This document shows, piece after piece, positions 1-64,000 of a stretch of DNA of 64,000 bases. Each line of letters starts with the position of its first letter. Position 1 is the first letter of the stretch. The position numbers and the translations under genes are program-made. The notes under the pieces are model-generated. The model had not been told where the DNA came from. It searched no databases and saw only the letters and a program-made list of their open reading frames with translations. The DNA is from Asparagopsis taxiformis (lineage: Eukaryota > Rhodophyta > Florideophyceae > Bonnemaisoniales > Bonnemaisoniaceae): NCBI GenBank assembly GCA_030407315.1, contig JALQPE010002354.1:124001-188000 (forward strand), written 5' to 3'.

Positions 1-570
1 GTCATGGGAGGGTACGTCCCAGATGCCGACGACTTTGACCCGCACAGTGGCATGCTTCGCCCCACAAACGTGTCGAGGCACAAGCAGCAGCGCGTCTTTG
101 CAACTTCATCATTCGGCCCCGCAAAGAGATCGCAGTACTCCTTTGTCGTCATCTCCGGAACTGCCGATGACTACAGAACCATATGGGTAGGGCGCGTCCT
201 GGCACTGGTACGCCTGCAGTCTCCAAACCTGTTTCAACCTGTAGAACTCGCTTTCGTTCAGTATATGACCTGCTTTGCCCCAAAAACCGCTGTGGAAAAA
301 TCACTTGGGTGCATTTGTTTAAAGTGGTCCACATGGGACCCGGACAACGGATCCGTTGACAGCAATGACACTGCATCCCACAGTGCAGGTGGTCCTTGGT
401 TTGACCTCATTCCTGCATCTACTATATCTGGCACCGTGCACATCGTACGAAGTAACTCTCCAGTCAAGCCATTTACGAAACAAATGCACTGGTCGGACCG
501 CCGTTTCTATCTCAACCGCTTCTACACCAACACTGATTACCAGTTCACAGATGATAATGAAGAAGAATAA
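1..570 (+). CDS. C-terminal end of a Plavaka/CMC-like transposase (partial)
   Basis: The frame is open from the window edge to a TAA at 568-570, so this is the 3' end of a longer gene; the ATG at position 4 is probably internal. I see no catalytic residues in this piece. Its last ~45 residues share a pattern with the end of the transposase ending at 33055: G-(T/A)-V-H, a spacer, an H, then an aromatic-rich block (FYLNRFYTN here, YYHVILRCNGY there). It ends 78 bp before the convergent coiled-coil gene. I infer it is the transposase of unit 1, mostly outside the window. The family call rests on the homology to the 29-33 kb gene. Confidence 0.55.
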   Translation, partial: VMGGYVPDADDFDPHSGMLRPTNVSRHKQQRVFATSSFGPAKRSQYSFVVISGTADDYRTIWVGRVLALVRLQSPNLFQPVELAFVQYMTCFAPKTAVEKSLGCICLKWSTWDPDNGSVDSNDTASHSAGGPWFDLIPASTISGTVHIVRSNSPVKPFTKQMHWSDRRFYLNRFYTNTDYQFTDDNEEE

Positions 571-647
571 ATCTAAATCGCAGCACTCTATTGATAATGT
601 ACTACATGATAAGCCTTCTAGTCAACGTCACATTTACTGCACTAATT

Positions 648-2931
648 TCAACCATCCTCCATTACGCCAAAACCGTTATCAGCAGTGGCTGCATGGCGCC
701 GCTCCATGCCCCCATACTGTGGGGCATTGATTTCGACATTCAGGTTTGCACTCAGGTGTCCAGCATATGGGTCAACGACGAAAAGTTCTGCGCCAATTAG
801 TCCTTGCGCAATCACACAATCCATTACAGCACCGAGGTTTGACGTAATATGCGATTGAATCCAATCCTCGGACACTAGAACAAGTGATGAGCAGCGGTTT
901 ACATCATCAACGACATGAACAATTCCAGACCCCTCTCCGCTTTGCCACACTTCAACAGCCTCTCTCGTCACAGTACGGCTTGCAAACACATGCCGTGACT
1001 GTGCACTAGTCCGCTGATCGCTCTCGACAACGTCCGTTTCTTCTCTTGCTTGCGAGCCTTGGAGACAAGACATGCAGTACACCACCATACCAACTAATTG
1101 CTGAAAAGCTACCCCCACATATTGACTGTACCGCCTTGTAAACTCCTTCTGCCGTGCACCTCCTTTCCCCTTCGGTTCATCCAAACACTCCACAGTAGTC
1201 ACTAGCCAAGCATCCAGGCGCGCCAGCGTTAGTATGCTCGTCTCTATGTCCATTACTTGTTCTGGTCGTATCGAATAACCCCTGAAGATGTCCAGCACAT
1301 TCACAGCTACTCGGTTGTTAAACCATGCATCACCATTCACTTCCATTTCGAAGCTGTCAGGAACCATGCCTTTGCTGTATCGCAGCTCTGAGAACAGTGC
1401 CGTTCGCCACCTCCCCATATCCAAATCACCGTTGCTTTCCCGTTTCAAAAGCTTCTCAGACGCTTCGCGCTTTTGATCCTCTCGCTCGTCCATCTCAGCT
1501 CGCGTCGTCAGCATCGTGCATCTAGACATTAATTTCGTGTACCCCAGCGAACCGAACAATCTGTCCCTCGCATTACGCTTCCGTGCACTCATCACGTCGG
1601 ACAGTTTCTGCGTCACCTTCACTTTCAATTCCTTGCTCCCCGCCACAGCCTCTTGACAGCACACACGCTGCTCCTCATCGGAAAACACATCACACCACGG
1701 ACTTTGACGCAGTACGTGTCGCACCAAGTCATTCAACAGATCACTCTCGTCTCTGTACGAAGGTGTATACCACTGCAGATTCTTGATGATGTAGCCCGGA
1801 GGGGTAGCAATATATCCTACACCGTTTTCGCTCCAAAGTGTCCCTTCTACCGGCTCTACCTCGATGGTACGTCCAGTCCAACGTCTCTGCGTTTGTTCCG
1901 CTATAGGGTCCAGCTCCATAGTCTCGTTCTTGCACCACTTTGTCAGGTTTTCCTCAACCGCCCTAAGAACTCCAAGGTATTTCACAGGAATGGCTTTCTG
2001 TATTTTCGACTTACCGCCACCGTGATCACTGATTCTACCTGTTCTCGCAATTGCAGTAAGGCTGGCATTTTCCGCCTGCAGAGTCTTCACCTTAGCCTCC
2101 AACGCAACTATCTCCGTGGTGAGCGCCTTGTTTGCTATGTCCTGGCTAAACACTTTTTTCCAGCTCCGCGATCTTCTTCTTCTGCGCATTGATGCGACTC
2201 GCCATTAAATCGATGGATTCCGGCGGATGCAACCTCTCTGCTCTCACCGTCCCCCCATCTCGCACGCTATCGGGATTATGATGTCCTCCATCGGCAATAG
2301 CCTGACGTCGCGGGGGCGTTACGCGCATATTTGGCACCAATGACAGTCTGTTGTGACGAGGCCCGCACTCCGGCTGCTCTCTCCCCTCAGTACCACCTGA
2401 CCGCCGATGATAGTTGGCATCCTGTGAACGTTGCTCAGAAACAACATCCCTTGCCGCTATCCTCGGGTCCCTGACTGCATTACCTGCTGGGGCTGATGTA
2501 CTCGGCATAGTTGGCGCAGTGGGGGTCACAGCCTCCAGTGTCTCGCGAACCCCCGGCTGGGACTCCGTCTGCACCACCTCCGCATCTGCCAACCCGGGAG
2601 GAACTACCTTTGCCATAGCACTCTGCCGCAATTCCAACATGTTTTGAGCCACTATCATGTCATCATCATGATGTTCACTGTCCCTGCGAGCACGCTTGCC
2701 TCGGTCAAGCCTCATCTCTCTCCGCGCCGTTCCTCCTTCCTCACTTTCTCGCTGCGGATCCCCAGTTCTGCGCCGGTCCGTCTTGCGACTACCGGACCGC
2801 GGTTCAATGCTGCCGGTAGACCCACACCGCTTCTTCGCACGGGATTGTCGGGCACTCGATACAGCAGCTGCTGACCGGGTTTTCTGGAGGCCCGGAGGCT
2901 TTGGAGCTTTCTTCGCAATACGCGGCGGCAT
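648..2931 (-). CDS. Coiled-coil protein of unit 1, encoded in two frames
   Basis: Two overlapping frames on the minus strand: 2146-2931 (261 codons, ATG at 2929-2931) and 648-2189 (513 aa). The first is basic and disordered, rich in K, R, P and S, and ends in a heptad pattern (SRINAQKKKIAELEK). The second begins with the continuing coiled coil (IVALEAKVKTLQAENASL) and then a ~400-residue globular region I do not recognise. The frames meet at a run of six A (T6 at 2154-2159), six bases before the first frame's stop; a +1 (or -2) shift there would join them into ~760 residues. The right arm has the same A6 run and the same two frames. A 195-bp palindromic repeat lies in the upstream region. The product could be a DNA-binding or oligomerising accessory protein of the element; function unknown. 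Confidence 0.7.
2154..2159 (-). promoter_or_regulatory. A6 run at frame junction of coiled-coil gene
   Basis: The coding strand reads GGAAAAAAGTG, followed shortly by the TAG of the upstream frame. Reading +1 after this run continues the coiled coil without a break. Slippage is inferred. A6 at the matching place in the right arm (43788-43793) argues against a random sequencing error. Confidence 0.4.
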
Positions 2932-3166
2932 AATGAAGCCTTCCCCGAAGCGATGGAACGATTGAGTTGCACGAGATACAAAAAAAATTGCTGTATAGTG
3001 TCGGTAACCACAACGGTCTGCGATGAACGTTCAGGTCAGGTCAAGTACCGGAGAATACGCCAACAGCCCAGATTGTATACGGTAGGCAGTCATCAACAGT
3101 ATTTAATGAGGTACAATTACAGCTGTCGAGCTAGGCCGCGAGCACCCCTATGTCCGGAAGACGTCC

Positions 3167-3364
3167 TGATTTGAATTAAAATTTGGGCTATTCTCAAAAA
3201 CATGCACATGTGAACATGTTTTTGAGATGGGGGTGTGCCGTACGGCACAATCGACCCGCTGAAATCGATGTTTTTTGCAATATTTTTTTCTGCCCTGAAT
3301 TGTAGAATTTCTGGGCTGGACAGCAATGCAACTGAGCTGGACATCCACCGGGCGTCCATTTCAA
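3167..3364 (-). repeat. Palindrome-rich ~195-bp repeat, copy 1
   Basis: Full unit, described in its repeat strand. It starts with GGACGTCC-GGT-GGATGTCC-like sequence (here GGGCGTCC). Then come an imperfect palindrome GCCC-AGAAATT...AATTTC-GGGC (degenerate here), a perfect palindrome GTGCCGTACGGCAC, and a hairpin with arms TCAAAAACATG / CATGTTTTTGA around a 10-nt loop containing CACATGTG. It ends in AATTCAAATCAGG. This copy lies upstream of the coiled-coil gene. Confidence 0.9.
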
Positions 3365-3591
3365 CTTGGTCGTGTATTTTGCATCTGCACGCATAACAGT
3401 AACCAAGCAGTCAGGTTCACTGCTCGGACGAAGTGCACCTAGAGTGTGAACGATTGGTTTTTGACAGGCGAGTACTGCTCAATAGGTTTCACCCTGGACT
3501 AATGGTGGCTGGACATGCTGCATTATATGATATACCTCAACTCTGGAACGTAGCTTTATTTGTAGTCGAAATGAAAACATCTTTCGTGACC

Positions 3592-4104
3592 CTAATTCCA
3601 TGCTCTAAACGCTGTCCCATAATGAACGTAGAGCTCCTGCCCCGGACAGATATCGCGGATTGCACGTACTACAATGATCTTCGGATTTTCTAGGTCCTTC
3701 GCCTTGAGCTTCTTCCCCGTCGAACCGCTGCTGTAGTTCTCGACAAACTCGACGTTGGCCATCCGCCTGGTGTCTTCCGCCGGAGTGTCCTCACCTCGCA
3801 AATACCGCGGGTCGTTGATGAAATGCGCCGAACAGAACGGAGCCGGAACAATCCAAATTGGATGCTCGATGTTTTCGTCGTCCTCTGCTGTTGCATACAG
3901 CTTGATGGCATACATCAAGAATGTTTCCTTCGTTATCGCCATGTGACCCTCTCCGTACGCGAACCTCATCGACTCCTTGCTCATATCAGAGTACACAACA
4001 GTTCCGTAGTATGCACATACTTCGTCGCCAACATTAAATGTCTGTTCAGCGAAGAGCCCTCTTCCTGCATTTGGATGCTTAATCAGCGATGGTCGAACGC
4101 TCAA
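3592..4104 (-). CDS. SET-domain protein, probably made as a C-terminal extension of the methyltransferase
   Basis: 170 codons with SET-family landmarks: GRGLFA near residue 14, an HFINDPRY block (~100) in place of the usual N-H-S motif, NVEFVEN (~118), and ELYVHYG (~160) like the GEEL-x-x-DYG motif. Family members methylate protein lysines, typically on histones, using SAM. The frame opens only ~14 codons before the GRGLFA region and has no ATG there (first codon available at 4104 is TTG; the first ATG would remove GRGLFA). It overlaps the end of the methyltransferase frame by 4 nt, just downstream of an A6 run. I infer expression by -1 frameshift from that gene. The right arm has the same arrangement with a few substitutions. 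There is no obvious post-SET cysteine cluster. Confidence 0.8.
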   Translation of the reverse strand: MSVRPSLIKHPNAGRGLFAEQTFNVGDEVCAYYGTVVYSDMSKESMRFAYGEGHMAITKETFLMYAIKLYATAEDDENIEHPIWIVPAPFCSAHFINDPRYLRGEDTPAEDTRRMANVEFVENYSSGSTGKKLKAKDLENPKIIVVRAIRDICPGQELYVHYGTAFRAWN

Positions 4105-6794
4105 TTTTTTCGCAACACAATCGTGTGCCGCATCACGCGAGGGTTTTCAGTTTGCAACCAGCGGCGCAGGGAAGGTGGCCAATAATGTACCGGTTTTTCC
4201 ATGTGCTCGTGCGACGCAATCGACTCTGGGCACAGCTGCCAGAGGTACTGCCGAATATATTTCGGGAACCTCTGGTACAGGGGAAGGCCAGGTGGGGGTT
4301 CGATGATCCTGCGTTCCCTCTGTGTACGCATCGTGACAGAGGGGGACGCCAAGAACTTCTCAGCACTCTGTTTCGCTTCTGTCGTGACCCTCATGTCAGT
4401 GTTGTTTGAAAGAATTACACGTGACATGACTGCACACAGCTTTGGAAGCGATCGTGCCACACACAATTTGTCCATGTCACTGCCGACGAAAACACGGTGC
4501 TCAGGCAAGCTCATAGCTGCTTTTCCCGTTGCGAAAGTGCCAGAGAATGGATCGACAACAATATCACCAGGCTGTGAATGCTGGCTGATCAACTCCATCA
4601 TGAGAGCGACGCTCTTCTGCTCTGCACGAACTCTGACCGTAGCACCGGTTGTGCTCCTTGTTCGCCACACCATCTCATTCGAATCGATGGCGGGCATATT
4701 GATGGTGACGTTGCACCACGCCGGGTACGTGCCGTCCATGTATCCGTGGTTCCTATAGGCCACCATCTCGCTTCCAGTCTTGAACGGAACACCTCGCTTC
4801 CAGAAGTGGATAGCGACCTCTGCCATGTTCATGCGTTGGTACCTCTTCCGCCCCGGCATTTGATAGAGGTGCCCAGGTAGTCGGACAAACAACAGAGGTA
4901 CCTCGTCAACGAAGAAAACTGAATTCCGAACGACGTCCTCCTCCTCCTCCTCCTCGTCCTCCTCCTCATCCGCACTTTCTTCGCCACTGTGCTGCGATGC
5001 TTCGGAGTCCGAATTCATGGACGTAACCTCTTCTTCATCCGACCCGTCATCACTGGCAGCAGCATCGGTTGGGCCTTCTGACTGCGGTCCTTTGTACGTT
5101 TCCAAGTAATGGAACCATTCGTAGAACTGCAAAACGGAGCAGAACACGATGCCGTGGCCACCGGGGCGCAACAGCTCGTCAAACACTTCGATGCTAGCCT
5201 GCATATCTTCTGCAGTTAGCCTGTCGTACGAAGAGTTGGAATCGTTCCTCTTCCGACGAACATTGTAGGGCGGATCAGTCAGAATGAGCTGAACGTTGCC
5301 CGTGATGGGCACGTGTTCTCGGCTCTCGTCGGCACTGACCAAATCTTCGAAAGGGACGTCGTACACCCGGCAATACTGACTCATTTTCGAAAGAAAGTCC
5401 TTTGCGAGAGCCTGCCCTTCACTTTCCTGCTCTTCTGTCGCATGGGGTGACGGTGACGGGGGAGACGGCCCTTGGGCAGTAAGACTGGTCCTCCCAGGTC
5501 CAAGTTGAAGCCTGGTTGTGTGTCTTGTCGACGGAACCAAACCTCTCCCTCCTGTGTTGCGACGAGTGGGAGTGTCATCAACCGGCTTGGGGACCTTTTC
5601 TGCGTCCGCGGGTTGTGGTGCCGGGCGGAGGACAGCCATAACGTCTTCGTCGAGGGTGTCAAAGTACGCTGGCAGCTTGTCCGGATTTCCGCTTGACAAG
5701 TATATTTCCAGCGCCCCCCAGCGGTCGGACTCCGGCCAGGTGTACAGGTCCGGGTTGACGATAAGAAACTGCAACCGGTCGAAGAACTTCCTCACAAGGT
5801 CCCTAAATGCACTGTGCTGCGCACTGGTTCTTGTCTCTACTTTTCCACCATATCCATCAGGATGAGATAGGGGAGCTTTGTCGTGGTAGAGATCTAGCTT
5901 CTGCTCCATCGGTGCGAATAGACCTTCATCGAGCACGTCAAACCAATGCTCACTGCTGTCGAAAATGATGTACGGCGCCATCAACTCTTCGAAGCTGGAA
6001 AACTTTGCGGCGAAGGCCACATCGGTCCAAGCATGGTATAAAACTTGAACCACGTAACAAGCTCGATTAGTGCTTTTCCGATGGGCTGGGACGCGTGCGG
6101 CTTCGTTCCCCTCTTCGGCCGCGTCGCCTATTCGGCGACGCGGCAGGTTCTTGTTGTGATTTCGGATGATAGACAACGCTTGGAAATACATCAATACCTC
6201 GAACGTTTCCGGTGGAGCAAGAACGAAGGCGCTTGGTTCCCCGCGCTGCGGCGCCTGTAGTGGCGAAGGAAGCATGTTACATCCAATAAGGAAGGTCTGC
6301 GGCACGATCCCAGAAAGGATGCAGTGCTCAACCCATTGCCCGATACGCTCATCCTGTCTTGAAAACTCGGCAATCGGTAATGCCAGACGAACAATCTGCT
6401 TGGCTCGCTCAACGTTCATCTCTGCCATGACGATTTCGGCAACATCCGCCTCGACTCCAGCATTCTTCGAACGACCGCTGAAGGCCATGCTGAGTCGACC
6501 TTGCAGCGCCGCAAATTGTTCTTCCGTGCCCTGCGCAACCCAAGCGCCAAGGTCCGCGTATGTGAAACCTCCCGGCTTGTCCGTCAAGTCTGCGAAACTT
6601 GAGTGGGCGAATAAATCCAGCAAGAGGCGGAGGAAGTCTTTGCCAGCGAGAGTAGTTTCGCGGGCGGCGCGACCTACGTTTCGACGTGTACCCATGTCAC
6701 TAGAATCCTCCCAAGGGCTAGCGGGTTCGCGCAGATTTGGCACGGTTGCGTCGTCAACGATCGGATTGCTGTTGCGCCTGCGCTTATTCGTCAT
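4101..6794 (-). CDS. Beta-class DNA (N6-adenine or N4-cytosine) methyltransferase of unit 1
   Basis: 897 aa from ATG at 6792-6794. The catalytic motif IV ILTDPPYN lies near residue 503-510, and the SAM-binding motif DPFSGTFATG near 745-755. This order (IV before I) is typical of beta-class amino-methyltransferases such as the adenine/N4-cytosine enzymes of restriction-modification systems. Residues ~1-450 are helical, of unknown function, followed by a P/S-rich linker. An acidic run (~605-625) interrupts the catalytic domain between the motifs and differs by two codons between the arms. The gene is divergent from the ParB-like gene and runs into the SET frame. Both copies are open throughout, which suggests recent activity or selection. 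Base specificity cannot be read from the motif alone. Confidence 0.88.
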   Translation of the reverse strand: MTNKRRRNSNPIVDDATVPNLREPASPWEDSSDMGTRRNVGRAARETTLAGKDFLRLLLDLFAHSSFADLTDKPGGFTYADLGAWVAQGTEEQFAALQGRLSMAFSGRSKNAGVEADVAEIVMAEMNVERAKQIVRLALPIAEFSRQDERIGQWVEHCILSGIVPQTFLIGCNMLPSPLQAPQRGEPSAFVLAPPETFEVLMYFQALSIIRNHNKNLPRRRIGDAAEEGNEAARVPAHRKSTNRACYVVQVLYHAWTDVAFAAKFSSFEELMAPYIIFDSSEHWFDVLDEGLFAPMEQKLDLYHDKAPLSHPDGYGGKVETRTSAQHSAFRDLVRKFFDRLQFLIVNPDLYTWPESDRWGALEIYLSSGNPDKLPAYFDTLDEDVMAVLRPAPQPADAEKVPKPVDDTPTRRNTGGRGLVPSTRHTTRLQLGPGRTSLTAQGPSPPSPSPHATEEQESEGQALAKDFLSKMSQYCRVYDVPFEDLVSADESREHVPITGNVQLILTDPPYNVRRKRNDSNSSYDRLTAEDMQASIEVFDELLRPGGHGIVFCSVLQFYEWFHYLETYKGPQSEGPTDAAASDDGSDEEEVTSMNSDSEASQHSGEESADEEEDEEEEEEDVVRNSVFFVDEVPLLFVRLPGHLYQMPGRKRYQRMNMAEVAIHFWKRGVPFKTGSEMVAYRNHGYMDGTYPAWCNVTINMPAIDSNEMVWRTRSTTGATVRVRAEQKSVALMMELISQHSQPGDIVVDPFSGTFATGKAAMSLPEHRVFVGSDMDKLCVARSLPKLCAVMSRVILSNNTDMRVTTEAKQSAEKFLASPSVTMRTQRERRIIEPPPGLPLYQRFPKYIRQYLWQLCPESIASHEHMEKPVHYWPPSLRRWLQTENPRVMRHTIVLRKN
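4105..4110 (-). promoter_or_regulatory. Candidate -1 slippery site joining methyltransferase to SET domain
   Basis: The coding strand reads cgA AAA AAT TGA in the methyltransferase frame. This fits the X-XXY-YYZ rule for -1 frameshifting, with the stop codon directly after it. A -1 slip leads straight into the SET frame. I did not fold the downstream sequence for a stimulatory structure. Transcript slippage at A6 or a short intron are alternatives. Confidence 0.5.
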
Positions 6795-7138
6795 AATGGA
6801 ATGAGTGGAAATTCGGTACAGGATGGCGACCGCTCGGCGAGACAGTCAAATTTGACGACGTATCTCGTGACGTTTGCACTCTTTCGTGAGGAACACTGGT
6901 TGATATCGAACGGAACAGAGTATACGGGTACACAGCACTGGAAAGGTCTTGAAACCCGTAACCGGTGTAGGTAATAAGTTGTGACGGATACGTGGTAGAG
7001 AAAAATTTTAAAAAGATTGTGATTCCCTGTCTTTGAGTGTTGTACTGCACGGCCGCCATGGCGGCTGTGACTGCAGTCACATAGGTTGTCACAGGTGCAT
7101 CACGCTTACCAGGTGAGCGACATCCGGACGGCCACTGG

Positions 7139-7322
7139 ACATGGGGATGTCCAGCTCAGATGCATTGCTGGCCAGCCCAGAAATTGTAATATTTCGGGCA
7201 GAAAAAATATTGCAAAAAACATCGATTTCGGCGGTCGATTGTGCCGTACGGCACACCCCCATCTCAAAAACATGTTCACATGTGCATGTTTTTGAGAATA
7301 GCCCAAATTTTAATTCAAATCA
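7139..7322 (+). repeat. Palindrome-rich repeat, copy 2
   Basis: Starts at a GGATGTCC sequence and keeps the GTGCCGTACGGCAC palindrome and the 11-bp-arm hairpin. It lies ~345 bp upstream of the methyltransferase start, with its GGATGTCC end facing that gene. Confidence 0.9.
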
Positions 7323-8470
7323 GGATGCAGATATTCGTCTTCTAGCATTGTCAGAACACATTCGTATAACCACATTTGGAGAACCTGAGCCCAGAGCTAT
7401 CGGTTTTGGCGGGAGCTAAGCCATATCTCATATAATCAGTAACTACTTCCCGCCAGCTGAGTGGTGGAACCCCTGCTATTTCTACCAACGAGACATACGG
7501 GGTGTCAACTCGGCAATCGTATATGATTTGGGTGCTAAATTTATTCAAGAGACGAATGGGCTTCGAAAAGGAGCCCAACAACGTTTTCTTGTGATCCATG
7601 GGTATAGGACTATTCTATTCTTCTCCAGGCTTCCACCATAGCCTCCTCCACCACCTCCGTTAATGGATCGAATATCCGAACCGCACCTCAACATGCTTTT
7701 CTTCTCATCCATGGGTACTGACATCTCCGAGATGTGAGTCACATGTTCTGCAGGCTTCCACCGTAGCCACCTCCTCCGCCTCCGTTAATGGCAACAATAT
7801 CCGAACCGGACCTCAACATGTTTTTCTTCTCATCCATGGGTACTGACATCTCACATGTTCAACATGTGAGATGTCAGTACCAAAGAAGTTCTCCAGGCTT
7901 CCTCCGTAGCCACTTCCTCCACCTCCGTCTGTGGGAATCAACACAACATCACCACTGCGTCTTACCTCACACCCACATCTCTCCGGGATGAAAACGGACG
8001 GACGACATAGGGTTTGTAGACGTTTAGAATCTTGTTAGAAAAAAGTAAACGAAAGAGAACTTCTCTTTCATTGAATGATATCTCGTCCCTGTCGCAATAT
8101 GTTCCATTTTCAATTTCTCGGGTTGCACACCCATCATGGGTGATCAAGGCCTGGATCGAACCCTCCGAGGGTCTTCGATGGATAGGACAGATAGTGGAAG
8201 GCTTTTAAGCCTGTGACCAAGCGGCTATTGATTGGTTGGAGGAAGGAAATTACAGAGGAAATATAGCTGAGTACGGTGCTCGCGATAGCTGTTAGGTTAA
8301 AGTCAAATATGTTTTTCGATTATTTTTCGTACGGAAATGCCTTGGAAAAGACGATGCTTTGTCGTTCTCCTGGAGGGAGTCCGTTGCATTGCACTCAATT
8401 CGAGAGCATCGTCATGAAGGAGAGGATTCTTTCTGCTTGTTAGAATCGGTTTAGAGCAGATAGCTATTGC
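7323..8470. repeat. Intergenic stretch with Gly-codon-rich tandem units and a 43-bp palindrome
   Basis: Between the divergent methyltransferase and ParB genes. About 7620-7940 holds three degenerate ~125-bp units; on the minus strand each would encode a Gly-rich block (INGGGGGGYGGSLE) and a short tail, so this may be a decayed coding repeat. A near-mirror version sits at 38040-38370. Positions 7839-7881 form a perfect palindrome with 21-nt arms and a single central base. I see no complete gene. Confidence 0.6.
7839..7881. repeat. 43-bp perfect palindrome
   Basis: Arms 7839-7859 and 7861-7881 are exact reverse complements around a central C at 7860. The right-arm counterpart near 38090-38132 has one mismatch. 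Confidence 0.95.
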
Positions 8471-8631
8471 ATTACTGGCCAGCCCAGAAATTTTAGAATT
8501 TCGGGCAGCAAAAATATTGTAAAAAACCTTGATTTCAGCGGGTCGATTGTGCCGTACGGCACACCCCCATCTCAAAAACATGTTCACATGTGCATGTTTT
8601 TGAGAATAGCCCAAATTTTAATTCAAATCAG
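8471..8631 (+). repeat. Palindrome-rich repeat, copy 3 (5' end diverged)
   Basis: Lacks the GGACGTCC start but keeps all three internal palindromes. It is followed by a ~190-bp spacer that begins GTGTCTAATTTGGCC and recurs after copies 4, 6 and 7, giving a ~390-bp tandem periodicity. Confidence 0.9.
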
Positions 8632-8823
8632 GGTGTCTAATTTGGCCACAACGGCCCCAGGCACCGGCCGCCGCCCCGAGTGGGGTTGTCACTGGCTTCT
8701 GTAAGCACTAACTGTAAGGCTAAATGGCGTCTGACGAAGGGTCAATTTCAGGCTCAATACGACAGGGACAGGTCTTGGTCCTTGTTCCATCATGGTCCCA
8801 CCCCACTCTCTCACGACCAACCT

Positions 8824-9019
8824 GAAATGGACGTCCGGTGGATGTCCAGCTCGATTGCACTGCTGGCCAGCCCAGAAATTCTAAAATTTCGGGCACAAAA
8901 AATCTTGCAAAAATCAACGATTTGGGCGGGTCGATTGTGCCGTACGGCACACCCCCATCTCAAAAACATGTTCACATGTGCATGTTTTTGAGAATAGCCC
9001 AAATTTTAATTCAAATCAG
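8824..9019 (+). repeat. Palindrome-rich repeat, copy 4
   Basis: Complete unit. One unit-plus-spacer of ~388 bp in this stretch is missing from the right arm, which has one copy fewer, consistent with tandem gain or loss. Confidence 0.92.
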
Positions 9020-9322
9020 GGTGTCTAATTTGGCCACAACGGCCCCAGGCACCGGCCGCCGCCCCGAGCGGGGTCATCACTGGCTTCTGTAAGCACTAAC
9101 TGTGAGGCTAAATGGCGCCGAAAGATGGGTCGATTCCAGGCTTCAAGCCTAAGTTATGCTAGGGAGAAATCTTCTTCCGTGTTTCATAATGGTCCCGCCT
9201 TACTCCCTCAACACAAACAATACTCACCCATCACGTTACTCATATTCCGTGCACTTTGTATTAGTAGTGAACCCGCCTGCTTAGTTGCTGCAATGCGTGG
9301 ATGTAGGCAGCACACGACCAAC

Positions 9323-9521
9323 CTGAAATGGACGTCCGGTGGATGTCCAGCTCAGATGCACTGCTGGCCAGCCCAGAAATTCTACAATTTCGGGCACAAA
9401 AAATCTTGCAAAAATCAATGATTTGGGCGGGTCCATTGTGCCGTACGGCACACCCCCATCTCAAAAACATGTTCACATGTGCATGTTTTTGAGAATAGCC
9501 CAAATTTTAACTCAAATCAGG
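9323..9521 (+). repeat. Palindrome-rich repeat, copy 5
   Basis: Complete unit with its AATTCAAATCAGG-type end (here AACTCAAATCAGG) ~345 bp from the ParB-like gene start at 9865. It is followed by a different spacer rather than the GTGTCTAATTTGGCC one. Confidence 0.92.
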
Positions 9522-9864
9522 GTGTTCCCCGGATAAAGGGGTGCTCGCAGCCGCCCCAAAAGCCGCCTAGCTTGACAGCTGTAATTTTAACACATTACAC
9601 ATCAAGGACACTGCCTGCTTCACGCCACCTCGTCAGGTTTCGAGAGCCCGACTCGGGCCCGTTCCGAACGGACACTCACATCTCGATTGCCTGTCTTGCA
9701 TTCCAGCGGTCACGATAGGTGTGTACCTAACAAAATTTCGGTTGTATTGTGTTATTATTTCCAGCGATTGGCGTTCACGACAATTCTTCAACGTGAAACA
9801 TACCATCCACATCACTCGAATACGTCAACGTCAACCATCTCTTTTCCTTTCCAACTCAACAACC

Positions 9865-12800
9865 ATGGCGGATACGCATTTCAGCAGTTTGTTTTCAATG
9901 GTTTGCGGCGATCAAGTGAGCGCGTCAGCGGAGTCGCGCGGACTCAAGCGCGGCGTCGATGTCGACTTGTTTGCGGACTTGGACGGTGCGGCTGTGCATA
10001 TTGGGACGGCTTCGGTGAGCACTGCTGGTGGCGATGTTGGCCTTCCGCGCACGCTGCACAACCACAAGCTGCCGGAAACCGACGAGGCGGACTATATCGT
10101 CGTGCGCAACATTGCGACTAAGGACAAGTTCAAGGACCTCCCGTTCCCGTACATGTTTGATGGCGCCGAGGGACCGCCGGAGACGATGGGTGGAGCATAC
10201 GCCGCGGCGTTTTACCCTTGGGATACTCGGATGATGCGCCCCGCTGCGGAGGATGGCCCTAGCGACATTCGTACCCCTGCTGCAGCGTCAAACTTCAACG
10301 CAGCGACGAACCAGGCCAGCTCGGGACGGATGCCCAGTACCGGTCCAGCAGGCGAAATCACTGGTTCGGGGGGTACGAAGCATCCAGCACGCTCCATTCC
10401 GGTTTCGGGAGGCACGAAGCGCCCTGCTCGCTCTGCTAGAGCCTCCAGTGGAGGCACGAAGCACCCTGCTCGCTCCAACGTCACCGAAGCTACTACGCAG
10501 GACGTAACCGAGGTGGACGACGAACCGGAGGTGGCGGAAAGCATTCGTGAGCAGCAGGGGACGCAAATTACGGTGCCCAAGTTTGTGACGTCGGATTACG
10601 TCGGAGAAGGAGCGACTGTGTTGGTGAGGCAGCTAGTGGAACCGGCCGTGACCCTTCGCGATGTGAAAGAAGACCACGTGGAGGACCTGCGCAACAATAT
10701 GTTGGCTGTGGGGTATGTGAGCTCTTCGCGTATCACTGTGACGGTGCTGAGGTCGCAGAACACGCATCTGCCCGCCGACACGCGTCTGTTCCAGAATGGC
10801 AAATTCCATGCCAATGCGAACGTGACCGTGATCGACGGACTGCATCGTCTCAATGCTATGCATAGCATTGCCGATGACTTCACGCGCCTCACCCGTATGC
10901 ACAGAACCAAGCTGCCACAGGACGCAAACCGCTTGCGCTGGGTTACTCAGCCTCTGGATGTGTACTACCTTCGCCGCAAGGACAACAGTGATCTTCAGCC
11001 TCATGAGATCATCCACAAGAGTGCAGAGTCGAACCATACGACTGGGACGCAACTGACGGAGCGCTCCCTGGTTCGAATCTTGTCGTCCATCCAGCAGTTC
11101 ATCCGTACGATTGCTGTTGCAAATAACGTGGAAAACGCTGGCGACTTGCGTGAGTCTGATGTCATCCGAACATTGTTCGAGGCGCAGTTCATGGGGATGA
11201 TGAATTCAACGAACACGGCCCGGCGGTGGACGCGTTTGGCTATAGCAACGCTGAAGCATCCTGTTCTCGACGAAGTGTTGCGTGAGCTGAACAATTCTGA
11301 GCGCCGCAACGAGATTGGGATAACGCACCTGGACCACAAGATAGTGCGCGAGTTGCTGGAAGAAAACTTTGTCTTCGTCTTGCGTGGTCTTTCGGAGTAC
11401 TTGAACCCTGCTCATGGTGGACGTCCGGATGGACGCTTTGACGTGAACGACTTCTATACATACGTCCGTCGCGTGACTGCAATAGCAAATTCTCTGTACG
11501 CTGCGTTTGGGCGCCCAAAGAGTATTATGCGCAAGTCATTTCTGAGCACAGAGATGGCAATTGGGTCGGTTAAGCAGCCGAAGGAGTTGCAATGGCATCT
11601 CACCAATGCCATTGCAATGTATAGAGGGGACGACCGGAGCAGTGAGGTTCGAATGCGACGGAGAACCACGCGTTTACAGGATTTGGAAACGAACTTGAAA
11701 GAGTTTTTCAATCCGACATTGAAGAAGAAGACTAAGGCTCGACGCAAACGCCGCCCTTCTGCTGCCAATGTGAGACTCACTCACAAGAAGCAGCGGAATG
11801 TCGAACATGAGCCTGCTTCGCATGGCATCCGCCGCCGTTCACAGCGACTTCGCTCGACGGGGAGCACACGCCTCGACGAAGAAGAGCCGGTTGTGGTACA
11901 ACAATCCGCCGGGGAAGAAGAGCAGGCCGTTGTTGATAAACCCACCGATCAACAACAAGCCACTGTTTCCGGTGATGAGGGTGACGAAGACTCCGCCCGT
12001 TCCCCCGATTCTGCCGTTGAGATTGTCCCCCAAGATAACCAACGTGCTGGTGCGACTCCCTCCAACCAAGAATCTGTCCATACCGCTTCGGACGAGGAAG
12101 AAAACAACAGTGCAGATGAGGGCCATGTCAAAAGCAAGGGGGTCCGCGAAGTGACAATTACACTCACTGTTCCGGAAGGAGTCGAAGTCGATGAAGACGG
12201 TTACATCGTTCGTGACTCTCCATCTGAACACGACCTCCTGTTCGACGACCGTATGCCATCTCTTCCTGACGATTTCGAAGTCAAAGACCGAGCCGAAGGG
12301 CATCATCTGGCGCAGCGTCCCGCGGACGTCATCGCATCGGTGAGGGTTGGCTGTCTGCCCCCGATTGAGCCCAGGTTGTTATTGGAGAGTGTGGAAATCG
12401 ATGAGGAGGGCAGAGAGGTGAGGTATTTGAAGCAAGTGGCGATGGACCCTGTGTTTGAGGGGCTGCATATTCCGGAACAACATCGGGCTCGTCATCTTGT
12501 TTTCGAGATCGAGACCATCTATCCGATGTTTTTCGCAGCGTGGAAGATGGCTGCCAAGGCGATGTGTGAGCCTACATCGACGTTTCTACCCTCGAGGCTG
12601 GACTTCGCCCAGGTTGCGCGAATGTCTACAAGCTGGAAGGATTCGTATGAGGCCGGCACTGGTATGGCGTACTTCCACAATTGCCGAACGGAAATCAACG
12701 AGCGAGGGTATACGGTGATGCACAATTTCGCGGATGTAAGCTACCTCGATGCGTCGGACAAGTTCCCATTTGACTTGGGTCTCATGGAAGAAATTCCTAA

Positions 12801-13815
12801 CCAGGATTGTTTCGGTACTTTTTGGGAACGTGGGAGGGGGAGCAGGTGCACAAGTACCCTGGGAACCGGCAGCTGTGGAGTCCCATTGTCAATACGGGGG
12901 ACGATGAAACAGATGAGAAGAACCGGAATGAGGGGAGGGCTCGCTTCACGTCTACGCGCCACTGCCTGGTTGACTATGCCGAGAACGATGAGACGCATAT
13001 CGACCGGTTCAAGTTTGTGACGCGGCGAGCCCTGCTGGATGTGTGGTTGGGAATCCTTGTCCGGCTGATAGGGCTGGAGGAGTGCGGTTTACCGGGAGAA
13101 AAACTTGTCATGCCGGCATCTGGGGGACGGTTTTTGATAACGGGAAAGGGGTGTCCTCGGCAGGTCCCACACAATGATTTCCCTGTTCCTCCTCGCGACC
13201 GCAAAGATCAACTTCCGGGTTACTTTGTTATTGCCAACGGAGATGACCCATTCCCTATCTGGGTGTGTCCAGGGTCCCACAAGTACGTCCAAAGCGCTGG
13301 AATTAGATATGTACGCCAAGACGATGAAGCTGAAGAAGGTAATCGTTCCGCCACGTTCAGTCTTCATCGGTCACGGCCATGTACAACATGCCGGGGCAGG
13401 GCATGTCGACAGAGTTGTGTCACACACGACAACGAGGTATCACACGTATTTCAGGAATGCGTCGTATCCGATTCCCGACAATGTTTCGTTTGGTTTCATC
13501 AGGCGGTTGGGATTCGAAGAAGAAGTAATCGCCAATGCTCCGCGCCGGTCTGCCAGGCAAAGTCAACCGGCACCTGTCAATGTTCGCCACAAGACAGTTA
13601 TTCCCATCCCGGTCAAGAAAGATCGTAGGCCGAAGACAGGGCAGCTCGGAATCATGCTGATGAAGACGACAGAAGCTCCCAAGAAGAGAACCCTCACACT
13701 GGGTGAAGAATTCATCTTGAGCAGATCAACTCCACGGTTGCCGATAACGCCTATTCTGCCGGGAGATCCTGAATATGATGAGGACGAAGACGAAGAACAA
13801 TTTTCCGACGGCTAG
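9865..13815 (+). CDS. ParB/sulfiredoxin-like domain fused to 2OG-Fe(II) dioxygenase domain (unit 1)
   Basis: Start chosen at the ATG at 9865 (context CAACCATGG); the open frame reaches further upstream but only to a GTG. Residues ~165-205 hold GGTK-x-PARS repeats. A ParB-like fold is indicated by VIDGLHRLNAM at ~321-331 (the D-G-x-H-R signature of ParB/sulfiredoxin nucleotide-binding domains). Residues ~600-830 are basic then acidic linker. The C-terminal domain shows HxD (QVPHNDF, ~13.17 kb), W-V-C-P-G-S-H, and a distal H plus R (VQHAGAGH ... TTRYH), as in 2OG-Fe(II) dioxygenases. Two frame changes are needed, near 12.83 kb (at GGGAGGGGG) and between 13.28 and 13.34 kb; they may be indels, short introns or errors. 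The dioxygenase might oxidise a modified base, by analogy to TET/JBP enzymes carried by fungal KDZ transposons, but the substrate is unknown. Confidence 0.75.
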
Positions 13816-14091
13816 ATAGCTTAACAACTACTACTTTGGTAAACAATTATCGAGAATATAATCATCTCCTTTATCACTTTCAATCTATGAACCTAGTATA
13901 ATGTACTTCCGTTCCATGCTTTCAAACTAGATTGTCCATTCCCTCGTGGGTTGGAGCATGATTTCCAGGACGATTCCCTCACATCTCTAGACTCGATGGT
14001 CTATGCTAGAAATAGCAGAACAATTGGGTTGTACGTGCTTCATCGCCTACTTGCTTCCGGTAATGTGTGGACGTGCACGATACACGATCAA

Positions 14092-14290
14092 CCTGAAATG
14101 GACGTCCGGTGGATGTCCAGCTCAGATGCATTGCTGGCCACCCCAGAAATTTTAGAATTTCGGGCAGCAAAAATATTGTAAAAAACCTTGATTTCAGCGG
14201 GTCGATTGTGCCGTACGGCACACCCCCATCTCAAAAACATGTTCACATGTGCATGTTTTTGAGAATAGCCCAAATTTTAATTCAAATCAA
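14092..14290 (+). repeat. Palindrome-rich repeat, copy 6
   Basis: Complete unit, first of three downstream of the ParB/dioxygenase gene. The 276 bp between the gene's stop and this copy show no gene. Confidence 0.92.
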
Positions 14291-14478
14291 GGTGTCTAAT
14301 TTGGCCACAACGGCCCCAGGCACCGGCCGCCGCCCCGAGTGGGGTTGTCACTGGCTTCTGTAAGCACTAACTGTAAGGCTAAATGGCGCCTAACGACGGG
14401 TCGATTTCAGGCTCAACACGTCAGGGACAGGTCTTGGTCCTTGTTCCATCATGGTCCCGCCTCACTCTCTCACGACCA

Positions 14479-14677
14479 ACCTGAAATGGACGTCCGGTGG
14501 ATGTCCAGCTCGATTGCACTTCTGGCCAGCCCAGAAATTCTAAAATTTCGGGCACAAAAAAATATTGCAAAAACATCGATTTGGGCGGTCGATTGTGCCG
14601 TACGGCACACCCCCATCTCAAAAACATGTTCACATGTGCATGTTTTTGAGAATAGCCCAAATTTTAATTCAAATCAG
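14479..14677 (+). repeat. Palindrome-rich repeat, copy 7
   Basis: Complete unit ~390 bp after copy 6. The following GTGTCTAATTTGGCC spacer carries an internal duplication of its GCCGCCGCCCCGAT block (~14710-14830). Confidence 0.92.
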
Positions 14678-14929
14678 GGTGTCTAATTTGGCCACAACGG
14701 CCCCAGGAACCGGAGCCGCCGCCCCGATCGGGGGCTATCACTGGTGTCTGTAAGCACCAACTGTAAGCCGGAACCGGCCGCCGCCCCGATCGGGGCTATC
14801 ACTGGCTTCTATAAGCACCATCTGTAAGCCAAAATCGCGTCTCACGACGGGTCGATTTCAGGCTCAATACGCCAGGGACAGGTCTTGGTCCTTGTTTCAT
14901 CATGGTCCCGCCCCACTCTCTCACGACTA

Positions 14930-15003
14930 ACCTGAAATGGACGTCCGGTGGATGTCCAGCTCGATTGCACTGCTGGCCAGCCCAGAAATTCTAAAATTTC
15001 CGA
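14930..15003 (+). repeat. Palindrome-rich repeat, copy 8 (truncated)
   Basis: Stops inside the first palindrome, after CTAAAATTTC. The sequence beyond 15003 is unrelated, so this is a junction and a candidate edge of unit 1. Confidence 0.85.
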
Positions 15004-16431
15004 AAAATCAATTTGGTGACCCAGCATCTCCTGTGCCGAAAATTCCCGCAGTCACTTCTGATATACTATATCGTAGTAGTAGTAGTAGTCTAGACGTGTT
15101 TCGCACTTGTACGCATCAGGGAAGGCTGCACGGAAGGTTGAGACTACGCTACTTGTGTACCGCGTCGTCTGAAATAGCGAGTAGTGTTTGTTGTATAGTT
15201 GTGGAGTATGCGTCTGGTGGTTTGTAAAGCTTGCAGAACGGGATAGGGATGTGGGTGGCCCTATTTTATGAATACATGAGTACCAATATTCAGGGTTGAC
15301 AAAGCGGAAAGTCATAGGCTCGTACATGTTTGAGATTGCATAGTGGAGAAAATATTTACATCGAAATTTACACGGAGCAGATGGAGGTTTTAAGGATGAG
15401 GTATGAGAGGAAGAAAATTGTTCTGTGGTATGAGGATGTGTTCTGTGGGGGGATGGAATCTATGGATGGTACAGGGGGAGGTGGAAATGTACGGAGTGCG
15501 GGTTTAGATTGGAGTGTGATTCGGAGAGGAGTGCCGACGAGCATATTATGGGGATTGGGGAGACGCTGCGGGGTGTTGGGGTAGTGAGAGTGGAGGAGGT
15601 GTTTAGGTGGGGCCGTAGGAGGGTGCAGTTGAAGGCGCCGAGAGGAAGGGGTTTTTAGGAAAGTGAGGAAAAAGAGGCGGGAAGGGGGGTGGCGTCTGTT
15701 CTGGCTATGGTGAGTGGGGATGTGATGGAGAAGAAGGGGGTTATTGTATTTGGGGAGGGAGGGGAGTGAGAGGATGGGTGCGAAGTGGGGGGTTCATATG
15801 TGGTTCAGAGCGGGGGGGTTTCTGGGGAGACGGCGGGGGAGCGGGAGCGTGGGCCGGTGGTGGTGCTGTATACGGTATCGAAGATGTGGATGGCGTGGGG
15901 GGCATGGAGCAGCTGAGGGAGGGAGGGGTGGAGCAGGTTGGGTACGGGATGGGGAGTGAGAGGTTTTCGAAGAGTAAGCTGCAGGGGAAGTTTGTGGAGA
16001 GGGCGAAGGAGAGGGGTTGAAGGTAGAGGAGAGAGGGTATTGAAGAACAATACGTTGCAAAGGTGATGGGGGAGAGCATGGTCGAGGATATAGGGGGTGT
16101 TTTTCCCTATTCTGAGGTAGTATGAGGACTGGTTATACGAAATCTGTACGGTAGAGCAGAAACACTGCGTATGAAATATTTGCAGATATAATATATTTAG
16201 ATTAGTAAAACCATTGGAAATAATACAGCTCAAGACAGTACTAGAAACAATGGCTATATATATTATAAAATCTATTTCCAGCACGTTATGTTCCGAATTT
16301 TTGCAATGGTATGGCGGACTTGAAATCTACGCCACGGTAGCTATTGTTTAATGTATCTTTTGTAAAACCTTAATGTTTCTCTGTCTTGAATGTCTTGGTA
16401 CCAGTACTCGTTCACTTTATTGATTCCTTTA
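15004..16431. repeat. Gene-free stretch with G-rich dispersed repeat
   Basis: About 15760-16160 (read on the minus strand) matches 49905-50290 closely over ~400 bp. It is Pro-codon-rich when translated and free of domain signals. A short TAG microsatellite lies at ~15074-15090. The rest (15004-15750) is G-rich on the plus strand without a recognisable gene. It separates unit 1 from the next genes. Confidence 0.7.
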
Positions 16432-18012
16432 TCAGTGAATCGCTTGATCAATTATCTTTTGAGATAACATATCCAGAACTTCATCACAAGTTGAACTTCC
16501 AAAGAAAGTTACTGTTGGTAAGACAAGCTCAACACGGCCAACTACAATATCTCCATCATAACATGAATTCTTTGACCAACTTCTAGCTGGAAGCTGAGTC
16601 AGTGGACGCCACAGTAGATGGAATGCTGTTTCCCTCAGAACATTGCCTCCTCCACTTTCAAAGGGATCGGAAACTGAAAGTTGTGGAAGTTCTGTCTCGT
16701 TAAGGCGATGAATGAAATGCCCATTTTCATTGTCCCAAGCCATAGAGTTTCTTTCCAGGACAACTTTGTTACCGTTTCCAATAATTGAGTTTTCCAGTTC
16801 TTTCCCAGCCGTCAACCCGAAAAAGAATTTTGCATTTCCTTGACTTTCGTCCTCCTCAAATCTAGAGACACCCAGAACTCGCAATTTACAGTTATGGTTA
16901 CCCTTGCATTCTCTTAGTTTCCATATAGCTCGTTGACGATCTGATTGATCCCACAATCCTATCCAGTTGCAAATTCCCCCAAATCCAGAGAACGTGATGT
17001 ACAATCGTGAAGCAGAAATACCTGGGCGCTGCATAGTGTTGAAATCAGGCCAAAATGAAACATTTTCTTGTCCTCTCGATATATTCTCTGCTATCCATCT
17101 CCAAAGTAGAAGGTCACAGTCAGCTGTAATTGATATGTTTGACTGCGTGAAACGTCTTCCTGGTGCTCGATCAGCGCTTTCGAGTTTTGGATACTGGTGT
17201 AGCAGTTGTAACATTTTTCGGCGAAGCGTTGCTTTGAAGACATTCACTCTCCCTTCTTTCATAGATTCACTTCCGGCATCAATACGGTCGACGAGATTTT
17301 TCTCTAGTTTGCTCACTCGACGATTTAACCGCAAATACGATGTTTGGATTGCATCCATGTGGTACTTCACTAAGTCTTCACCTCCTCGAGATACAGTAGA
17401 TTTGCCTTCATCTGGTATATGGACGCCAGAATCTCCTTCACATTCATATCGAGAAGATATGTCATTGCAGGGATCATAGTCTTGTAGACGCCACGAAACT
17501 TCAGGATTCAATTCATTTGAAACGGGCAATTCCTGTTCCCTAAGCAGGTTTCTTCTTAAAAAGAATACTTCACAGACCTGAGGCTTTAATCCGTGCATAC
17601 CATGATACCGCAGGGTTCCATACCCAATGACGTCCCCGATATAAACCCTGTGAATTTCTTCAATGTCTGCCTTCCACCAAACCATCTCTCCGTCACTGAG
17701 CTCCCATAGAACTTCTATCAGATCTGTCTCTTGCGGAAGCTCTTCTACACTGTCAAGTGTATGTTTGGAGGATCCAGTGCAGGGTGTCTTGGTGATGATT
17801 CTCGGCGGAGTTGAAAGAGAACAAATTGGAGCGCTTTGTGACAGGGAACTGGATTTGTTTGGAACAATTCTTCGAGGCAAATATGAAACTCTTTTCGATT
17901 TTCTCTTAGGATACCTTCTTGACAAAGAATGCTTAGCTTTCGCCATGGTTTCTTTCAAAGTTTCACAGAAAACAAATTCCAGCGGAAAGGAGAACAGCTT
18001 GATTAGATCCAT
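16432..18012 (-). CDS. Unrecognised protein with Tudor-like N-terminal segment and coiled coil
   Basis: 526 aa from ATG at 18010-18012; the ATG 22 codons later (17946), followed by a basic nuclear-localisation-like stretch (SRRYPKRKSKR), is an equally likely start. Residues ~95-165 contain EVLWELSDGEMVWWKADI and a YHG/F pattern, suggestive of a Tudor/chromo-like barrel. Residues ~225-255 are a predicted coiled coil (LNRRVSKLEKNLVDRI). The C-terminal ~240 residues have no motif I know. It is divergent from the 18.8-kb gene (about 0.8-0.9 kb apart). The open frame is intact. It could be an accessory gene of unit 2, by analogy to the coiled-coil gene of unit 1; this is weak inference. Confidence 0.6.
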   Translation of the reverse strand: MDLIKLFSFPLEFVFCETLKETMAKAKHSLSRRYPKRKSKRVSYLPRRIVPNKSSSLSQSAPICSLSTPPRIITKTPCTGSSKHTLDSVEELPQETDLIEVLWELSDGEMVWWKADIEEIHRVYIGDVIGYGTLRYHGMHGLKPQVCEVFFLRRNLLREQELPVSNELNPEVSWRLQDYDPCNDISSRYECEGDSGVHIPDEGKSTVSRGGEDLVKYHMDAIQTSYLRLNRRVSKLEKNLVDRIDAGSESMKEGRVNVFKATLRRKMLQLLHQYPKLESADRAPGRRFTQSNISITADCDLLLWRWIAENISRGQENVSFWPDFNTMQRPGISASRLYITFSGFGGICNWIGLWDQSDRQRAIWKLRECKGNHNCKLRVLGVSRFEEDESQGNAKFFFGLTAGKELENSIIGNGNKVVLERNSMAWDNENGHFIHRLNETELPQLSVSDPFESGGGNVLRETAFHLLWRPLTQLPARSWSKNSCYDGDIVVGRVELVLPTVTFFGSSTCDEVLDMLSQKIIDQAIH

Positions 18013-18816
18013 GACGCTCTGAAGATTGTCTATTTATACCACGTATATGTCCTCTTACTCTTCCGTATTTTTTGGACGCAGAGTAATGCCGCTAGAGATC
18101 AATTCCAGAAATACTTTCTGTTACAGCTGATAGATACCCAAATGCCCGCAAATGGCAGAGAAATAATATTCATATACGTTCCTACCTGGGCAGACGTATT
18201 CTTGACTTCAGATGGAGCACAGGGCAAATGTATAGAAAAGATTGTATCCGCTTGATATGAAGAATGGATTCACACTGGAAGTAGTGTAACGGCGAGAAAC
18301 AGCACAGGATTTTGGATTGTAACAAAATTTAGATCCCCAAATGGTACGAAGAGGTCGGGTGAAGATCTGAAAACCTCTTTGAAATAGCTGTTCATCACAG
18401 AAAGTGATTGGAAATCGGTTGCCTAGTGGGTCTCCATGAGGATTTCGCGTAAAACTTGCGTCACGCAACGATACGGTATCGATAATTTTTCAGACAGGAA
18501 TATGGTTCCTAGAGCATGTAAGCTCTCACCATCCAATTTTCTTGAACTGATAGAAGAATCAGGCCGAGAAATAATATGAATACTCAAGGACTGAAGCTCG
18601 TCGAGAACGTATAAATTCATCCGGTCCTCTTCATAAAACAAATCGAAACGGGTCGAATAGAACGACTCATGTATCACGTGTAAAGTTCTAGAGAATTATT
18701 CAATCCGTTCAACTCATTTGCAGCCTATAGAAGATGGTAACCCATCATGCATTGGAATTTGGAGGCTAGGATAGCATTCACAACTTAATAAACCTTGGGG
18801 AATCAAGGGAAAATGG
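18013..18816. other. Divergent intergenic region
   Basis: About 800 bp between two divergent genes, AT-rich. I see no gene or palindromic repeat; presumably it holds both promoters. Confidence 0.5.
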
Positions 18817-20879
18817 ATGATGCTCCGGAAAAAAGGTATAAGCACGGATCGAGTGCTCAGAGAAGACTTCAGACTTTCGAAAGCATCAAATACACTGCAG
18901 AGGTTTTTCTTCAAGCTATCCGAATCACTGTGGTATTCAGACATCATGCCATTGAAGAGAAAAGGAGATCAAATCAACAAAACTCCCGGTATCCATCAGC
19001 CAGTGCAGAAACTGAAGCGGACATCTTTTCAAAATGCACCAAGAAAGGGCAATAAGCATTCTTCTCTTATAAATCCCAATCGTGTCGATGATTCTGGTGG
19101 AACGAGTACTCAGCTGCACAAACCGGTGATTCATAATCAGCCAACTGCATCGCCAATCCATTCGGAAGTTTATCCACATGATCGACCACGATATGACATA
19201 TCATCTATACGGAGACTTCTCCTCGAATTTCAAAGCAGTCAAACAAACTTCATCAAAGAAAGCCTCCATGAAATGGAAAAGAGCGTAGATAAAGTCTCTG
19301 CCAATGTGCAAAGATTGCAAAGCGAGGTTCAAACGCTTAGAGTTGTAAGTAATTCTCCAGCTGCAACAGGCTCTACAGTTCGCAAGAGTGCCATTTCAGG
19401 GAAGAAGAACATCACGTATGATTATCTTCTTGAAAATGAGATTCCATACTTTCAGTTTGTGTTCAACTCCGAAGTAATATCTGCCGTGACAAGGTATGCA
19501 ATTCTTTCAGAGCTCTCAGGACTGGTCTTGAATTCAGAAAACCTTGTGAAAGCTACAATAAGTTGCATTCGTGGAATGTTATTCGGATATATGCCTAAGG
19601 ATAAGAAAACGGTTTTCGAATCTGGTCCAGGGGAAAGATTTTCTTTGCTCCGCCGAAAGGCTGTATACACAGCATTCCGCAGCATGTACAGAAACGATTT
19701 CAGACTTTTTCGGGATGAAGATCATGGATCTGACACGGCGTCTCTGGCTATTGATGAGACCATTCGAGTCCAAAATCAAAGTATTTTGCAGGAAAACATA
19801 CTTGCAGAAGATAAGGAGCGTTCAATACCTCGCCCAAAATGGCTCCGAAAAGGGTACGTCGAACTCTGGCATGTAGACTTCGTTCGAGGGTGGCTGGAGA
19901 AGACAGGAAGCGAGTATCGGAGCCCATGGCGATCTGGCTGCGATCGCATTCCAAACAATGGGTTCCCAAGGAATGTGATAGCAAAGTATGCTTCCATAAG
20001 ACTTTGTAGACACTGGACGGAATATATGCACAATTTCAGGGAGCAAGCTCGCATTACTTTTTTCACAGAGCTGGGGTACTTGTTCTCACCTTGGTCAGAA
20101 AAAGACGTTGGGAAGAAATTGGGGACTCCAAACATCTCCTTTGCTTTCCCTAATGCATCGCACGCCTACGAAACTGTTTGTGAAATTCCTCTATGTACGA
20201 AAATATCGGCAGATAATTTCGTGAGTGATGACCAGAATATTTCTCTGTATCAAGGCGTTCTGCAGAAGAGCAAAGAAATGATACTTCGCGTGGAGCATGT
20301 TGTTTTCCTGCGAAGTACAGGCGGGAGTAGACGCGCCTCAAAGAACGGTCGTCCCGTTGTCTTGAGAAGAGTGATCAATTTTGTCCATGTAGCTTCCAAA
20401 TTTCTCATTGCCTTTTTGGAGGAAACGATCATGATGGGCTTCTTGAAATACTGTCAGCACACAAAGGGTCACTTATATCATTGTACAGCCTTGCCTCACT
20501 TTTCCGTGAAATAGTCGAGGAGTTCTTCGAGGTTGCTGGGGAGGAAAAATTTTCTGGGAATTGTATTGGTGGTTTCGGAGACGATGAAGTAATGAAAAGC
20601 TCGGAAGAGAATACCTCCATTATGATGTATGATGAAACAGTGGTTTTGGAAGATTTGAAGTTGGGGGACCTTGTCCCATCAATGACCCAGCGCCAACGGA
20701 TTTTGAGGAAGATATTGACCGGAATGACTGAGATAGAATTTAACAGACTCCATATTGCTGACGAAGAGAATGGAACCGGTAGAAATTATATGACAGGTCG
20801 GGATCACTCCGAGGAAGTCGACTCGTTCTGTGAGGAATCGAGAGAAGATGAGCAGGATCTCGAGCAGTTCGACATGTGA
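18817..20879 (+). CDS. Unrecognised coiled-coil protein, with a frame change near its 3' end
   Basis: The main frame is 18817-20514 (565 aa). A likelier start is the ATG at 18946, which begins MPLKRKGDQ, a basic nuclear-localisation-like end. A coiled coil lies at ~145-180 counted from 18817 (MEKSVDKVSANVQRLQSEV), followed by ~370 residues of aromatic-rich globular sequence with no known motif. An acidic 132-codon frame continues at 20481-20879 but lacks its own ATG (it begins at a TTG), so it probably belongs to the same gene via an indel or short intron at 20.48-20.51 kb. The layout of basic N-terminus, coiled coil and globular domain resembles the coiled-coil gene of unit 1, but I see no clear sequence identity. 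Confidence 0.6.
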
Positions 20880-21419
20880 TTTCCGCATAATCCACGACAC
20901 TTATGCGCCTCTTCATAAAGACTTCGGAAGCACTTTCGTCAATGAAGCACCTTCCACGCATCCGAACAGTTTTCTCCATAATGTTCTGAATGAAGCTAGA
21001 GTTCCTCAACTGACCTTTCAGCTTTTCGGGTACCCTTTTCAAAGCTCATGTTACCGCAACCAGGCATCATGGGGGATTGGAAATGACTACCTCCATCCTC
21101 CGAAAATCTTGAATGAATGTTCAACTTTCATGAAAATGTAAGCAGCGATAGTAGTGGCGATGGAGCGGTTGAAAAGTGGTGCCGCATGCGGCTGCTGGTC
21201 CGAGCAATGCACAGGGATGAGAGATTATGGAGTAGAAAGTTGGTAAATCATTTTTCGGTATAAAAATGTGACGCAAGAATTTAGCAGCAGACATGGGGAC
21301 TACACGGGAGGTGGGATTACGGGATTTAGCGCGGGATTGCATTCGGAGGTGAACGATGACTGGAACGGCAGCGAAGCGGATAGTGGTTTTGGCAAAAAAG
21401 ATAGTCACATTTACTCGTT
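20880..21419. other. Intergenic stretch, nothing recognised
   Basis: About 540 bp with only short chance frames. No repeat shared with the rest of the window was seen. Confidence 0.4.
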
Positions 21420-23120
21420 AAACGAGATGGTCGACTTTTGTATCACGAAAGTACAAAGGAATGGACATCGTCTCGATTACCGCCGAGCGGTTTTGGGCTG
21501 AGAGAAGCCGTTTGCCAAGAAGGTTTTGGAAAGCATACTCAGACCAAACAACTGAGGTAAATTCCTTCATATTCACCACGCAGTCTGCGGTGCAATACAA
21601 AATCGATCCGGTTCATCGCAGAGCTTTTCATTCACACAAATACTCTATTCATACATGCCATATGCACATAACGCCCCTGTCGCGTCGGATACCTTTACAC
21701 AAAGCTTGCGCAAATGTGTGGGTAAGGTAGATCGCCTCACAATCGAATGCGAACGAGCGGTTCATAATCGCGCTTAGCAGTATGGGAGTTGTCTTATGTC
21801 GCAGTGGGAAACTAGCAGATGCGAAGTTTGCAAAATCGGGCGCGTGCACAGCAAAGACAATATACTCATTCAGTTCTGTGGCGAGCATGTTAGAGTCATG
21901 TGGCAGTTGATTTCTCCATAGTAGGAAGATGATACAAGGCGAAAAAGACGCATATCTGACATGATGGGCTAACGCCAAACTAGGCGGCGGATGACATGGT
22001 GGGGATCACGAGTAGTGATCTGGTCATGTCTTTGGAGTAGGTAATGTAAGTCCGACGACGTGAGGATGCTTGATGACGGTTGGCACAAATCTTCAGCGAC
22101 GTAGAGACTGTTGCTCACAGCGCCGGCGGAGAGCACGCGATGGAAAACAATAGTTGGTAGAACTTGTCCTTTTCAGAACACTTGTTCGTCCAGGTTCATC
22201 TCATGTGCTACCGGTGCAATTGAACGCTTGATTCGCGTGTATGCTCCCCGTGTTTGTGTGATGCCTGTTCGCTTGTAAAGTGGCGGTTTGACATGTACGC
22301 CACCGATTCGAATACTTGACCTAGGATGGAGAGCAATGCGTTAGGCGTATGCAAAAAACTCATCTCGATTGAGAAGATTGGCGATTGAGACGATTGGCTC
22401 CCGTTCAGGTATGAGAGCAGCTAGGATTGTAGAAATGAATTGATCTAAATCATCAGTGAGGTGCATACACAGCAAAGGCTTCAGCGGAGCTTCACTGGAG
22501 TCACTCAAGGGCAGAGTAGCGGGTAGGGACAGCGGTACAGAGAAAGCAGCGCAAGTGAGATTATGAAGAAGATCAGAGACGCGGTTGTAGAGTCGACGGA
22601 GTGTCAAAAGGAGGTAATTTGAGAATTGAACGGCATGAGAGCTTACTGGATGGAAAGTTGATAAAGAATTTCGCAAAAATCTGCCTGTGTAAGCTAAAAT
22701 AACTTGTCATTTTTGGAAAATATTTTGACAGCGAAGCTTGTCGGGATGCAAGTGACCTTGAATACCGTACCAGTTTGCTGATCGTGTGGTGTACCAGAAT
22801 CCTTGGGGATCAGTTGAAAAAACTTGTGCGGATCGGGCGATGACACGAGCCAACTTCAATGTGCATACGTGCCCGTTCTCAATCATAATGCGCGTGGGGT
22901 TTAGATTAAATTGAGCGTAGACGGTTCGTGTCGTTGAGATCAAAGAAATATATCATGGACCTGTGTGCCGTGCACGGCATGCCGTCATATATTGTGTTCA
23001 CACAGCCGCAGCCCGTCTTCTCAGGCGCTGTGTCGAGTGACCTCACGGTCAAAGAAATAATAGAATGAAGAGCTGGAAATTGATAGTTCCAATTCTGTGA
23101 CATTGTTGGGATATGCATAT
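21420..23120 (-). pseudogene. Decayed gene of unknown family
   Basis: A series of minus-strand frames reads like one broken coding sequence: 22906-23118 (TVRSLDTAPEKTGCGCVN), 22707-22943 (PTRIMIENGHVCTLKLA), 22341-22676 (LTDDLDQFISTILAALIPE), 21649-21978 and 21418-21600. Each is compositionally protein-like and they follow one another in order with stops and frame changes between. I do not recognise the family. Its orientation matches the bromoperoxidase remnant directly upstream on the same strand. Confidence 0.45.
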
Positions 23121-23444
23121 AACCAGCTGGTTAGTCTGAGGAGACACAGTATTCTTTATAGTCTAGCTAGGAACCCGTTACCCCTGGCTGGCGAACTGCG
23201 ATTTAGAAATGTACTTTGAAATCACACTCGCCTCATGGATACAGTTTTGATCCTTGAGGGTATGGGAGTTGGTCACTTTTACGATACAACATATTGAGAT
23301 GAGGGACAAGTATGTCTGGGAGATGGGTAATCGCATGCTGTAGATTTCCTTCTGACCATATCCTGTTTTATTGAGTAACATTGCACGTAGATCAATACAC
23401 TGAGAGCTGTATAACAGGATACGGATTACTGCTTTTTTAGGTGC

Positions 23445-25014
23445 AGATCTTTTCACCGTCAAACTTGCGAAGCGTCATGAGAAATTCTTCACCACACGTA
23501 AGCTTCTGTTCTTGCAAAGTACTAATATCTCCTCACCAACTTTGATACTTCCTAAGTAGTCCGGGTAGTAATGCAAGCCAGCCCGGTTTCGACCAATACT
23601 GATATCAGCGCACAGCTTATTCAGTTCACCTTCTACGGTCTACTTCTCATTGGTATTTACCTTCAACAGAGGCTTACCATCCGTGTCCCGAACGTGGCAG
23701 AAGTCGAGCTCATATTCATGGTCGAAGAATGCCTTGAGCACCGTCACACACGCACCGGCAACTGTGGCATGACGTGCAGCATATGACGGGTACATCGGGC
23801 TTCCCTCCGCAAGCGCCATGGGCCGTAGTTACGTCTGGCGACTCTCACCCTCCGGTGAACAATCGTCTCGGCGTGCATGTTCATCATCCGAAAGCTTATT
23901 CTGCTCACAGTTGTGTTGCTCAATGCGTCACAGAATATCGCAGTCCAGGTCATTCACCAGCTTCTCCACAGGGCAAACTTGGGATCACCGTTTGTCTTCT
24001 TGAAGCGTTCCACAAGCCCGCCGATAGCCTCCGGACGAAGAAGACGATGCAAGTTGCACCTTTGGAAGCGAAATGCCTTGAGTGCTCACGTAGCCACTTC
24101 CGTGCACAATGATAGGATGTGCGGTCCGCCAAACGTTGCAAATACTTGCTGCTTATCTACATCGTCATCAGCCTGGAACGAAATGTGTGGATCGAACGGC
24201 GCCTTGATGTAGAGGATGATGAAAGCATTCAAATATGCCTGGTACAACGCGTCGAAATGAACCCATGTCGCAAGGTTGCGTGGAGTTATAGTTGTAATGA
24301 AGCGGAACAGTGTATCATCATCGTGAATTTCACGTCGTAGTAAATCACAAGCGTTCTGCACATCTAGCCAGGATGCCCAAGATGTCATATAATCGCGTTT
24401 CGGCACTGCGACGCGGACACGCTGATCCATTCGCATACTTCCATACTGAATGGAACCATCCGAAATTTGCTGTGCATCGCCGATACCTTTCGTGGCTACG
24501 AGTAAGAACTGAGACAGATACGGGCCGAAGTTCTCACCGATCGTCACACTACGGAATACATTTTTCTTGGTATAAGGACACCCCTCAATCTAGCAATCTC
24601 TTCATCGGTCAATGTTGACAGACGCTGTGAAGGCTGCTCAATGAACTGTACCCAACGAGTGCGACTGATGGAAGCTGCGGTTGCACATCCATCACGTTCA
24701 AACTCTATGAACGGCACATCACGAAGAAGACCTATCTAATAGCTCTCTGAAATCTCTGTGTCGAGGTCATCACTGTCGAGTTTCGGCGCCGGTGGTACGG
24801 TGACAGCTTGGACATCAGGGCCTTCTAGATCGTTTGTGAGACCGGCGGCTATGGATTCCCAGGGGCTCGTATCGGCAAAAGGATGCTTGTCACCCTTGGA
24901 AGCAATACCAGATATGAAGCGAGGATCCTCATCGATTCCAAGTTTAAGGCGTCTCAGCTCGAGAGGCCTCTCAACTCGTTCAGTGTCGGGGGAATTGAGT
25001 GATCTCAAATTCAA
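23445..25014 (-). pseudogene. Vanadium-dependent bromoperoxidase pseudogene
   Basis: Collinear blocks of the algal vanadium haloperoxidase family are visible on the minus strand: DLEGPDVQAVTVPPAPKLDS (~24.8 kb), LLRDVPF, IGENFGPYLSQFLLV then DQRVRVAVPKRDYM, RNLATWVHFDALYQAYLNA, FGGPHILSLCTEVAT (24.09-24.55 kb), RFQRCNLHRLLRPEA (24.05 kb), SPMYPSYAARHATVAGACVT (23.77 kb), GELNKL...IGRNRAG (23.6 kb) and GEEFLMTLRKFDG (23.46 kb). Lesions include a TAG at 24736-24738, a frameshift near 24.56 kb, a TGA at 24086-24088, a TAG near 23.66 kb, and replacement of the G-x-G-H active-site block by A-A-R-H. Active members oxidise bromide with H2O2, and they are characteristic of red algae. The N-terminal ~150 residues are not recognisable. 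Confidence 0.88.
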
Positions 25015-25566
25015 AGTCCAGTTGGATATGTTTTACAACTTCGCGGTCGTGTGAAGAGTGTGCAAACCGAGGCGCGCAGATTGCAAGAACTTTTTGTTTC
25101 GGAAACCCGCAAGTATGGGATCCTATAATCAGTTGGATAGTAGATGTAGCACGAGCCGTAATGGACATATTCAACCCGTCGCAAGTGTGATACTGTTCTG
25201 CAACCCCTGCCGGAATGTGTTGGTGATGGATAGACAGCTTTCAGCGTATGTGGACACAAATTCAATTTCAATTGGCTGGAAAATTCAAAACTCAGGTACT
25301 ATCATAACTTGTAATCCAAAATATCCACTCTCTGATATATCTCCCCTGCCTTTGCCGAATAAAAGTTGAATCACACAACTACTTCAATGCATCAATGGCA
25401 CGTTGGGCTTACCTCTTTAATTGAATGGAAACGGCGCGTGAGTTTCCCACAGTATTTGACCCTCATTCCCAAACTGCAAATTGCTTCCAGAAGTATCATT
25501 GCTTCATTGCCTAGCAAACACCCGACTCTATGCTCCTGGAGCTAAGGTGCCTTGATTCGAGGTGAG
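25015..25566. other. Intergenic stretch, nothing recognised
   Basis: 550 bp between the bromoperoxidase remnant and the 3' end of the ParB/2OG-like gene. It might hold the eroded N-terminus of the peroxidase gene, but no block could be matched. Confidence 0.35.
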
Positions 25567-28352
25567 CTATATATCGTGTGTACGCAAGTCATATTCGAAG
25601 CTATAGAACACGTGTTCTTTGTTCTCCTTTCCTCTCTGCATTGATGTGTAAAGATAGGCATGCGATTGACTCATTGCGTACAGGTCAGCATCTTCTATTC
25701 CAAGTTCCGCGTGTGGCAAGTCGCCACGAATGATAAAAATAGAGAATGGAGGAATCTCGATAACTGTGGAAGAGAGTGTACCAGCTATACTGCTGACGAT
25801 TTCATGAGGTCCAAACATCATTATATGACTCTTGTCCCATACACGCATATGACATGAGTCGTGTCCAGATATGTATATTCCATATTGGGCTTCAAACGTA
25901 GAAGGGCACCAGGCAGTGTCTGAATTCTTGTAAGGAATAACAGGGGAGCAGGTTCGAGGTGCTTGACGTGGTGCATTTTTAGTTCTTCGCATAGCAACAA
26001 TCCCTTCAGATGGAAACCGTAGAGGTTTTGAATTGTTCCTGTCTTCTATTATGCTCTCTCCCAAAGCGCCAATATAGACTTCCACTCGCCGCAGACATTT
26101 TTCAATAGATTCTGTTTCCGGCATATCCATTTCATCGAAGTTAGCAACATAAATTCCTTCAATATCATGACCATGGGAACTATTCTCATCTTCGTCGTCC
26201 CCCAGAATCACCCATGGACTCGTATCGCCACTACGTGGAAATGCAATGGTGCATTTGCTCAAAATGAAATCAATGTCCTTGAAAATGTGCGAGCCTTTTG
26301 TTATTTCGGGTAAACAAATGTATCCGTTATGCTCCAAGCGAGCAATACTTTGCAACCGGAAAGCATTAAACGACAGATCAACATCAGATGATGGGAAAAG
26401 GTATAGAGCTGCGCAAGAAGCTGTAATTTCTTGCCGAATAACAGTCATTTCCGTTTTGGATACTACACCTTGCCAGGTCGCATCAGTCGAGCACGCTGTT
26501 GGGAGGTCTGAGATGCATGGTACATTTGGTAGAATATCACATTCAGACCCATTAGACCCTGGGACGACCATTTTTTCCCCAAACAGGCTGATGAAAAACG
26601 TCTTTTTGTCCCGGTGTATTTCGAAGGTGGTATATACGCAGGGTCAGAAACCTTGGAGCGCCTCCGAACTGATACCTTGTCATTACTACTGTCTCCATTG
26701 TTGTCTGGTTCATTAACGTTAGTTTCAGACTGACCATTTTTGCTCGAAACAGAGATAACATTGCGCATGAATATTGCAGGGTCAAAATAATTTGGATCAC
26801 GAGCATGAGATTTTCCCAGTTTGCATACCGAAGCAGCCTCACCAACCCTTGCTTTGGCAACATTAGAATTGTATTGGTCACCTGTTCCCCAGAGAAGAGC
26901 AAATGAAACGACTACATCGACAAGTAAATACCGCCGGAAACATGGTTGTGGGTGGGAATCCAGGCGAGAGCAAAGAAGGTGATGTAGTCTGATTGGTTTT
27001 CTAGTTGAACCTCTGGCAGCCAACGAGCCTTGGAAGGACTGCTTGGCAACTGCCAGGAGTTGGTGAACAAATTGGAAGAGAACATTGACTGTATTTTCAG
27101 TCTTCTGAGATGGCAATCTCTCCAATCTGTTCAGATTACCACTGCACTCCCTTCGGTACAAAACTAATAGCATAGCACATTTCTCCTCATCGTTAGCCCG
27201 TGTAAATACGTCCAGGCCAAAATTCTGCAGTGTCCAATACTTTGATGTCAGTCTGACGTTGTTAAATGTGAACTGCTCCATGGAAATTCGATATGCGATT
27301 GGAGTAGCAAATAGCCCCATAGATGCAGTGATGTAGGCTGCTTGACGTTTTCTGAAACTGGATGTTACACGTTCAGTACCTCCGATGACCTCAGAATCCC
27401 ATTCAGGACAGTCTCTTCTCAATGTTTTTGAGCTCTGGCAGTAGCCGATAAGTCTGACATTCTGCGCTCTGTCAATGATTGAAGCCTGTAGAGGCCACAG
27501 ATGAGAATGCAATTGGCCAGATCTGACACTCTCCAGCACAGTTCTTTCATTACCAAACTCATATAGACACGCTGCAACAAAGCTACGTGACAAGCACATA
27601 TTGTCTGAGAATGACATAGCGCGTGTACCGTAGTTCCCCAAATTGCTCACTGCTCCAATCATTATTTTCTCTAACGGGGTTAGATTCGATTTATGACGTT
27701 CTCCACATGGTGTAAAAATTGTGCATGGTACTCCTGCATCCATATTAGGTATGTTTCTCGGCCCTGTAGTCTCTTTCCTCAGCTGCATAAAAGCAGCAAC
27801 AAGCTGCACTCCACCTATCAATTCGAATCTACATTCCTGTCCAGTATCATGAGAAGAAGATGTACAGTCTGATTCACTGTCGAGACGGCTGTGTGGTTGT
27901 TGCACTGGGCAGACAAGTATTTTACCGGAGTAATTCAACCAACCACTTTCCAATAGACTTCTCTTCAGCATCTGAACTTGTCCACTGTCAACATTGCGCA
28001 AAGGAAGTTGCGGATGCGAAAGCTTCAACAGCTCATCCTCCGAGAGCATTACTGGTACCAACCTATGAGGTATTAAATGCATTAAGTTCACCATTGAGTT
28101 TTCATGAGAGAATATCGTTTCGAGCTGTGCTGAATACTCAGAAAAATGCTGAGTTGTCCAGGGCTTATTTATACTCTGTGAAAGTGCGTATTGAGAGATT
28201 TCTTTCCTTGGCTCTTTTTGGGCAACGGTCCTGCGCTTCGGAGATTCATGCTGTTCATCGGATGCGGGCAATCTGGAAGTTGTGGACATCATATCCGTCG
28301 TATTGGACTGTCCAGGTCTTTTGCGAGTAGTGGCTTTTGGATCTGCTTGCAT
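25567..28352 (-). CDS. ParB-like/2OG-dioxygenase-like fusion, catalytic residues lost (unit 2)
   Basis: Two minus-strand frames: 26463-28352 (629 aa, ATG at 28350-28352) and 25567-26571 (334 aa). They overlap at an A6 run (T6 at 26571-26576), where a -1 shift would join them. The first holds a ParB-like segment whose D-G-x-H-R signature is replaced by ELIGGVQLVAAF (~27.8 kb). The second aligns with the unit-1 dioxygenase: RQAPRTCSPV sits where RQVPHNDFPV is in unit 1, so the HxD iron ligands are R and C here. MRVWDKSH matches WVCPGSH, and IRGDLPHAE matches the distal-histidine block. Thus it shares the unit-1 architecture but is probably enzymatically dead, either a regulatory paralogue or a decaying copy. 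It is divergent from the unit-2 transposase. Confidence 0.7.
26571..26576 (-). promoter_or_regulatory. A6 run at frame junction of unit-2 ParB/2OG gene
   Basis: The coding strand reads GGGGAAAAAATGG. A -1 shift here leads from the 629-aa frame into the dioxygenase-like frame, which also has its own ATG overlapping the run. The stop of the upstream frame is ~105 nt further on, so the shift position is less tightly fixed than in unit 1. Confidence 0.3.
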
Positions 28353-28992
28353 GTTGAAATAGGTCGTAAGGGAGAGTACACTTCTCTAAGGCCGTATGGT
28401 GCAAAGCCAGTGGAGCTTGCACAATATTTATCTCATGGCATTGAAAAGCTGCACGTCTAAAAAGTTTACTGTTCATATTTTGAGTGAAGCTTGGTATTGA
28501 GAGAAATTACAGTAGGCAGACTAGAAGCTCACGAAGGAGCAAGAGAAGATATACATATATCAATTTTTTGCATTAAATTGCAACCCTGCTTCTAAAATTG
28601 GCAAGGTAGCTAATTTTTTTAAATGAAATTCTACTTTTTGAATCCATTGTGCTTATGAGGGGTATGTTTTCGGATATTGTTTCGAGTCCGTGGCTGCAGA
28701 TATCCGGATGTACAGAATATGGCCTGCAGGACAGAATTCATCTCCGGAGAGCCATATGACGAGGGCTAAAAGTGGCACAGAATAATTGAAATAGAAGTTC
28801 TATACAGAGAAATGACTGGTGATCTGCCAATAACATGTAACGATCCTTACGACGGACCGGCTCCCAACGCCAGCAGAAACTTTACAAAATCCTAAGAGGA
28901 CAAGCTCTTCAAGACACATTTAGAATACCCACATTTCCAAAAGAGTCTCAGACTGTGAGAAATTGCAAAGTTCGCAGCCACACCCATCTTTG
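28353..28992. promoter_or_regulatory. Divergent promoter region of unit 2
   Basis: 640 bp between the ParB/2OG-like gene and the transposase start at 28993. It is AT-rich. None of the 195-bp palindromic repeats of unit 1 occur here, which is a clear difference between units. Confidence 0.4.
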
Positions 28993-31900
28993 ATGGGGCG
29001 CCACAAACCTCAACTCTTTCGTGAACGTCGGAGAAGGTCGCTTCGATCTGGATGGGAAGATCTTGCAGGAGGTAAACAACAATATTCTAGTCTTTTTCGA
29101 GGCCTCGAACCCAATGATCGCAGACGCTCCCAGTCTATTGCTCTGAATTCCATGCCTCTGCCTCGCGGCGAAACATCTCCCCGAGGAAAAGAAAATTTCT
29201 CAGCGCGGCAATATATCCAAGATTCAAATCCCTGTGAGATTATCTTCGATACCGAAAGGAACAGCCCGTTGGAATTGCCGTTCCTCACACACAACACGTT
29301 ACAAAACACCAACGCTATCCATGAATCTTCACCGAGATGGAACGAAACATACTCATCAGATGGAGAACTACTGTGTTCAGAAGGGGATGAAAGCGATGAA
29401 CAGTCAAATGTCTGGAACTCTGAAAATCAATCTACTCAGAAAGGCATAAATGGAGAATATGCTGATGGAAGGACGATTCAAATGCTTGAAGAAATGGAAA
29501 AACAGTTGAGAACGCTATTGTCTTGGCCAAAAATGCTTTCAATCTTGTCTGTTTCAGGCATAGATCGTTTCACTGTCAAACAGTATGAACTTTTTATTTC
29601 ACTGGCAAGGTCTCTAGACGATTCTCATTCATTTCCATCTTACTCAACAATACATGGTTCGATATGGAATTGCCTTCTTGATGTATGCTTTCCGAAGTCT
29701 CATGTGGTCAAGTTTCACCCGACTTCGAACTTTCAGGAGGTAGAGGCCTCTGAACAGAGCACTGGTGCAGAATTATCATCAGCAGTCACTGGAACATCGA
29801 ACTCCGGAGATCCCCAGGCTCTGTCGTCACCGAACCAGAGGAAACAATCCGTAAGAATTGTACTGCCTTCCGAGTGGGTGAGGAAGGATATCGCTACTCT
29901 AACGTTCTTCGAAGAAATATGCAAGAAGCATTCCGATACGGAAGGGCCTTCGATTGAGAAATCTCCTGCAGTAACTATGAGGGAGAATTTTGCTCTTCCT
30001 TCCAGGCAATTTTATGTACTGGGTACCTCAGGACTTGAAAGAGGAGACTTGTCCAGGAGACATTATTTCTTTTCCGTGCAGAAGTTTACCACCGACAATT
30101 GAAGGTTTTTCACTTGAGAGGTATGGATGGCGATGTTCGGAGCCATCTACAGCAGAGAATGTCACGATGTTAACAGGGAAAATAGGAACAGTCTGGATGG
30201 TCGGAACATGCGACATTTCTTCCAGTTCAGAGAAGAATTCAAACGAGAGCTTGGACGCTGAAGTGCGGATCCAGTTCGAAGAAATCGCCCAACGTTTCTC
30301 ATCTGAACAGCCTAAAGAACATAACTATCCGACTCGGAAGCTACGAAGAGTGGGCTTAAACAAGAGAAGGGGTGCGTTATACTCTAGTGGAAAAATCTCC
30401 AATATGCAATCTTGTACTAGTGGAACGAACGATGGGAACAACACCGAACTTCTCGAACAATTGAATACAAAATATCCTTCCGTTTTACCAGGCGATCTCT
30501 GTGCTTCAATATATCCTTTCGCTGAGTCCCATGCGCCCAGGGATGGAAAACAAGATCCTTCTTGTTACTTTGTTGCACGATTCTGGAAGGGTCGTAACAG
30601 GGATGATATGGAACGACTAATCTGGATGGAAGTTAAAAGTAATTCGAGAGATACACCCAATGATCAAGATCCAGATGGTGAAGGATTCGGAAAAATATCA
30701 AGTTGTAACCTGCTCTACGAATGTACCGTGGTGGGGTTTGCGAAAAAAGTACAGACTAGTTCTTTACGAAATGAAATCGAAAATGAGCTTGCACCTCAGC
30801 GCGAGATCGATCATTGCTCAAAATTGCATTCAGTATCTGGGAGTCTGGAAAACGGAAAGAATTTCGTAATATATCGAATGATGCTTTACCATGATGACTT
30901 TAACCCATCCTCGTCTTTGTATTCGCAAGGATCTGCGGGTGGCGTTTATATGGTTCCGTTGGGTCTATCTTCCGCAGCCCGGAACACCCCATCCTCAACA
31001 CGTGTTATTTCAGTAACACCACCAGGAGTTAATTCAACAAAAGTATTGAAATATATTGTCGAGGACCTCGTTGAGGGTACTGTGAATGGAGTTGAATGTG
31101 TGAGTCCATACGGTGACGACTTGGTAGCATTCATAGATGTAACTGCATGCGTTGCTGATTACCCTGCAGCAGCAAGCGCTGTGGATGTCATGGGACATAT
31201 TTCAAACGTTCCATGCACTCACTGCATATTTCCAAGACGCCGAAACGACATTGGGAGTGCTCTTGGGTATTCAACTGATTTGCACTCGATGAGACCTTCC
31301 CAATTTCGATGTGCACAAAGAACCATAGCGGTAAGGAAGAATAATTTTATGGTTCGAGATGCGCAGTTGCTAGGAATGAAACCTGGAGGAGTAGATTATC
31401 TTGAGGAGTCACCCTACTTCATGCTCCACAATGAACTGTCGAAAAAGAGGCATCTGATTCCTCTGACAAATCAAAATGTTCCTGTTGTTTCAGGGATTTT
31501 CGATCCTTACAGAAACTCAGCAGTGGCTCCAGATCACCTATTCATGGGTCTTGCTCGCAATTTACTTGACCTATGCTTCTCTCGCCTTACTACCGATGAG
31601 GTTCGAATGTCCGTTGACATAACTATATGCGGAGCGTTACGGTCGAACAGGCTGCAACGTCAGGTAAGCGTGTATAACATACAGAGAAAGAGTTTGAACA
31701 GCATGACAATTACTGGTGTTTTTAGTGTTCTCCTTGTTTCTTCACGAGTTTTCCATCAGCAATCAGAACTTGTTGACATATTCTGCGTTCAACTTCTCCA
31801 GGAACTGTCCAACCTGGTCTCTGAGACATACTGGTGGCCCAAGACGGAAATTGACGGACAATTGGCGGCTCCGTACAGTTCAGATGGCGGTCTAGCCCTT

Positions 31901-33055
31901 CGAAACGAGAAACTTCATAAAATGGCAACTAGGTATGTGAGTTCAGTCCATTCGTACTGCACTCAATATCCTGAAGCAGGTAAGATTCTTGACAAACCAA
32001 ATCTTCATCGAATGCTAGAACTTTTTGTGCATACGATACCCATTTTTGGTCATGTTTCTATTGTATCAGAGATGGTCCTAGAGAGCGTCCATCAACCACT
32101 TAAGCGCTGTCTCTCTCGAGATAATAATCACGGGTCTTATGTGGCAGCAATTGAACATGTACTGTGCCAGGATTGGCAAATCAGGATTGCGACTCTGATT
32201 GAAAGAAGCGAAAGAGACCGTCGGAATGAAATCCCTGTCAGCTCCGAAAAACAAGACGCTACGTTGAGGAGTATGCGAAGTTTATTTCTGGGTCACGAGG
32301 CTCTGCGTCTTGATGAATCAGATAGGCTCTGGGAAAAGTTCGCATTGGAGACAGATAGAAGGATTAAGGAAGCTTTGCAGAATCCTGTTTCGAAATTTTT
32401 GGCAGGAACAAAAGGCGTTAATGCGTCATGGACAGAAAATGATCGAAGATGGGAAGGAGCTGGTCGTATCTCCATGGCTTTTAGTAAAGAGGTGGAGTTG
32501 GGAAAAGCAATGCTGTCCGATGCTATCATTCCAGGGGAAAATACTCAAGAGCTGTTGGTCTCCGAGGAAATAATCGTGTATGATCGCGCAAGATTTATAC
32601 AACAGAAAAGAAGTGGAATGAGAAGGAAATCCTATGCTCATAATATTCTGCGGGCTGGAAGTGTGATACAAGTAGTTTGCGAGGATCATAAACTCCATCA
32701 GGACTTTGTCGACAACGAACCATTGGTTTCTTCCAAGGGATTCAGTGGGAAAGCTGGCGTGTTTCTGGTATGTGGAATTATCGGTGTAAATAATACACGC
32801 TTATGGGTGGTGTCAAGGAGAATGTACATGGATGGTAACACTGGTCTCTATAGTGTGAAGGAATACGGACGGGTACAACTAGTTGAACTTTCGAAAGTGG
32901 TGAGGAGAACCGGAGCAGTTCATGCATGCAAACAAGACGGAAATTGCACAGTTCTCCTGAAAGAGAAAAAGATCGAACACTGCAGGTCAATCTATAATGG
33001 TGGATACTATCACGTAATTCTGCGGTGTAATGGCTATCCGCCAAGAATGGGGTAG
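28993..33055 (+). CDS. Plavaka/CMC-like DDE transposase (unit 2)
   Basis: Two frames: 28993-30102 (ATG at 28993; the codon at 28963 is TTG) and 29990-33055, which opens at a TTG and has no early ATG, so they are one gene. An intron such as GTAACT(29971)...CTCAG(30031), 61 nt, restores the frame; an indel is the alternative. The second part carries blocks resembling Plavaka/CACTA-type transposases: a D-containing VADYPAAASAV followed by a C-x-x-C (PCTHCIF), APDHLFMGLARNLL, and SEMVLESVHQPLKRCL with the expected E. These are plausible D, D and E catalytic positions. The N-terminus is basic, then acidic. The C-terminal ~45 residues match the end of the gene at 1-570. Long open frames suggest it is intact or recently active. 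Confidence 0.65.
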
Positions 33056-34489
33056 AACAGATTTCAAGCAATAGGATTTCAAGGGACGCGGAAGGTATTT
33101 TACCTTCACAGCGTTAGCTGAAGTACGAACAAGCAGTTGACAGATTGAAGACCGTAGCGGCACAGTCTGCACCCAACATGTGTTATCCAGCAGTTTCGGT
33201 GGCTCAGCGCACGCATTTTGAAATCAGAATGTCCGTCGGCGCCCAGCATCCGAGCGATAGAAACTGTCTGGTCTCAAATTTCCTACGCACTGATGCGTAG
33301 CAGTCGGCATGTCTGAGGCAAACGTTCGTGGTCGCCCCCAGAAGGGAAATATGTCTGCAGTTCCTCACCCCTCAGGAGGAACGTTTCTACGGTTAGGTCA
33401 TCGCTTTCGTCCTACTCCCACCATCCAACTCTATCTCAAGACTCCGTAGCTTAGTCCGGACCGCTACCGGCAGGGCTATTGTTACACACTCCGGCAGAAC
33501 CTCAGCCCGAAGGACTACAGAACTCCTATCCCTCGTAGCTGTCGGGAAACACTTCTGGTACACATTGCTATAATATTGCGTTCTCTTATATATCTATCAA
33601 TGACCACATCGAGTTCTGGGTGTTGGATGCAAGCAGAATAATGCTGGAACATATTGATAATGGAATCATAGAAAAAAGTTCTCTTACAGTTTTTACGATA
33701 AATGAGGAGAGAAAAAGCAAGACATAATTTAGGAAATGTTTCCATGAGCACTATGAGAAACACTAGTCTAATGGGAAGAATCTATATATCTGGAATCGAA
33801 AAGTGTCAAATGAATGCAGAAAATCATTCTTTTGCAGTGAAAATAATACAGTGACACATTGCAGCTATGCCGTCAAACATTATATTTCACATTTGTTCTA
33901 TTCTGAACTTCTTTCTTCAGTTATTTGAAAGCATCAGGATGCATCCCCTACTTATTTCAACGAATAAATATACATTCCTAATAAAAAAACATTATCGAAT
34001 GTTTTTCTGTCTATCATTGCTGACGAACATTTTTTTAGATTAATACTTCTTGGGAGCATAGTTCAAGCTGTTTTACATTCCCCCTCTTCAAGAACGAAAA
34101 GTCAATTATTGCTTCCAAGTACAAAACATTCGGTTTAGTATTTTTTGCACAATCCCAGACAACGTTACATTAATGGTCATCATAATCAAAGGTTACTGAG
34201 TACTTCATTTACTTTTGGAGTAATGATGGTTACAATCTGAAAGGTGTGCGGGGAAAATTTCACCGGGGATACATCGATGCATTCGTAATACTCCAATACT
34301 TTAATGAATTTTTGCAGCCTAGAAAAAGATTGGTCAAGTACTATTGTAATGCCCTATTAACTTTTGTAGCAATGGAGAAACCTCATACCAAATTTTCCGA
34401 TGTATTTCGAGCAATACGTCACCCCGATGATTTTCTTGCTACACATCCATCACTATTTTCTTGATTTCGTTGTCACGGAATAATTATTC
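33056..34489. other. Gene-free stretch after unit-2 transposase
   Basis: About 1.4 kb. 33.18-33.56 kb is more GC-rich and may be structured but matches no RNA class I can identify. 33.56-34.49 kb is AT-rich with no gene. No terminal inverted repeat of unit 2 could be identified by eye. Confidence 0.4.
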
Positions 34490-34640
34490 TGTACGCAGTG
34501 AAAGTAGGTATGGAATGGAGGTGTGCACCGTGGAAACGGGGATAGGTAGCTGAAAATGCGTGCTAGAGTGGTATTGGGGTGTTTGAGGTACAGTACGGGG
34601 GAGGTGGGCACCAACTGGAAGGGGTGTGAGCGAGAGGATA
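34490..34640 (-). repeat. Fragment of dispersed repeat shared with 49.8 kb
   Basis: About 34500-34625 read on the minus strand matches 49787-49912 almost base for base (CCAGTTGGTGC, then CTCCCCCGTACTGTACCTC). The 49.8-kb copy continues into the part also found at 15.76-16.16 kb, so all three are pieces of one family. Confidence 0.85.
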
Positions 34641-34679
34641 AAAAAATTAAAGACGAAATTGGAGTCGACCGACAAGGAA

Positions 34680-34995
34680 AATAGAGTGGTCGCCGTGATG
34701 GATGCGGACATCCATGTCGAGCACGGCGGCAGAAATTTCTGGGCTCGAAATTTTGAATTTCTGAACCGGCGCCCGTCCTAGGTGGACCTAGACATGGCGG
34801 AAGTCCATCCCGAGGGGGACATCCGTGGTACTAGAAAAAATGAATGTCGTCCTAGTAATACTAGACGTACTGGACCACATGGACGTCCGGCTCTAGGCGG
34901 ACATCCAAAAATACTGGAGAACATGGACGTCCGCCTAGTAATACTAGGTGTACTAGAGGTTGTGGACGTCCGCGTCCATTTCCGAGAACACAGAC
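34680..34995. repeat. GGACRTCC-rich repeat inserted into the right-arm ParB gene
   Basis: Contains at least six GGACGTCC/GGACATCC sites and CTAGTAATACTAG-type palindromes (near 34850 and 34940). Its right end (34970-34995, minus strand: GTCTGTGTT-Y-TCGGAA then GGACGCGGACGTCCA) recurs at ~50508-50540. ParB-gene homology stops exactly where this end begins, so it is the terminus of a separate mobile or repetitive element. Confidence 0.75.
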
Positions 34996-36490
34996 GAATC
35001 TCGTTGCGGCGCTCGGAATTGTTCAGCTCACGCAACACTTCGTCGAGAACAGGATGCTTCAGCGTTGCTATAGCCAAACGCGTCCACCGCCGGGCCGTGT
35101 TCGTTGAATTCATCATCCCCATGAACTGCGCCTCGAACAATGTTCGGATGACATCAGACTCACGCAAGTCGCCAGCGTTTTCCACGTTATTTGCAACAGC
35201 AATCGTATGGATGAACTACTGGATGGACGACAAGATTCGAACCAGGGAGCGCTCCGTCAGTTGCGTCCCAGTCGTATGGTTCGACCCTGCACTCTTGTGG
35301 ATGATCTCATGAGGCTGAAGATCACTGTCGTCCTTGCGGCGAAGGTAGTACACATCCAGAGGCTGAGTAACCCAGCGCAAGCGGTTTGCCTCCTGTGGCA
35401 CCTTGGTTCTGTGCATACGGGTGAGGCGCGTGAAGTCATCCGCAATGCTATGCATAGCATTGAGACGATGCAGTCCGTCGATCACGGTCACGTTCGCATT
35501 GGCATGGAATTTGCCATTCTGGAACAGACGCGTGTCGGCGGGCAGATGTGTGTTCTGCGACCTAAGCACCGTCACAGTGATACGCGAAGAGCTCACATAC
35601 CCCACAGCCAACATATTGTTGCGCAGGTCCTCCACGTGGTCTTCTTTCACATCGCGAAGGGTCACGGCCGGTTCTACTAGCTGCCTCACCAACACAGTCG
35701 CTCCTTCTCCGACGTAATCCGACGTCACAAACTTGGGCACCGTAATTTGCGTCCCCTGCTGCTCACGAATGCTTTCCGCCACCTCCGGTTCGTCGTCCAC
35801 CTCGGTTACGTCCTGCGTAGTAGCTTCGGTGACGTTGGAGCGAGCAGGGTGCTTCGTGCCTCCACTGGAGGCTCTAGCAGAGCGAGCAGGGCGCTTCGTG
35901 CCTCCACTGGAGGGTCTCGCAGAGCGAGCAGGGCGCTTCGTGCCTCCCGAAACCGGAATGGAGCGTGCTGGATGCTTCGTACCCCCCGAACCAGTGATTT
36001 CGCCTGCTGGACCGGTACTGGGCATCCGTCCCGAGCTGGCCTGGTTCGTCGCTGCGTTGAAGTTTGACGCTGCAGCAGGGGTACGAATGTCGCTAGGGCC
36101 ATCCTCCGCAGCGGGGCACATCATCCGAGTATCCCAAGGGTAAAACGCCGCAGCGTATGCTCCACCCATCGTCTCCGGCGGTCCCTCGGCGCCATCAAAC
36201 ATGTACGGGAACGGGAGGTCCTTGAACTTGTCCTTAGTCGCAATGTTGCGCACGACGATATAGTCCGCCTCGTCGGTTTCCGGCAGCTTGTGGTTGTGCA
36301 GCGTGCGCGGAAGGCCAACATCGCCACCAGCAGTGCTCACCGAAGCCGTCCCAATATGCACAGCCGCACCGTCCACGTCCGCAAACAAATTGACATCGAC
36401 GCCGCGCTTGAGTCCGCGAGACTCCGCTGACGCGCTCACTTGATCGCCGCAAACCGTTGAAAACAAACTGCTGAAATGCGTATCCGCCAT
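34995..36490 (-). pseudogene. 5' half of the ParB-like/2OG gene (truncated copy)
   Basis: ATG at 36488-36490. It keeps the GGTK-x-PARS repeats (one 14-residue unit more than the left copy) and the DGLHRL motif. A TAG at 35216-35218 replaces the CAG of the left copy, and the gene is cut at 34995, removing everything after about residue 485 including the dioxygenase domain. It might still give a ParB-only product, but I read it as broken. Confidence 0.9.
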
Positions 36491-36838
36491 GGTTGTTGAG
36501 TTGGAAAGGAAAAGAGATGGTTGACGTTGACGTATTGGAGTGATGTGGATGGTAGGTTTCACGTTAAGTTGAAGAATGGTCGTGAACGCCAATCGCTGGA
36601 AATAATAACACAATAGAAACGAAATTTTGTTAGGTACACACCTATCGTGACCGCTGGAATGCAAGAGAGGCAATCGAGATGTGAGTGTCCTTTCGGAACG
36701 GGCCCGAGTCGGGCTCTCGAAACCTGACGAGGTGGCGTGAAGCAGGCAGTGTCCTTGATGTGTAATGTGTTAAAATTACAGCTGTCAAGCTAGGCGGCTT
36801 TTGGGGCGGCTGCGAGCACCCCTTTATCCGGGGAACAC

Positions 36839-37036
36839 CCTGATTTGAGTTAAAATTTGGGCTATTCTCAAAAACATGCACATGTGAACATGTTTTTGAG
36901 ATGGGGGTGTGCCGTACGGCACAATGGACCCGCCCAAATCATTGATTTTTGCAAGATTTTTTGTGCCCGAAATTGTAGAATTTCTGGGCTGGCCAGCAGT
37001 GCAATCGAGCTGGACATCCACCGGACGTCCATTTCA
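36839..37036 (-). repeat. Palindrome-rich repeat, copy 9
   Basis: Counterpart of copy 5; complete, with GTGCCGTACGGCAC and the hairpin unchanged. Confidence 0.92.
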
Positions 37037-37342
37037 GGTTGGTCGTGTGCTGCCTACATCCACGCATTGCAGCAACTAAGTAGGCGGGTTCACTACTAAT
37101 ACAAAGTGCACAGAATATGAGTAACGTGATGGGTGAGTAGAGTTTGTGTTGAGGGAGTAAGGCGGGACCATGATGAAACACGGAAGAAGATTTCTCCCTA
37201 CCATACCTTAGGCTTGAAGCCTGGAATCGACCCATGTTTCGGCGCCATTTAGCCTTACAGTTAGTGCTTACAGAAGCCAGTGACAACCCCACTCGGGGCG
37301 GCGGCCGGTGCCTGGGGCCGTTGTGGCCAAATTAGACACCAT

Positions 37343-37504
37343 GATTTGAATTAAAATTTGGGCTATTCTCAAAAACATGCACATGTGAACATGTTTTTGA
37401 GATGGGGGTGTGCCGTACGGCACAATCGACCCGCTGAAATCAAGGTTTTTTACAATGTTTTTGCTGCCCGAAATTCTACAATTTCTCGGCTGGCCAGCAA
37501 TGCA
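37343..37504 (-). repeat. Palindrome-rich repeat, copy 10
   Basis: Counterpart of copy 3, with the same diverged GGACGTCC end; there is no counterpart of copy 4. Confidence 0.9.
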
Positions 37505-38630
37505 ATAGCTATCTGCTCTAAACCGATTCTAACAAGCAGAAAGAATCCTCTCCTTCATGACGATGCTCTCGAATTGAGTGCAATGCAACGGACTCCCTCC
37601 AAGAGAACGACAAAGCATCGTCTTTTCCAAGGCATTTCCGTACGAAAAATAATCGAAAAACATATTTGACTTTGGCCTAACAGCTATCGCGAGCACCGTA
37701 CTCAGCTATATTTCCTCTGTAATTTCCTTCCTCCAACCAATCAATAGCCGCTTGGTCACAGGCTTAAAAGCCTTCCACTATCTGTCCTATCCATCGAAGA
37801 CCCTCGGAGGGTTCGATCCAGGCCTTGATCATCCATGATGGGTGTGCAACCCGAGAAATTGAAAATGGAACATATTGCGACAGGGACGAGATGTCATTCA
37901 ATGAAAGAGATGTTCTCTTTCGTTTACTTTTTTCTAACAAGATTCTAAACGTCTACAAACCCTATGTCGTCCGTCCGTTTTCATCCCGGAGAGATGTGGA
38001 TGTGAGGTAAGACGCAGTGGTGATGTTGTGTTGATTCCCACAGACGGAGGTGGAGGAAGTGGCTACGGAGGAAGCCTGGAGAACTTCTTTGGTACTGACA
38101 TCTCACATGTTGAACATGTGAGATATCAGTACCCATGGATGAGACGAAAAACATGTTGAGGTCCGGTTCGGATATTCTTTCCATTAACGGAGGTAGAGGA
38201 GGCTATGGTGGAAGCCTGGAGAACATGTGGGATGTCAGTACCCATGGATCACAAGAAGAACATGTTGAGGTGCGGTTCGGATATTCTTTCCATTAACGGA
38301 GGTGGAGGAGGCTATGGTGGAAGCCTGGAGAAGAATAGAATAGTCCTATACCCATGGATCACAAGAAAACGTTGTTAGGCTCCTTTTCGAAGCCCATTCG
38401 TCTCTTGAATAAATTTACCACCCAAATCATATACGATTGCCGAGTTGACACCCCGTATGTCTCGTTGGTAGACATAGCAGGGGTTCCACCACTCAGCTAG
38501 CGGGAAGTAGTTACTGATTATATGAGATATGGCTTAGCTCCCGCCAAAACCGATAGCTCTGGGCTCAGGTTCTCCAAATGTGGTTATACGAATGTGTTCT
38601 GACAATGCTAGAAGACGAATATCTGCATCC

Positions 38631-38812
38631 TGATTTGAATTAAAATTTGGGCTGTTCTCAAAAACATGCACATGTGAACATGTTTTTGAGATGGGGGTGT
38701 GCCGTACGGCACAATCGACCGCCCAAATCGATGTTTTTTGCAATATTTTTTCTGCCCGAAATTGTAGAATTTCTGGGCTGGCCAGCAATGCATCTGAGCT
38801 GGACATCCCCAT
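38631..38812 (-). repeat. Palindrome-rich repeat, copy 11
   Basis: Counterpart of copy 2, upstream of the right-arm methyltransferase. Confidence 0.9.
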
Positions 38813-39158
38813 GTCCAGTGGCCGTCCGGATGTCGCTCACCTGGTAAGCGTGATGCACCTGTGACAACCTATGTGACTGCAGTCACAGCCGCCATGGCGG
38901 CCGTGCAGTACAACACTCAAAGACAGGGAATCACAATCTTTTTAAAATTTTTCTCTACCACGTATCCGTCACAACTTATTACCTACACCGGTTACGGGTT
39001 TCAAGACCTTTCCAGTGCTGTGCACCCGTATACTCTGTTCCGTTCGATATCAACCAGTGTTCCTCACGAAAGAGTGCAAACGTCACGAGATACGTCGTCA
39101 AATTTGACTGTCTCGCCGAGCGGTCGCCATCCTGTACCGAATTTCCACTCATTCCATT

Positions 39159-41846
39159 ATGACGAATAAGCGCAGGCGCAACAGCAATCCGATCGTTGAC
39201 GACGCAACCGTGCCAAATCTGCGCGAACCCGCTAGCCCTTGGGAGGATTCTAGTGACATGGGTACACGTCGAAACGTAGGTCGCGCCGCCCGCGAAACTA
39301 CTCTCGCTGGCAAAGACTTCCTCCGCCTCTTGCTGGATTTATTCGCCCACTCAAGTTTCGCAGACTTGACGGACAAGCCGGGAGGTTTCACATACGCGGA
39401 CCTTGGCGCTTGGGTTGCGCAGGGCACGGAAGAACAATTTGCGGCGCTGCAAGGTCGACTCAGCATGGCCTTCAGCGGTCGTTCGAAGAATGCTGGAGTC
39501 GAGGCGGATGTTGCCGAAATCGTCATGGCAGAGATGAACGTTGAGCGAGCCAAGCAGATTGTTCGTCTGGCATTACCGATTGCCGAGTTTTCAAGACAGG
39601 ATGAGCGTATCGGGCAATGGGTTGAGCACTGCATCCTTTCTGGGATCGTGCCGCAGACCTTCCTTATTGGATGTAACATGCTTCCTTCGCCACTACAGGC
39701 GCCGCAGCGCGGGGAACCAAGCGCCTTCGTTCTTGCTCCACCGGAAACGTTCGAGGTATTGATGTATTTCCAAGCGTTGTCTATCATCCGAAATCACAAC
39801 AAGAACCTGCCGCGTCGCCGAATAGGCGACGCGGCCGAAGAGGGGAACGAAGCCGCACGCGTCCCAGCCCATCGGAAAAGCACTAATCGAGCTTGTTACG
39901 TGGTTCAAGTTTTATACCATGCTTGGACCGATGTGGCCTTCGCCGCAAAGTTTTCCAGCTTCGAAGAGTTGATGGCGCCGTACATCATTTTCGACAGCAG
40001 TGAGCATTGGTTTGACGTGCTCGATGAAGGTCTATTCGCACCGATGGAGCAGAAGCTAGATCTCTACCACGACAAAGCTCCCCTATCTCATCCTGATGGA
40101 TATGGTGGAAAAGTAGAGACAAGAACCAGTGCGCAGCACAGTGCATTTAGGGACCTTGTGAGGAAGTTCTTCGACCGGTTGCAGTTTCTTATCGTCAACC
40201 CGGACCTGTACACCTGGCCGGAGTCCGACCGCTGGGGGGCGCTGGAAATATACTTGTCAAGCGGAAATCCGGACAAGCTGCCAGCGTACTTTGACACCCT
40301 CGACGAAGACGTTATGGCTGTCCTCCGCCCGGCACCACAACCCGCGGACGCAGAAAAGGTCCCCAAGCCGGTTGATGACACTCCCACTCGTCGCAACACA
40401 GGAGGGAGAGGTTTGGTTCCGTCGACAAGACACACAACCAGGCTTCAACTTGGACCTGGGAGGACCAGTCTTACTGCCCAAGGGCCGTCTCCCCCGTCAC
40501 CGTCACCCCATGCGACAGAAGAGCAGGAAAGTGAAGGGCAGGCTCTCGCAAAGGACTTTCTTTCGAAAATGAGTCAGTATTGCCGGGTGTACGACGTCCC
40601 TTTCGAAGATTTGGTCAGTGCCGACGAGAGCCGAGAACACGTGCCCATCACGGGCAACGTTCAGCTCATTCTGACTGATCCGCCCTACAATGTTCGTCGG
40701 AAGAGGAACGATTCCAACTCTTCGTACGACAGGCTAACTGCAGAAGATATGCAGGCTAGCATCGAAGTGTTTGACGAGCTGTTGCGCCCCGGTGGCCACG
40801 GCATCGTGTTCTGCTCCGTTTTGCAGTTCTACGAATGGTTCCATTACTTGGAAACGTACAAAGGACCGCAGTCAGAAGGCCCAACCGATGCTGCTGCCAG
40901 TGATGACGGGTCGGATGAAGAAGAGGTTACGTCCATGAATTCGGACTCCGAAGCATCGCAGCACAGTGGCGAAGAAAGTGCGGATGAGGAGGAGGACGAG
41001 GAGGAGGAGGACGTCGTTCGGAATTCAGTTTTCTTCGTTGACGAGGTACCTCTGTTGTTTGTCCGACTACCTGGGCACCTCTATCAAATGCCGGGGCGGA
41101 AGAGGTACCAACGCATGAACATGGCAGAGGTCGCTATCCACTTCTGGAAGCGAGGTGTTCCGTTCAAGACTGGAAGCGAGATGGTGGCCTATAGGAACCA
41201 CGGATACATGGACGGCACGTACCCGGCGTGGTGCAACGTCACCATCAATATGCCCGCCATCGATTCGAATGAGATGGTGTGGCGAACAAGGAGCACAACC
41301 GGTGCTACGGTCAGAGTTCGTGCAGAGCAGAAGAGCGTCGCTCTCATGATGGAGTTGATCAGCCAGCATTCACAGCCTGGTGATATTGTTGTCGATCCAT
41401 TCTCTGGCACTTTCGCAACGGGAAAAGCAGCTATGAGCTTGCCTGAGCACCGTGTTTTCGTCGGCAGTGACATGGACAAATTGTGTGTGGCACGATCGCT
41501 TCCAAAGCTGTGTGCAGTCATGTCACGTGTAATTCTTTCAAACAACACTGACATGAGGGTCACGACAGAAGCGAAACAGAGTGCTGAGAAGTTCTTGGCG
41601 TCCCCCTCTGTCACGATGCGTACACAGAGGGAACGCAGGATCATCGAACCCCCACCTGGCCTTCCCCTGTACCAGAGGTTCCCGAAATATATTCGGCAGT
41701 ACCTCTGGCAGCTGTGCCCAGAGTCGATTGCGTCGCACGAGCACATGGAAAAACCGGTACATTATTGGCCACCTTCCCTGCGCCGCTGGTTGCAAACTGA
41801 AAACCCTCGCGTGATGCGGCACACGATTGTGTTGCGAAAAAATTGA
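39159..41846 (+). CDS. Beta-class DNA methyltransferase, right-arm copy
   Basis: 895 aa from ATG at 39159. It is two acidic residues shorter than the left copy and otherwise nearly identical, with DPPY and DPFSGTF intact. Both copies being open suggests recent duplication or gene conversion between the arms. Confidence 0.88.
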   Translation: MTNKRRRNSNPIVDDATVPNLREPASPWEDSSDMGTRRNVGRAARETTLAGKDFLRLLLDLFAHSSFADLTDKPGGFTYADLGAWVAQGTEEQFAALQGRLSMAFSGRSKNAGVEADVAEIVMAEMNVERAKQIVRLALPIAEFSRQDERIGQWVEHCILSGIVPQTFLIGCNMLPSPLQAPQRGEPSAFVLAPPETFEVLMYFQALSIIRNHNKNLPRRRIGDAAEEGNEAARVPAHRKSTNRACYVVQVLYHAWTDVAFAAKFSSFEELMAPYIIFDSSEHWFDVLDEGLFAPMEQKLDLYHDKAPLSHPDGYGGKVETRTSAQHSAFRDLVRKFFDRLQFLIVNPDLYTWPESDRWGALEIYLSSGNPDKLPAYFDTLDEDVMAVLRPAPQPADAEKVPKPVDDTPTRRNTGGRGLVPSTRHTTRLQLGPGRTSLTAQGPSPPSPSPHATEEQESEGQALAKDFLSKMSQYCRVYDVPFEDLVSADESREHVPITGNVQLILTDPPYNVRRKRNDSNSSYDRLTAEDMQASIEVFDELLRPGGHGIVFCSVLQFYEWFHYLETYKGPQSEGPTDAAASDDGSDEEEVTSMNSDSEASQHSGEESADEEEDEEEEDVVRNSVFFVDEVPLLFVRLPGHLYQMPGRKRYQRMNMAEVAIHFWKRGVPFKTGSEMVAYRNHGYMDGTYPAWCNVTINMPAIDSNEMVWRTRSTTGATVRVRAEQKSVALMMELISQHSQPGDIVVDPFSGTFATGKAAMSLPEHRVFVGSDMDKLCVARSLPKLCAVMSRVILSNNTDMRVTTEAKQSAEKFLASPSVTMRTQRERRIIEPPPGLPLYQRFPKYIRQYLWQLCPESIASHEHMEKPVHYWPPSLRRWLQTENPRVMRHTIVLRKN
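41837..41842 (+). promoter_or_regulatory. Candidate -1 slippery A6 site, right-arm copy
   Basis: Same cgA AAA AAT TGA context as at 4105-4110, leading into the SET frame that starts at 41843 with TTG. Confidence 0.5.
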
Positions 41847-42355
41847 GCGTTCGACCATCGCTGATTAAGCATCCAAATGCAGGAAGAGGGCTCTTCGCTG
41901 AACAGACATTTAATGTTGGCGACGAAGTATGTGCATACTACGGAACTGTTGTGTACTCTGATATGAGCAAGGAGTCGATGAGGTTCGCGTACGGAGAGGG
42001 TCACATGGCGATAACGAAGGAAACATTCTTGATGTATACCATCAAGCTGTATGCAACAGCAGAGGACGACGAAAACATCGAGCATCCAATTTGGATTGTT
42101 CCGGCTCCGTTCTGTTCGGCACATTTCATCAACGACCCGCGGTATTTGCGAGGTGAGGACACTCCGGCGGAAGACACCAGGCGGGTGGCCAACGTCGAGT
42201 TTGTCGAGAACTACAGCAGCGGTTCGACGGGGAAGAAGCTCAAGGCGAAGGACCTAGAAAATCCGAAGATCATTGTAGTACGTGCAATCCGCGATATCTG
42301 TCCGGGGCAGGAGCTCTACTTTCATTATGGGACAGCGTTTAGAGCATGGAATTAG
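41843..42355 (+). CDS. SET-domain protein, right-arm copy
   Basis: 170 codons and no ATG before GRGLFA. An in-frame TGA at 41798-41800 limits the upstream opening. Only a few residues differ from the left copy (for example ELYFHYG for ELYVHYG), and landmark motifs are kept. Confidence 0.8.
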   Translation: MSVRPSLIKHPNAGRGLFAEQTFNVGDEVCAYYGTVVYSDMSKESMRFAYGEGHMAITKETFLMYTIKLYATAEDDENIEHPIWIVPAPFCSAHFINDPRYLRGEDTPAEDTRRVANVEFVENYSSGSTGKKLKAKDLENPKIIVVRAIRDICPGQELYFHYGTAFRAWN

Positions 42356-42583
42356 GGTCACGAAAGATGTTTTCATTTCGACTACAAATAAAGCTATGTT
42401 CCAGAGTTGAGGTATATCATATAATGCAGCATGTCCAGCCACCATTAGTCCAGGGTGAAACCTATTGAGCAGTACTCGCCTGTCAAAAACCAATCGTTCA
42501 CACTCCAGGTGCTCTTCATCCGAGCAGTGAACCTGACTGCTTGGATGCTGTTATGCGTGCAGATGCAAAATACACGACCAAGT

Positions 42584-42781
42584 TGAAATGGACGCCCGGT
42601 GGATGTCCAGCTCAGATGCATTGCTGTCCAGCCCAGAAATTCTACAATTCAGGGCAGAAAAAAATATTGCAAAAAACATCGATTTCAGCGGGTCGATTGT
42701 GCCGTACGGCACACCCCCATCTCAAAAACATGTTCACATGTGCATGTTTTTGAGAATAGCCCAAATTTTAATTCAAATCAG
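42584..42781 (+). repeat. Palindrome-rich repeat, copy 12
   Basis: Counterpart of copy 1, upstream of the right-arm coiled-coil gene and in the same relative orientation. Confidence 0.92.
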
Positions 42782-43016
42782 GACGTCTTCCGGACATAGG
42801 GGTGCTCGCGGCCTAGCTCGACAGCTGTAATTGTACCTCATTAAATACTGTTGATGACTGCCTACCGTATACAATCTGGGCTGTTGGCGTATTCTCCGGT
42901 ACTTGACCTGACCTGAACGTTCATCGCAGACCGTTGTGGTTACCAACACTATACAGCAATCTTTTTTGTATCTCGTGCAACCCGATTGTACCATCGCTTC
43001 CGGGAAGGCTTCATTA

Positions 43017-45299
43017 TGCCGCCGCGTATTGCGAAGAAAGCTCCAAAGCCTCCGGGCCTCCAGAAAACCCGGTCAGCAGCTGCTGTATCGAGTGCCCGAC
43101 AATCCCGTGCGAAGAAGCGGTCTGGGTCTACCGGCAGCATTGAACCGCGGTCCGGTAGTCGCAAGACGGACCGGCGCAGAACTGGGGATCCGCAGCGAGA
43201 AAGTGAGGAAGGAGGAACGGCGCGGAGAGAGATGAGGCTTGACCGAGGCAAGCGTGCTCGCAGGGACAGTGAACATCATGATGATGACATGATAGTGGCT
43301 CAAAACATGTTGGAATTGCGGCAGAGTGCTATGGCAAAGGTAGTTCCTCCCGGGTTGGCAGATGCGGAGGTGGTGCAGACGGAGTCCCAGCCGGGGGTTC
43401 GCGAGACACTGGAGGCTGTGACCCCCACTGCGCCAACTATGCCGAGTACATCAGCCCCAGCAGGTAATGCAGTCAGGGACCCGAGGATAGCGGCAAGGGA
43501 TGTTGTTTCTGAGCAACGTTCACAGGATGCCAACTATCATCGGCGGTCAGGTGGTACTGAGGGGAGAGAGCAGCCGGAGTGCGGGCCTCGTCACAACAGA
43601 CTGTCATTGGTGCCAAATATGCGCGTAACGCCCCCGCGACGTCAGGCTATTGCCGATGGAGGACATCATAATCCCGATAGCGTGCGAGATGGGGGGACGG
43701 TGAGAGCAGAGAGGTTGCATCCGCCGGAATCCATCGATTTAATGGCGAGTCGCATCAATGCGCAGAAGAAGAAGATCGCGGAGCTGGAAAAAAGTGTTTA
43801 GCCAGGACATAGCAAACAAGGCGCTCACCACGGAGATAGTTGCGTTGGAGGCTAAGGTGAAGACTCTGCAGGCGGAAAATGCCAGCCTTACTGCAATTGC
43901 GAGAACAGGTAGAATCAGTGATCACGGTGGCGGTAAGTCGAAAATACAGAAAGCCATTCCTGTGAAATACCTTGGAGTTCTTAGGGCGGTTGAGGAAAAC
44001 CTGACAAAGTGGTGCAAGAACGAGACTATGGAGCTGGACCCTATAGCGGAACAAACGCAGAGACGTTGGACTGGACGTACCATCGAGGTAGAGCCGGTAG
44101 AAGGGACACTTTGGAGCGAAAACGGTGTAGGATATATTGCTACCCCTCCGGGCTACATCATCAAGAATCTGCAGTGGTATACACCTTCGTACAGAGACGA
44201 GAGTGATCTGTTGAATGACTTGGTGCGACACGTACTGCGTCAAAGTCCGTGGTGTGATGTGTTTTCCGATGAGGAGCAGCGTGTGTGCTGTCAAGAGGCT
44301 GTGGCGGGGAGCAAGGAATTGAAAGTGAAGGTGACGCAGAAACTGTCCGACGTGATGAGTGCACGGAAGCGTAATGCGAGGGACAGATTGTTCGGTTCGC
44401 TGGGGTACACGAAATTAATGTCTAGATGCACGATGCTGACGACGCGAGCTGAGATGGACGAGCGAGAGGATCAAAAGCGCGAAGCGTCTGAGAAGCTTTT
44501 GAAACGGGAAAGCAACGGTGATTTGGATATGGGGAGGTGGCGAACGGCACCGTTCTCAGAGCTGCGATACAGCAAAGGCATGGTTCCTGACAGCTTCGAA
44601 ATGGAAGTGAATGGTGATGCATGGTTTAACAACCGAGTAGCTGTGAATGTGCTGGACATCTTCAGGGGTTATTCGATACGACCAGAACAAGTAATGGACA
44701 TAGAGACGAGCATACTAACGCTGGCGCGCCTGGATGCTTGGCTAGTGACTACTGTGGAGTGTTTGGATGAACCGAAGGGGAAAGGAGGTGCACGGCAGAA
44801 GGAGTTTACAAGGCGGTACAGTCAATATGTGGGGGTAGCTTTTCAGCAATTAGTTGGTATGGTGGTGTACTGCATGTCTTGTCTCCAAGGCTCGCAAGCA
44901 AGAGAAGAAACGGACGTTGTCGAGAGCGATCAGCGGACTAGTGCACAGTCACGGCATGTGTTTGCAAGCCGTACTGTGACGAGAGAGGCTGTTGAAGTGT
45001 GGCAAAGCGGAGAGGGGTCTGGAATTGTTCATGTCGTTGATGATGTAAACCGCTGCTCATCACTTGTTCTAGTGTCCGAGGATTGGATTCAATCGCATAT
45101 TACGTCAAACCTCGGTGCTGTAATGGATTGTGTGATTGCGCAAGGACTGATTGGCGCAGAACTTTTCGTCGTTGACCCATATGCTGGACACCTGAGTGCA
45201 AACCTGAATGTCGAAATCAATGCCCCACAGTATGGGGGCATGGAGCGGCGCCATGCAGCCACTGCTGATAACGGTTTTGGCGTAATGGAGGATGGTTGA
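43017..45299 (+). CDS. Coiled-coil protein of unit 1, right-arm copy (two frames)
   Basis: Frames 43017-43801 and 43758-45299 meet at A6 (43788-43793), as in the left copy. The residue changes are few (for example PFSEL for LFSEL near codon 270 of the second frame). The stop TGA at 45297-45299 lies 40 bp from the copia LTR. Confidence 0.7.
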
Positions 45300-45339
45300 A
45301 ATTAGTGCAGTAAATGTGACGTTGGCTAGAAGGCTTATC

Positions 45340-45827
45340 TGTTGATAAAGTTTGGTCGCTTACCGAGCGTTTACTGAATCTGCGAGCTCACTACATAATT
45401 TGTATTCTCGCCGAGGTGCACCGGCGGTGCTAAGGACAGCCTGTTCAAGGCTGCTCCAGACAGACTGTCAGTGACAGTCTGTCCTAGCAAGCACCCGCTG
45501 CCAATCTGGTACACGTGGGCTTCTCTATCATATCATCCACACGTGTACACTTATCATAACATTTTCCCTCTGCCATGATGGCAACCCATCTTGCCATTTC
45601 TAATTACTAATTGAAACTATGACAAACAAATTGAAACTTCAGAGGCCAGTTACTCCGTAATGGAGTGTCGTAGGAGCCCCGGAGAAGTTGCTACCCGACT
45701 AATTCGAGCACGCTGAATACGATGAGATAGGTTTCAGAGCGCTCAGACCACTCCTTCATAGAGAAATCGAGGGTCAAAGTTTTCTCACGGAATTAGGCCT
45801 ACCAGGCCCATTCTCAGTGAGTCAATA
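45340..45827 (-). mobile_element. 3' LTR of copia element
   Basis: On the minus strand it begins TATTGACTC directly after a purine-rich GAGGGGGAG tract and ends ...TTTATCAACA, close to the TGTTGA...TCAACA ends typical of copia LTRs, ~488 bp. No second LTR is seen in the window. Confidence 0.7.
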
Positions 45828-48800
45828 CTCCCCCTCTTTGACCTGCTCGATGGATGAAATATCTGACACGCCGATCATCTCCCGGAGCTTGATAAATTGA
45901 ACTCGTTGCAGGGGCTTGGTTAACAGATCTGCCGCCATATCTGATGTGGGACAGTAGTCAATGCCGAACAACGTCTTGAGTAAGCTGTCTCGGACGAAGT
46001 GATACCGAATGTCGATGTGTTTGGTACGAGTTCCTGAGGCATCGTTCCTAGCCATCTTGATGGAACCTTGGTTGTCGACATTGATTAGGATCGGATCCGC
46101 CGAGCTGCTTCCACAGCCAAACCCAACAATATTACTCAACCAAATAGCTTCCTTCACTGCAGCGCTGAGAGCCATATATTCAGCTTCGGAGGAGGATTGC
46201 GCTACACAACTCTGTTTGTGAGATTTCCAGCTCACCGCTGCTCCAACCATCATGAACACGTATCCGCTGGTGGATTTCCGATTGATCGTACAACCACCCC
46301 AATCTGAGTCACTATATCCGACAGGTGACAGAGGCTTCGATGCCCTGTACAGCACACCAAGGCTTCGAATACCAGAAATGTATCTTAGAACACGCTTGAC
46401 AGCAACCCAGAGAGATTTGGTTGGAGTCTCCACGAATTGGGCAAGTCTTCCAACAGCAAATGCGATGTTGGGGCGAGTTCCCACTGCGAGATACATCAAG
46501 CTTCCAATGGCTTTGCGGTATAATGTAGAGTCGATAGCCTCTGTTTCAGTATCACTGATGGAAATCTGAGCCTGCATAGGGGTTGCAGCAGGGCTTGAGT
46601 TCTCCATGCCGAATCGTTCCAATACCTTTTCAGCGTACCGAGTTTGATTCAAATGAAGTAGTTCTCTAGGTGAGTCCCTTACGATTTCCAGCCCGAGGCA
46701 CACTCTAGCTTTCCCACAATCTTTCATTTCGAAGCATCTACTGAACTCAGCCTTCAGCTCGTTCAACATGTCTCTGCTGCTTGAAGCGATAAGGAGGTCA
46801 TCAACGTAGAGGGCAATGACTATCATCGAATCTTTACGGTACCTCACGTAGAAACATGGGTCGTACGGAGAACTCTGGAATTCTAGTTCTGAAATGAGAA
46901 ACTCGTCGATCTTTGCGTGCCATTGCCTCGGAGCCTGTTTTAGTCCATACAAAGCTTTCTGCAGTTTGCAAACATGATTAAGATACTTCGGGTCGACAAA
47001 GCCCTCCGGTTGTTCCATGTATATGTCTTGTTCGAGGTCTCCGTAGAGGAAAGCTGTCTTAACGTCCATTTGATCGCAATGGAGGTCGTGATGGACAGTC
47101 AGAGCGAAGAACATGCGAATAGTGCAGAACTTGACAACCGGTGCATATGTTTCAGCATAGTCAACACCGTACTTCTGCTGGAATCCCCGAGTTACCAGGC
47201 GAGCTTTATGTTTGACCGAGTGCTCACCAGTTTCACTGACAACATCTTTACGTTTGAACACCCATTTGGATGAAAGTAGGTTGACAGTTTCACTGCGAGG
47301 GACCAAAATCCAGGTGCGGTTTGTATAAAGGGAATTCATTTCAGACTGAATGGCACCGATCCAAAGGTCTTTCTCCTCCCCCTTGGTCACCTCAGTGAAG
47401 GTGAGGAGGTGTTCTGGAGTAGGATCGGGCGCGGTAGTGACGAGTGCAGTGGTTTTCCACCACTCACTCGGAGGTTTGCGGGTGCGAGACGATTTACGGG
47501 GAGCATTGAGTAACGAGGCATCTTGACTGTAGGATGGCGTTGGCGGAGGTGATTGAGGTGAAATATGGTCCGAATCTGAACCTGAGTGGGAGGAAGAAGA
47601 TTCATTTCTGGGAGTTCCTCCATAAGGTTTTTCCCTCATTGGGTCTTGTGAGGTATCTTCTAGACTGACATCAGCTCCAGTAATGTCTAGATGTGACGGT
47701 AGTTTCCTCGACCTCGTCTCCTCGAAAACGACATCGCGAGAGACTACTATTTTCTCATTCGTTAGATCCTACAGTTTATATGCCTTCTGTGATGTTGCAT
47801 ACCCTAGCATGATAGCCTGAACAGCACGAGAATCGAGCGCTTGGAGATGTGTGTTCGGGAGTTTGTACCAACAAATGCTTCCAAATGTTCGCAGGTGTGC
47901 AATGTTTGGCTTCCGCCCATACCATAGCTCATATGGAGTGGTTCCAGCGGGGAGAGCACGGCTGGTGAGACGATTTCGAATGTAGGCAGCACAAGAAAGT
48001 GCTTCCGCCCAGAACTCCAATGGAGTGGAATTGTGGAGAAGCATGGCCCGCATATGTTCCTTAAGGGTGCGATTCATGCGTTCCGCAACTCCGTTTTGTT
48101 GGGGAGTGTAGGCACAGGTAGTTTGACGTTGGATACCCCTGTCTTCAAGGAAAGAGCTGAATTCGTTTGAGAAGTACTCTCCTCCTCCGTCTGAGCGTAG
48201 TTGACGAATCTTGCATCCTGTTTTGAGTTTCAGTGAGGCGCAGAAATCGTTGGAATGCATCGAAACAGTCCGACTTACGGTGGAGCGGATACACAGTTAG
48301 GTAGCGAGACTTATCATCGATGAAGGTCACGAAGTATCGAGCTCCCCCTTTCGAACGTATTTCCATTAGCCCTGCCAGATCTGTGTGGATCAGTTGGAGA
48401 AGCTCGGAGGCTCTTGTCTCGGAGAATTTTGGGATAGCAGCACGAGGCATTTTACCAGTAACACACCCTTCACATAGATTTTCAGGTGGGGACTGTTCAG
48501 GTTTGATTCGGAGTCCTTTGACCGCTGATGTCTTTGCCATACGAGAGATTCCGTTTTTGTGAACATGCCCAAGTCGCTCATGCCACAGCTGCAGTGACGC
48601 GATGCAAGCTAACTCAAAGGGCTGTTGTTTATTTCTGGAGGGCATGTAGAGGTCAATTGCATAGAGCCCGTGGCGTCTATGGCCAGTAGCTATTGATTCC
48701 CCGTTTTGGGTTAAGAGGACTGCATTGTTCGTGAACTGAACTCCAATTCCTCGAGCCGTGAGAGTACTAACGGATATGAGTGAGAATACGAAGGAGGGGA

Positions 48801-49800
48801 CGTGGAGAACGTCCTGGAGTATGCAGATTCTTGCCTTCCCATTCACAAGGAGTGGCAGTTTGACATCGCCACATCCTACAGCTACAGAAGTGGATTTGTC
48901 TCCGAGAATCACTTGGAACGGGGTAACAGAACGGTACGAGACAAACATTGAGCGATCGAAGGTCATGTGTGAGGTAGCAGCGGAGTCGATGTACCATGTA
49001 GATGTGATTTGTACCGACTTAGCTGAATCCGAACAGGCTGACAAAAGGCAGACGTACTCCTTTTCTTCATCATTGCTCGGTTCAGTCTCAGTGGCTACGG
49101 CTGCCATAGAGCCAATATTCCCCTGCGCCATAGACAAGTTCGGAGAAGTGCGTGGTTTATTATTCGAGCGGGAGCGAGATGGTCTTCCATACCTCTGCCA
49201 GCAATATGGCTCGGTGTGATTTGTTCGACCGCAATGGGTACACTTCTTCCGGTTGTTCCGAAACTGTTTTCCAGACTTGGAAAATAGAGCGGCTGTGTCT
49301 GTTGAGGAACTTCCCGGTTTTAAAATAGCTGCCCTGCGTTCTTCCTGAAGGAGGAGACTGCGAACTTTGTCGAATGTGAAGGTAGGATCTTCATCTCCAA
49401 TTGCATCAAGAGCGGTTATCAGCGTCTGGAAGGAAGATGGGAGTCCATTGAGAACAGCCATAGCCATTTCTTTATCATCAATGTCGACGCCCATTGCTGA
49501 TAGTACCGTTGCCATTTGTCGAACACGGTTGATGTATACGAGCATCTGTTCACCTGGCTTCATAGTCGCTGTGTAAAAGTCGCGCCTTGCAGCGAGTTTG
49601 TTTAGGAGAGTGTGCCTTTGATGCACGTTGCAGATCTCTTGCCACATTTCTAAGGCAGTCGTGGTGTGTGCAACATTTTTGAGCATTTCATCCGACAAGG
49701 TAATTCCGATGGCCATTCGAGCTGACTTGTCTTTGCGGAGCCATTTTAAGAGCTCTTCTTGGTCTGTCGGACGTCTAGGGCGATCCAGTTGGTGCTCACC
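45822..49800 (-). pseudogene. Ty1-copia gag-pol, 5'-truncated and broken
   Basis: Minus-strand order is that of copia elements. It has gag; a zinc knuckle CTHCGRTNHTEPYC; protease WYIDSAATSHM; a GAG-pre-integrase His/Cys domain (HERLGH ... CEGC); integrase core (HTDLAG, FIDDKSRY, then NGVAERMNRTL); reverse transcriptase (MDVKTAFLYG, LYVDDLLIAS); and RNase H (SDSDWGG, SSSEAEYMAL). The order of integrase before reverse transcriptase defines copia. Breaks: a frameshift at ~48.15-48.26 kb inside integrase, an in-frame TAG at 47769-47771 just before the RT region, and loss of the 5' LTR and the start of gag at ~49.79 kb, where a dispersed repeat begins. Not autonomous. Confidence 0.92.
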
Positions 49801-50330
49801 TCCCCCGTACTGTACCTCAAACACCCCCAATACCACTCTAGCACACATTTTCAGCTACCTATCCCCGCTTCCACGGTGCACACCTCCATTCCATACCTAC
49901 TTTTCTGCTCTACCGTACAGATTTCGTATAACCAGTCCTCATACTACCTCAGAATAGGGAAAAACACTCCTATCTCCTCGACCATGGTCTCCCCCATCAC
50001 CTTTGAAACGTATTGTTCTTCAATACCCTCTCTCCTCTACCTTCAACCCCTCTCCTTCGCCCTCTCCACAAACTTCCCCTGCAGCTTACTCTTCGAAAAC
50101 CTCTCACTCCCCATCGCGTACCCGACCTGCTCCACCCCTCCCTCCCTCAGCTGCTCCATGCCCCCCACGCCATCCGCATCTTCGATACCGTATACACCAC
50201 CACCACCGGCCCACGCTCCTGCTCCCCCGCCGTCTCCCCAGAAACCTCCCCGCTCTGAAACACATATCAACCCCCCACTTCGCACCCATCCTCCCACTCC
50301 CTGTGGAACGACGCTAGTTCTAGAAGTAGC
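49787..50330 (+). repeat. Dispersed repeat, longest copy
   Basis: Joins the segment shared with 34.5 kb (49787-49912) to the segment shared with 15.76-16.16 kb (~49905-50290), so it shows the family's internal order. Pro-codon-rich frames occur in all three frames, as expected from C-rich sequence; no domain is recognised. Confidence 0.8.
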
Positions 50331-50507
50331 TGGTACGAGCTACGGACACGCTGTCCTTAACGAAACGAACGAACAGTGCCACCCGCTGGTGTTTGACTGT
50401 ATTGGTAGGTAGAAAGGTAGAGTAGAGGGTTAGCAAGTAGACACGAGCGTCATGACGCAACAATCCACGCGAGGATTACGTTCGGTAAACGAGGTGGCAC
50501 GTCCGTC

Positions 50508-50690
50508 TGTGTTTTCGGAAGTGGACGCGGACGTCCAGTCTCTCTAGTACGGGTCCTAGTCGGCCCCGAGATTTACTAGAACAAATGAACGTCCGCGTCC
50601 AAAAAAAATAAAAAAAATTTGGATGCGGACGTCCACTTTCTCTAGTACATATGGCGGAATACTAGGGCCCGACATCCAGTATACAATATA
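50508..50690 (+). repeat. GGACRTCC/CTAGTA repeat, second copy
   Basis: Begins with the same GTCTGTGTTTTCGGAAGTGG sequence that ends the 34.68-34.995 kb element, then GGACGTCC, CTCTCTAGTAC and GCGGACGTCCAC motifs. An A-rich tract lies at 50605-50622. Confidence 0.7.
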
Positions 50691-50802
50691 TCAGCGAAAA
50701 CCGGGAGGGAAGAAATTACAGCGGAAGGTAAATTCAGGGCCCATATCGGACCGTATTTTATTCTATCATTTACGAAACAGCTGGTATACAATACGTCTCT
50801 CT

Positions 50803-50946
50803 AGAATGGGAAATACATATCTGGTCAGAATAGGAAATAAATACCCGGTTAGAATAGGAAATACGTATCCAGCCAGAATACGGAATATGTATCCAGCCAG
50901 AATACGAAATACGTATCCAGCCAGAATACAAAATACCTGTCAGCAT
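50803..50946 (+). repeat. 24-bp minisatellite, six units
   Basis: Units of exactly 24 bp, each starting AGAAT and ending in TATCCAGCC-like sequence, with 1-5 changes per unit. Confidence 0.9.
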
Positions 50947-52257
50947 ATCGTCGATCACCCATCTCCTCAATATCGCGTTCTCCCTACCATCCGAACGCCA
51001 TGCACCACCATTCGCACATACTTCAAGAACCCTCACGACCTAGATTACAAAAACCCGCTCCTTCCCAATTCCATCCCCGCTTTCCTCGACACCACCCCAG
51101 CCCATTAAATCATCAAGACATCAAACACGAACATGGTCAGCAAAATCTTACACCACTTGAAACCCACTCTCACTTCTATCGTATGCCCCAAAATATACAC
51201 ATACCAGAAACACCTCACAGCTTCATTCCCCATCTTCCTAGATCCCTTCTTCACTCTCCTTGAGTCCTGCCGTTCCTGCTTCACCACTCCTGCATCACAT
51301 ACAAAACATCAGAATCAACCACAACAGTCAGATTCAAAAGCAACGCTTACCACGACAGATATCCTAGAAACTCCCTTACTTACCTCTCATCCATCCTACA
51401 CACAATACAAATCATGATTGAAAAACCTTGCAATGAATAATCAAAGTCAGCATTCCATATCTTCGGAAAACACATCTTGGCACTCAATGAAACTTACCTT
51501 CCGTCATCAACATTCCTGCATCATCTACACAACATCGGAATCAACCACAACAGTCAGACTCAAAACCAACCTTCCCTCGCAGCATACTTTCAAAACTTCA
51601 CATACCTCTCTTCCATCCTCCGCTCAATACACACCATGAGTCAACAGGCTTCCAATGAAAAATATCGCATCAACGGAAATAGTCAGACTCAAAACCCACG
51701 CTTCCCTCAATGCATACCCTCAAGATTCGCGCACGTACCTTCTTCCATCCTCTACACTAAACAAAGCAAAGGCGGTCCAAGAATCTCAGTCGGTGATGAG
51801 GGCGGAGTGGAGCCTGCGGCGTCGACCGGACAGCTTTCTGCGTCCGCTTAAGTCTTGCTGTGCATACTCGAAATCATCGCCGGCAGTGAGATTGAGTATG
51901 GCCCAAGCCATGGTCTCTGAATCCCCGAACAATGAGATCCGGATCGAGAACAACGAATATAAACATATAATCATATATATGAGAATCCATTTGCTTTACT
52001 TACATGATCCGTGGCATATCCGCTGTAAAGCACATTCAGATTCCACGAAGTTCGGAAATAGAAAAGTTTATTATTACAAATAACACTGATTTTTGTATGA
52101 ACAGAATATATTTTCGAGTTAAGAATAAATTTGTTTCGAAAATGATTGAATAAATTTCCATATTCTGATATTGATTGACCTTTCCATAAATGTTCCGAAA
52201 TCGATTGATCTCATGGTTATTTCATTTCCGTGGTGCAGAAATATTACAAAGAACAGT
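50947..52257. repeat. Repeat-rich, gene-free stretch
   Basis: About 51285-51740 carries three degenerate copies of a segment containing ATCAACCACAACAGTCAGA. A minus-strand frame at 51786-51974 looks protein-like but matches nothing I know. The remainder to 52257 is AT-rich. Confidence 0.55.
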
Positions 52258-54881
52258 TCAGTATTTCCCCAATGCTACTAAACCTGCTCTAATTTCCTTC
52301 TCTACTCCTGCTCTGAGTTTCTTGTTCGTCAAAGAATCAAACTCAGCTATTACTGTATCCACAGAAATATTCCCTTGCCAAGGGTCTATATTTTTTCCTC
52401 TTCCAACTGTCGCCGGACGATACTTACCACTCCATGCATCCCCTTTGTCATACACTTCATACCATCTTATGAACAGATTTCTTGTCACGCCACTTCCATC
52501 CTGGATACATTCGATAATCTGTCCTAGCCAGAAAGGCATTTCCTTCGTACATCCGTATCCATTAACAGCAACAAATCGATTCCTAGAATAAGGTAGGTCT
52601 GTTTGAGCCATCATTTCCTGTAAATTTTCTTCATCCTCGTCAAACCCATGGTTGGAAAAACTCTGATTACTGTAAATTCCATTCAGCTCTACGCACTCTT
52701 CCAAGTTCCAATGTAGTGGTTCGTCTCTGTCTCTGTACACTTGAGCAACCAGTGCATGAAGTGATCTCATTTTAGCGACACTGTTCACCCTTACCTCCTC
52801 TGATCTGAGCCTTAGAAGAATTTTTTCCTTATCTGGTGGACAGACAACAGAGTTACAGGGTGCCGCGTGAAGGTTGGTGGAGATCGAGTAAATCCTTTGA
52901 GACCATTGGTCAATGCTGGAAGGCTTCTCCACTGGTCATCACAAGAAATTTTGACATCACAAGCAGTTTTGAAGAAGGCAGAACCCCGTTCTGTTTCGGG
53001 ATCTCTGAAGAATCTGAAGTAGCGGAACTTTGAAAAAGGTTTCACCTTCCCAATACAGTTTTCCATCTTACATAAACCCGAGAAATTGATAATGTGTAGC
53101 ATGCGGGAGACAGATGGTTCAGGCGTGAAAGACTTTCGCAGTTCATCGTGGAGATCCTCCATAGTTGCTGCGTTATTGAATTTCAGTCTCCTTGATGTAC
53201 AACTGAAGGCTTGGTCGATATCAGAGTGAGTGTGTCCTATAGGAAGGAAAGACACAAATATCTCTTCGTACACACCCCATGCCACTAAGCATTCCAAGTA
53301 GCAGAACAAGAATGAATTTTTGTTCTCCCGTGTGCAATTGTCAACTTGCAAAAAAAGTTTTCCCTGTAGTTTAGATCCTAATGCTTTGCTTGAAAGCGTT
53401 CTGTGAAGCGCTTCCACGATATGGTTAGCACCAGTTTCAAATTCTGCGGTCATGGTGTACAACGAGAGATGTTTTCGGGCACCATGCTCTAGTACACCTA
53501 TCAGCCTGACCTTCACACTATGCCCAACTGTCGCTTTTGTATTGACAGTGAAATGGGGAAGCCCATATCCAGACTGGTCTGCACCATCCACGATAAGTGA
53601 TGTATACTGCGAAGGGTACAACGCCGCTAGCTCACACCTCTTCTGATACTCTCTACGTTCCCGAGAAACCATCTCTATATGCAAACGTCTCCGTTCAAGA
53701 AGAGGAGCTGTACTCTTCTTGTCTGTTCCATACTTGGCTAGAGCGTCCCGAATATACTCACAATCAGTACATTTTGTGAATCGCTGAATTCTTCTTACTT
53801 TGATATCACCGCAATACTTCTTCCAAGTTGTGTAGAAGTATGCCAAAGAAGGTATATTATGATATCCATGCAGAACAGTGTACTGTTCTCGGAAAACTTC
53901 ATAGACAGATTTCTTTTGAAAGAGTGGAAGGTGTCTTTCGTTGGTGTCAGGCATTCGCTCCGCTGTAGAATCCGCAAATCTGTCCAGGAAACATATAACA
54001 GAGTCCCTCTGTGGACTCTCTGGGTCTTTTTGAGCTGATGAAAAACAGACTGATCTTCCATTTGCCCATGAAATCTTCACTGATCGTTGCATGTGTCTAG
54101 AAAACATGAAGGAAGACTCCAGGAATTTGTAGCAGACTTTCCTCCCGCAAAAAAGGTAAACTTTAGAGCTGGGATCGAATAATTTCTCCAAGTATCTTCG
54201 CCGATCAATCCTTCCCCATAAAAGTACTCGGCTGACTTCAGACCTCAGAAACGTTGGGTCTGTACTTCGAAAGCATCTCCTTTTCTTACAACAGAACTGT
54301 TTTCTGATGTCTAGATTAGATAAAGACGTGACATGCTTCCTCTTCTCGATCATCCTTTTGCTCACACGATTTCCATTACTCCTCTTGTCGCTATCATGGC
54401 TTTTTCGTGGACTTGTATCCAACTGATAGATGGATGGTTTTCCAATTGGACAAGATGACGCACAAGAATCAGAATATCTTTCTGTTGCAGTACTTGGAGA
54501 TAAGCAGTCAGATACAGAAGCTTGTTTTACTTCCAGCGGTGATTGAAATGGAATATTTCCGTAACCGTCATTACGCTCCAAAAGAATTCCAGATTCCGAA
54601 CGATTCAATGAACCTCTGACATATTCTTGGCGGTTTCTGTTGAAACGAATTGGAATTATATCATTGCTCAATGGAATTCCTTGGTTTGCAGATGATTTTG
54701 ATCGGTTTGGATGATGCGGAAATGAGTTCTCGCTGGTGCATTGTTCAGCTTCGGCTTCGATCCCCAGCGTTGCAAGAATACCGACAGCACTTTTGTGAAT
54801 CAGTTTGCGGTTGGTGTCGGAGAGGCAAAATGTGTCCTCCATGAGTTTGCAGTGGTTTTCACTTCGAACGCTCACTTTCAT
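52258..54881 (-). CDS. DUF7869-type DDE transposase with C-terminal BAH/Tudor-like domain (unit 3)
   Basis: The main frame is 52812-54881 (689 aa, ATG at 54879-54881). A Cys cluster FCCKKRRC (~54.29 kb) and GRKVCYKFLESSFMFSR (~54.13 kb) lie in the N-terminal half. The RNase H-like core shows VDGADQSGYGLPHF (~53.59 kb), QVDNCTRENKN (~53.34 kb) and GHTHSDIDQAFS (~53.22 kb), the hallmark blocks of DUF7869-type transposase-like proteins, giving candidate D, D, D residues. A second frame, 52258-52932, has no ATG at its start (GTG) and meets the first at A6 (52821-52826), eight bases before the first stop; -1 shifting adds ~190 residues including GYGCTKEMPFWLGQII, a BAH/Tudor-like segment. It is followed on the same strand by the ParB-methyltransferase gene upstream. 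Confidence 0.75.
52821..52826 (-). promoter_or_regulatory. A6 run at frame junction of unit-3 transposase
   Basis: The coding strand reads AGGAAAAAATTCTTC, then TAA in the transposase frame. A -1 slip continues into the BAH/Tudor-like frame. Confidence 0.4.
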
Positions 54882-55092
54882 TGAGAGGTGAACAGAAGGC
54901 GGGCAAAATTTGTAAGTACTGATAGAGCATATAATTCAAATTTACAAAAACAGAGAACAAATTTGGCGCCAAATATTGTACAACGGTAATGATCGATGTG
55001 AAAAGATTTATTCCATTCTTCTCTAGATGTTTGGAATCGCTCTTCAGTAGTGCAATGTACAAAAATAGTACTCATTCGCAAACATCTTTATC

Positions 55093-57963
55093 TCAATTGG
55101 AACATCTCATGCTGTGTAGGTCCCAAGAGAATATTCCCGCTAAGCCCTTCAGGTTTCCCGGAGGCTTCTCGATGCCTCCATAACCATATGGGTATTTTTT
55201 ATCGCCAGCATCCTCCTTAACTTTGAAGGAATAGCATGCAACTAGCTTCTGGCCATCTTTCTCGTACTCAGAGAGAGGAACATTATGAATAGAAGTATGT
55301 AAATCACTGTCATTATCTGGAGCTGACAGAAGCTTTGCATGACCAATAGTGATTCCATCAAGGAGTAATTCAACTCCGTCCCCTCCTTTCAGCATATCGT
55401 TTCCACTTTGAACAATAGTACTGCTCTTTTCGATCATCTTCGTGATTTCTCCACTGCTTTCAGCTTTTGAATTCTCTCGCGTCTTTCTCTTCTTCATTGC
55501 GTGGTGTGAGGATGGACTTTTTCGGTACAGTATCTCTGCCACTGCACGTAGCCTCTCATGGGCAAGACGAAATGTAGATGCGCTTGACTCGATTACTACA
55601 CATGAACGTGCAGTTCGCAACGAAGCTATTCCAGTAGTGAAAGTACCTCCGTAAATATCCAAAACAGAACCCCGTTCTGGACAAAATGTATTGATTAGTT
55701 CAGCAAGCAGACCCACATTTTTCTCCTCTGTTAGGACGGGAGATTTCGTGCCTGGCAAAAGGAGCTTTTCTTTTGAAACGGGTATACCTGACATAGCAGC
55801 AAACCGTCTGCTTGTCTTTGAAGGAACGAAGTTGTAAGGGCTCCTCAAATCTGGCTTGAATGCACTTTTCGAAATTCCTGGTGCCCTTGCAATGACAGAA
55901 AATTCACAAGCGTTCTGAGGAAACTGATCACCTCTGTGAGCTTGCATCGTACTGGTATCCTTCATAATTACGAATGGGTATTCTGGTCCGGCAAATCCGA
56001 TGCGGTGAAGTTCGTTGTAGAAAAGTTCGAAGTTTCGAAATGAAACAAATGCAAGAAACCACCCTCCCGGCTTCAAGACGCGCCTGGCAAACTGACATAT
56101 CTCTTTCACTTCCTTGTCATCTATGAAGTTATCGTAAGAAGTGTTTCGCAAAGAACGAGATTTAGGCGTCCCATACGGTGGATCTGTCAGTATAAGATCG
56201 AAGAGAGCATCACCATCTGTCCAAACGGTCTTATCAAAATCTTGCCATTTCATCTGGTGGCATGAAACACCCAATTCGTCAAGATAGTTAATTTTCTCAT
56301 CCAGCACTTCTGTAGTACAAGCAACTCGTTTTGGACGCGTATTCAGTCGGACAGAATTGGCACTCGGAGCGTTTGATGGAGCGGAATTATTCCTGTTAAC
56401 CTGCTTCGGTTGAACGGAATTTGGTTCCGAATTAGGTTTGGTCAAGACTTCTGATTCAGGCATATCGCCTAGATCCTGTGGTAATGTTCTTGGTGCCTTT
56501 CCTTCTATAGTGATGCTCGGCACTGGATGTGGAACTTGATCTTCAGGAACTTCATCCCCTTTAGTGATATCTTCAGCTGCGATTGGAAGAGAATCATCCG
56601 CGGAAGCTAAGGCAGTACAATTGTCTTTAGCCTGAAGTTCTTTCTCCCTGGTGAAATTCTCGGAAAACTTTTTTTCTTTAAGCGGTGCAGCCTCAGGACA
56701 AACTTTCCGATATTGTTTAAGAAGAGAATCTAAAACATCTCCATCATTCCCGAAATTGGCAGTAACTTCACAATCAAATTTTGTGGTACGGAGTAAGTTG
56801 TGCTTGACTACTTCCATTCCAGACGGCCATTCATCATCTTCTAAAAGAGCTTCAAACTTTCGAGCCTCCCTCATTGCACTACAAGCACTCTCAAACTGCT
56901 CCACTGTTACCTTATACGATGCTGCTTTGAACTTGTTCGTTCTAGAAATTTCCCTCAGCCGGTGGAGCGTGTTGATTTGATTCTTTTCTCCGTCCGGACC
57001 TGAGGCTCTCATGAACTTTGTCGCGGACTTGATTGAAGTTATGTTGATGAATTTCCTGTATACTCGACAATCGGTGCATCGCATATTCATGGATTTTTCC
57101 AGCGGTTTATATTCAGCAGAACTTGGTTCTGCCAAATCCGGGTGCTCTTCGTTCATGATTACTCCGATCTCATGTATTACACTTAGTGGAAGTCTAACTG
57201 CTGTTGTTGCTGCTTGTCTTATAGTATTATCCTTCAGATGCGTACAACCATCATACGCTGAAGCGATCTGTTTCGCAGATGGAGCTCTACCATTCGACAT
57301 GGTCTTCAATCGGTCAGCTTCATCTCTTAAACCGACCAAAGTATCATAGAAAGTTGATTCGATGTAAAAGGATGCATCATGTTTCTTATTCTGATGCCTT
57401 CCTAATTGCTTCAAAGTTTGCAAGCTGTGTCCGCCTTTCAGAATAGTCACAGGCCACAAGAAAGACTCCCAGTGTTCTGGATCTTCGTCTATTAACTCAC
57501 GAATAGCAGTCATTCTGTGCATTCCGTCTACTACTCCGTACCAGACAGAACGATCTTCTGCTTTTTCTGCGGCTTGGGATTCAGAGATAGGTTCCCCGTC
57601 CGAGCCGAGTTTAGATCGGAAGAAGTCCAACACATGTCTTTTCAAACCTCCCGTTAGCTCTACAACAATAGCATTATCAGATCCAGCAACAAATCCATCT
57701 CCAATATTCTCTATGGGCATTCCATCTCTCTTTCCCGAAGAAACTGTGGAACCTCCACTGAATATAGACTTCAATCTCAAGACACCAGAGCGGGATATTT
57801 GACGAATTGATGTCAACGGAATGCAAGATCGAGGATCTACACGGCTGTTTGTCGAGCCTTCCATGATATCAGCGAACAATGCTTTAACGGATGCATCCTC
57901 CCGACCAGAACTAGGTTCTGTCGAGCTTATTTTGTGTTTTGCTTGAAAGAATCGCTTACTCAT
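55093..57963 (-). CDS. ParB-like/beta-class DNA methyltransferase fusion (unit 3)
   Basis: The frame is open from 58113, but the codon there is TTG; the first ATG is at 57961-57963, giving 956 aa. GVVDGMHRMTAI (~residue 140-150) carries the ParB/sulfiredoxin D-G-x-H-R signature. A middle region (~280-520) has C-T-D-C-R-like and acidic low-complexity parts. The C-terminal half is a methyltransferase: LILTDPPYGTPKSRS (~590), VLKPGGWFLAFVSF (~630), and LDIYGGTFTTGIASL (~770) as SAM-binding motif, again in beta-class order. Unit 1 carries the same two activities as separate divergent genes, so this fusion links them functionally. It lies ~210 bp upstream of the transposase on the same strand. The frame is intact. 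Confidence 0.85.
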   Translation of the reverse strand: MSKRFFQAKHKISSTEPSSGREDASVKALFADIMEGSTNSRVDPRSCIPLTSIRQISRSGVLRLKSIFSGGSTVSSGKRDGMPIENIGDGFVAGSDNAIVVELTGGLKRHVLDFFRSKLGSDGEPISESQAAEKAEDRSVWYGVVDGMHRMTAIRELIDEDPEHWESFLWPVTILKGGHSLQTLKQLGRHQNKKHDASFYIESTFYDTLVGLRDEADRLKTMSNGRAPSAKQIASAYDGCTHLKDNTIRQAATTAVRLPLSVIHEIGVIMNEEHPDLAEPSSAEYKPLEKSMNMRCTDCRVYRKFINITSIKSATKFMRASGPDGEKNQINTLHRLREISRTNKFKAASYKVTVEQFESACSAMREARKFEALLEDDEWPSGMEVVKHNLLRTTKFDCEVTANFGNDGDVLDSLLKQYRKVCPEAAPLKEKKFSENFTREKELQAKDNCTALASADDSLPIAAEDITKGDEVPEDQVPHPVPSITIEGKAPRTLPQDLGDMPESEVLTKPNSEPNSVQPKQVNRNNSAPSNAPSANSVRLNTRPKRVACTTEVLDEKINYLDELGVSCHQMKWQDFDKTVWTDGDALFDLILTDPPYGTPKSRSLRNTSYDNFIDDKEVKEICQFARRVLKPGGWFLAFVSFRNFELFYNELHRIGFAGPEYPFVIMKDTSTMQAHRGDQFPQNACEFSVIARAPGISKSAFKPDLRSPYNFVPSKTSRRFAAMSGIPVSKEKLLLPGTKSPVLTEEKNVGLLAELINTFCPERGSVLDIYGGTFTTGIASLRTARSCVVIESSASTFRLAHERLRAVAEILYRKSPSSHHAMKKRKTRENSKAESSGEITKMIEKSSTIVQSGNDMLKGGDGVELLLDGITIGHAKLLSAPDNDSDLHTSIHNVPLSEYEKDGQKLVACYSFKVKEDAGDKKYPYGYGGIEKPPGNLKGLAGIFSWDLHSMRCSN

Positions 57964-58113
57964 CTTCTGGTCACAATCGAGCTCTGAGTAAAACTGTGGT
58001 TTCGCGCTGTGAACTTGACCAGGCTGAACCTTTGTCCAGAAACGAGGAACGAAAACGACAGGATAATTGAATGATTGGAGCCTCCTTTTGCTACATGAAG
58101 AGTTTTCTCGCAA

Positions 58114-59190
58114 GTGTTGAGTTCCATGATAAGTAAGTCAGTGAACCTTTTACGAGTTCAAAATTTGTAAAGTTGCATTCCAGTCAGATTTCATTCCTCC
58201 CAATCAATCTGCATTTCGGGAGTAGTACTTTCGGCACACCTGGCAATCACATGGTCATCAGAGAGATGAGAAACTATATGGAAGTGATATATGGAATAGA
58301 AAGCCGGGCCAATGGTGTCGTTTATCTGTCTAGAAAATATCAATATTTGACAACAGATATTTTGTCCTATCCTTCGCATAACCAATAGAAACGTTTTTCA
58401 CATAGACTGCATTGAGTGACCATAATTGGTGGGCTTAGGGCCCAAAATTTTTTGATATTCCGGTGGCAATTTTGAAGGGTATAGTCTCGCGAGGTTACAT
58501 TCAAATGGAAATAATCGTCCCGAGATGATGTGTCAGAATGCTCAAGCTAATCTTAGAACATGAAACCTATGCATCAAATATCAATATTCGCGGATAGGTA
58601 TCAATCTTGTCCAACTTGGAGGATGTATTCACCTCCCGTGTCACATTTTCCGGTCCGCATAGTCGACAGAAAAATAGTTCCAATTAATTCCGAACGTCTC
58701 TTTTGGGCTGGAAGCTTCTGAACAGAAAGTCATTCTGATGATATAACCAGAACACAGTTCTTTTTCACCTAAACTTTATGGAGAGTACATATGGGATTTT
58801 AATAGCTTCGCAACGGTTACTGGGTCTAAACCGTTCTGGTCATTTTTGGGCGGGACGCTTCGAGACAGAACAAGGTTCTGATGCGAGAACCAGAACACAG
58901 TTCAGTGTTACTTAAATTTCTTGCAATCTACAAAGGGAATTTGGATAGTCTCGTAGTGTTTTTGGGCTCGGGAAGAAGTTGTGCACCTTTCTGTACAAGT
59001 GTAAAGGTTTTTGGAAAGTTTACAGAACATTAAAAATTTTAAGTTCGTATCAAATATCAATTGTGTTGCTGGAAGCTTCCAGCCAGAGCGACGTTATGAT
59101 ACAAATTTCAGAACATCGTTCTGTTTTTATTTAATTGCGTTGTAGCTGCTACTCTACGTTGGCGAAATGTGATGGGTTGTCAGAAACACC
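58114..59190. repeat. Intergenic stretch with degenerate direct repeats
   Basis: From ~58650 to 59140, three degenerate segments (~150-200 bp apart) share a GGGCTGGAAGCTTC-like start, an AGAACA-rich middle and an ACAGTTCT-type end. No gene is seen. It separates the ParB-methyltransferase gene from the divergent transposase derivative. Confidence 0.55.
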
Positions 59191-60273
59191 ATGGAAGGTA
59201 CAGTGAAACGGAAGACTCTAGCGAGAAAGTCTCCTCGCACATCCCCGGTCGTCAAGGATGGATCCATGGAAGGTACAGTGAAACGGAAGACTCTAGCGAA
59301 AAAGTCTCCTCGCACATCCCCGGTCGTCAATATCCGTTCTACGGTAGGGAGGAAAGCGCCACGTTCAGCCAACTCTGGCTCCTCCCGCTCTGGGAAACGC
59401 ATCCAAGAAGCTCAGGCTAGCGGCCTAAAGGCGAAGAGGGTTACCAAAGCCATTGAAATTGAGAAAAGGGTAAATGACAAGGAGCTAAAAAATTTAACCT
59501 GCTGTAAGGATTTCTGCTTCAAGCATGTTGATGGAAAAAAGCTCTGTGAAGACCTGAAAAGAGTTGCGAAAATGAACAAAGCGGAGCGGCGTTTATTTCT
59601 GGAATCACTGTTCGTGAAGGATTTCAAGTGTTACAAATATGGCACAATACGAGTTTGTTATGTGTTTCTAATGTCTACGTTCCTTTATTCAAGAGATATT
59701 CTATGGAAGACTAAGAGGATATTGTCAGGTAACAACGTAGAAGAACAGCAGGGCGATGAACAAGACAATATATCTGAGCAGTGCATTGATTTCGGAGATG
59801 GTGGTGGCGATGGATGCGGTGATAATGGTAGTAATGGTTCCGATGAAGACGATTGTGTCGAACGTGGTGATGGTGGTGGCGATGGATGCGGTGATAATGG
59901 TATTAATGGTTCCGATGAAGACGATTGTGTCGAACGTGGTGATAGTGATGAAAAATATGCAACCAATTCATTTGTTATTATCAAAGGAGACGGTTGTACA
60001 TCTGAGGAGCCTTTCTGGCTTGGCAAGATTCTCTCAACGAAGAAAGATCGAGAAGGCAACGTCTCCCACTTCAAATTGCACTGGTACAAGAAGTGTGCAG
60101 GTCATGCACTAACCTGCAAGTACCAACCTTGTGTGCTACCAAAGACTGGTCGTGCTTGGACAGATTCAGTTAGTGTAAGTTCTGCTATTCTAGATGTACC
60201 TTATCTTCGAGGAGGAGTGCTAGATACATTTACTTTCGAAACACTTCGACGTCAACTAGATCTATGGGAGTAG
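59191..60273 (+). CDS. Internally deleted transposase derivative (Cys cluster plus BAH/Tudor-like domain)
   Basis: 360 aa from ATG at 59191. Residues ~1-50 contain a 75-bp direct duplication (starts at 59191 and 59266). Residues ~105-175 (CCKDFCF ... GTIRVCYVFLMSTFLYSR) match the N-terminal region of the 52.8-54.9 kb transposase. An acidic DGGGDGCGDNG segment is duplicated with a 72-bp period (59794-59865, 59866-59937). Residues ~260-360 (GDGCTSEEPFWLGKI ... WYKK) match the C-terminal BAH/Tudor-like region of the same protein. The DDE core between them is absent, so it cannot catalyse transposition. It could be a binding-only repressor or a non-autonomous relic. The frame is intact. Confidence 0.7.
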   Translation: MEGTVKRKTLARKSPRTSPVVKDGSMEGTVKRKTLAKKSPRTSPVVNIRSTVGRKAPRSANSGSSRSGKRIQEAQASGLKAKRVTKAIEIEKRVNDKELKNLTCCKDFCFKHVDGKKLCEDLKRVAKMNKAERRLFLESLFVKDFKCYKYGTIRVCYVFLMSTFLYSRDILWKTKRILSGNNVEEQQGDEQDNISEQCIDFGDGGGDGCGDNGSNGSDEDDCVERGDGGGDGCGDNGINGSDEDDCVERGDSDEKYATNSFVIIKGDGCTSEEPFWLGKILSTKKDREGNVSHFKLHWYKKCAGHALTCKYQPCVLPKTGRAWTDSVSVSSAILDVPYLRGGVLDTFTFETLRRQLDLWE

Positions 60274-60336
60274 AAACATAAATGTCAGCAACCATTTTAC
60301 TCTTCCTTCATGCTAGTGAATAGCGACGACAGGAGG

Positions 60337-60558
60337 TTATCTGCTGATAAGCGTTTTTACAGCTCTTACAGTGAATTCCATCTCCGAATCGTCCGCCGTG
60401 AATGAGAATAGCTTGGGACCAAACCCAATAGAAAAGTTCTTCACCCGACTCCCCTGTAGTCTAGCGGCTAGATAATGACCGCTTTCGTGAATGAAAATGA
60501 TAAATCCGAGCAGGAAGATGCCGGCACTCGTGCTTCGCTGCCGGTTGTCGAGCGCCAT
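60337..60558 (-). CDS. M50 (site-2) metalloprotease, 5' part only
   Basis: 73 aa from ATG at 60556-60558. A hydrophobic segment is followed by the zinc-binding HExxH motif ([12 protein letters not shown]) and then [16 protein letters not shown] and a partial EFTVRA block. This is the start of RseP/EGY-type intramembrane proteases, here of plastid/cyanobacterial style. Family members are several hundred residues long and need a second Asp-containing motif that is absent. The match ends at ...VRA, where GTAAAAACG could be a 5' splice site, but downstream lies the transposase derivative. So either the gene was cut by insertion or a long intron holds it. Confidence 0.7.
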
Positions 60559-60579
60559 TCACCGCAAGGTTAGAATGTT

Positions 60580-60786
60580 GTGAAACAGAGCGCGATGGAT
60601 ACGACCAACGGAGATTCTACAACTGCGAGAAGGAGACGCCAGCCAAGTGAGCGCCACTCCAAAGCCCATGCCGAGAGTCGTCATGATGATCCAGATCATT
60701 TCGTCATGTTCCTTATAGTCACTCTTCTGCTCGGCTTAGTGGCCTACCTCATTTATTATCTGCTGGGCTTGCGAAAAAGCGTGTAG
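60580..60786 (+). CDS. Small tail-anchored membrane protein
   Basis: 68 aa (or 63 from the second ATG at 60595). The N-terminal half is polar and rich in R, S and H; a single ~22-residue hydrophobic segment (FVMFLIVTLLLGLVAYLIYY) sits near the C-terminus, followed by LRKSV. Size and layout recall RAMP4/SERP1-type ER proteins, but identity is too low to name it. It is divergent from the M50 gene with only 21 bp between start codons. Confidence 0.5.
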   Translation: MKQSAMDTTNGDSTTARRRRQPSERHSKAHAESRHDDPDHFVMFLIVTLLLGLVAYLIYYLLGLRKSV

Positions 60787-61297
60787 TGCAGTAGTCCAAT
60801 TAAACGAAAACCAAATGTGTGCGTCACAATTGTGAACGAAATCATGTGAGATTCGTATCACTCGTAGATGCACTGCAAGCCGGTTTGAGAACTTGCCAAG
60901 CGCATTTGATTGGCATTGCAGTCGTCGTTTTTAAAGGGTGTGCGAATGAATCGCGACAACGACAATAGAGACCTTTTCCCCCGTAGCGACGGGCGGAAAC
61001 AAGTTGAAAAGTTGTGCTCGCAACATGTGCAAAGAAACAGTTGAATCTATCCTGCAATGCCCAGAAATTAATTCCATTATTCCAGCAATCGCTGCTTAAT
61101 TCAATACTGTAATGCTCAGATTCAAAACTTCAAATGGGTCGGCGCAACGAGCGCCAATTTTTGGTCAGCGCTGAACTCTGTCACTCGCTTTCGCCTGCAT
61201 CTATCCCAGCACTCATATGCGGCTCTCTGTGCTTGTTTCTATACCGTGCGCTTCATCACTCATCTCACACCTGACGTACCCAACTTCTTAAACACAC
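60787..61297. other. Intergenic region upstream of TOG gene
   Basis: 510 bp with no repeat or gene recognised; probably the promoter of the XMAP215-like gene. Confidence 0.4.
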
Positions 61298-64000
61298 ATG
61301 AAACCGGACGTTGATCCCGTTGCAGAAGCTGCAAAGCTACCGCTCTCTGAACGTACCTCGCACAAAAACTGGAAGGTTAGAGAAGCCGCCTACCGCGAAC
61401 TCACTGACAAATTCAATGTCGCTCCAGAGGACAGCAAGATTTACACAGACTTTGTGGCTGCACTTCCAAAAATTGCTCGCGACGCAAATGCCCCCGCTCA
61501 GCTCATTGGCTTCGAAGCTATTGCAAAGTTTGCGGATACCGCTCCTCCGCCGCTAGTCAAGCGAGTCGCCACAGACGTTGTCATGGGCATCGTAGACAAA
61601 GGTTTGGCTGGTCGGCCTCTTAATAAGAGCAAAGTAATTGATGCGTTTTTAATGTTTGTTGGCGCAGACGCGGGTGATGTGGCGGTGGAAACCATGGCTG
61701 CTAACGGTTTCAAGCACAGAACCCCCAAAGTTGTTTCCGCTTCTGTGGACAGCATCTTACAAGCTCTTTCGACGTATGGAAGCTCCGCAGTACCTATTCT
61801 TGCGATTACAACAAAACTCCCCCCACTTTTCGGACATTCTCAGGAAACGGTTCGTAACGCTGCTAAAGCACTGGTCATCGAATTGCACCGTTGGATAGGC
61901 GACAAAGATAAAGTCGTCGTGAAGAACGCGAAAGAGGTCACTGTCGAAGAGGTCGAAGCCGCCTTCGAAGCCAACGCGAAAAATCGAAAACCTAAACCCA
62001 AGAAACTAACTCGCGCTATGGAGTAGCGTGTTCGTGCCAGCGCACAAGAGGGCGGTGGTAGCGATGAAGACGATGGATTCGGCGACGGAATCGCCGAAGA
62101 AGAGGAAATTGATCTTGCAGAGGAAATCGACCTTCTTGAAAAACTCAGCAAAGTCAAGATTGAGATTGAAGAAGAGGTCACCAAAGATTGGTACTTTGCG
62201 CTCGATTCGAAAAAGTGGAGTGCTCGTAAACTAGCACTGGACGCTGCGATCAGTATCATTGGTGATGCCAGACTAGTCCCTGGGACCCACCAAGAAATCT
62301 TTGTTCGCCTTCGAAAGATACTTACAAAGGACTCCAACGTCAACGTTGTTGCTTCGGCCGCAAAGCTTATCCGAGCCATGTGTTACGGACTCAAGAAAGC
62401 TTTTCCGAGCGGTGCTTCAAAGGGACTTAGCGTGGATCTATTTGGTACACTGAAAGAGAAGAATCGAATCCTTGTAGATGCTGTGTTTGCAGCTCTTGAC
62501 GCTCTGCACGAAAAGAAATGCTTGCTCATCGTGAAGTTTTTGGATGAAATCACCACTGCCGCATCACACAAAGTTCCAAAAGCTCGTAGTGAACTTTTGA
62601 AGTGGGTTGGACGATGTATTAGAACTGGCATGGCTCCTGTCGACTTGAAGGGTAATCCCCTGAAATGTTTTGGTAACATGTTTGTCAAAGCAACTGACGA
62701 TTAATCTCCAGAGGTTCGTGAGGCTGCGCTTGCTGGTTTAGCTTCGCTACAGAAACTGTTGGGTGACCGAAATGTCGCTGCTTTCATGGAGAAGCTCGAC
62801 AAGAAACGAAAAGACAAAGTTGCTACAATAGTTGCAGATTTACCTGAACCTAAGAAAGTTTCGTCTTCGAAAGCCCCTACTGCGCAGTCATCCGTAACAA
62901 CCCGTTCCAAAGCAGCGAAGCAGGCAGCTGAAGCAAAAGCAGCAAAGGCTGCTGCTGCAAAGAAGCTATCCTCAGCACCAAAACGCGCGAAACCTCTACC
63001 CCCTAAGAAACCAGTTATCGAGGAAAGTGATGATGAGGGTGAGATATCCCTCAAATCTGATGATATTCTTAGTATAGCTGAAGAGCGCTTTGAGGGTTTC
63101 CAGCCCGATCAATGGAGTGGAAAGAGCTTCAAGGGTCGAGTTGCTGCAGTATCTACGGTCACCAGCGTTCTAGAGCCGAAAGAGACATTCACAGATGAAG
63201 ACATAGCTATTTGCCTTGCTCTCTTAGCTTGTGAACCAGGCCTCAACGACAGTAATTTCATGGCGTTAGAACCAAAGCTTGAACTTTTCGGTATGGTTGC
63301 CACAAAATGTACTTCCCACTTGCCCCGCAAAACTCTCAAGCCGTTGTTGCTTATTGCTGTTGAGAAGATTGGGGATATCAAATGTGCGAAGATAGCAAGC
63401 GCAATAATGATTTCATTTGCGGAGCCACGAGTGCGCGTTACCTTTTTGAAATCTTGTCCCAAGCAATTCAAGAAACAAAGAATAGTAGAGCAGTCGTTGG
63501 AATTCTGAAATTTGGTTCTTCTCTTGTCGAGGACTTTAGCGTTCCGGCTGTTCCTGGAAAAACGAGCGCAAAACTAACTTCAATCTCTATAGGGTTCGCC
63601 GCACCAGCAGCGAGAACCGCGGCCTTGGCCTTAGGTTGCAAAACAGCTTTACGATATGGAGCTGAGAAATTCAGGAAGCTACTGGAAGAAGCTGAAACCC
63701 CGCAAGAATCATTAGAACTGTTTGATACAGAAATGCAGAAGTACACCCGTGATCCAGATCCTCCCACTAGGAAAAAGCGATTTGGTGTCTCACAGAATCC
63801 TTCACCAGCAGTCGAAGAAGTTCCGGAAGAACCCGAACCTCCCATGGAAACCGTGAAGGCCGAACGTATGCCACCGAAGGTGGGTACTCCTATTCATAAA
63901 CCTTCAAAGATTATCCCAGAACAACCTCGTGATGGACCACCAGAACACATTCCTTAGGAAACCCATGAACATCCTCCTGAAGAACATGAAGAAGAATCAC
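61298..64000 (+). pseudogene. XMAP215/MOR1-type TOG-domain protein with in-frame stops (runs off window)
   Basis: From ATG at 61298, residues ~10-230 form a first TOG domain: SHKNWKVREAAYREL, DANAPAQLIGFEAIAKFAD, GLAGRPLNKSKVIDAFLMF. A second TOG domain follows (KDWYFALDSKKWSARKLALD, then KVPKARSELLKWVGRCI), a K/A/S-rich linker and further HEAT-like sequence (KKTLKPLLLIAVEKIGDIK). The family binds tubulin and speeds microtubule growth. Three in-frame stops interrupt otherwise good homology: TAG 62024-62026, TAA 62702-62704, TAG 63955-63957. A one-base deletion near 63.42 kb shifts the frame. Coding quality continues after every lesion to the window end. Most likely a young pseudogene or a second copy; reassigned stops are a less likely reading because neighbours end on all three stop codons. 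Confidence 0.7.

Follow-up and report, generated by a model that had tools for sequence, protein, structure and literature searches.

Three nested DNA transposons in the red alga Asparagopsis taxiformis carry putative DNA- and chromatin-modification genes

Three transposons inserted into one another

The window, by which we mean the whole stretch of 64,000 nucleotides analysed here, comes from a red-algal genome and holds three separate DNA transposons, each inserted into or hosting another. They are unrelated cut-and-paste elements: a Plavaka-type element (unit 1), a CACTA-like element (unit 2) and an element defined by a 4-bp target-site duplication (TSD) and a DUF7869 protein (unit 3). Unit 1 is present twice, together with the end of a third copy. 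Each unit combines a transposase or candidate transposase with proteins from a common domain pool, consisting of a beta-class DNA methyltransferase, a SET domain, a ParB-like domain, a dioxygenase-like domain and a domain of ~105 aa. The layout is as follows.

1-16162, minus: unit 1 copy A, internal part (methyltransferase on the minus strand), interrupted at 16162 by unit 2
1-570, plus: margin of the region that holds the Plavaka transposase gene, matching a small ORF that adjoins the Plavaka ORF of copy C578
16163-34500, no strand: unit 2, CACTA-like, 18,338 bp, ends CACTG...CAGTG, 2-bp TSD (AA), 9 empty sites
34501-34996, minus: left end of unit 1 copy A, bearing a terminal inverted repeat (TIR; 33-mer at 34964-34996)
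34997-45342, plus: unit 1 copy B, cut off at 45342, 98.9% to copy A
50504-52081, no strand: right end, in reversed orientation, of another unit 1 copy, with a right-type TIR at 50504; target of unit 3
52082-65204, no strand: unit 3, 13,123 bp, ends AACACTG...CAGTGTT, TSD AAAT, extending 1,204 bp past the window

Unit 1 measures ~19-20 kb and has CGTCTG..CAGACG termini and a 2-bp TSD, which reads TT in C578 and TA in C52 (two of the two copies for which both flanks were read). A search of the 141.5-Mb assembly gave 1,183 exact matches to its left-end 33-mer and 0 to the reversed-pattern control. The Plavaka transposase was scored in copy C578 (PF18759, E 4.3e-17, 62.8 bits, cut-off 26.3), the window containing just the edge of that gene region. 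Fungal Plavaka elements have TSDs of 2 or 2-3 bp, with which unit 1 agrees, but the termini of PlavakaA and PlavakaB (TGT..ACA or CATCA..TGATG) do not match those of unit 1 (PMC12730594, as far as its available text goes); we therefore call unit 1 Plavaka-type by its transposase and assign it to neither PlavakaA nor PlavakaB. Unit 2 has the CAC..GTG termini (CACTGCGTA.. / ..TACGCAGTG), and its AA duplication falls within the 2-5 bp given for the wider group and not the 3 bp given for fungal EnSpm in the same partial source. For unit 3, an empty site was found in 8 unit-1 copies, and 33 other places have starts that differ by no more than 3 bases at its end. That units 2 and 3 arrived by insertion is shown by their empty sites.

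Copy A is ~99% identical to three reference copies (C430, C52 and C1754), and its right end lies to the left of the window. Copy B starts inside its own ParB-like/dioxygenase-like ORF, where the end of copy A abuts, and the sequence broken at this junction runs uninterrupted in C52, C578 and C1754. Insertion of copy A into copy B is thus suggested by one side, and the second side is unproven: the right end of copy A was not found in C2228:118800-119400, and the unit-1 right end at C2228:100916 has a different flank. A similar inverted unit-1 left end lies within the same gene in C430.

A first-pass annotation of this DNA had described a family of red-algal transposons with DNA- and chromatin-modification genes. 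The transposons and their cargo are borne out by ends, TSDs, terminal repeats and multiple copies, to which the empty sites can be added, and the red-algal host agrees with contig C469, which has 11 of 13 phycobilisome-domain matches. The word family has to be given up, the three units being separate lineages with related modules. A single element family was ruled out by the three kinds of ends, TSDs and transposases. One large inverted duplication was also ruled out: there are two opposite unit-1 copies, one of them split by unit 2.

Accessory proteins of the three units

The genes of the three units in the window are listed below.

4101-6845, minus: unit 1 copy A, beta-class DNA methyltransferase ORF, 914 aa (PF01555, E 2.1e-15)
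39108-41846, plus: the same gene in copy B
3592-4146, minus: copy A, SET-domain ORF, 184 aa
41801-42355, plus: SET-domain ORF in copy B
648-3030, minus: copy A, coiled-coil ORF, 718 aa, in two pieces
42917-45299, plus: coiled-coil ORF in copy B
9571-13815, plus: copy A, ParB-like/2OG-dioxygenase-like gene in three main ORF pieces
26463-28385, minus: unit 2, ParB-like candidate ORF; the motif position reads GGVQL
25567-26643, minus: unit 2, dioxygenase-like part without H-x-D (E 1.3e-7 to the unit-1 profile)
29981-33055, plus: unit 2, candidate transposase (tnp2 PF02992, E 0.045, below the cut-off)
55093-58137, minus: unit 3, ParB-like/methyltransferase fusion, 1,014 aa (methyltransferase ~646-867, shared domain 912-1014)
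52812-54935, minus: unit 3, DUF7869 ORF, candidate transposase (PF25273, E 7.8e-48)
52258-52935, minus: unit 3, ORF that may be the C-terminal part of the DUF7869 protein
59173-60273, plus: unit 3, 366-aa ORF without the DUF7869 core and without a Pfam match

The methyltransferases of units 1 and 3 score above the PF01555 cut-off and contain a DPPY motif. The unit-1 ORF was found in at least 50 scored places at 99-100% amino acid identity. In C578 it forms with the SET domain (PF00856, E 1e-6, 29.5 bits, cut-off 22.4) one ORF of 1,084 aa, where the window has two, and the longer ORF is present in 47 of the 50 best-scoring places listed. The methyltransferase and SET genes expected of unit 1 are thus both recognised by Pfam and are one protein in most scored copies. 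This protein is intact in 10 of 10 fetched copies, a figure reflecting ascertainment, as these copies were picked from the best methyltransferase matches.

The ParB-like/dioxygenase-like gene is a single 1,398-aa ORF in C578; among the ten fetched copies it is whole just in this reference copy and nearly so in C619, and many accessory ORFs are broken among these copies. A 2OG assignment in unit 1 is based on H-x-D, H and R columns that are invariant in C578 and its three relatives, without a profile match: no Pfam 2OG family and no PDB sequence matched the protein, and the structure model (pLDDT 31) was too low to use. The reading of this gene as a ParB-2OG dioxygenase is retained for the putative ligands, H-x-D being the iron-ligand motif, and neither half has a family match. 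Its supposed paralogue in unit 2 is a relative (best of 500 shuffles 0.32 in the profile control), but one without H-x-D, and we term it dioxygenase-like only; the sequence indicates that it is probably inactive. The ParB-like candidate of unit 2, a 939-aa ORF in C483 and C2232, has the unit-1 ParB-like profile as its sole match (E 0.046).

In unit 3, the proposed fusion beside a transposase candidate of another family was recovered: the fusion matches N6_N4_Mtase (PF01555, E 4.9e-14), and DUF7869 was the sole profile matched by the candidate transposase. The 366-aa ORF resembles the ORF at 52258-52935 as well as the N-terminal part of the DUF7869 protein. Structure comparison, carried out for unit 3 only, gave CcrM-type enzymes as the nearest folds of the methyltransferase.

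The label ParB is used here in a qualified form. Profile searches found N6_N4_Mtase, SET, Plavaka and DUF7869 as anticipated, and neither ParB_N nor Pfam 2OG families. None of the scanned element proteins was hit by ParB_N (PF02195); its single match over the genome is an ORF on another contig, which we take to be a bacterial RepB. No significant match to the ParB-like domains was obtained in Pfam, PHROGs or NCBIfam, the weak hints being DndB (E 0.099) and, for P0006, a ParB family of PHROGs (E 0.25), so we write ParB-like only. The name is based on a VDGxHR motif of the G-x-(R/H)R type, on the strand/helix order predicted with modest confidence for unit 3, which fits the ParB/Srx alpha+beta core, and on a viral fold match labelled ParB/Sulfiredoxin (aligned range not given). 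Comparison with the RepB-like ORF gave 0.078 against 0.052-0.89 for 8 shuffles, with the expected motif aligned, and a single comparison between units 1 and 3 had an E-value of 0.00075, but a probability of 25%. Other searches met the methyltransferase: a viral scan with the fusion alignment found 6 loci, all matching inside it, as did all 15 matches listed among the 3,370 plasmid records matched, and methyltransferases filled the results of both Foldseek and VIA-align against the PDB, with no ParB among the 50 matches listed for each, which is uninformative on ParB. The RepB-like query had no match in the viral scan, nor the ParB-like part alone in phages. The ParB-like domain had been regarded as the only common non-transposase part, which does not hold, given that units 1 and 3 share the ~105-aa domain and the methyltransferase, while the dioxygenase-like domain is common to units 1 and 2.

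Relation to known elements

A 4-bp TSD is typical of Sola elements. This size was not found for Sola in the available parts of PMC4455052 or PMC10294476. Unit 3 is likened to Sola by its TSD and its fusion, its transposase being known as DUF7869 only. The available text of PMC12477816 describes Sola1-1_Ec32 of Ectocarpus, a giant DNA transposon of 21.5 kb with a ParB-like/N4-N6 methyltransferase protein of 1,104 aa (1,014 aa in unit 3), whose gene is opposite to the transposase, whereas both are on one strand in unit 3, itself 13.1 kb long with a TOG stretch. That text also cites Iyer 2011 and Petroll 2025 for such proteins in green- and red-algal transposons, and mentions giant EnSpm elements of red algae that carry accessory genes. 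In fungi, transposons carrying TET/JBP span several unrelated lineages, including Plavaka and EnSpm, the dioxygenase has been proposed to help them escape silencing, and SET genes are mentioned in HarbingerS and MuDR elements; the portion of PMC12730594 at hand mentions no ParB, and a further difference is that the dioxygenase-like protein here has no Pfam match. Bacterial Bce_0392, in which a ParB domain and an adenine methylase are fused, is comparable by its description only (PMC5512222, in part).

The combination in the window had been described as an unfamiliar one. For the ParB-like/methyltransferase protein a precedent exists, one being in print for an algal transposon; no printed transposon with a methyltransferase-SET or a ParB-like/dioxygenase protein was found in a search that excluded Iyer 2011 and Petroll 2025. 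The abstract of Petroll 2025 reportedly names giant Plavaka elements.

Proposed function and alternative explanations

An open question is whether enzymes encoded by transposons mark the elements' own DNA and so let them escape or exploit host silencing. Here putative writer, eraser and chromatin parts are found on elements with mapped ends, unit 1 having more than 1,000 exact end copies; being so widespread, unit 1 is well suited to a test of self-marking against silencing. We infer, and give it an even chance, that the shared-domain proteins form an accessory kit by which the elements mark themselves. The ParB-like part would hold element DNA, the methyltransferase would write a base mark, most likely N6-methyladenine given the CcrM-type folds nearest to the unit-3 enzyme, SET would mark local histones and the unit-1 dioxygenase would remove or alter a repressive mark, keeping new copies expressible and movable. 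The version in unit 2 would probably be inactive and might be a reader or else a copy in decay, and modules may have been exchanged between transposon lineages, giving each its own domain mixture. If true, this bears on the origin of N6/N4 DNA methylation in algae. The earlier idea of a module that writes, reads or removes DNA marks is plausible, except that the unit-2 dioxygenase-like protein looks inactive, its H-x-D positions reading R and C. Besides this and the missing ParB profile matches, several results count against self-marking: the ParB-like domains do not clearly match one another either, P0020 and P0021 gave no match to the ~105-aa domain, a SET profile match was obtained in just three of eight methyltransferase relatives (P0011, P0012 and P0014), the ParB-like/dioxygenase ORF is whole or nearly so in just two of the ten fetched unit-1 copies, and among ten fusion relatives P0009 and P0010 are without DPPY and P0007 has DPPF.

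A broader version, which we regard as rather doubtful, is that unrelated superfamilies share by module exchange a kit for both DNA and histone marks; methyltransferase-SET would be a double writer, the ParB-like/dioxygenase protein a DNA-bound eraser and the ~105-aa domain a common docking part, and the kit would have helped unit 1 to leave its >1,000 end copies.

Pack-type elements carry captured genes that hitch-hike, and the accessory genes here could likewise be chance captures of no benefit to the element, which we consider unlikely. Capture without function seems to occur in this nest: unit 3 also contains a TOG/CLASP-like stretch, which in the copy seen in the window has in-frame stops, the queried part being whole in 22 of 28 matched places, and the many broken accessory ORFs point the same way. 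Passengers would not, however, be expected to place related domains in three different transposons or to keep their architectures in relatives of other origin that share 28-34% identity; moreover, the ParB-like/dioxygenase gene has a purifying signature and a unit-3 subfamily at 57% identity is stop-free in 9 of 9 scored members. The proteins could instead serve transposition or competition, with the ParB-like part as an NTP-regulated nickase and the methyltransferase shielding element DNA from it, the two aiding excision or acting as a selfish restriction-modification pair. This is improbable in our view: DNA nicking by a bacterial ParB-methylase fusion and DNase or NTPase activity of several ParB/Srx domains are on record (available text of PMC5512222), and the viral fold match fits, but in unit 1 the ParB-like domain is on the dioxygenase-like protein and not on the methyltransferase. 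Segmental or assembly duplication in place of transposon insertion, finally, is contradicted by the empty sites of units 2 and 3 and hard to reconcile with the distinct flanks at 6 unit-1 left ends, the 1,183 exact left ends of unit 1 and the 33 other places with near-coincident starts at the unit-3 end, and we hold it to be highly improbable for the copies in general; some local duplication is likely, as the unit-1 right ends at C2228:100916, on the same contig, and at window position 50504 have nearly the same flank.

Ends, copies and layout of the nested elements

The window lies on contig C2228 (124001-188000) of an assembly (G000) that comprises 141,494,207 bases in 3,156 contigs. A red-algal host fits, since contig C469 holds 11 of the assembly's 13 phycobilisome-domain matches. 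Unit 1, whose transposase is of the Plavaka type (profile match, E 4.3e-17), has both ends in the reference copy on contig C578, where it measures 19,368 bp and is bounded by terminal inverted repeats (TIRs) of 47 bp that are 87% alike (CGTCTG...CAGACG). The flanks of six left ends are all different, and target-site duplications (TSDs) TT and TA were found in two copies with both flanks read. The exact left-end 33-mer occurs 1,183 times in the assembly (594 + 589), a count of left ends and not of complete elements, and the right-end 33-mer 1,219 times (611 + 608); as a control, the reversed patterns of both ends gave 0 occurrences across the assembly. For a size sample, neighbouring facing ends were paired on the 37 contigs present for both ends among the first 100 places of each. 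Because 14 of the 26 pairs span 10.0-12.0 kb and 6 span 20.0-22.5 kb (the other 6 lie at 14-40 kb), the long form is the minority in this sample and the shorter class the commoner. These pairs, on contigs C9-C198, form classes of ~11 kb (14/26) and ~21 kb (6/26).

Self-comparison of the window showed unit 1 in opposite orientations, from 604 up to 45342, and the layout was worked out against ten further unit-1 copies, which we picked from 50 scored methyltransferase matches.

Layout of the nest
Before base 1 to 16162, resuming at 34501-34996: unit-1 copy A, left TIR ending at 34996
16163-34500: unit 2, splitting copy A
34997-45342: unit-1 copy B, directly after copy A
45822-49854: copia-type ORFs
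From 50504: right end of a further unit-1 copy, into which unit 3 breaks at 52082

At joined position 5911 of loci L022/L021 on contig C430, the left end of a unit-1 copy is inversely linked to the interior of the ParB-like/dioxygenase gene, a junction that resembles the one at 34996/34997 and could be a self-insertion or nested insertion. Self-comparison also revealed seven members of a ~183-bp repeat family within unit-1 copies (7145-9525, 14112-14681 and 42603-42785).

Unit-1 genes and the domain common to units 1 and 3

The methyltransferase and SET domains, which lie on separate ORFs in the window, share a single 1,084-aa ORF in C578 (PF01555, E 3.2e-15; PF00856, E 1e-6). Among the best 50 of 3,804 candidates, a ranking by similarity that favours intact copies, all 50 places lack an inner stop and 47 have the longer ORF, the short form being that of both window copies and C285. 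SET was found by profile in three of eight methyltransferase relatives, P0011 (98%), P0012 (28%) and P0014 (32%), and not in the other five, of which P0018 was scanned and the remainder judged by a precomputed annotation column.

The ParB-like/dioxygenase protein of C578 has 1,398 aa, with a ParB-like part containing VIDGLHR and a C-terminal part containing H-x-D...H...R; both DG-HR and H-x-D/H/R are conserved in its three relatives, at 28-34% identity. Of the 33 scored among 4,632 candidates, 32 extend over nearly the full length, 27 of them without a stop; of the ten fetched copies, which were not selected for this gene, the reference C578 alone carries the complete ORF, and C619 an almost complete one.

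A profile was built from the last ~105 residues of nine unit-3-type proteins, leaving out the incomplete P0004 and P0007. It recognises the N-terminal region of the ParB-like/dioxygenase protein of unit 1 (C578, E 1.4e-15, at about 116-218; copy A, 1.2e-15; copy B, 2.8e-15) and that of the relative P0019 (E 2.1e-17). Among the 668 sequences searched, the sole further match was the protein from which the profile came; neither P0020 nor P0021 was matched. This domain is a firmer link between units 1 and 3 than the ParB-like parts are.

Selection was assessed from distinct variants relative to C578 in 11 other copies, including the two window copies, with an assumed transition weight of 2. A purifying signature was shown in one gene, ParB-like/dioxygenase, with 56 synonymous and 72 non-synonymous variants (ratio to neutral 0.46; chi-square about 20, by hand, against 1:2.81). 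The methyltransferase-SET gene gave 14 and 13 (0.31) in copies biased towards an intact methyltransferase, and the coiled-coil ORF (11 and 21; 0.67; 10 copies) and Plavaka (8 and 16; 0.71; 7 copies) have too few variants to differ from neutral.

Genes of units 2 and 3

Unit 2 ends in CACTGCGTA and TACGCAGTG; its empty site is present in 8 fetched unit-1 copies and in a fragment of unit 1 that lies 49.9 kb into the window, from which a 2-bp TSD, AA, was read, and its flank has no match in C221, C1706 or copy B. The search with its ParB-like candidate (36 matches, 42 scored) returned about ten close places, most at 92-100% and some in pieces, together with distant paralogues at 23-30% with ORFs up to 1,365 aa. 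This ORF has 939 aa in contigs C483 and C2232, and in C2232 it ends, in one open frame, in the dioxygenase-like part. The latter is recognised by the dioxygenase profile of unit 1 at E 1.3e-7 (500 shuffles reached 0.32 at best), but R and C stand at the H-x-D positions in both the window and C2232; the ParB-like part matches its unit-1 counterpart weakly (E 0.046). By eye, the stretch VLWELSDGEMVWWKADI in ORF 16432-18033, which has no Pfam match, is chromatin-reader-like, presumably resembling BAH/Tudor-type modules.

Unit 3 carries a TOG/CLASP-like stretch (61292-64000, continuing to about 64539 past the window; PF21041, E 7.7e-50, first ORF), and in the window its reading frame is interrupted by stops. 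Of 28 matched places, with the window counted among them, 22 contain all of the queried part at 98-100% DNA identity; the stretch is a captured host-type gene that appears to be broken in the window. ORF 59173-60273 combines a stretch like the N-terminus of the DUF7869 protein (38% over 94 aa) with one like the C-terminal domain of ORF 52258-52935 (32% over 116 aa) and had no DUF7869 match in a Pfam profile scan; it could regulate transposition. ORF 52258-52935, also lacking a Pfam match, contains PFWLGQI, again chromatin-reader-like by eye and, we assume, akin to BAH/Tudor-type modules.

Putative marking function and precedents

For these elements, the data establish mobility, copy number, domains and conserved motifs. 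The accessory proteins would mark the DNA or chromatin of the element itself, and the CcrM-like fold of the unit-3 methyltransferase suggests that the base mark may be N6-adenine; N4-cytosine enzymes have the same fold. Over the ParB-like part the only Pfam hint, a weak one, is DndB (E 0.099), described as a ParB superfamily protein in PMC10853773. This part could also be read as a nickase, because the ParB domains described in PMC5512222 are DNases and NTPases as well as DNA binders. Transposons with such accessory genes are a kind already known, since printed precedents describe TET/JBP in many fungal transposons and SET genes in others (PMC12730594), Plavaka-flanked giant repeats in Amoebidium (PMC11244446) and EnSpm-Plavaka elements in a green alga (PMC12633428). 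Our search, of largely open-access literature, found no printed description of the unit-1 combination or of the shared ~105-residue domain. An ORF with ParB_N, which by eye we take to be RepB-like, lies at locus L001 in a 14.7-kb contig (G000:C1526) that is probably bacterial sequence within the assembly.
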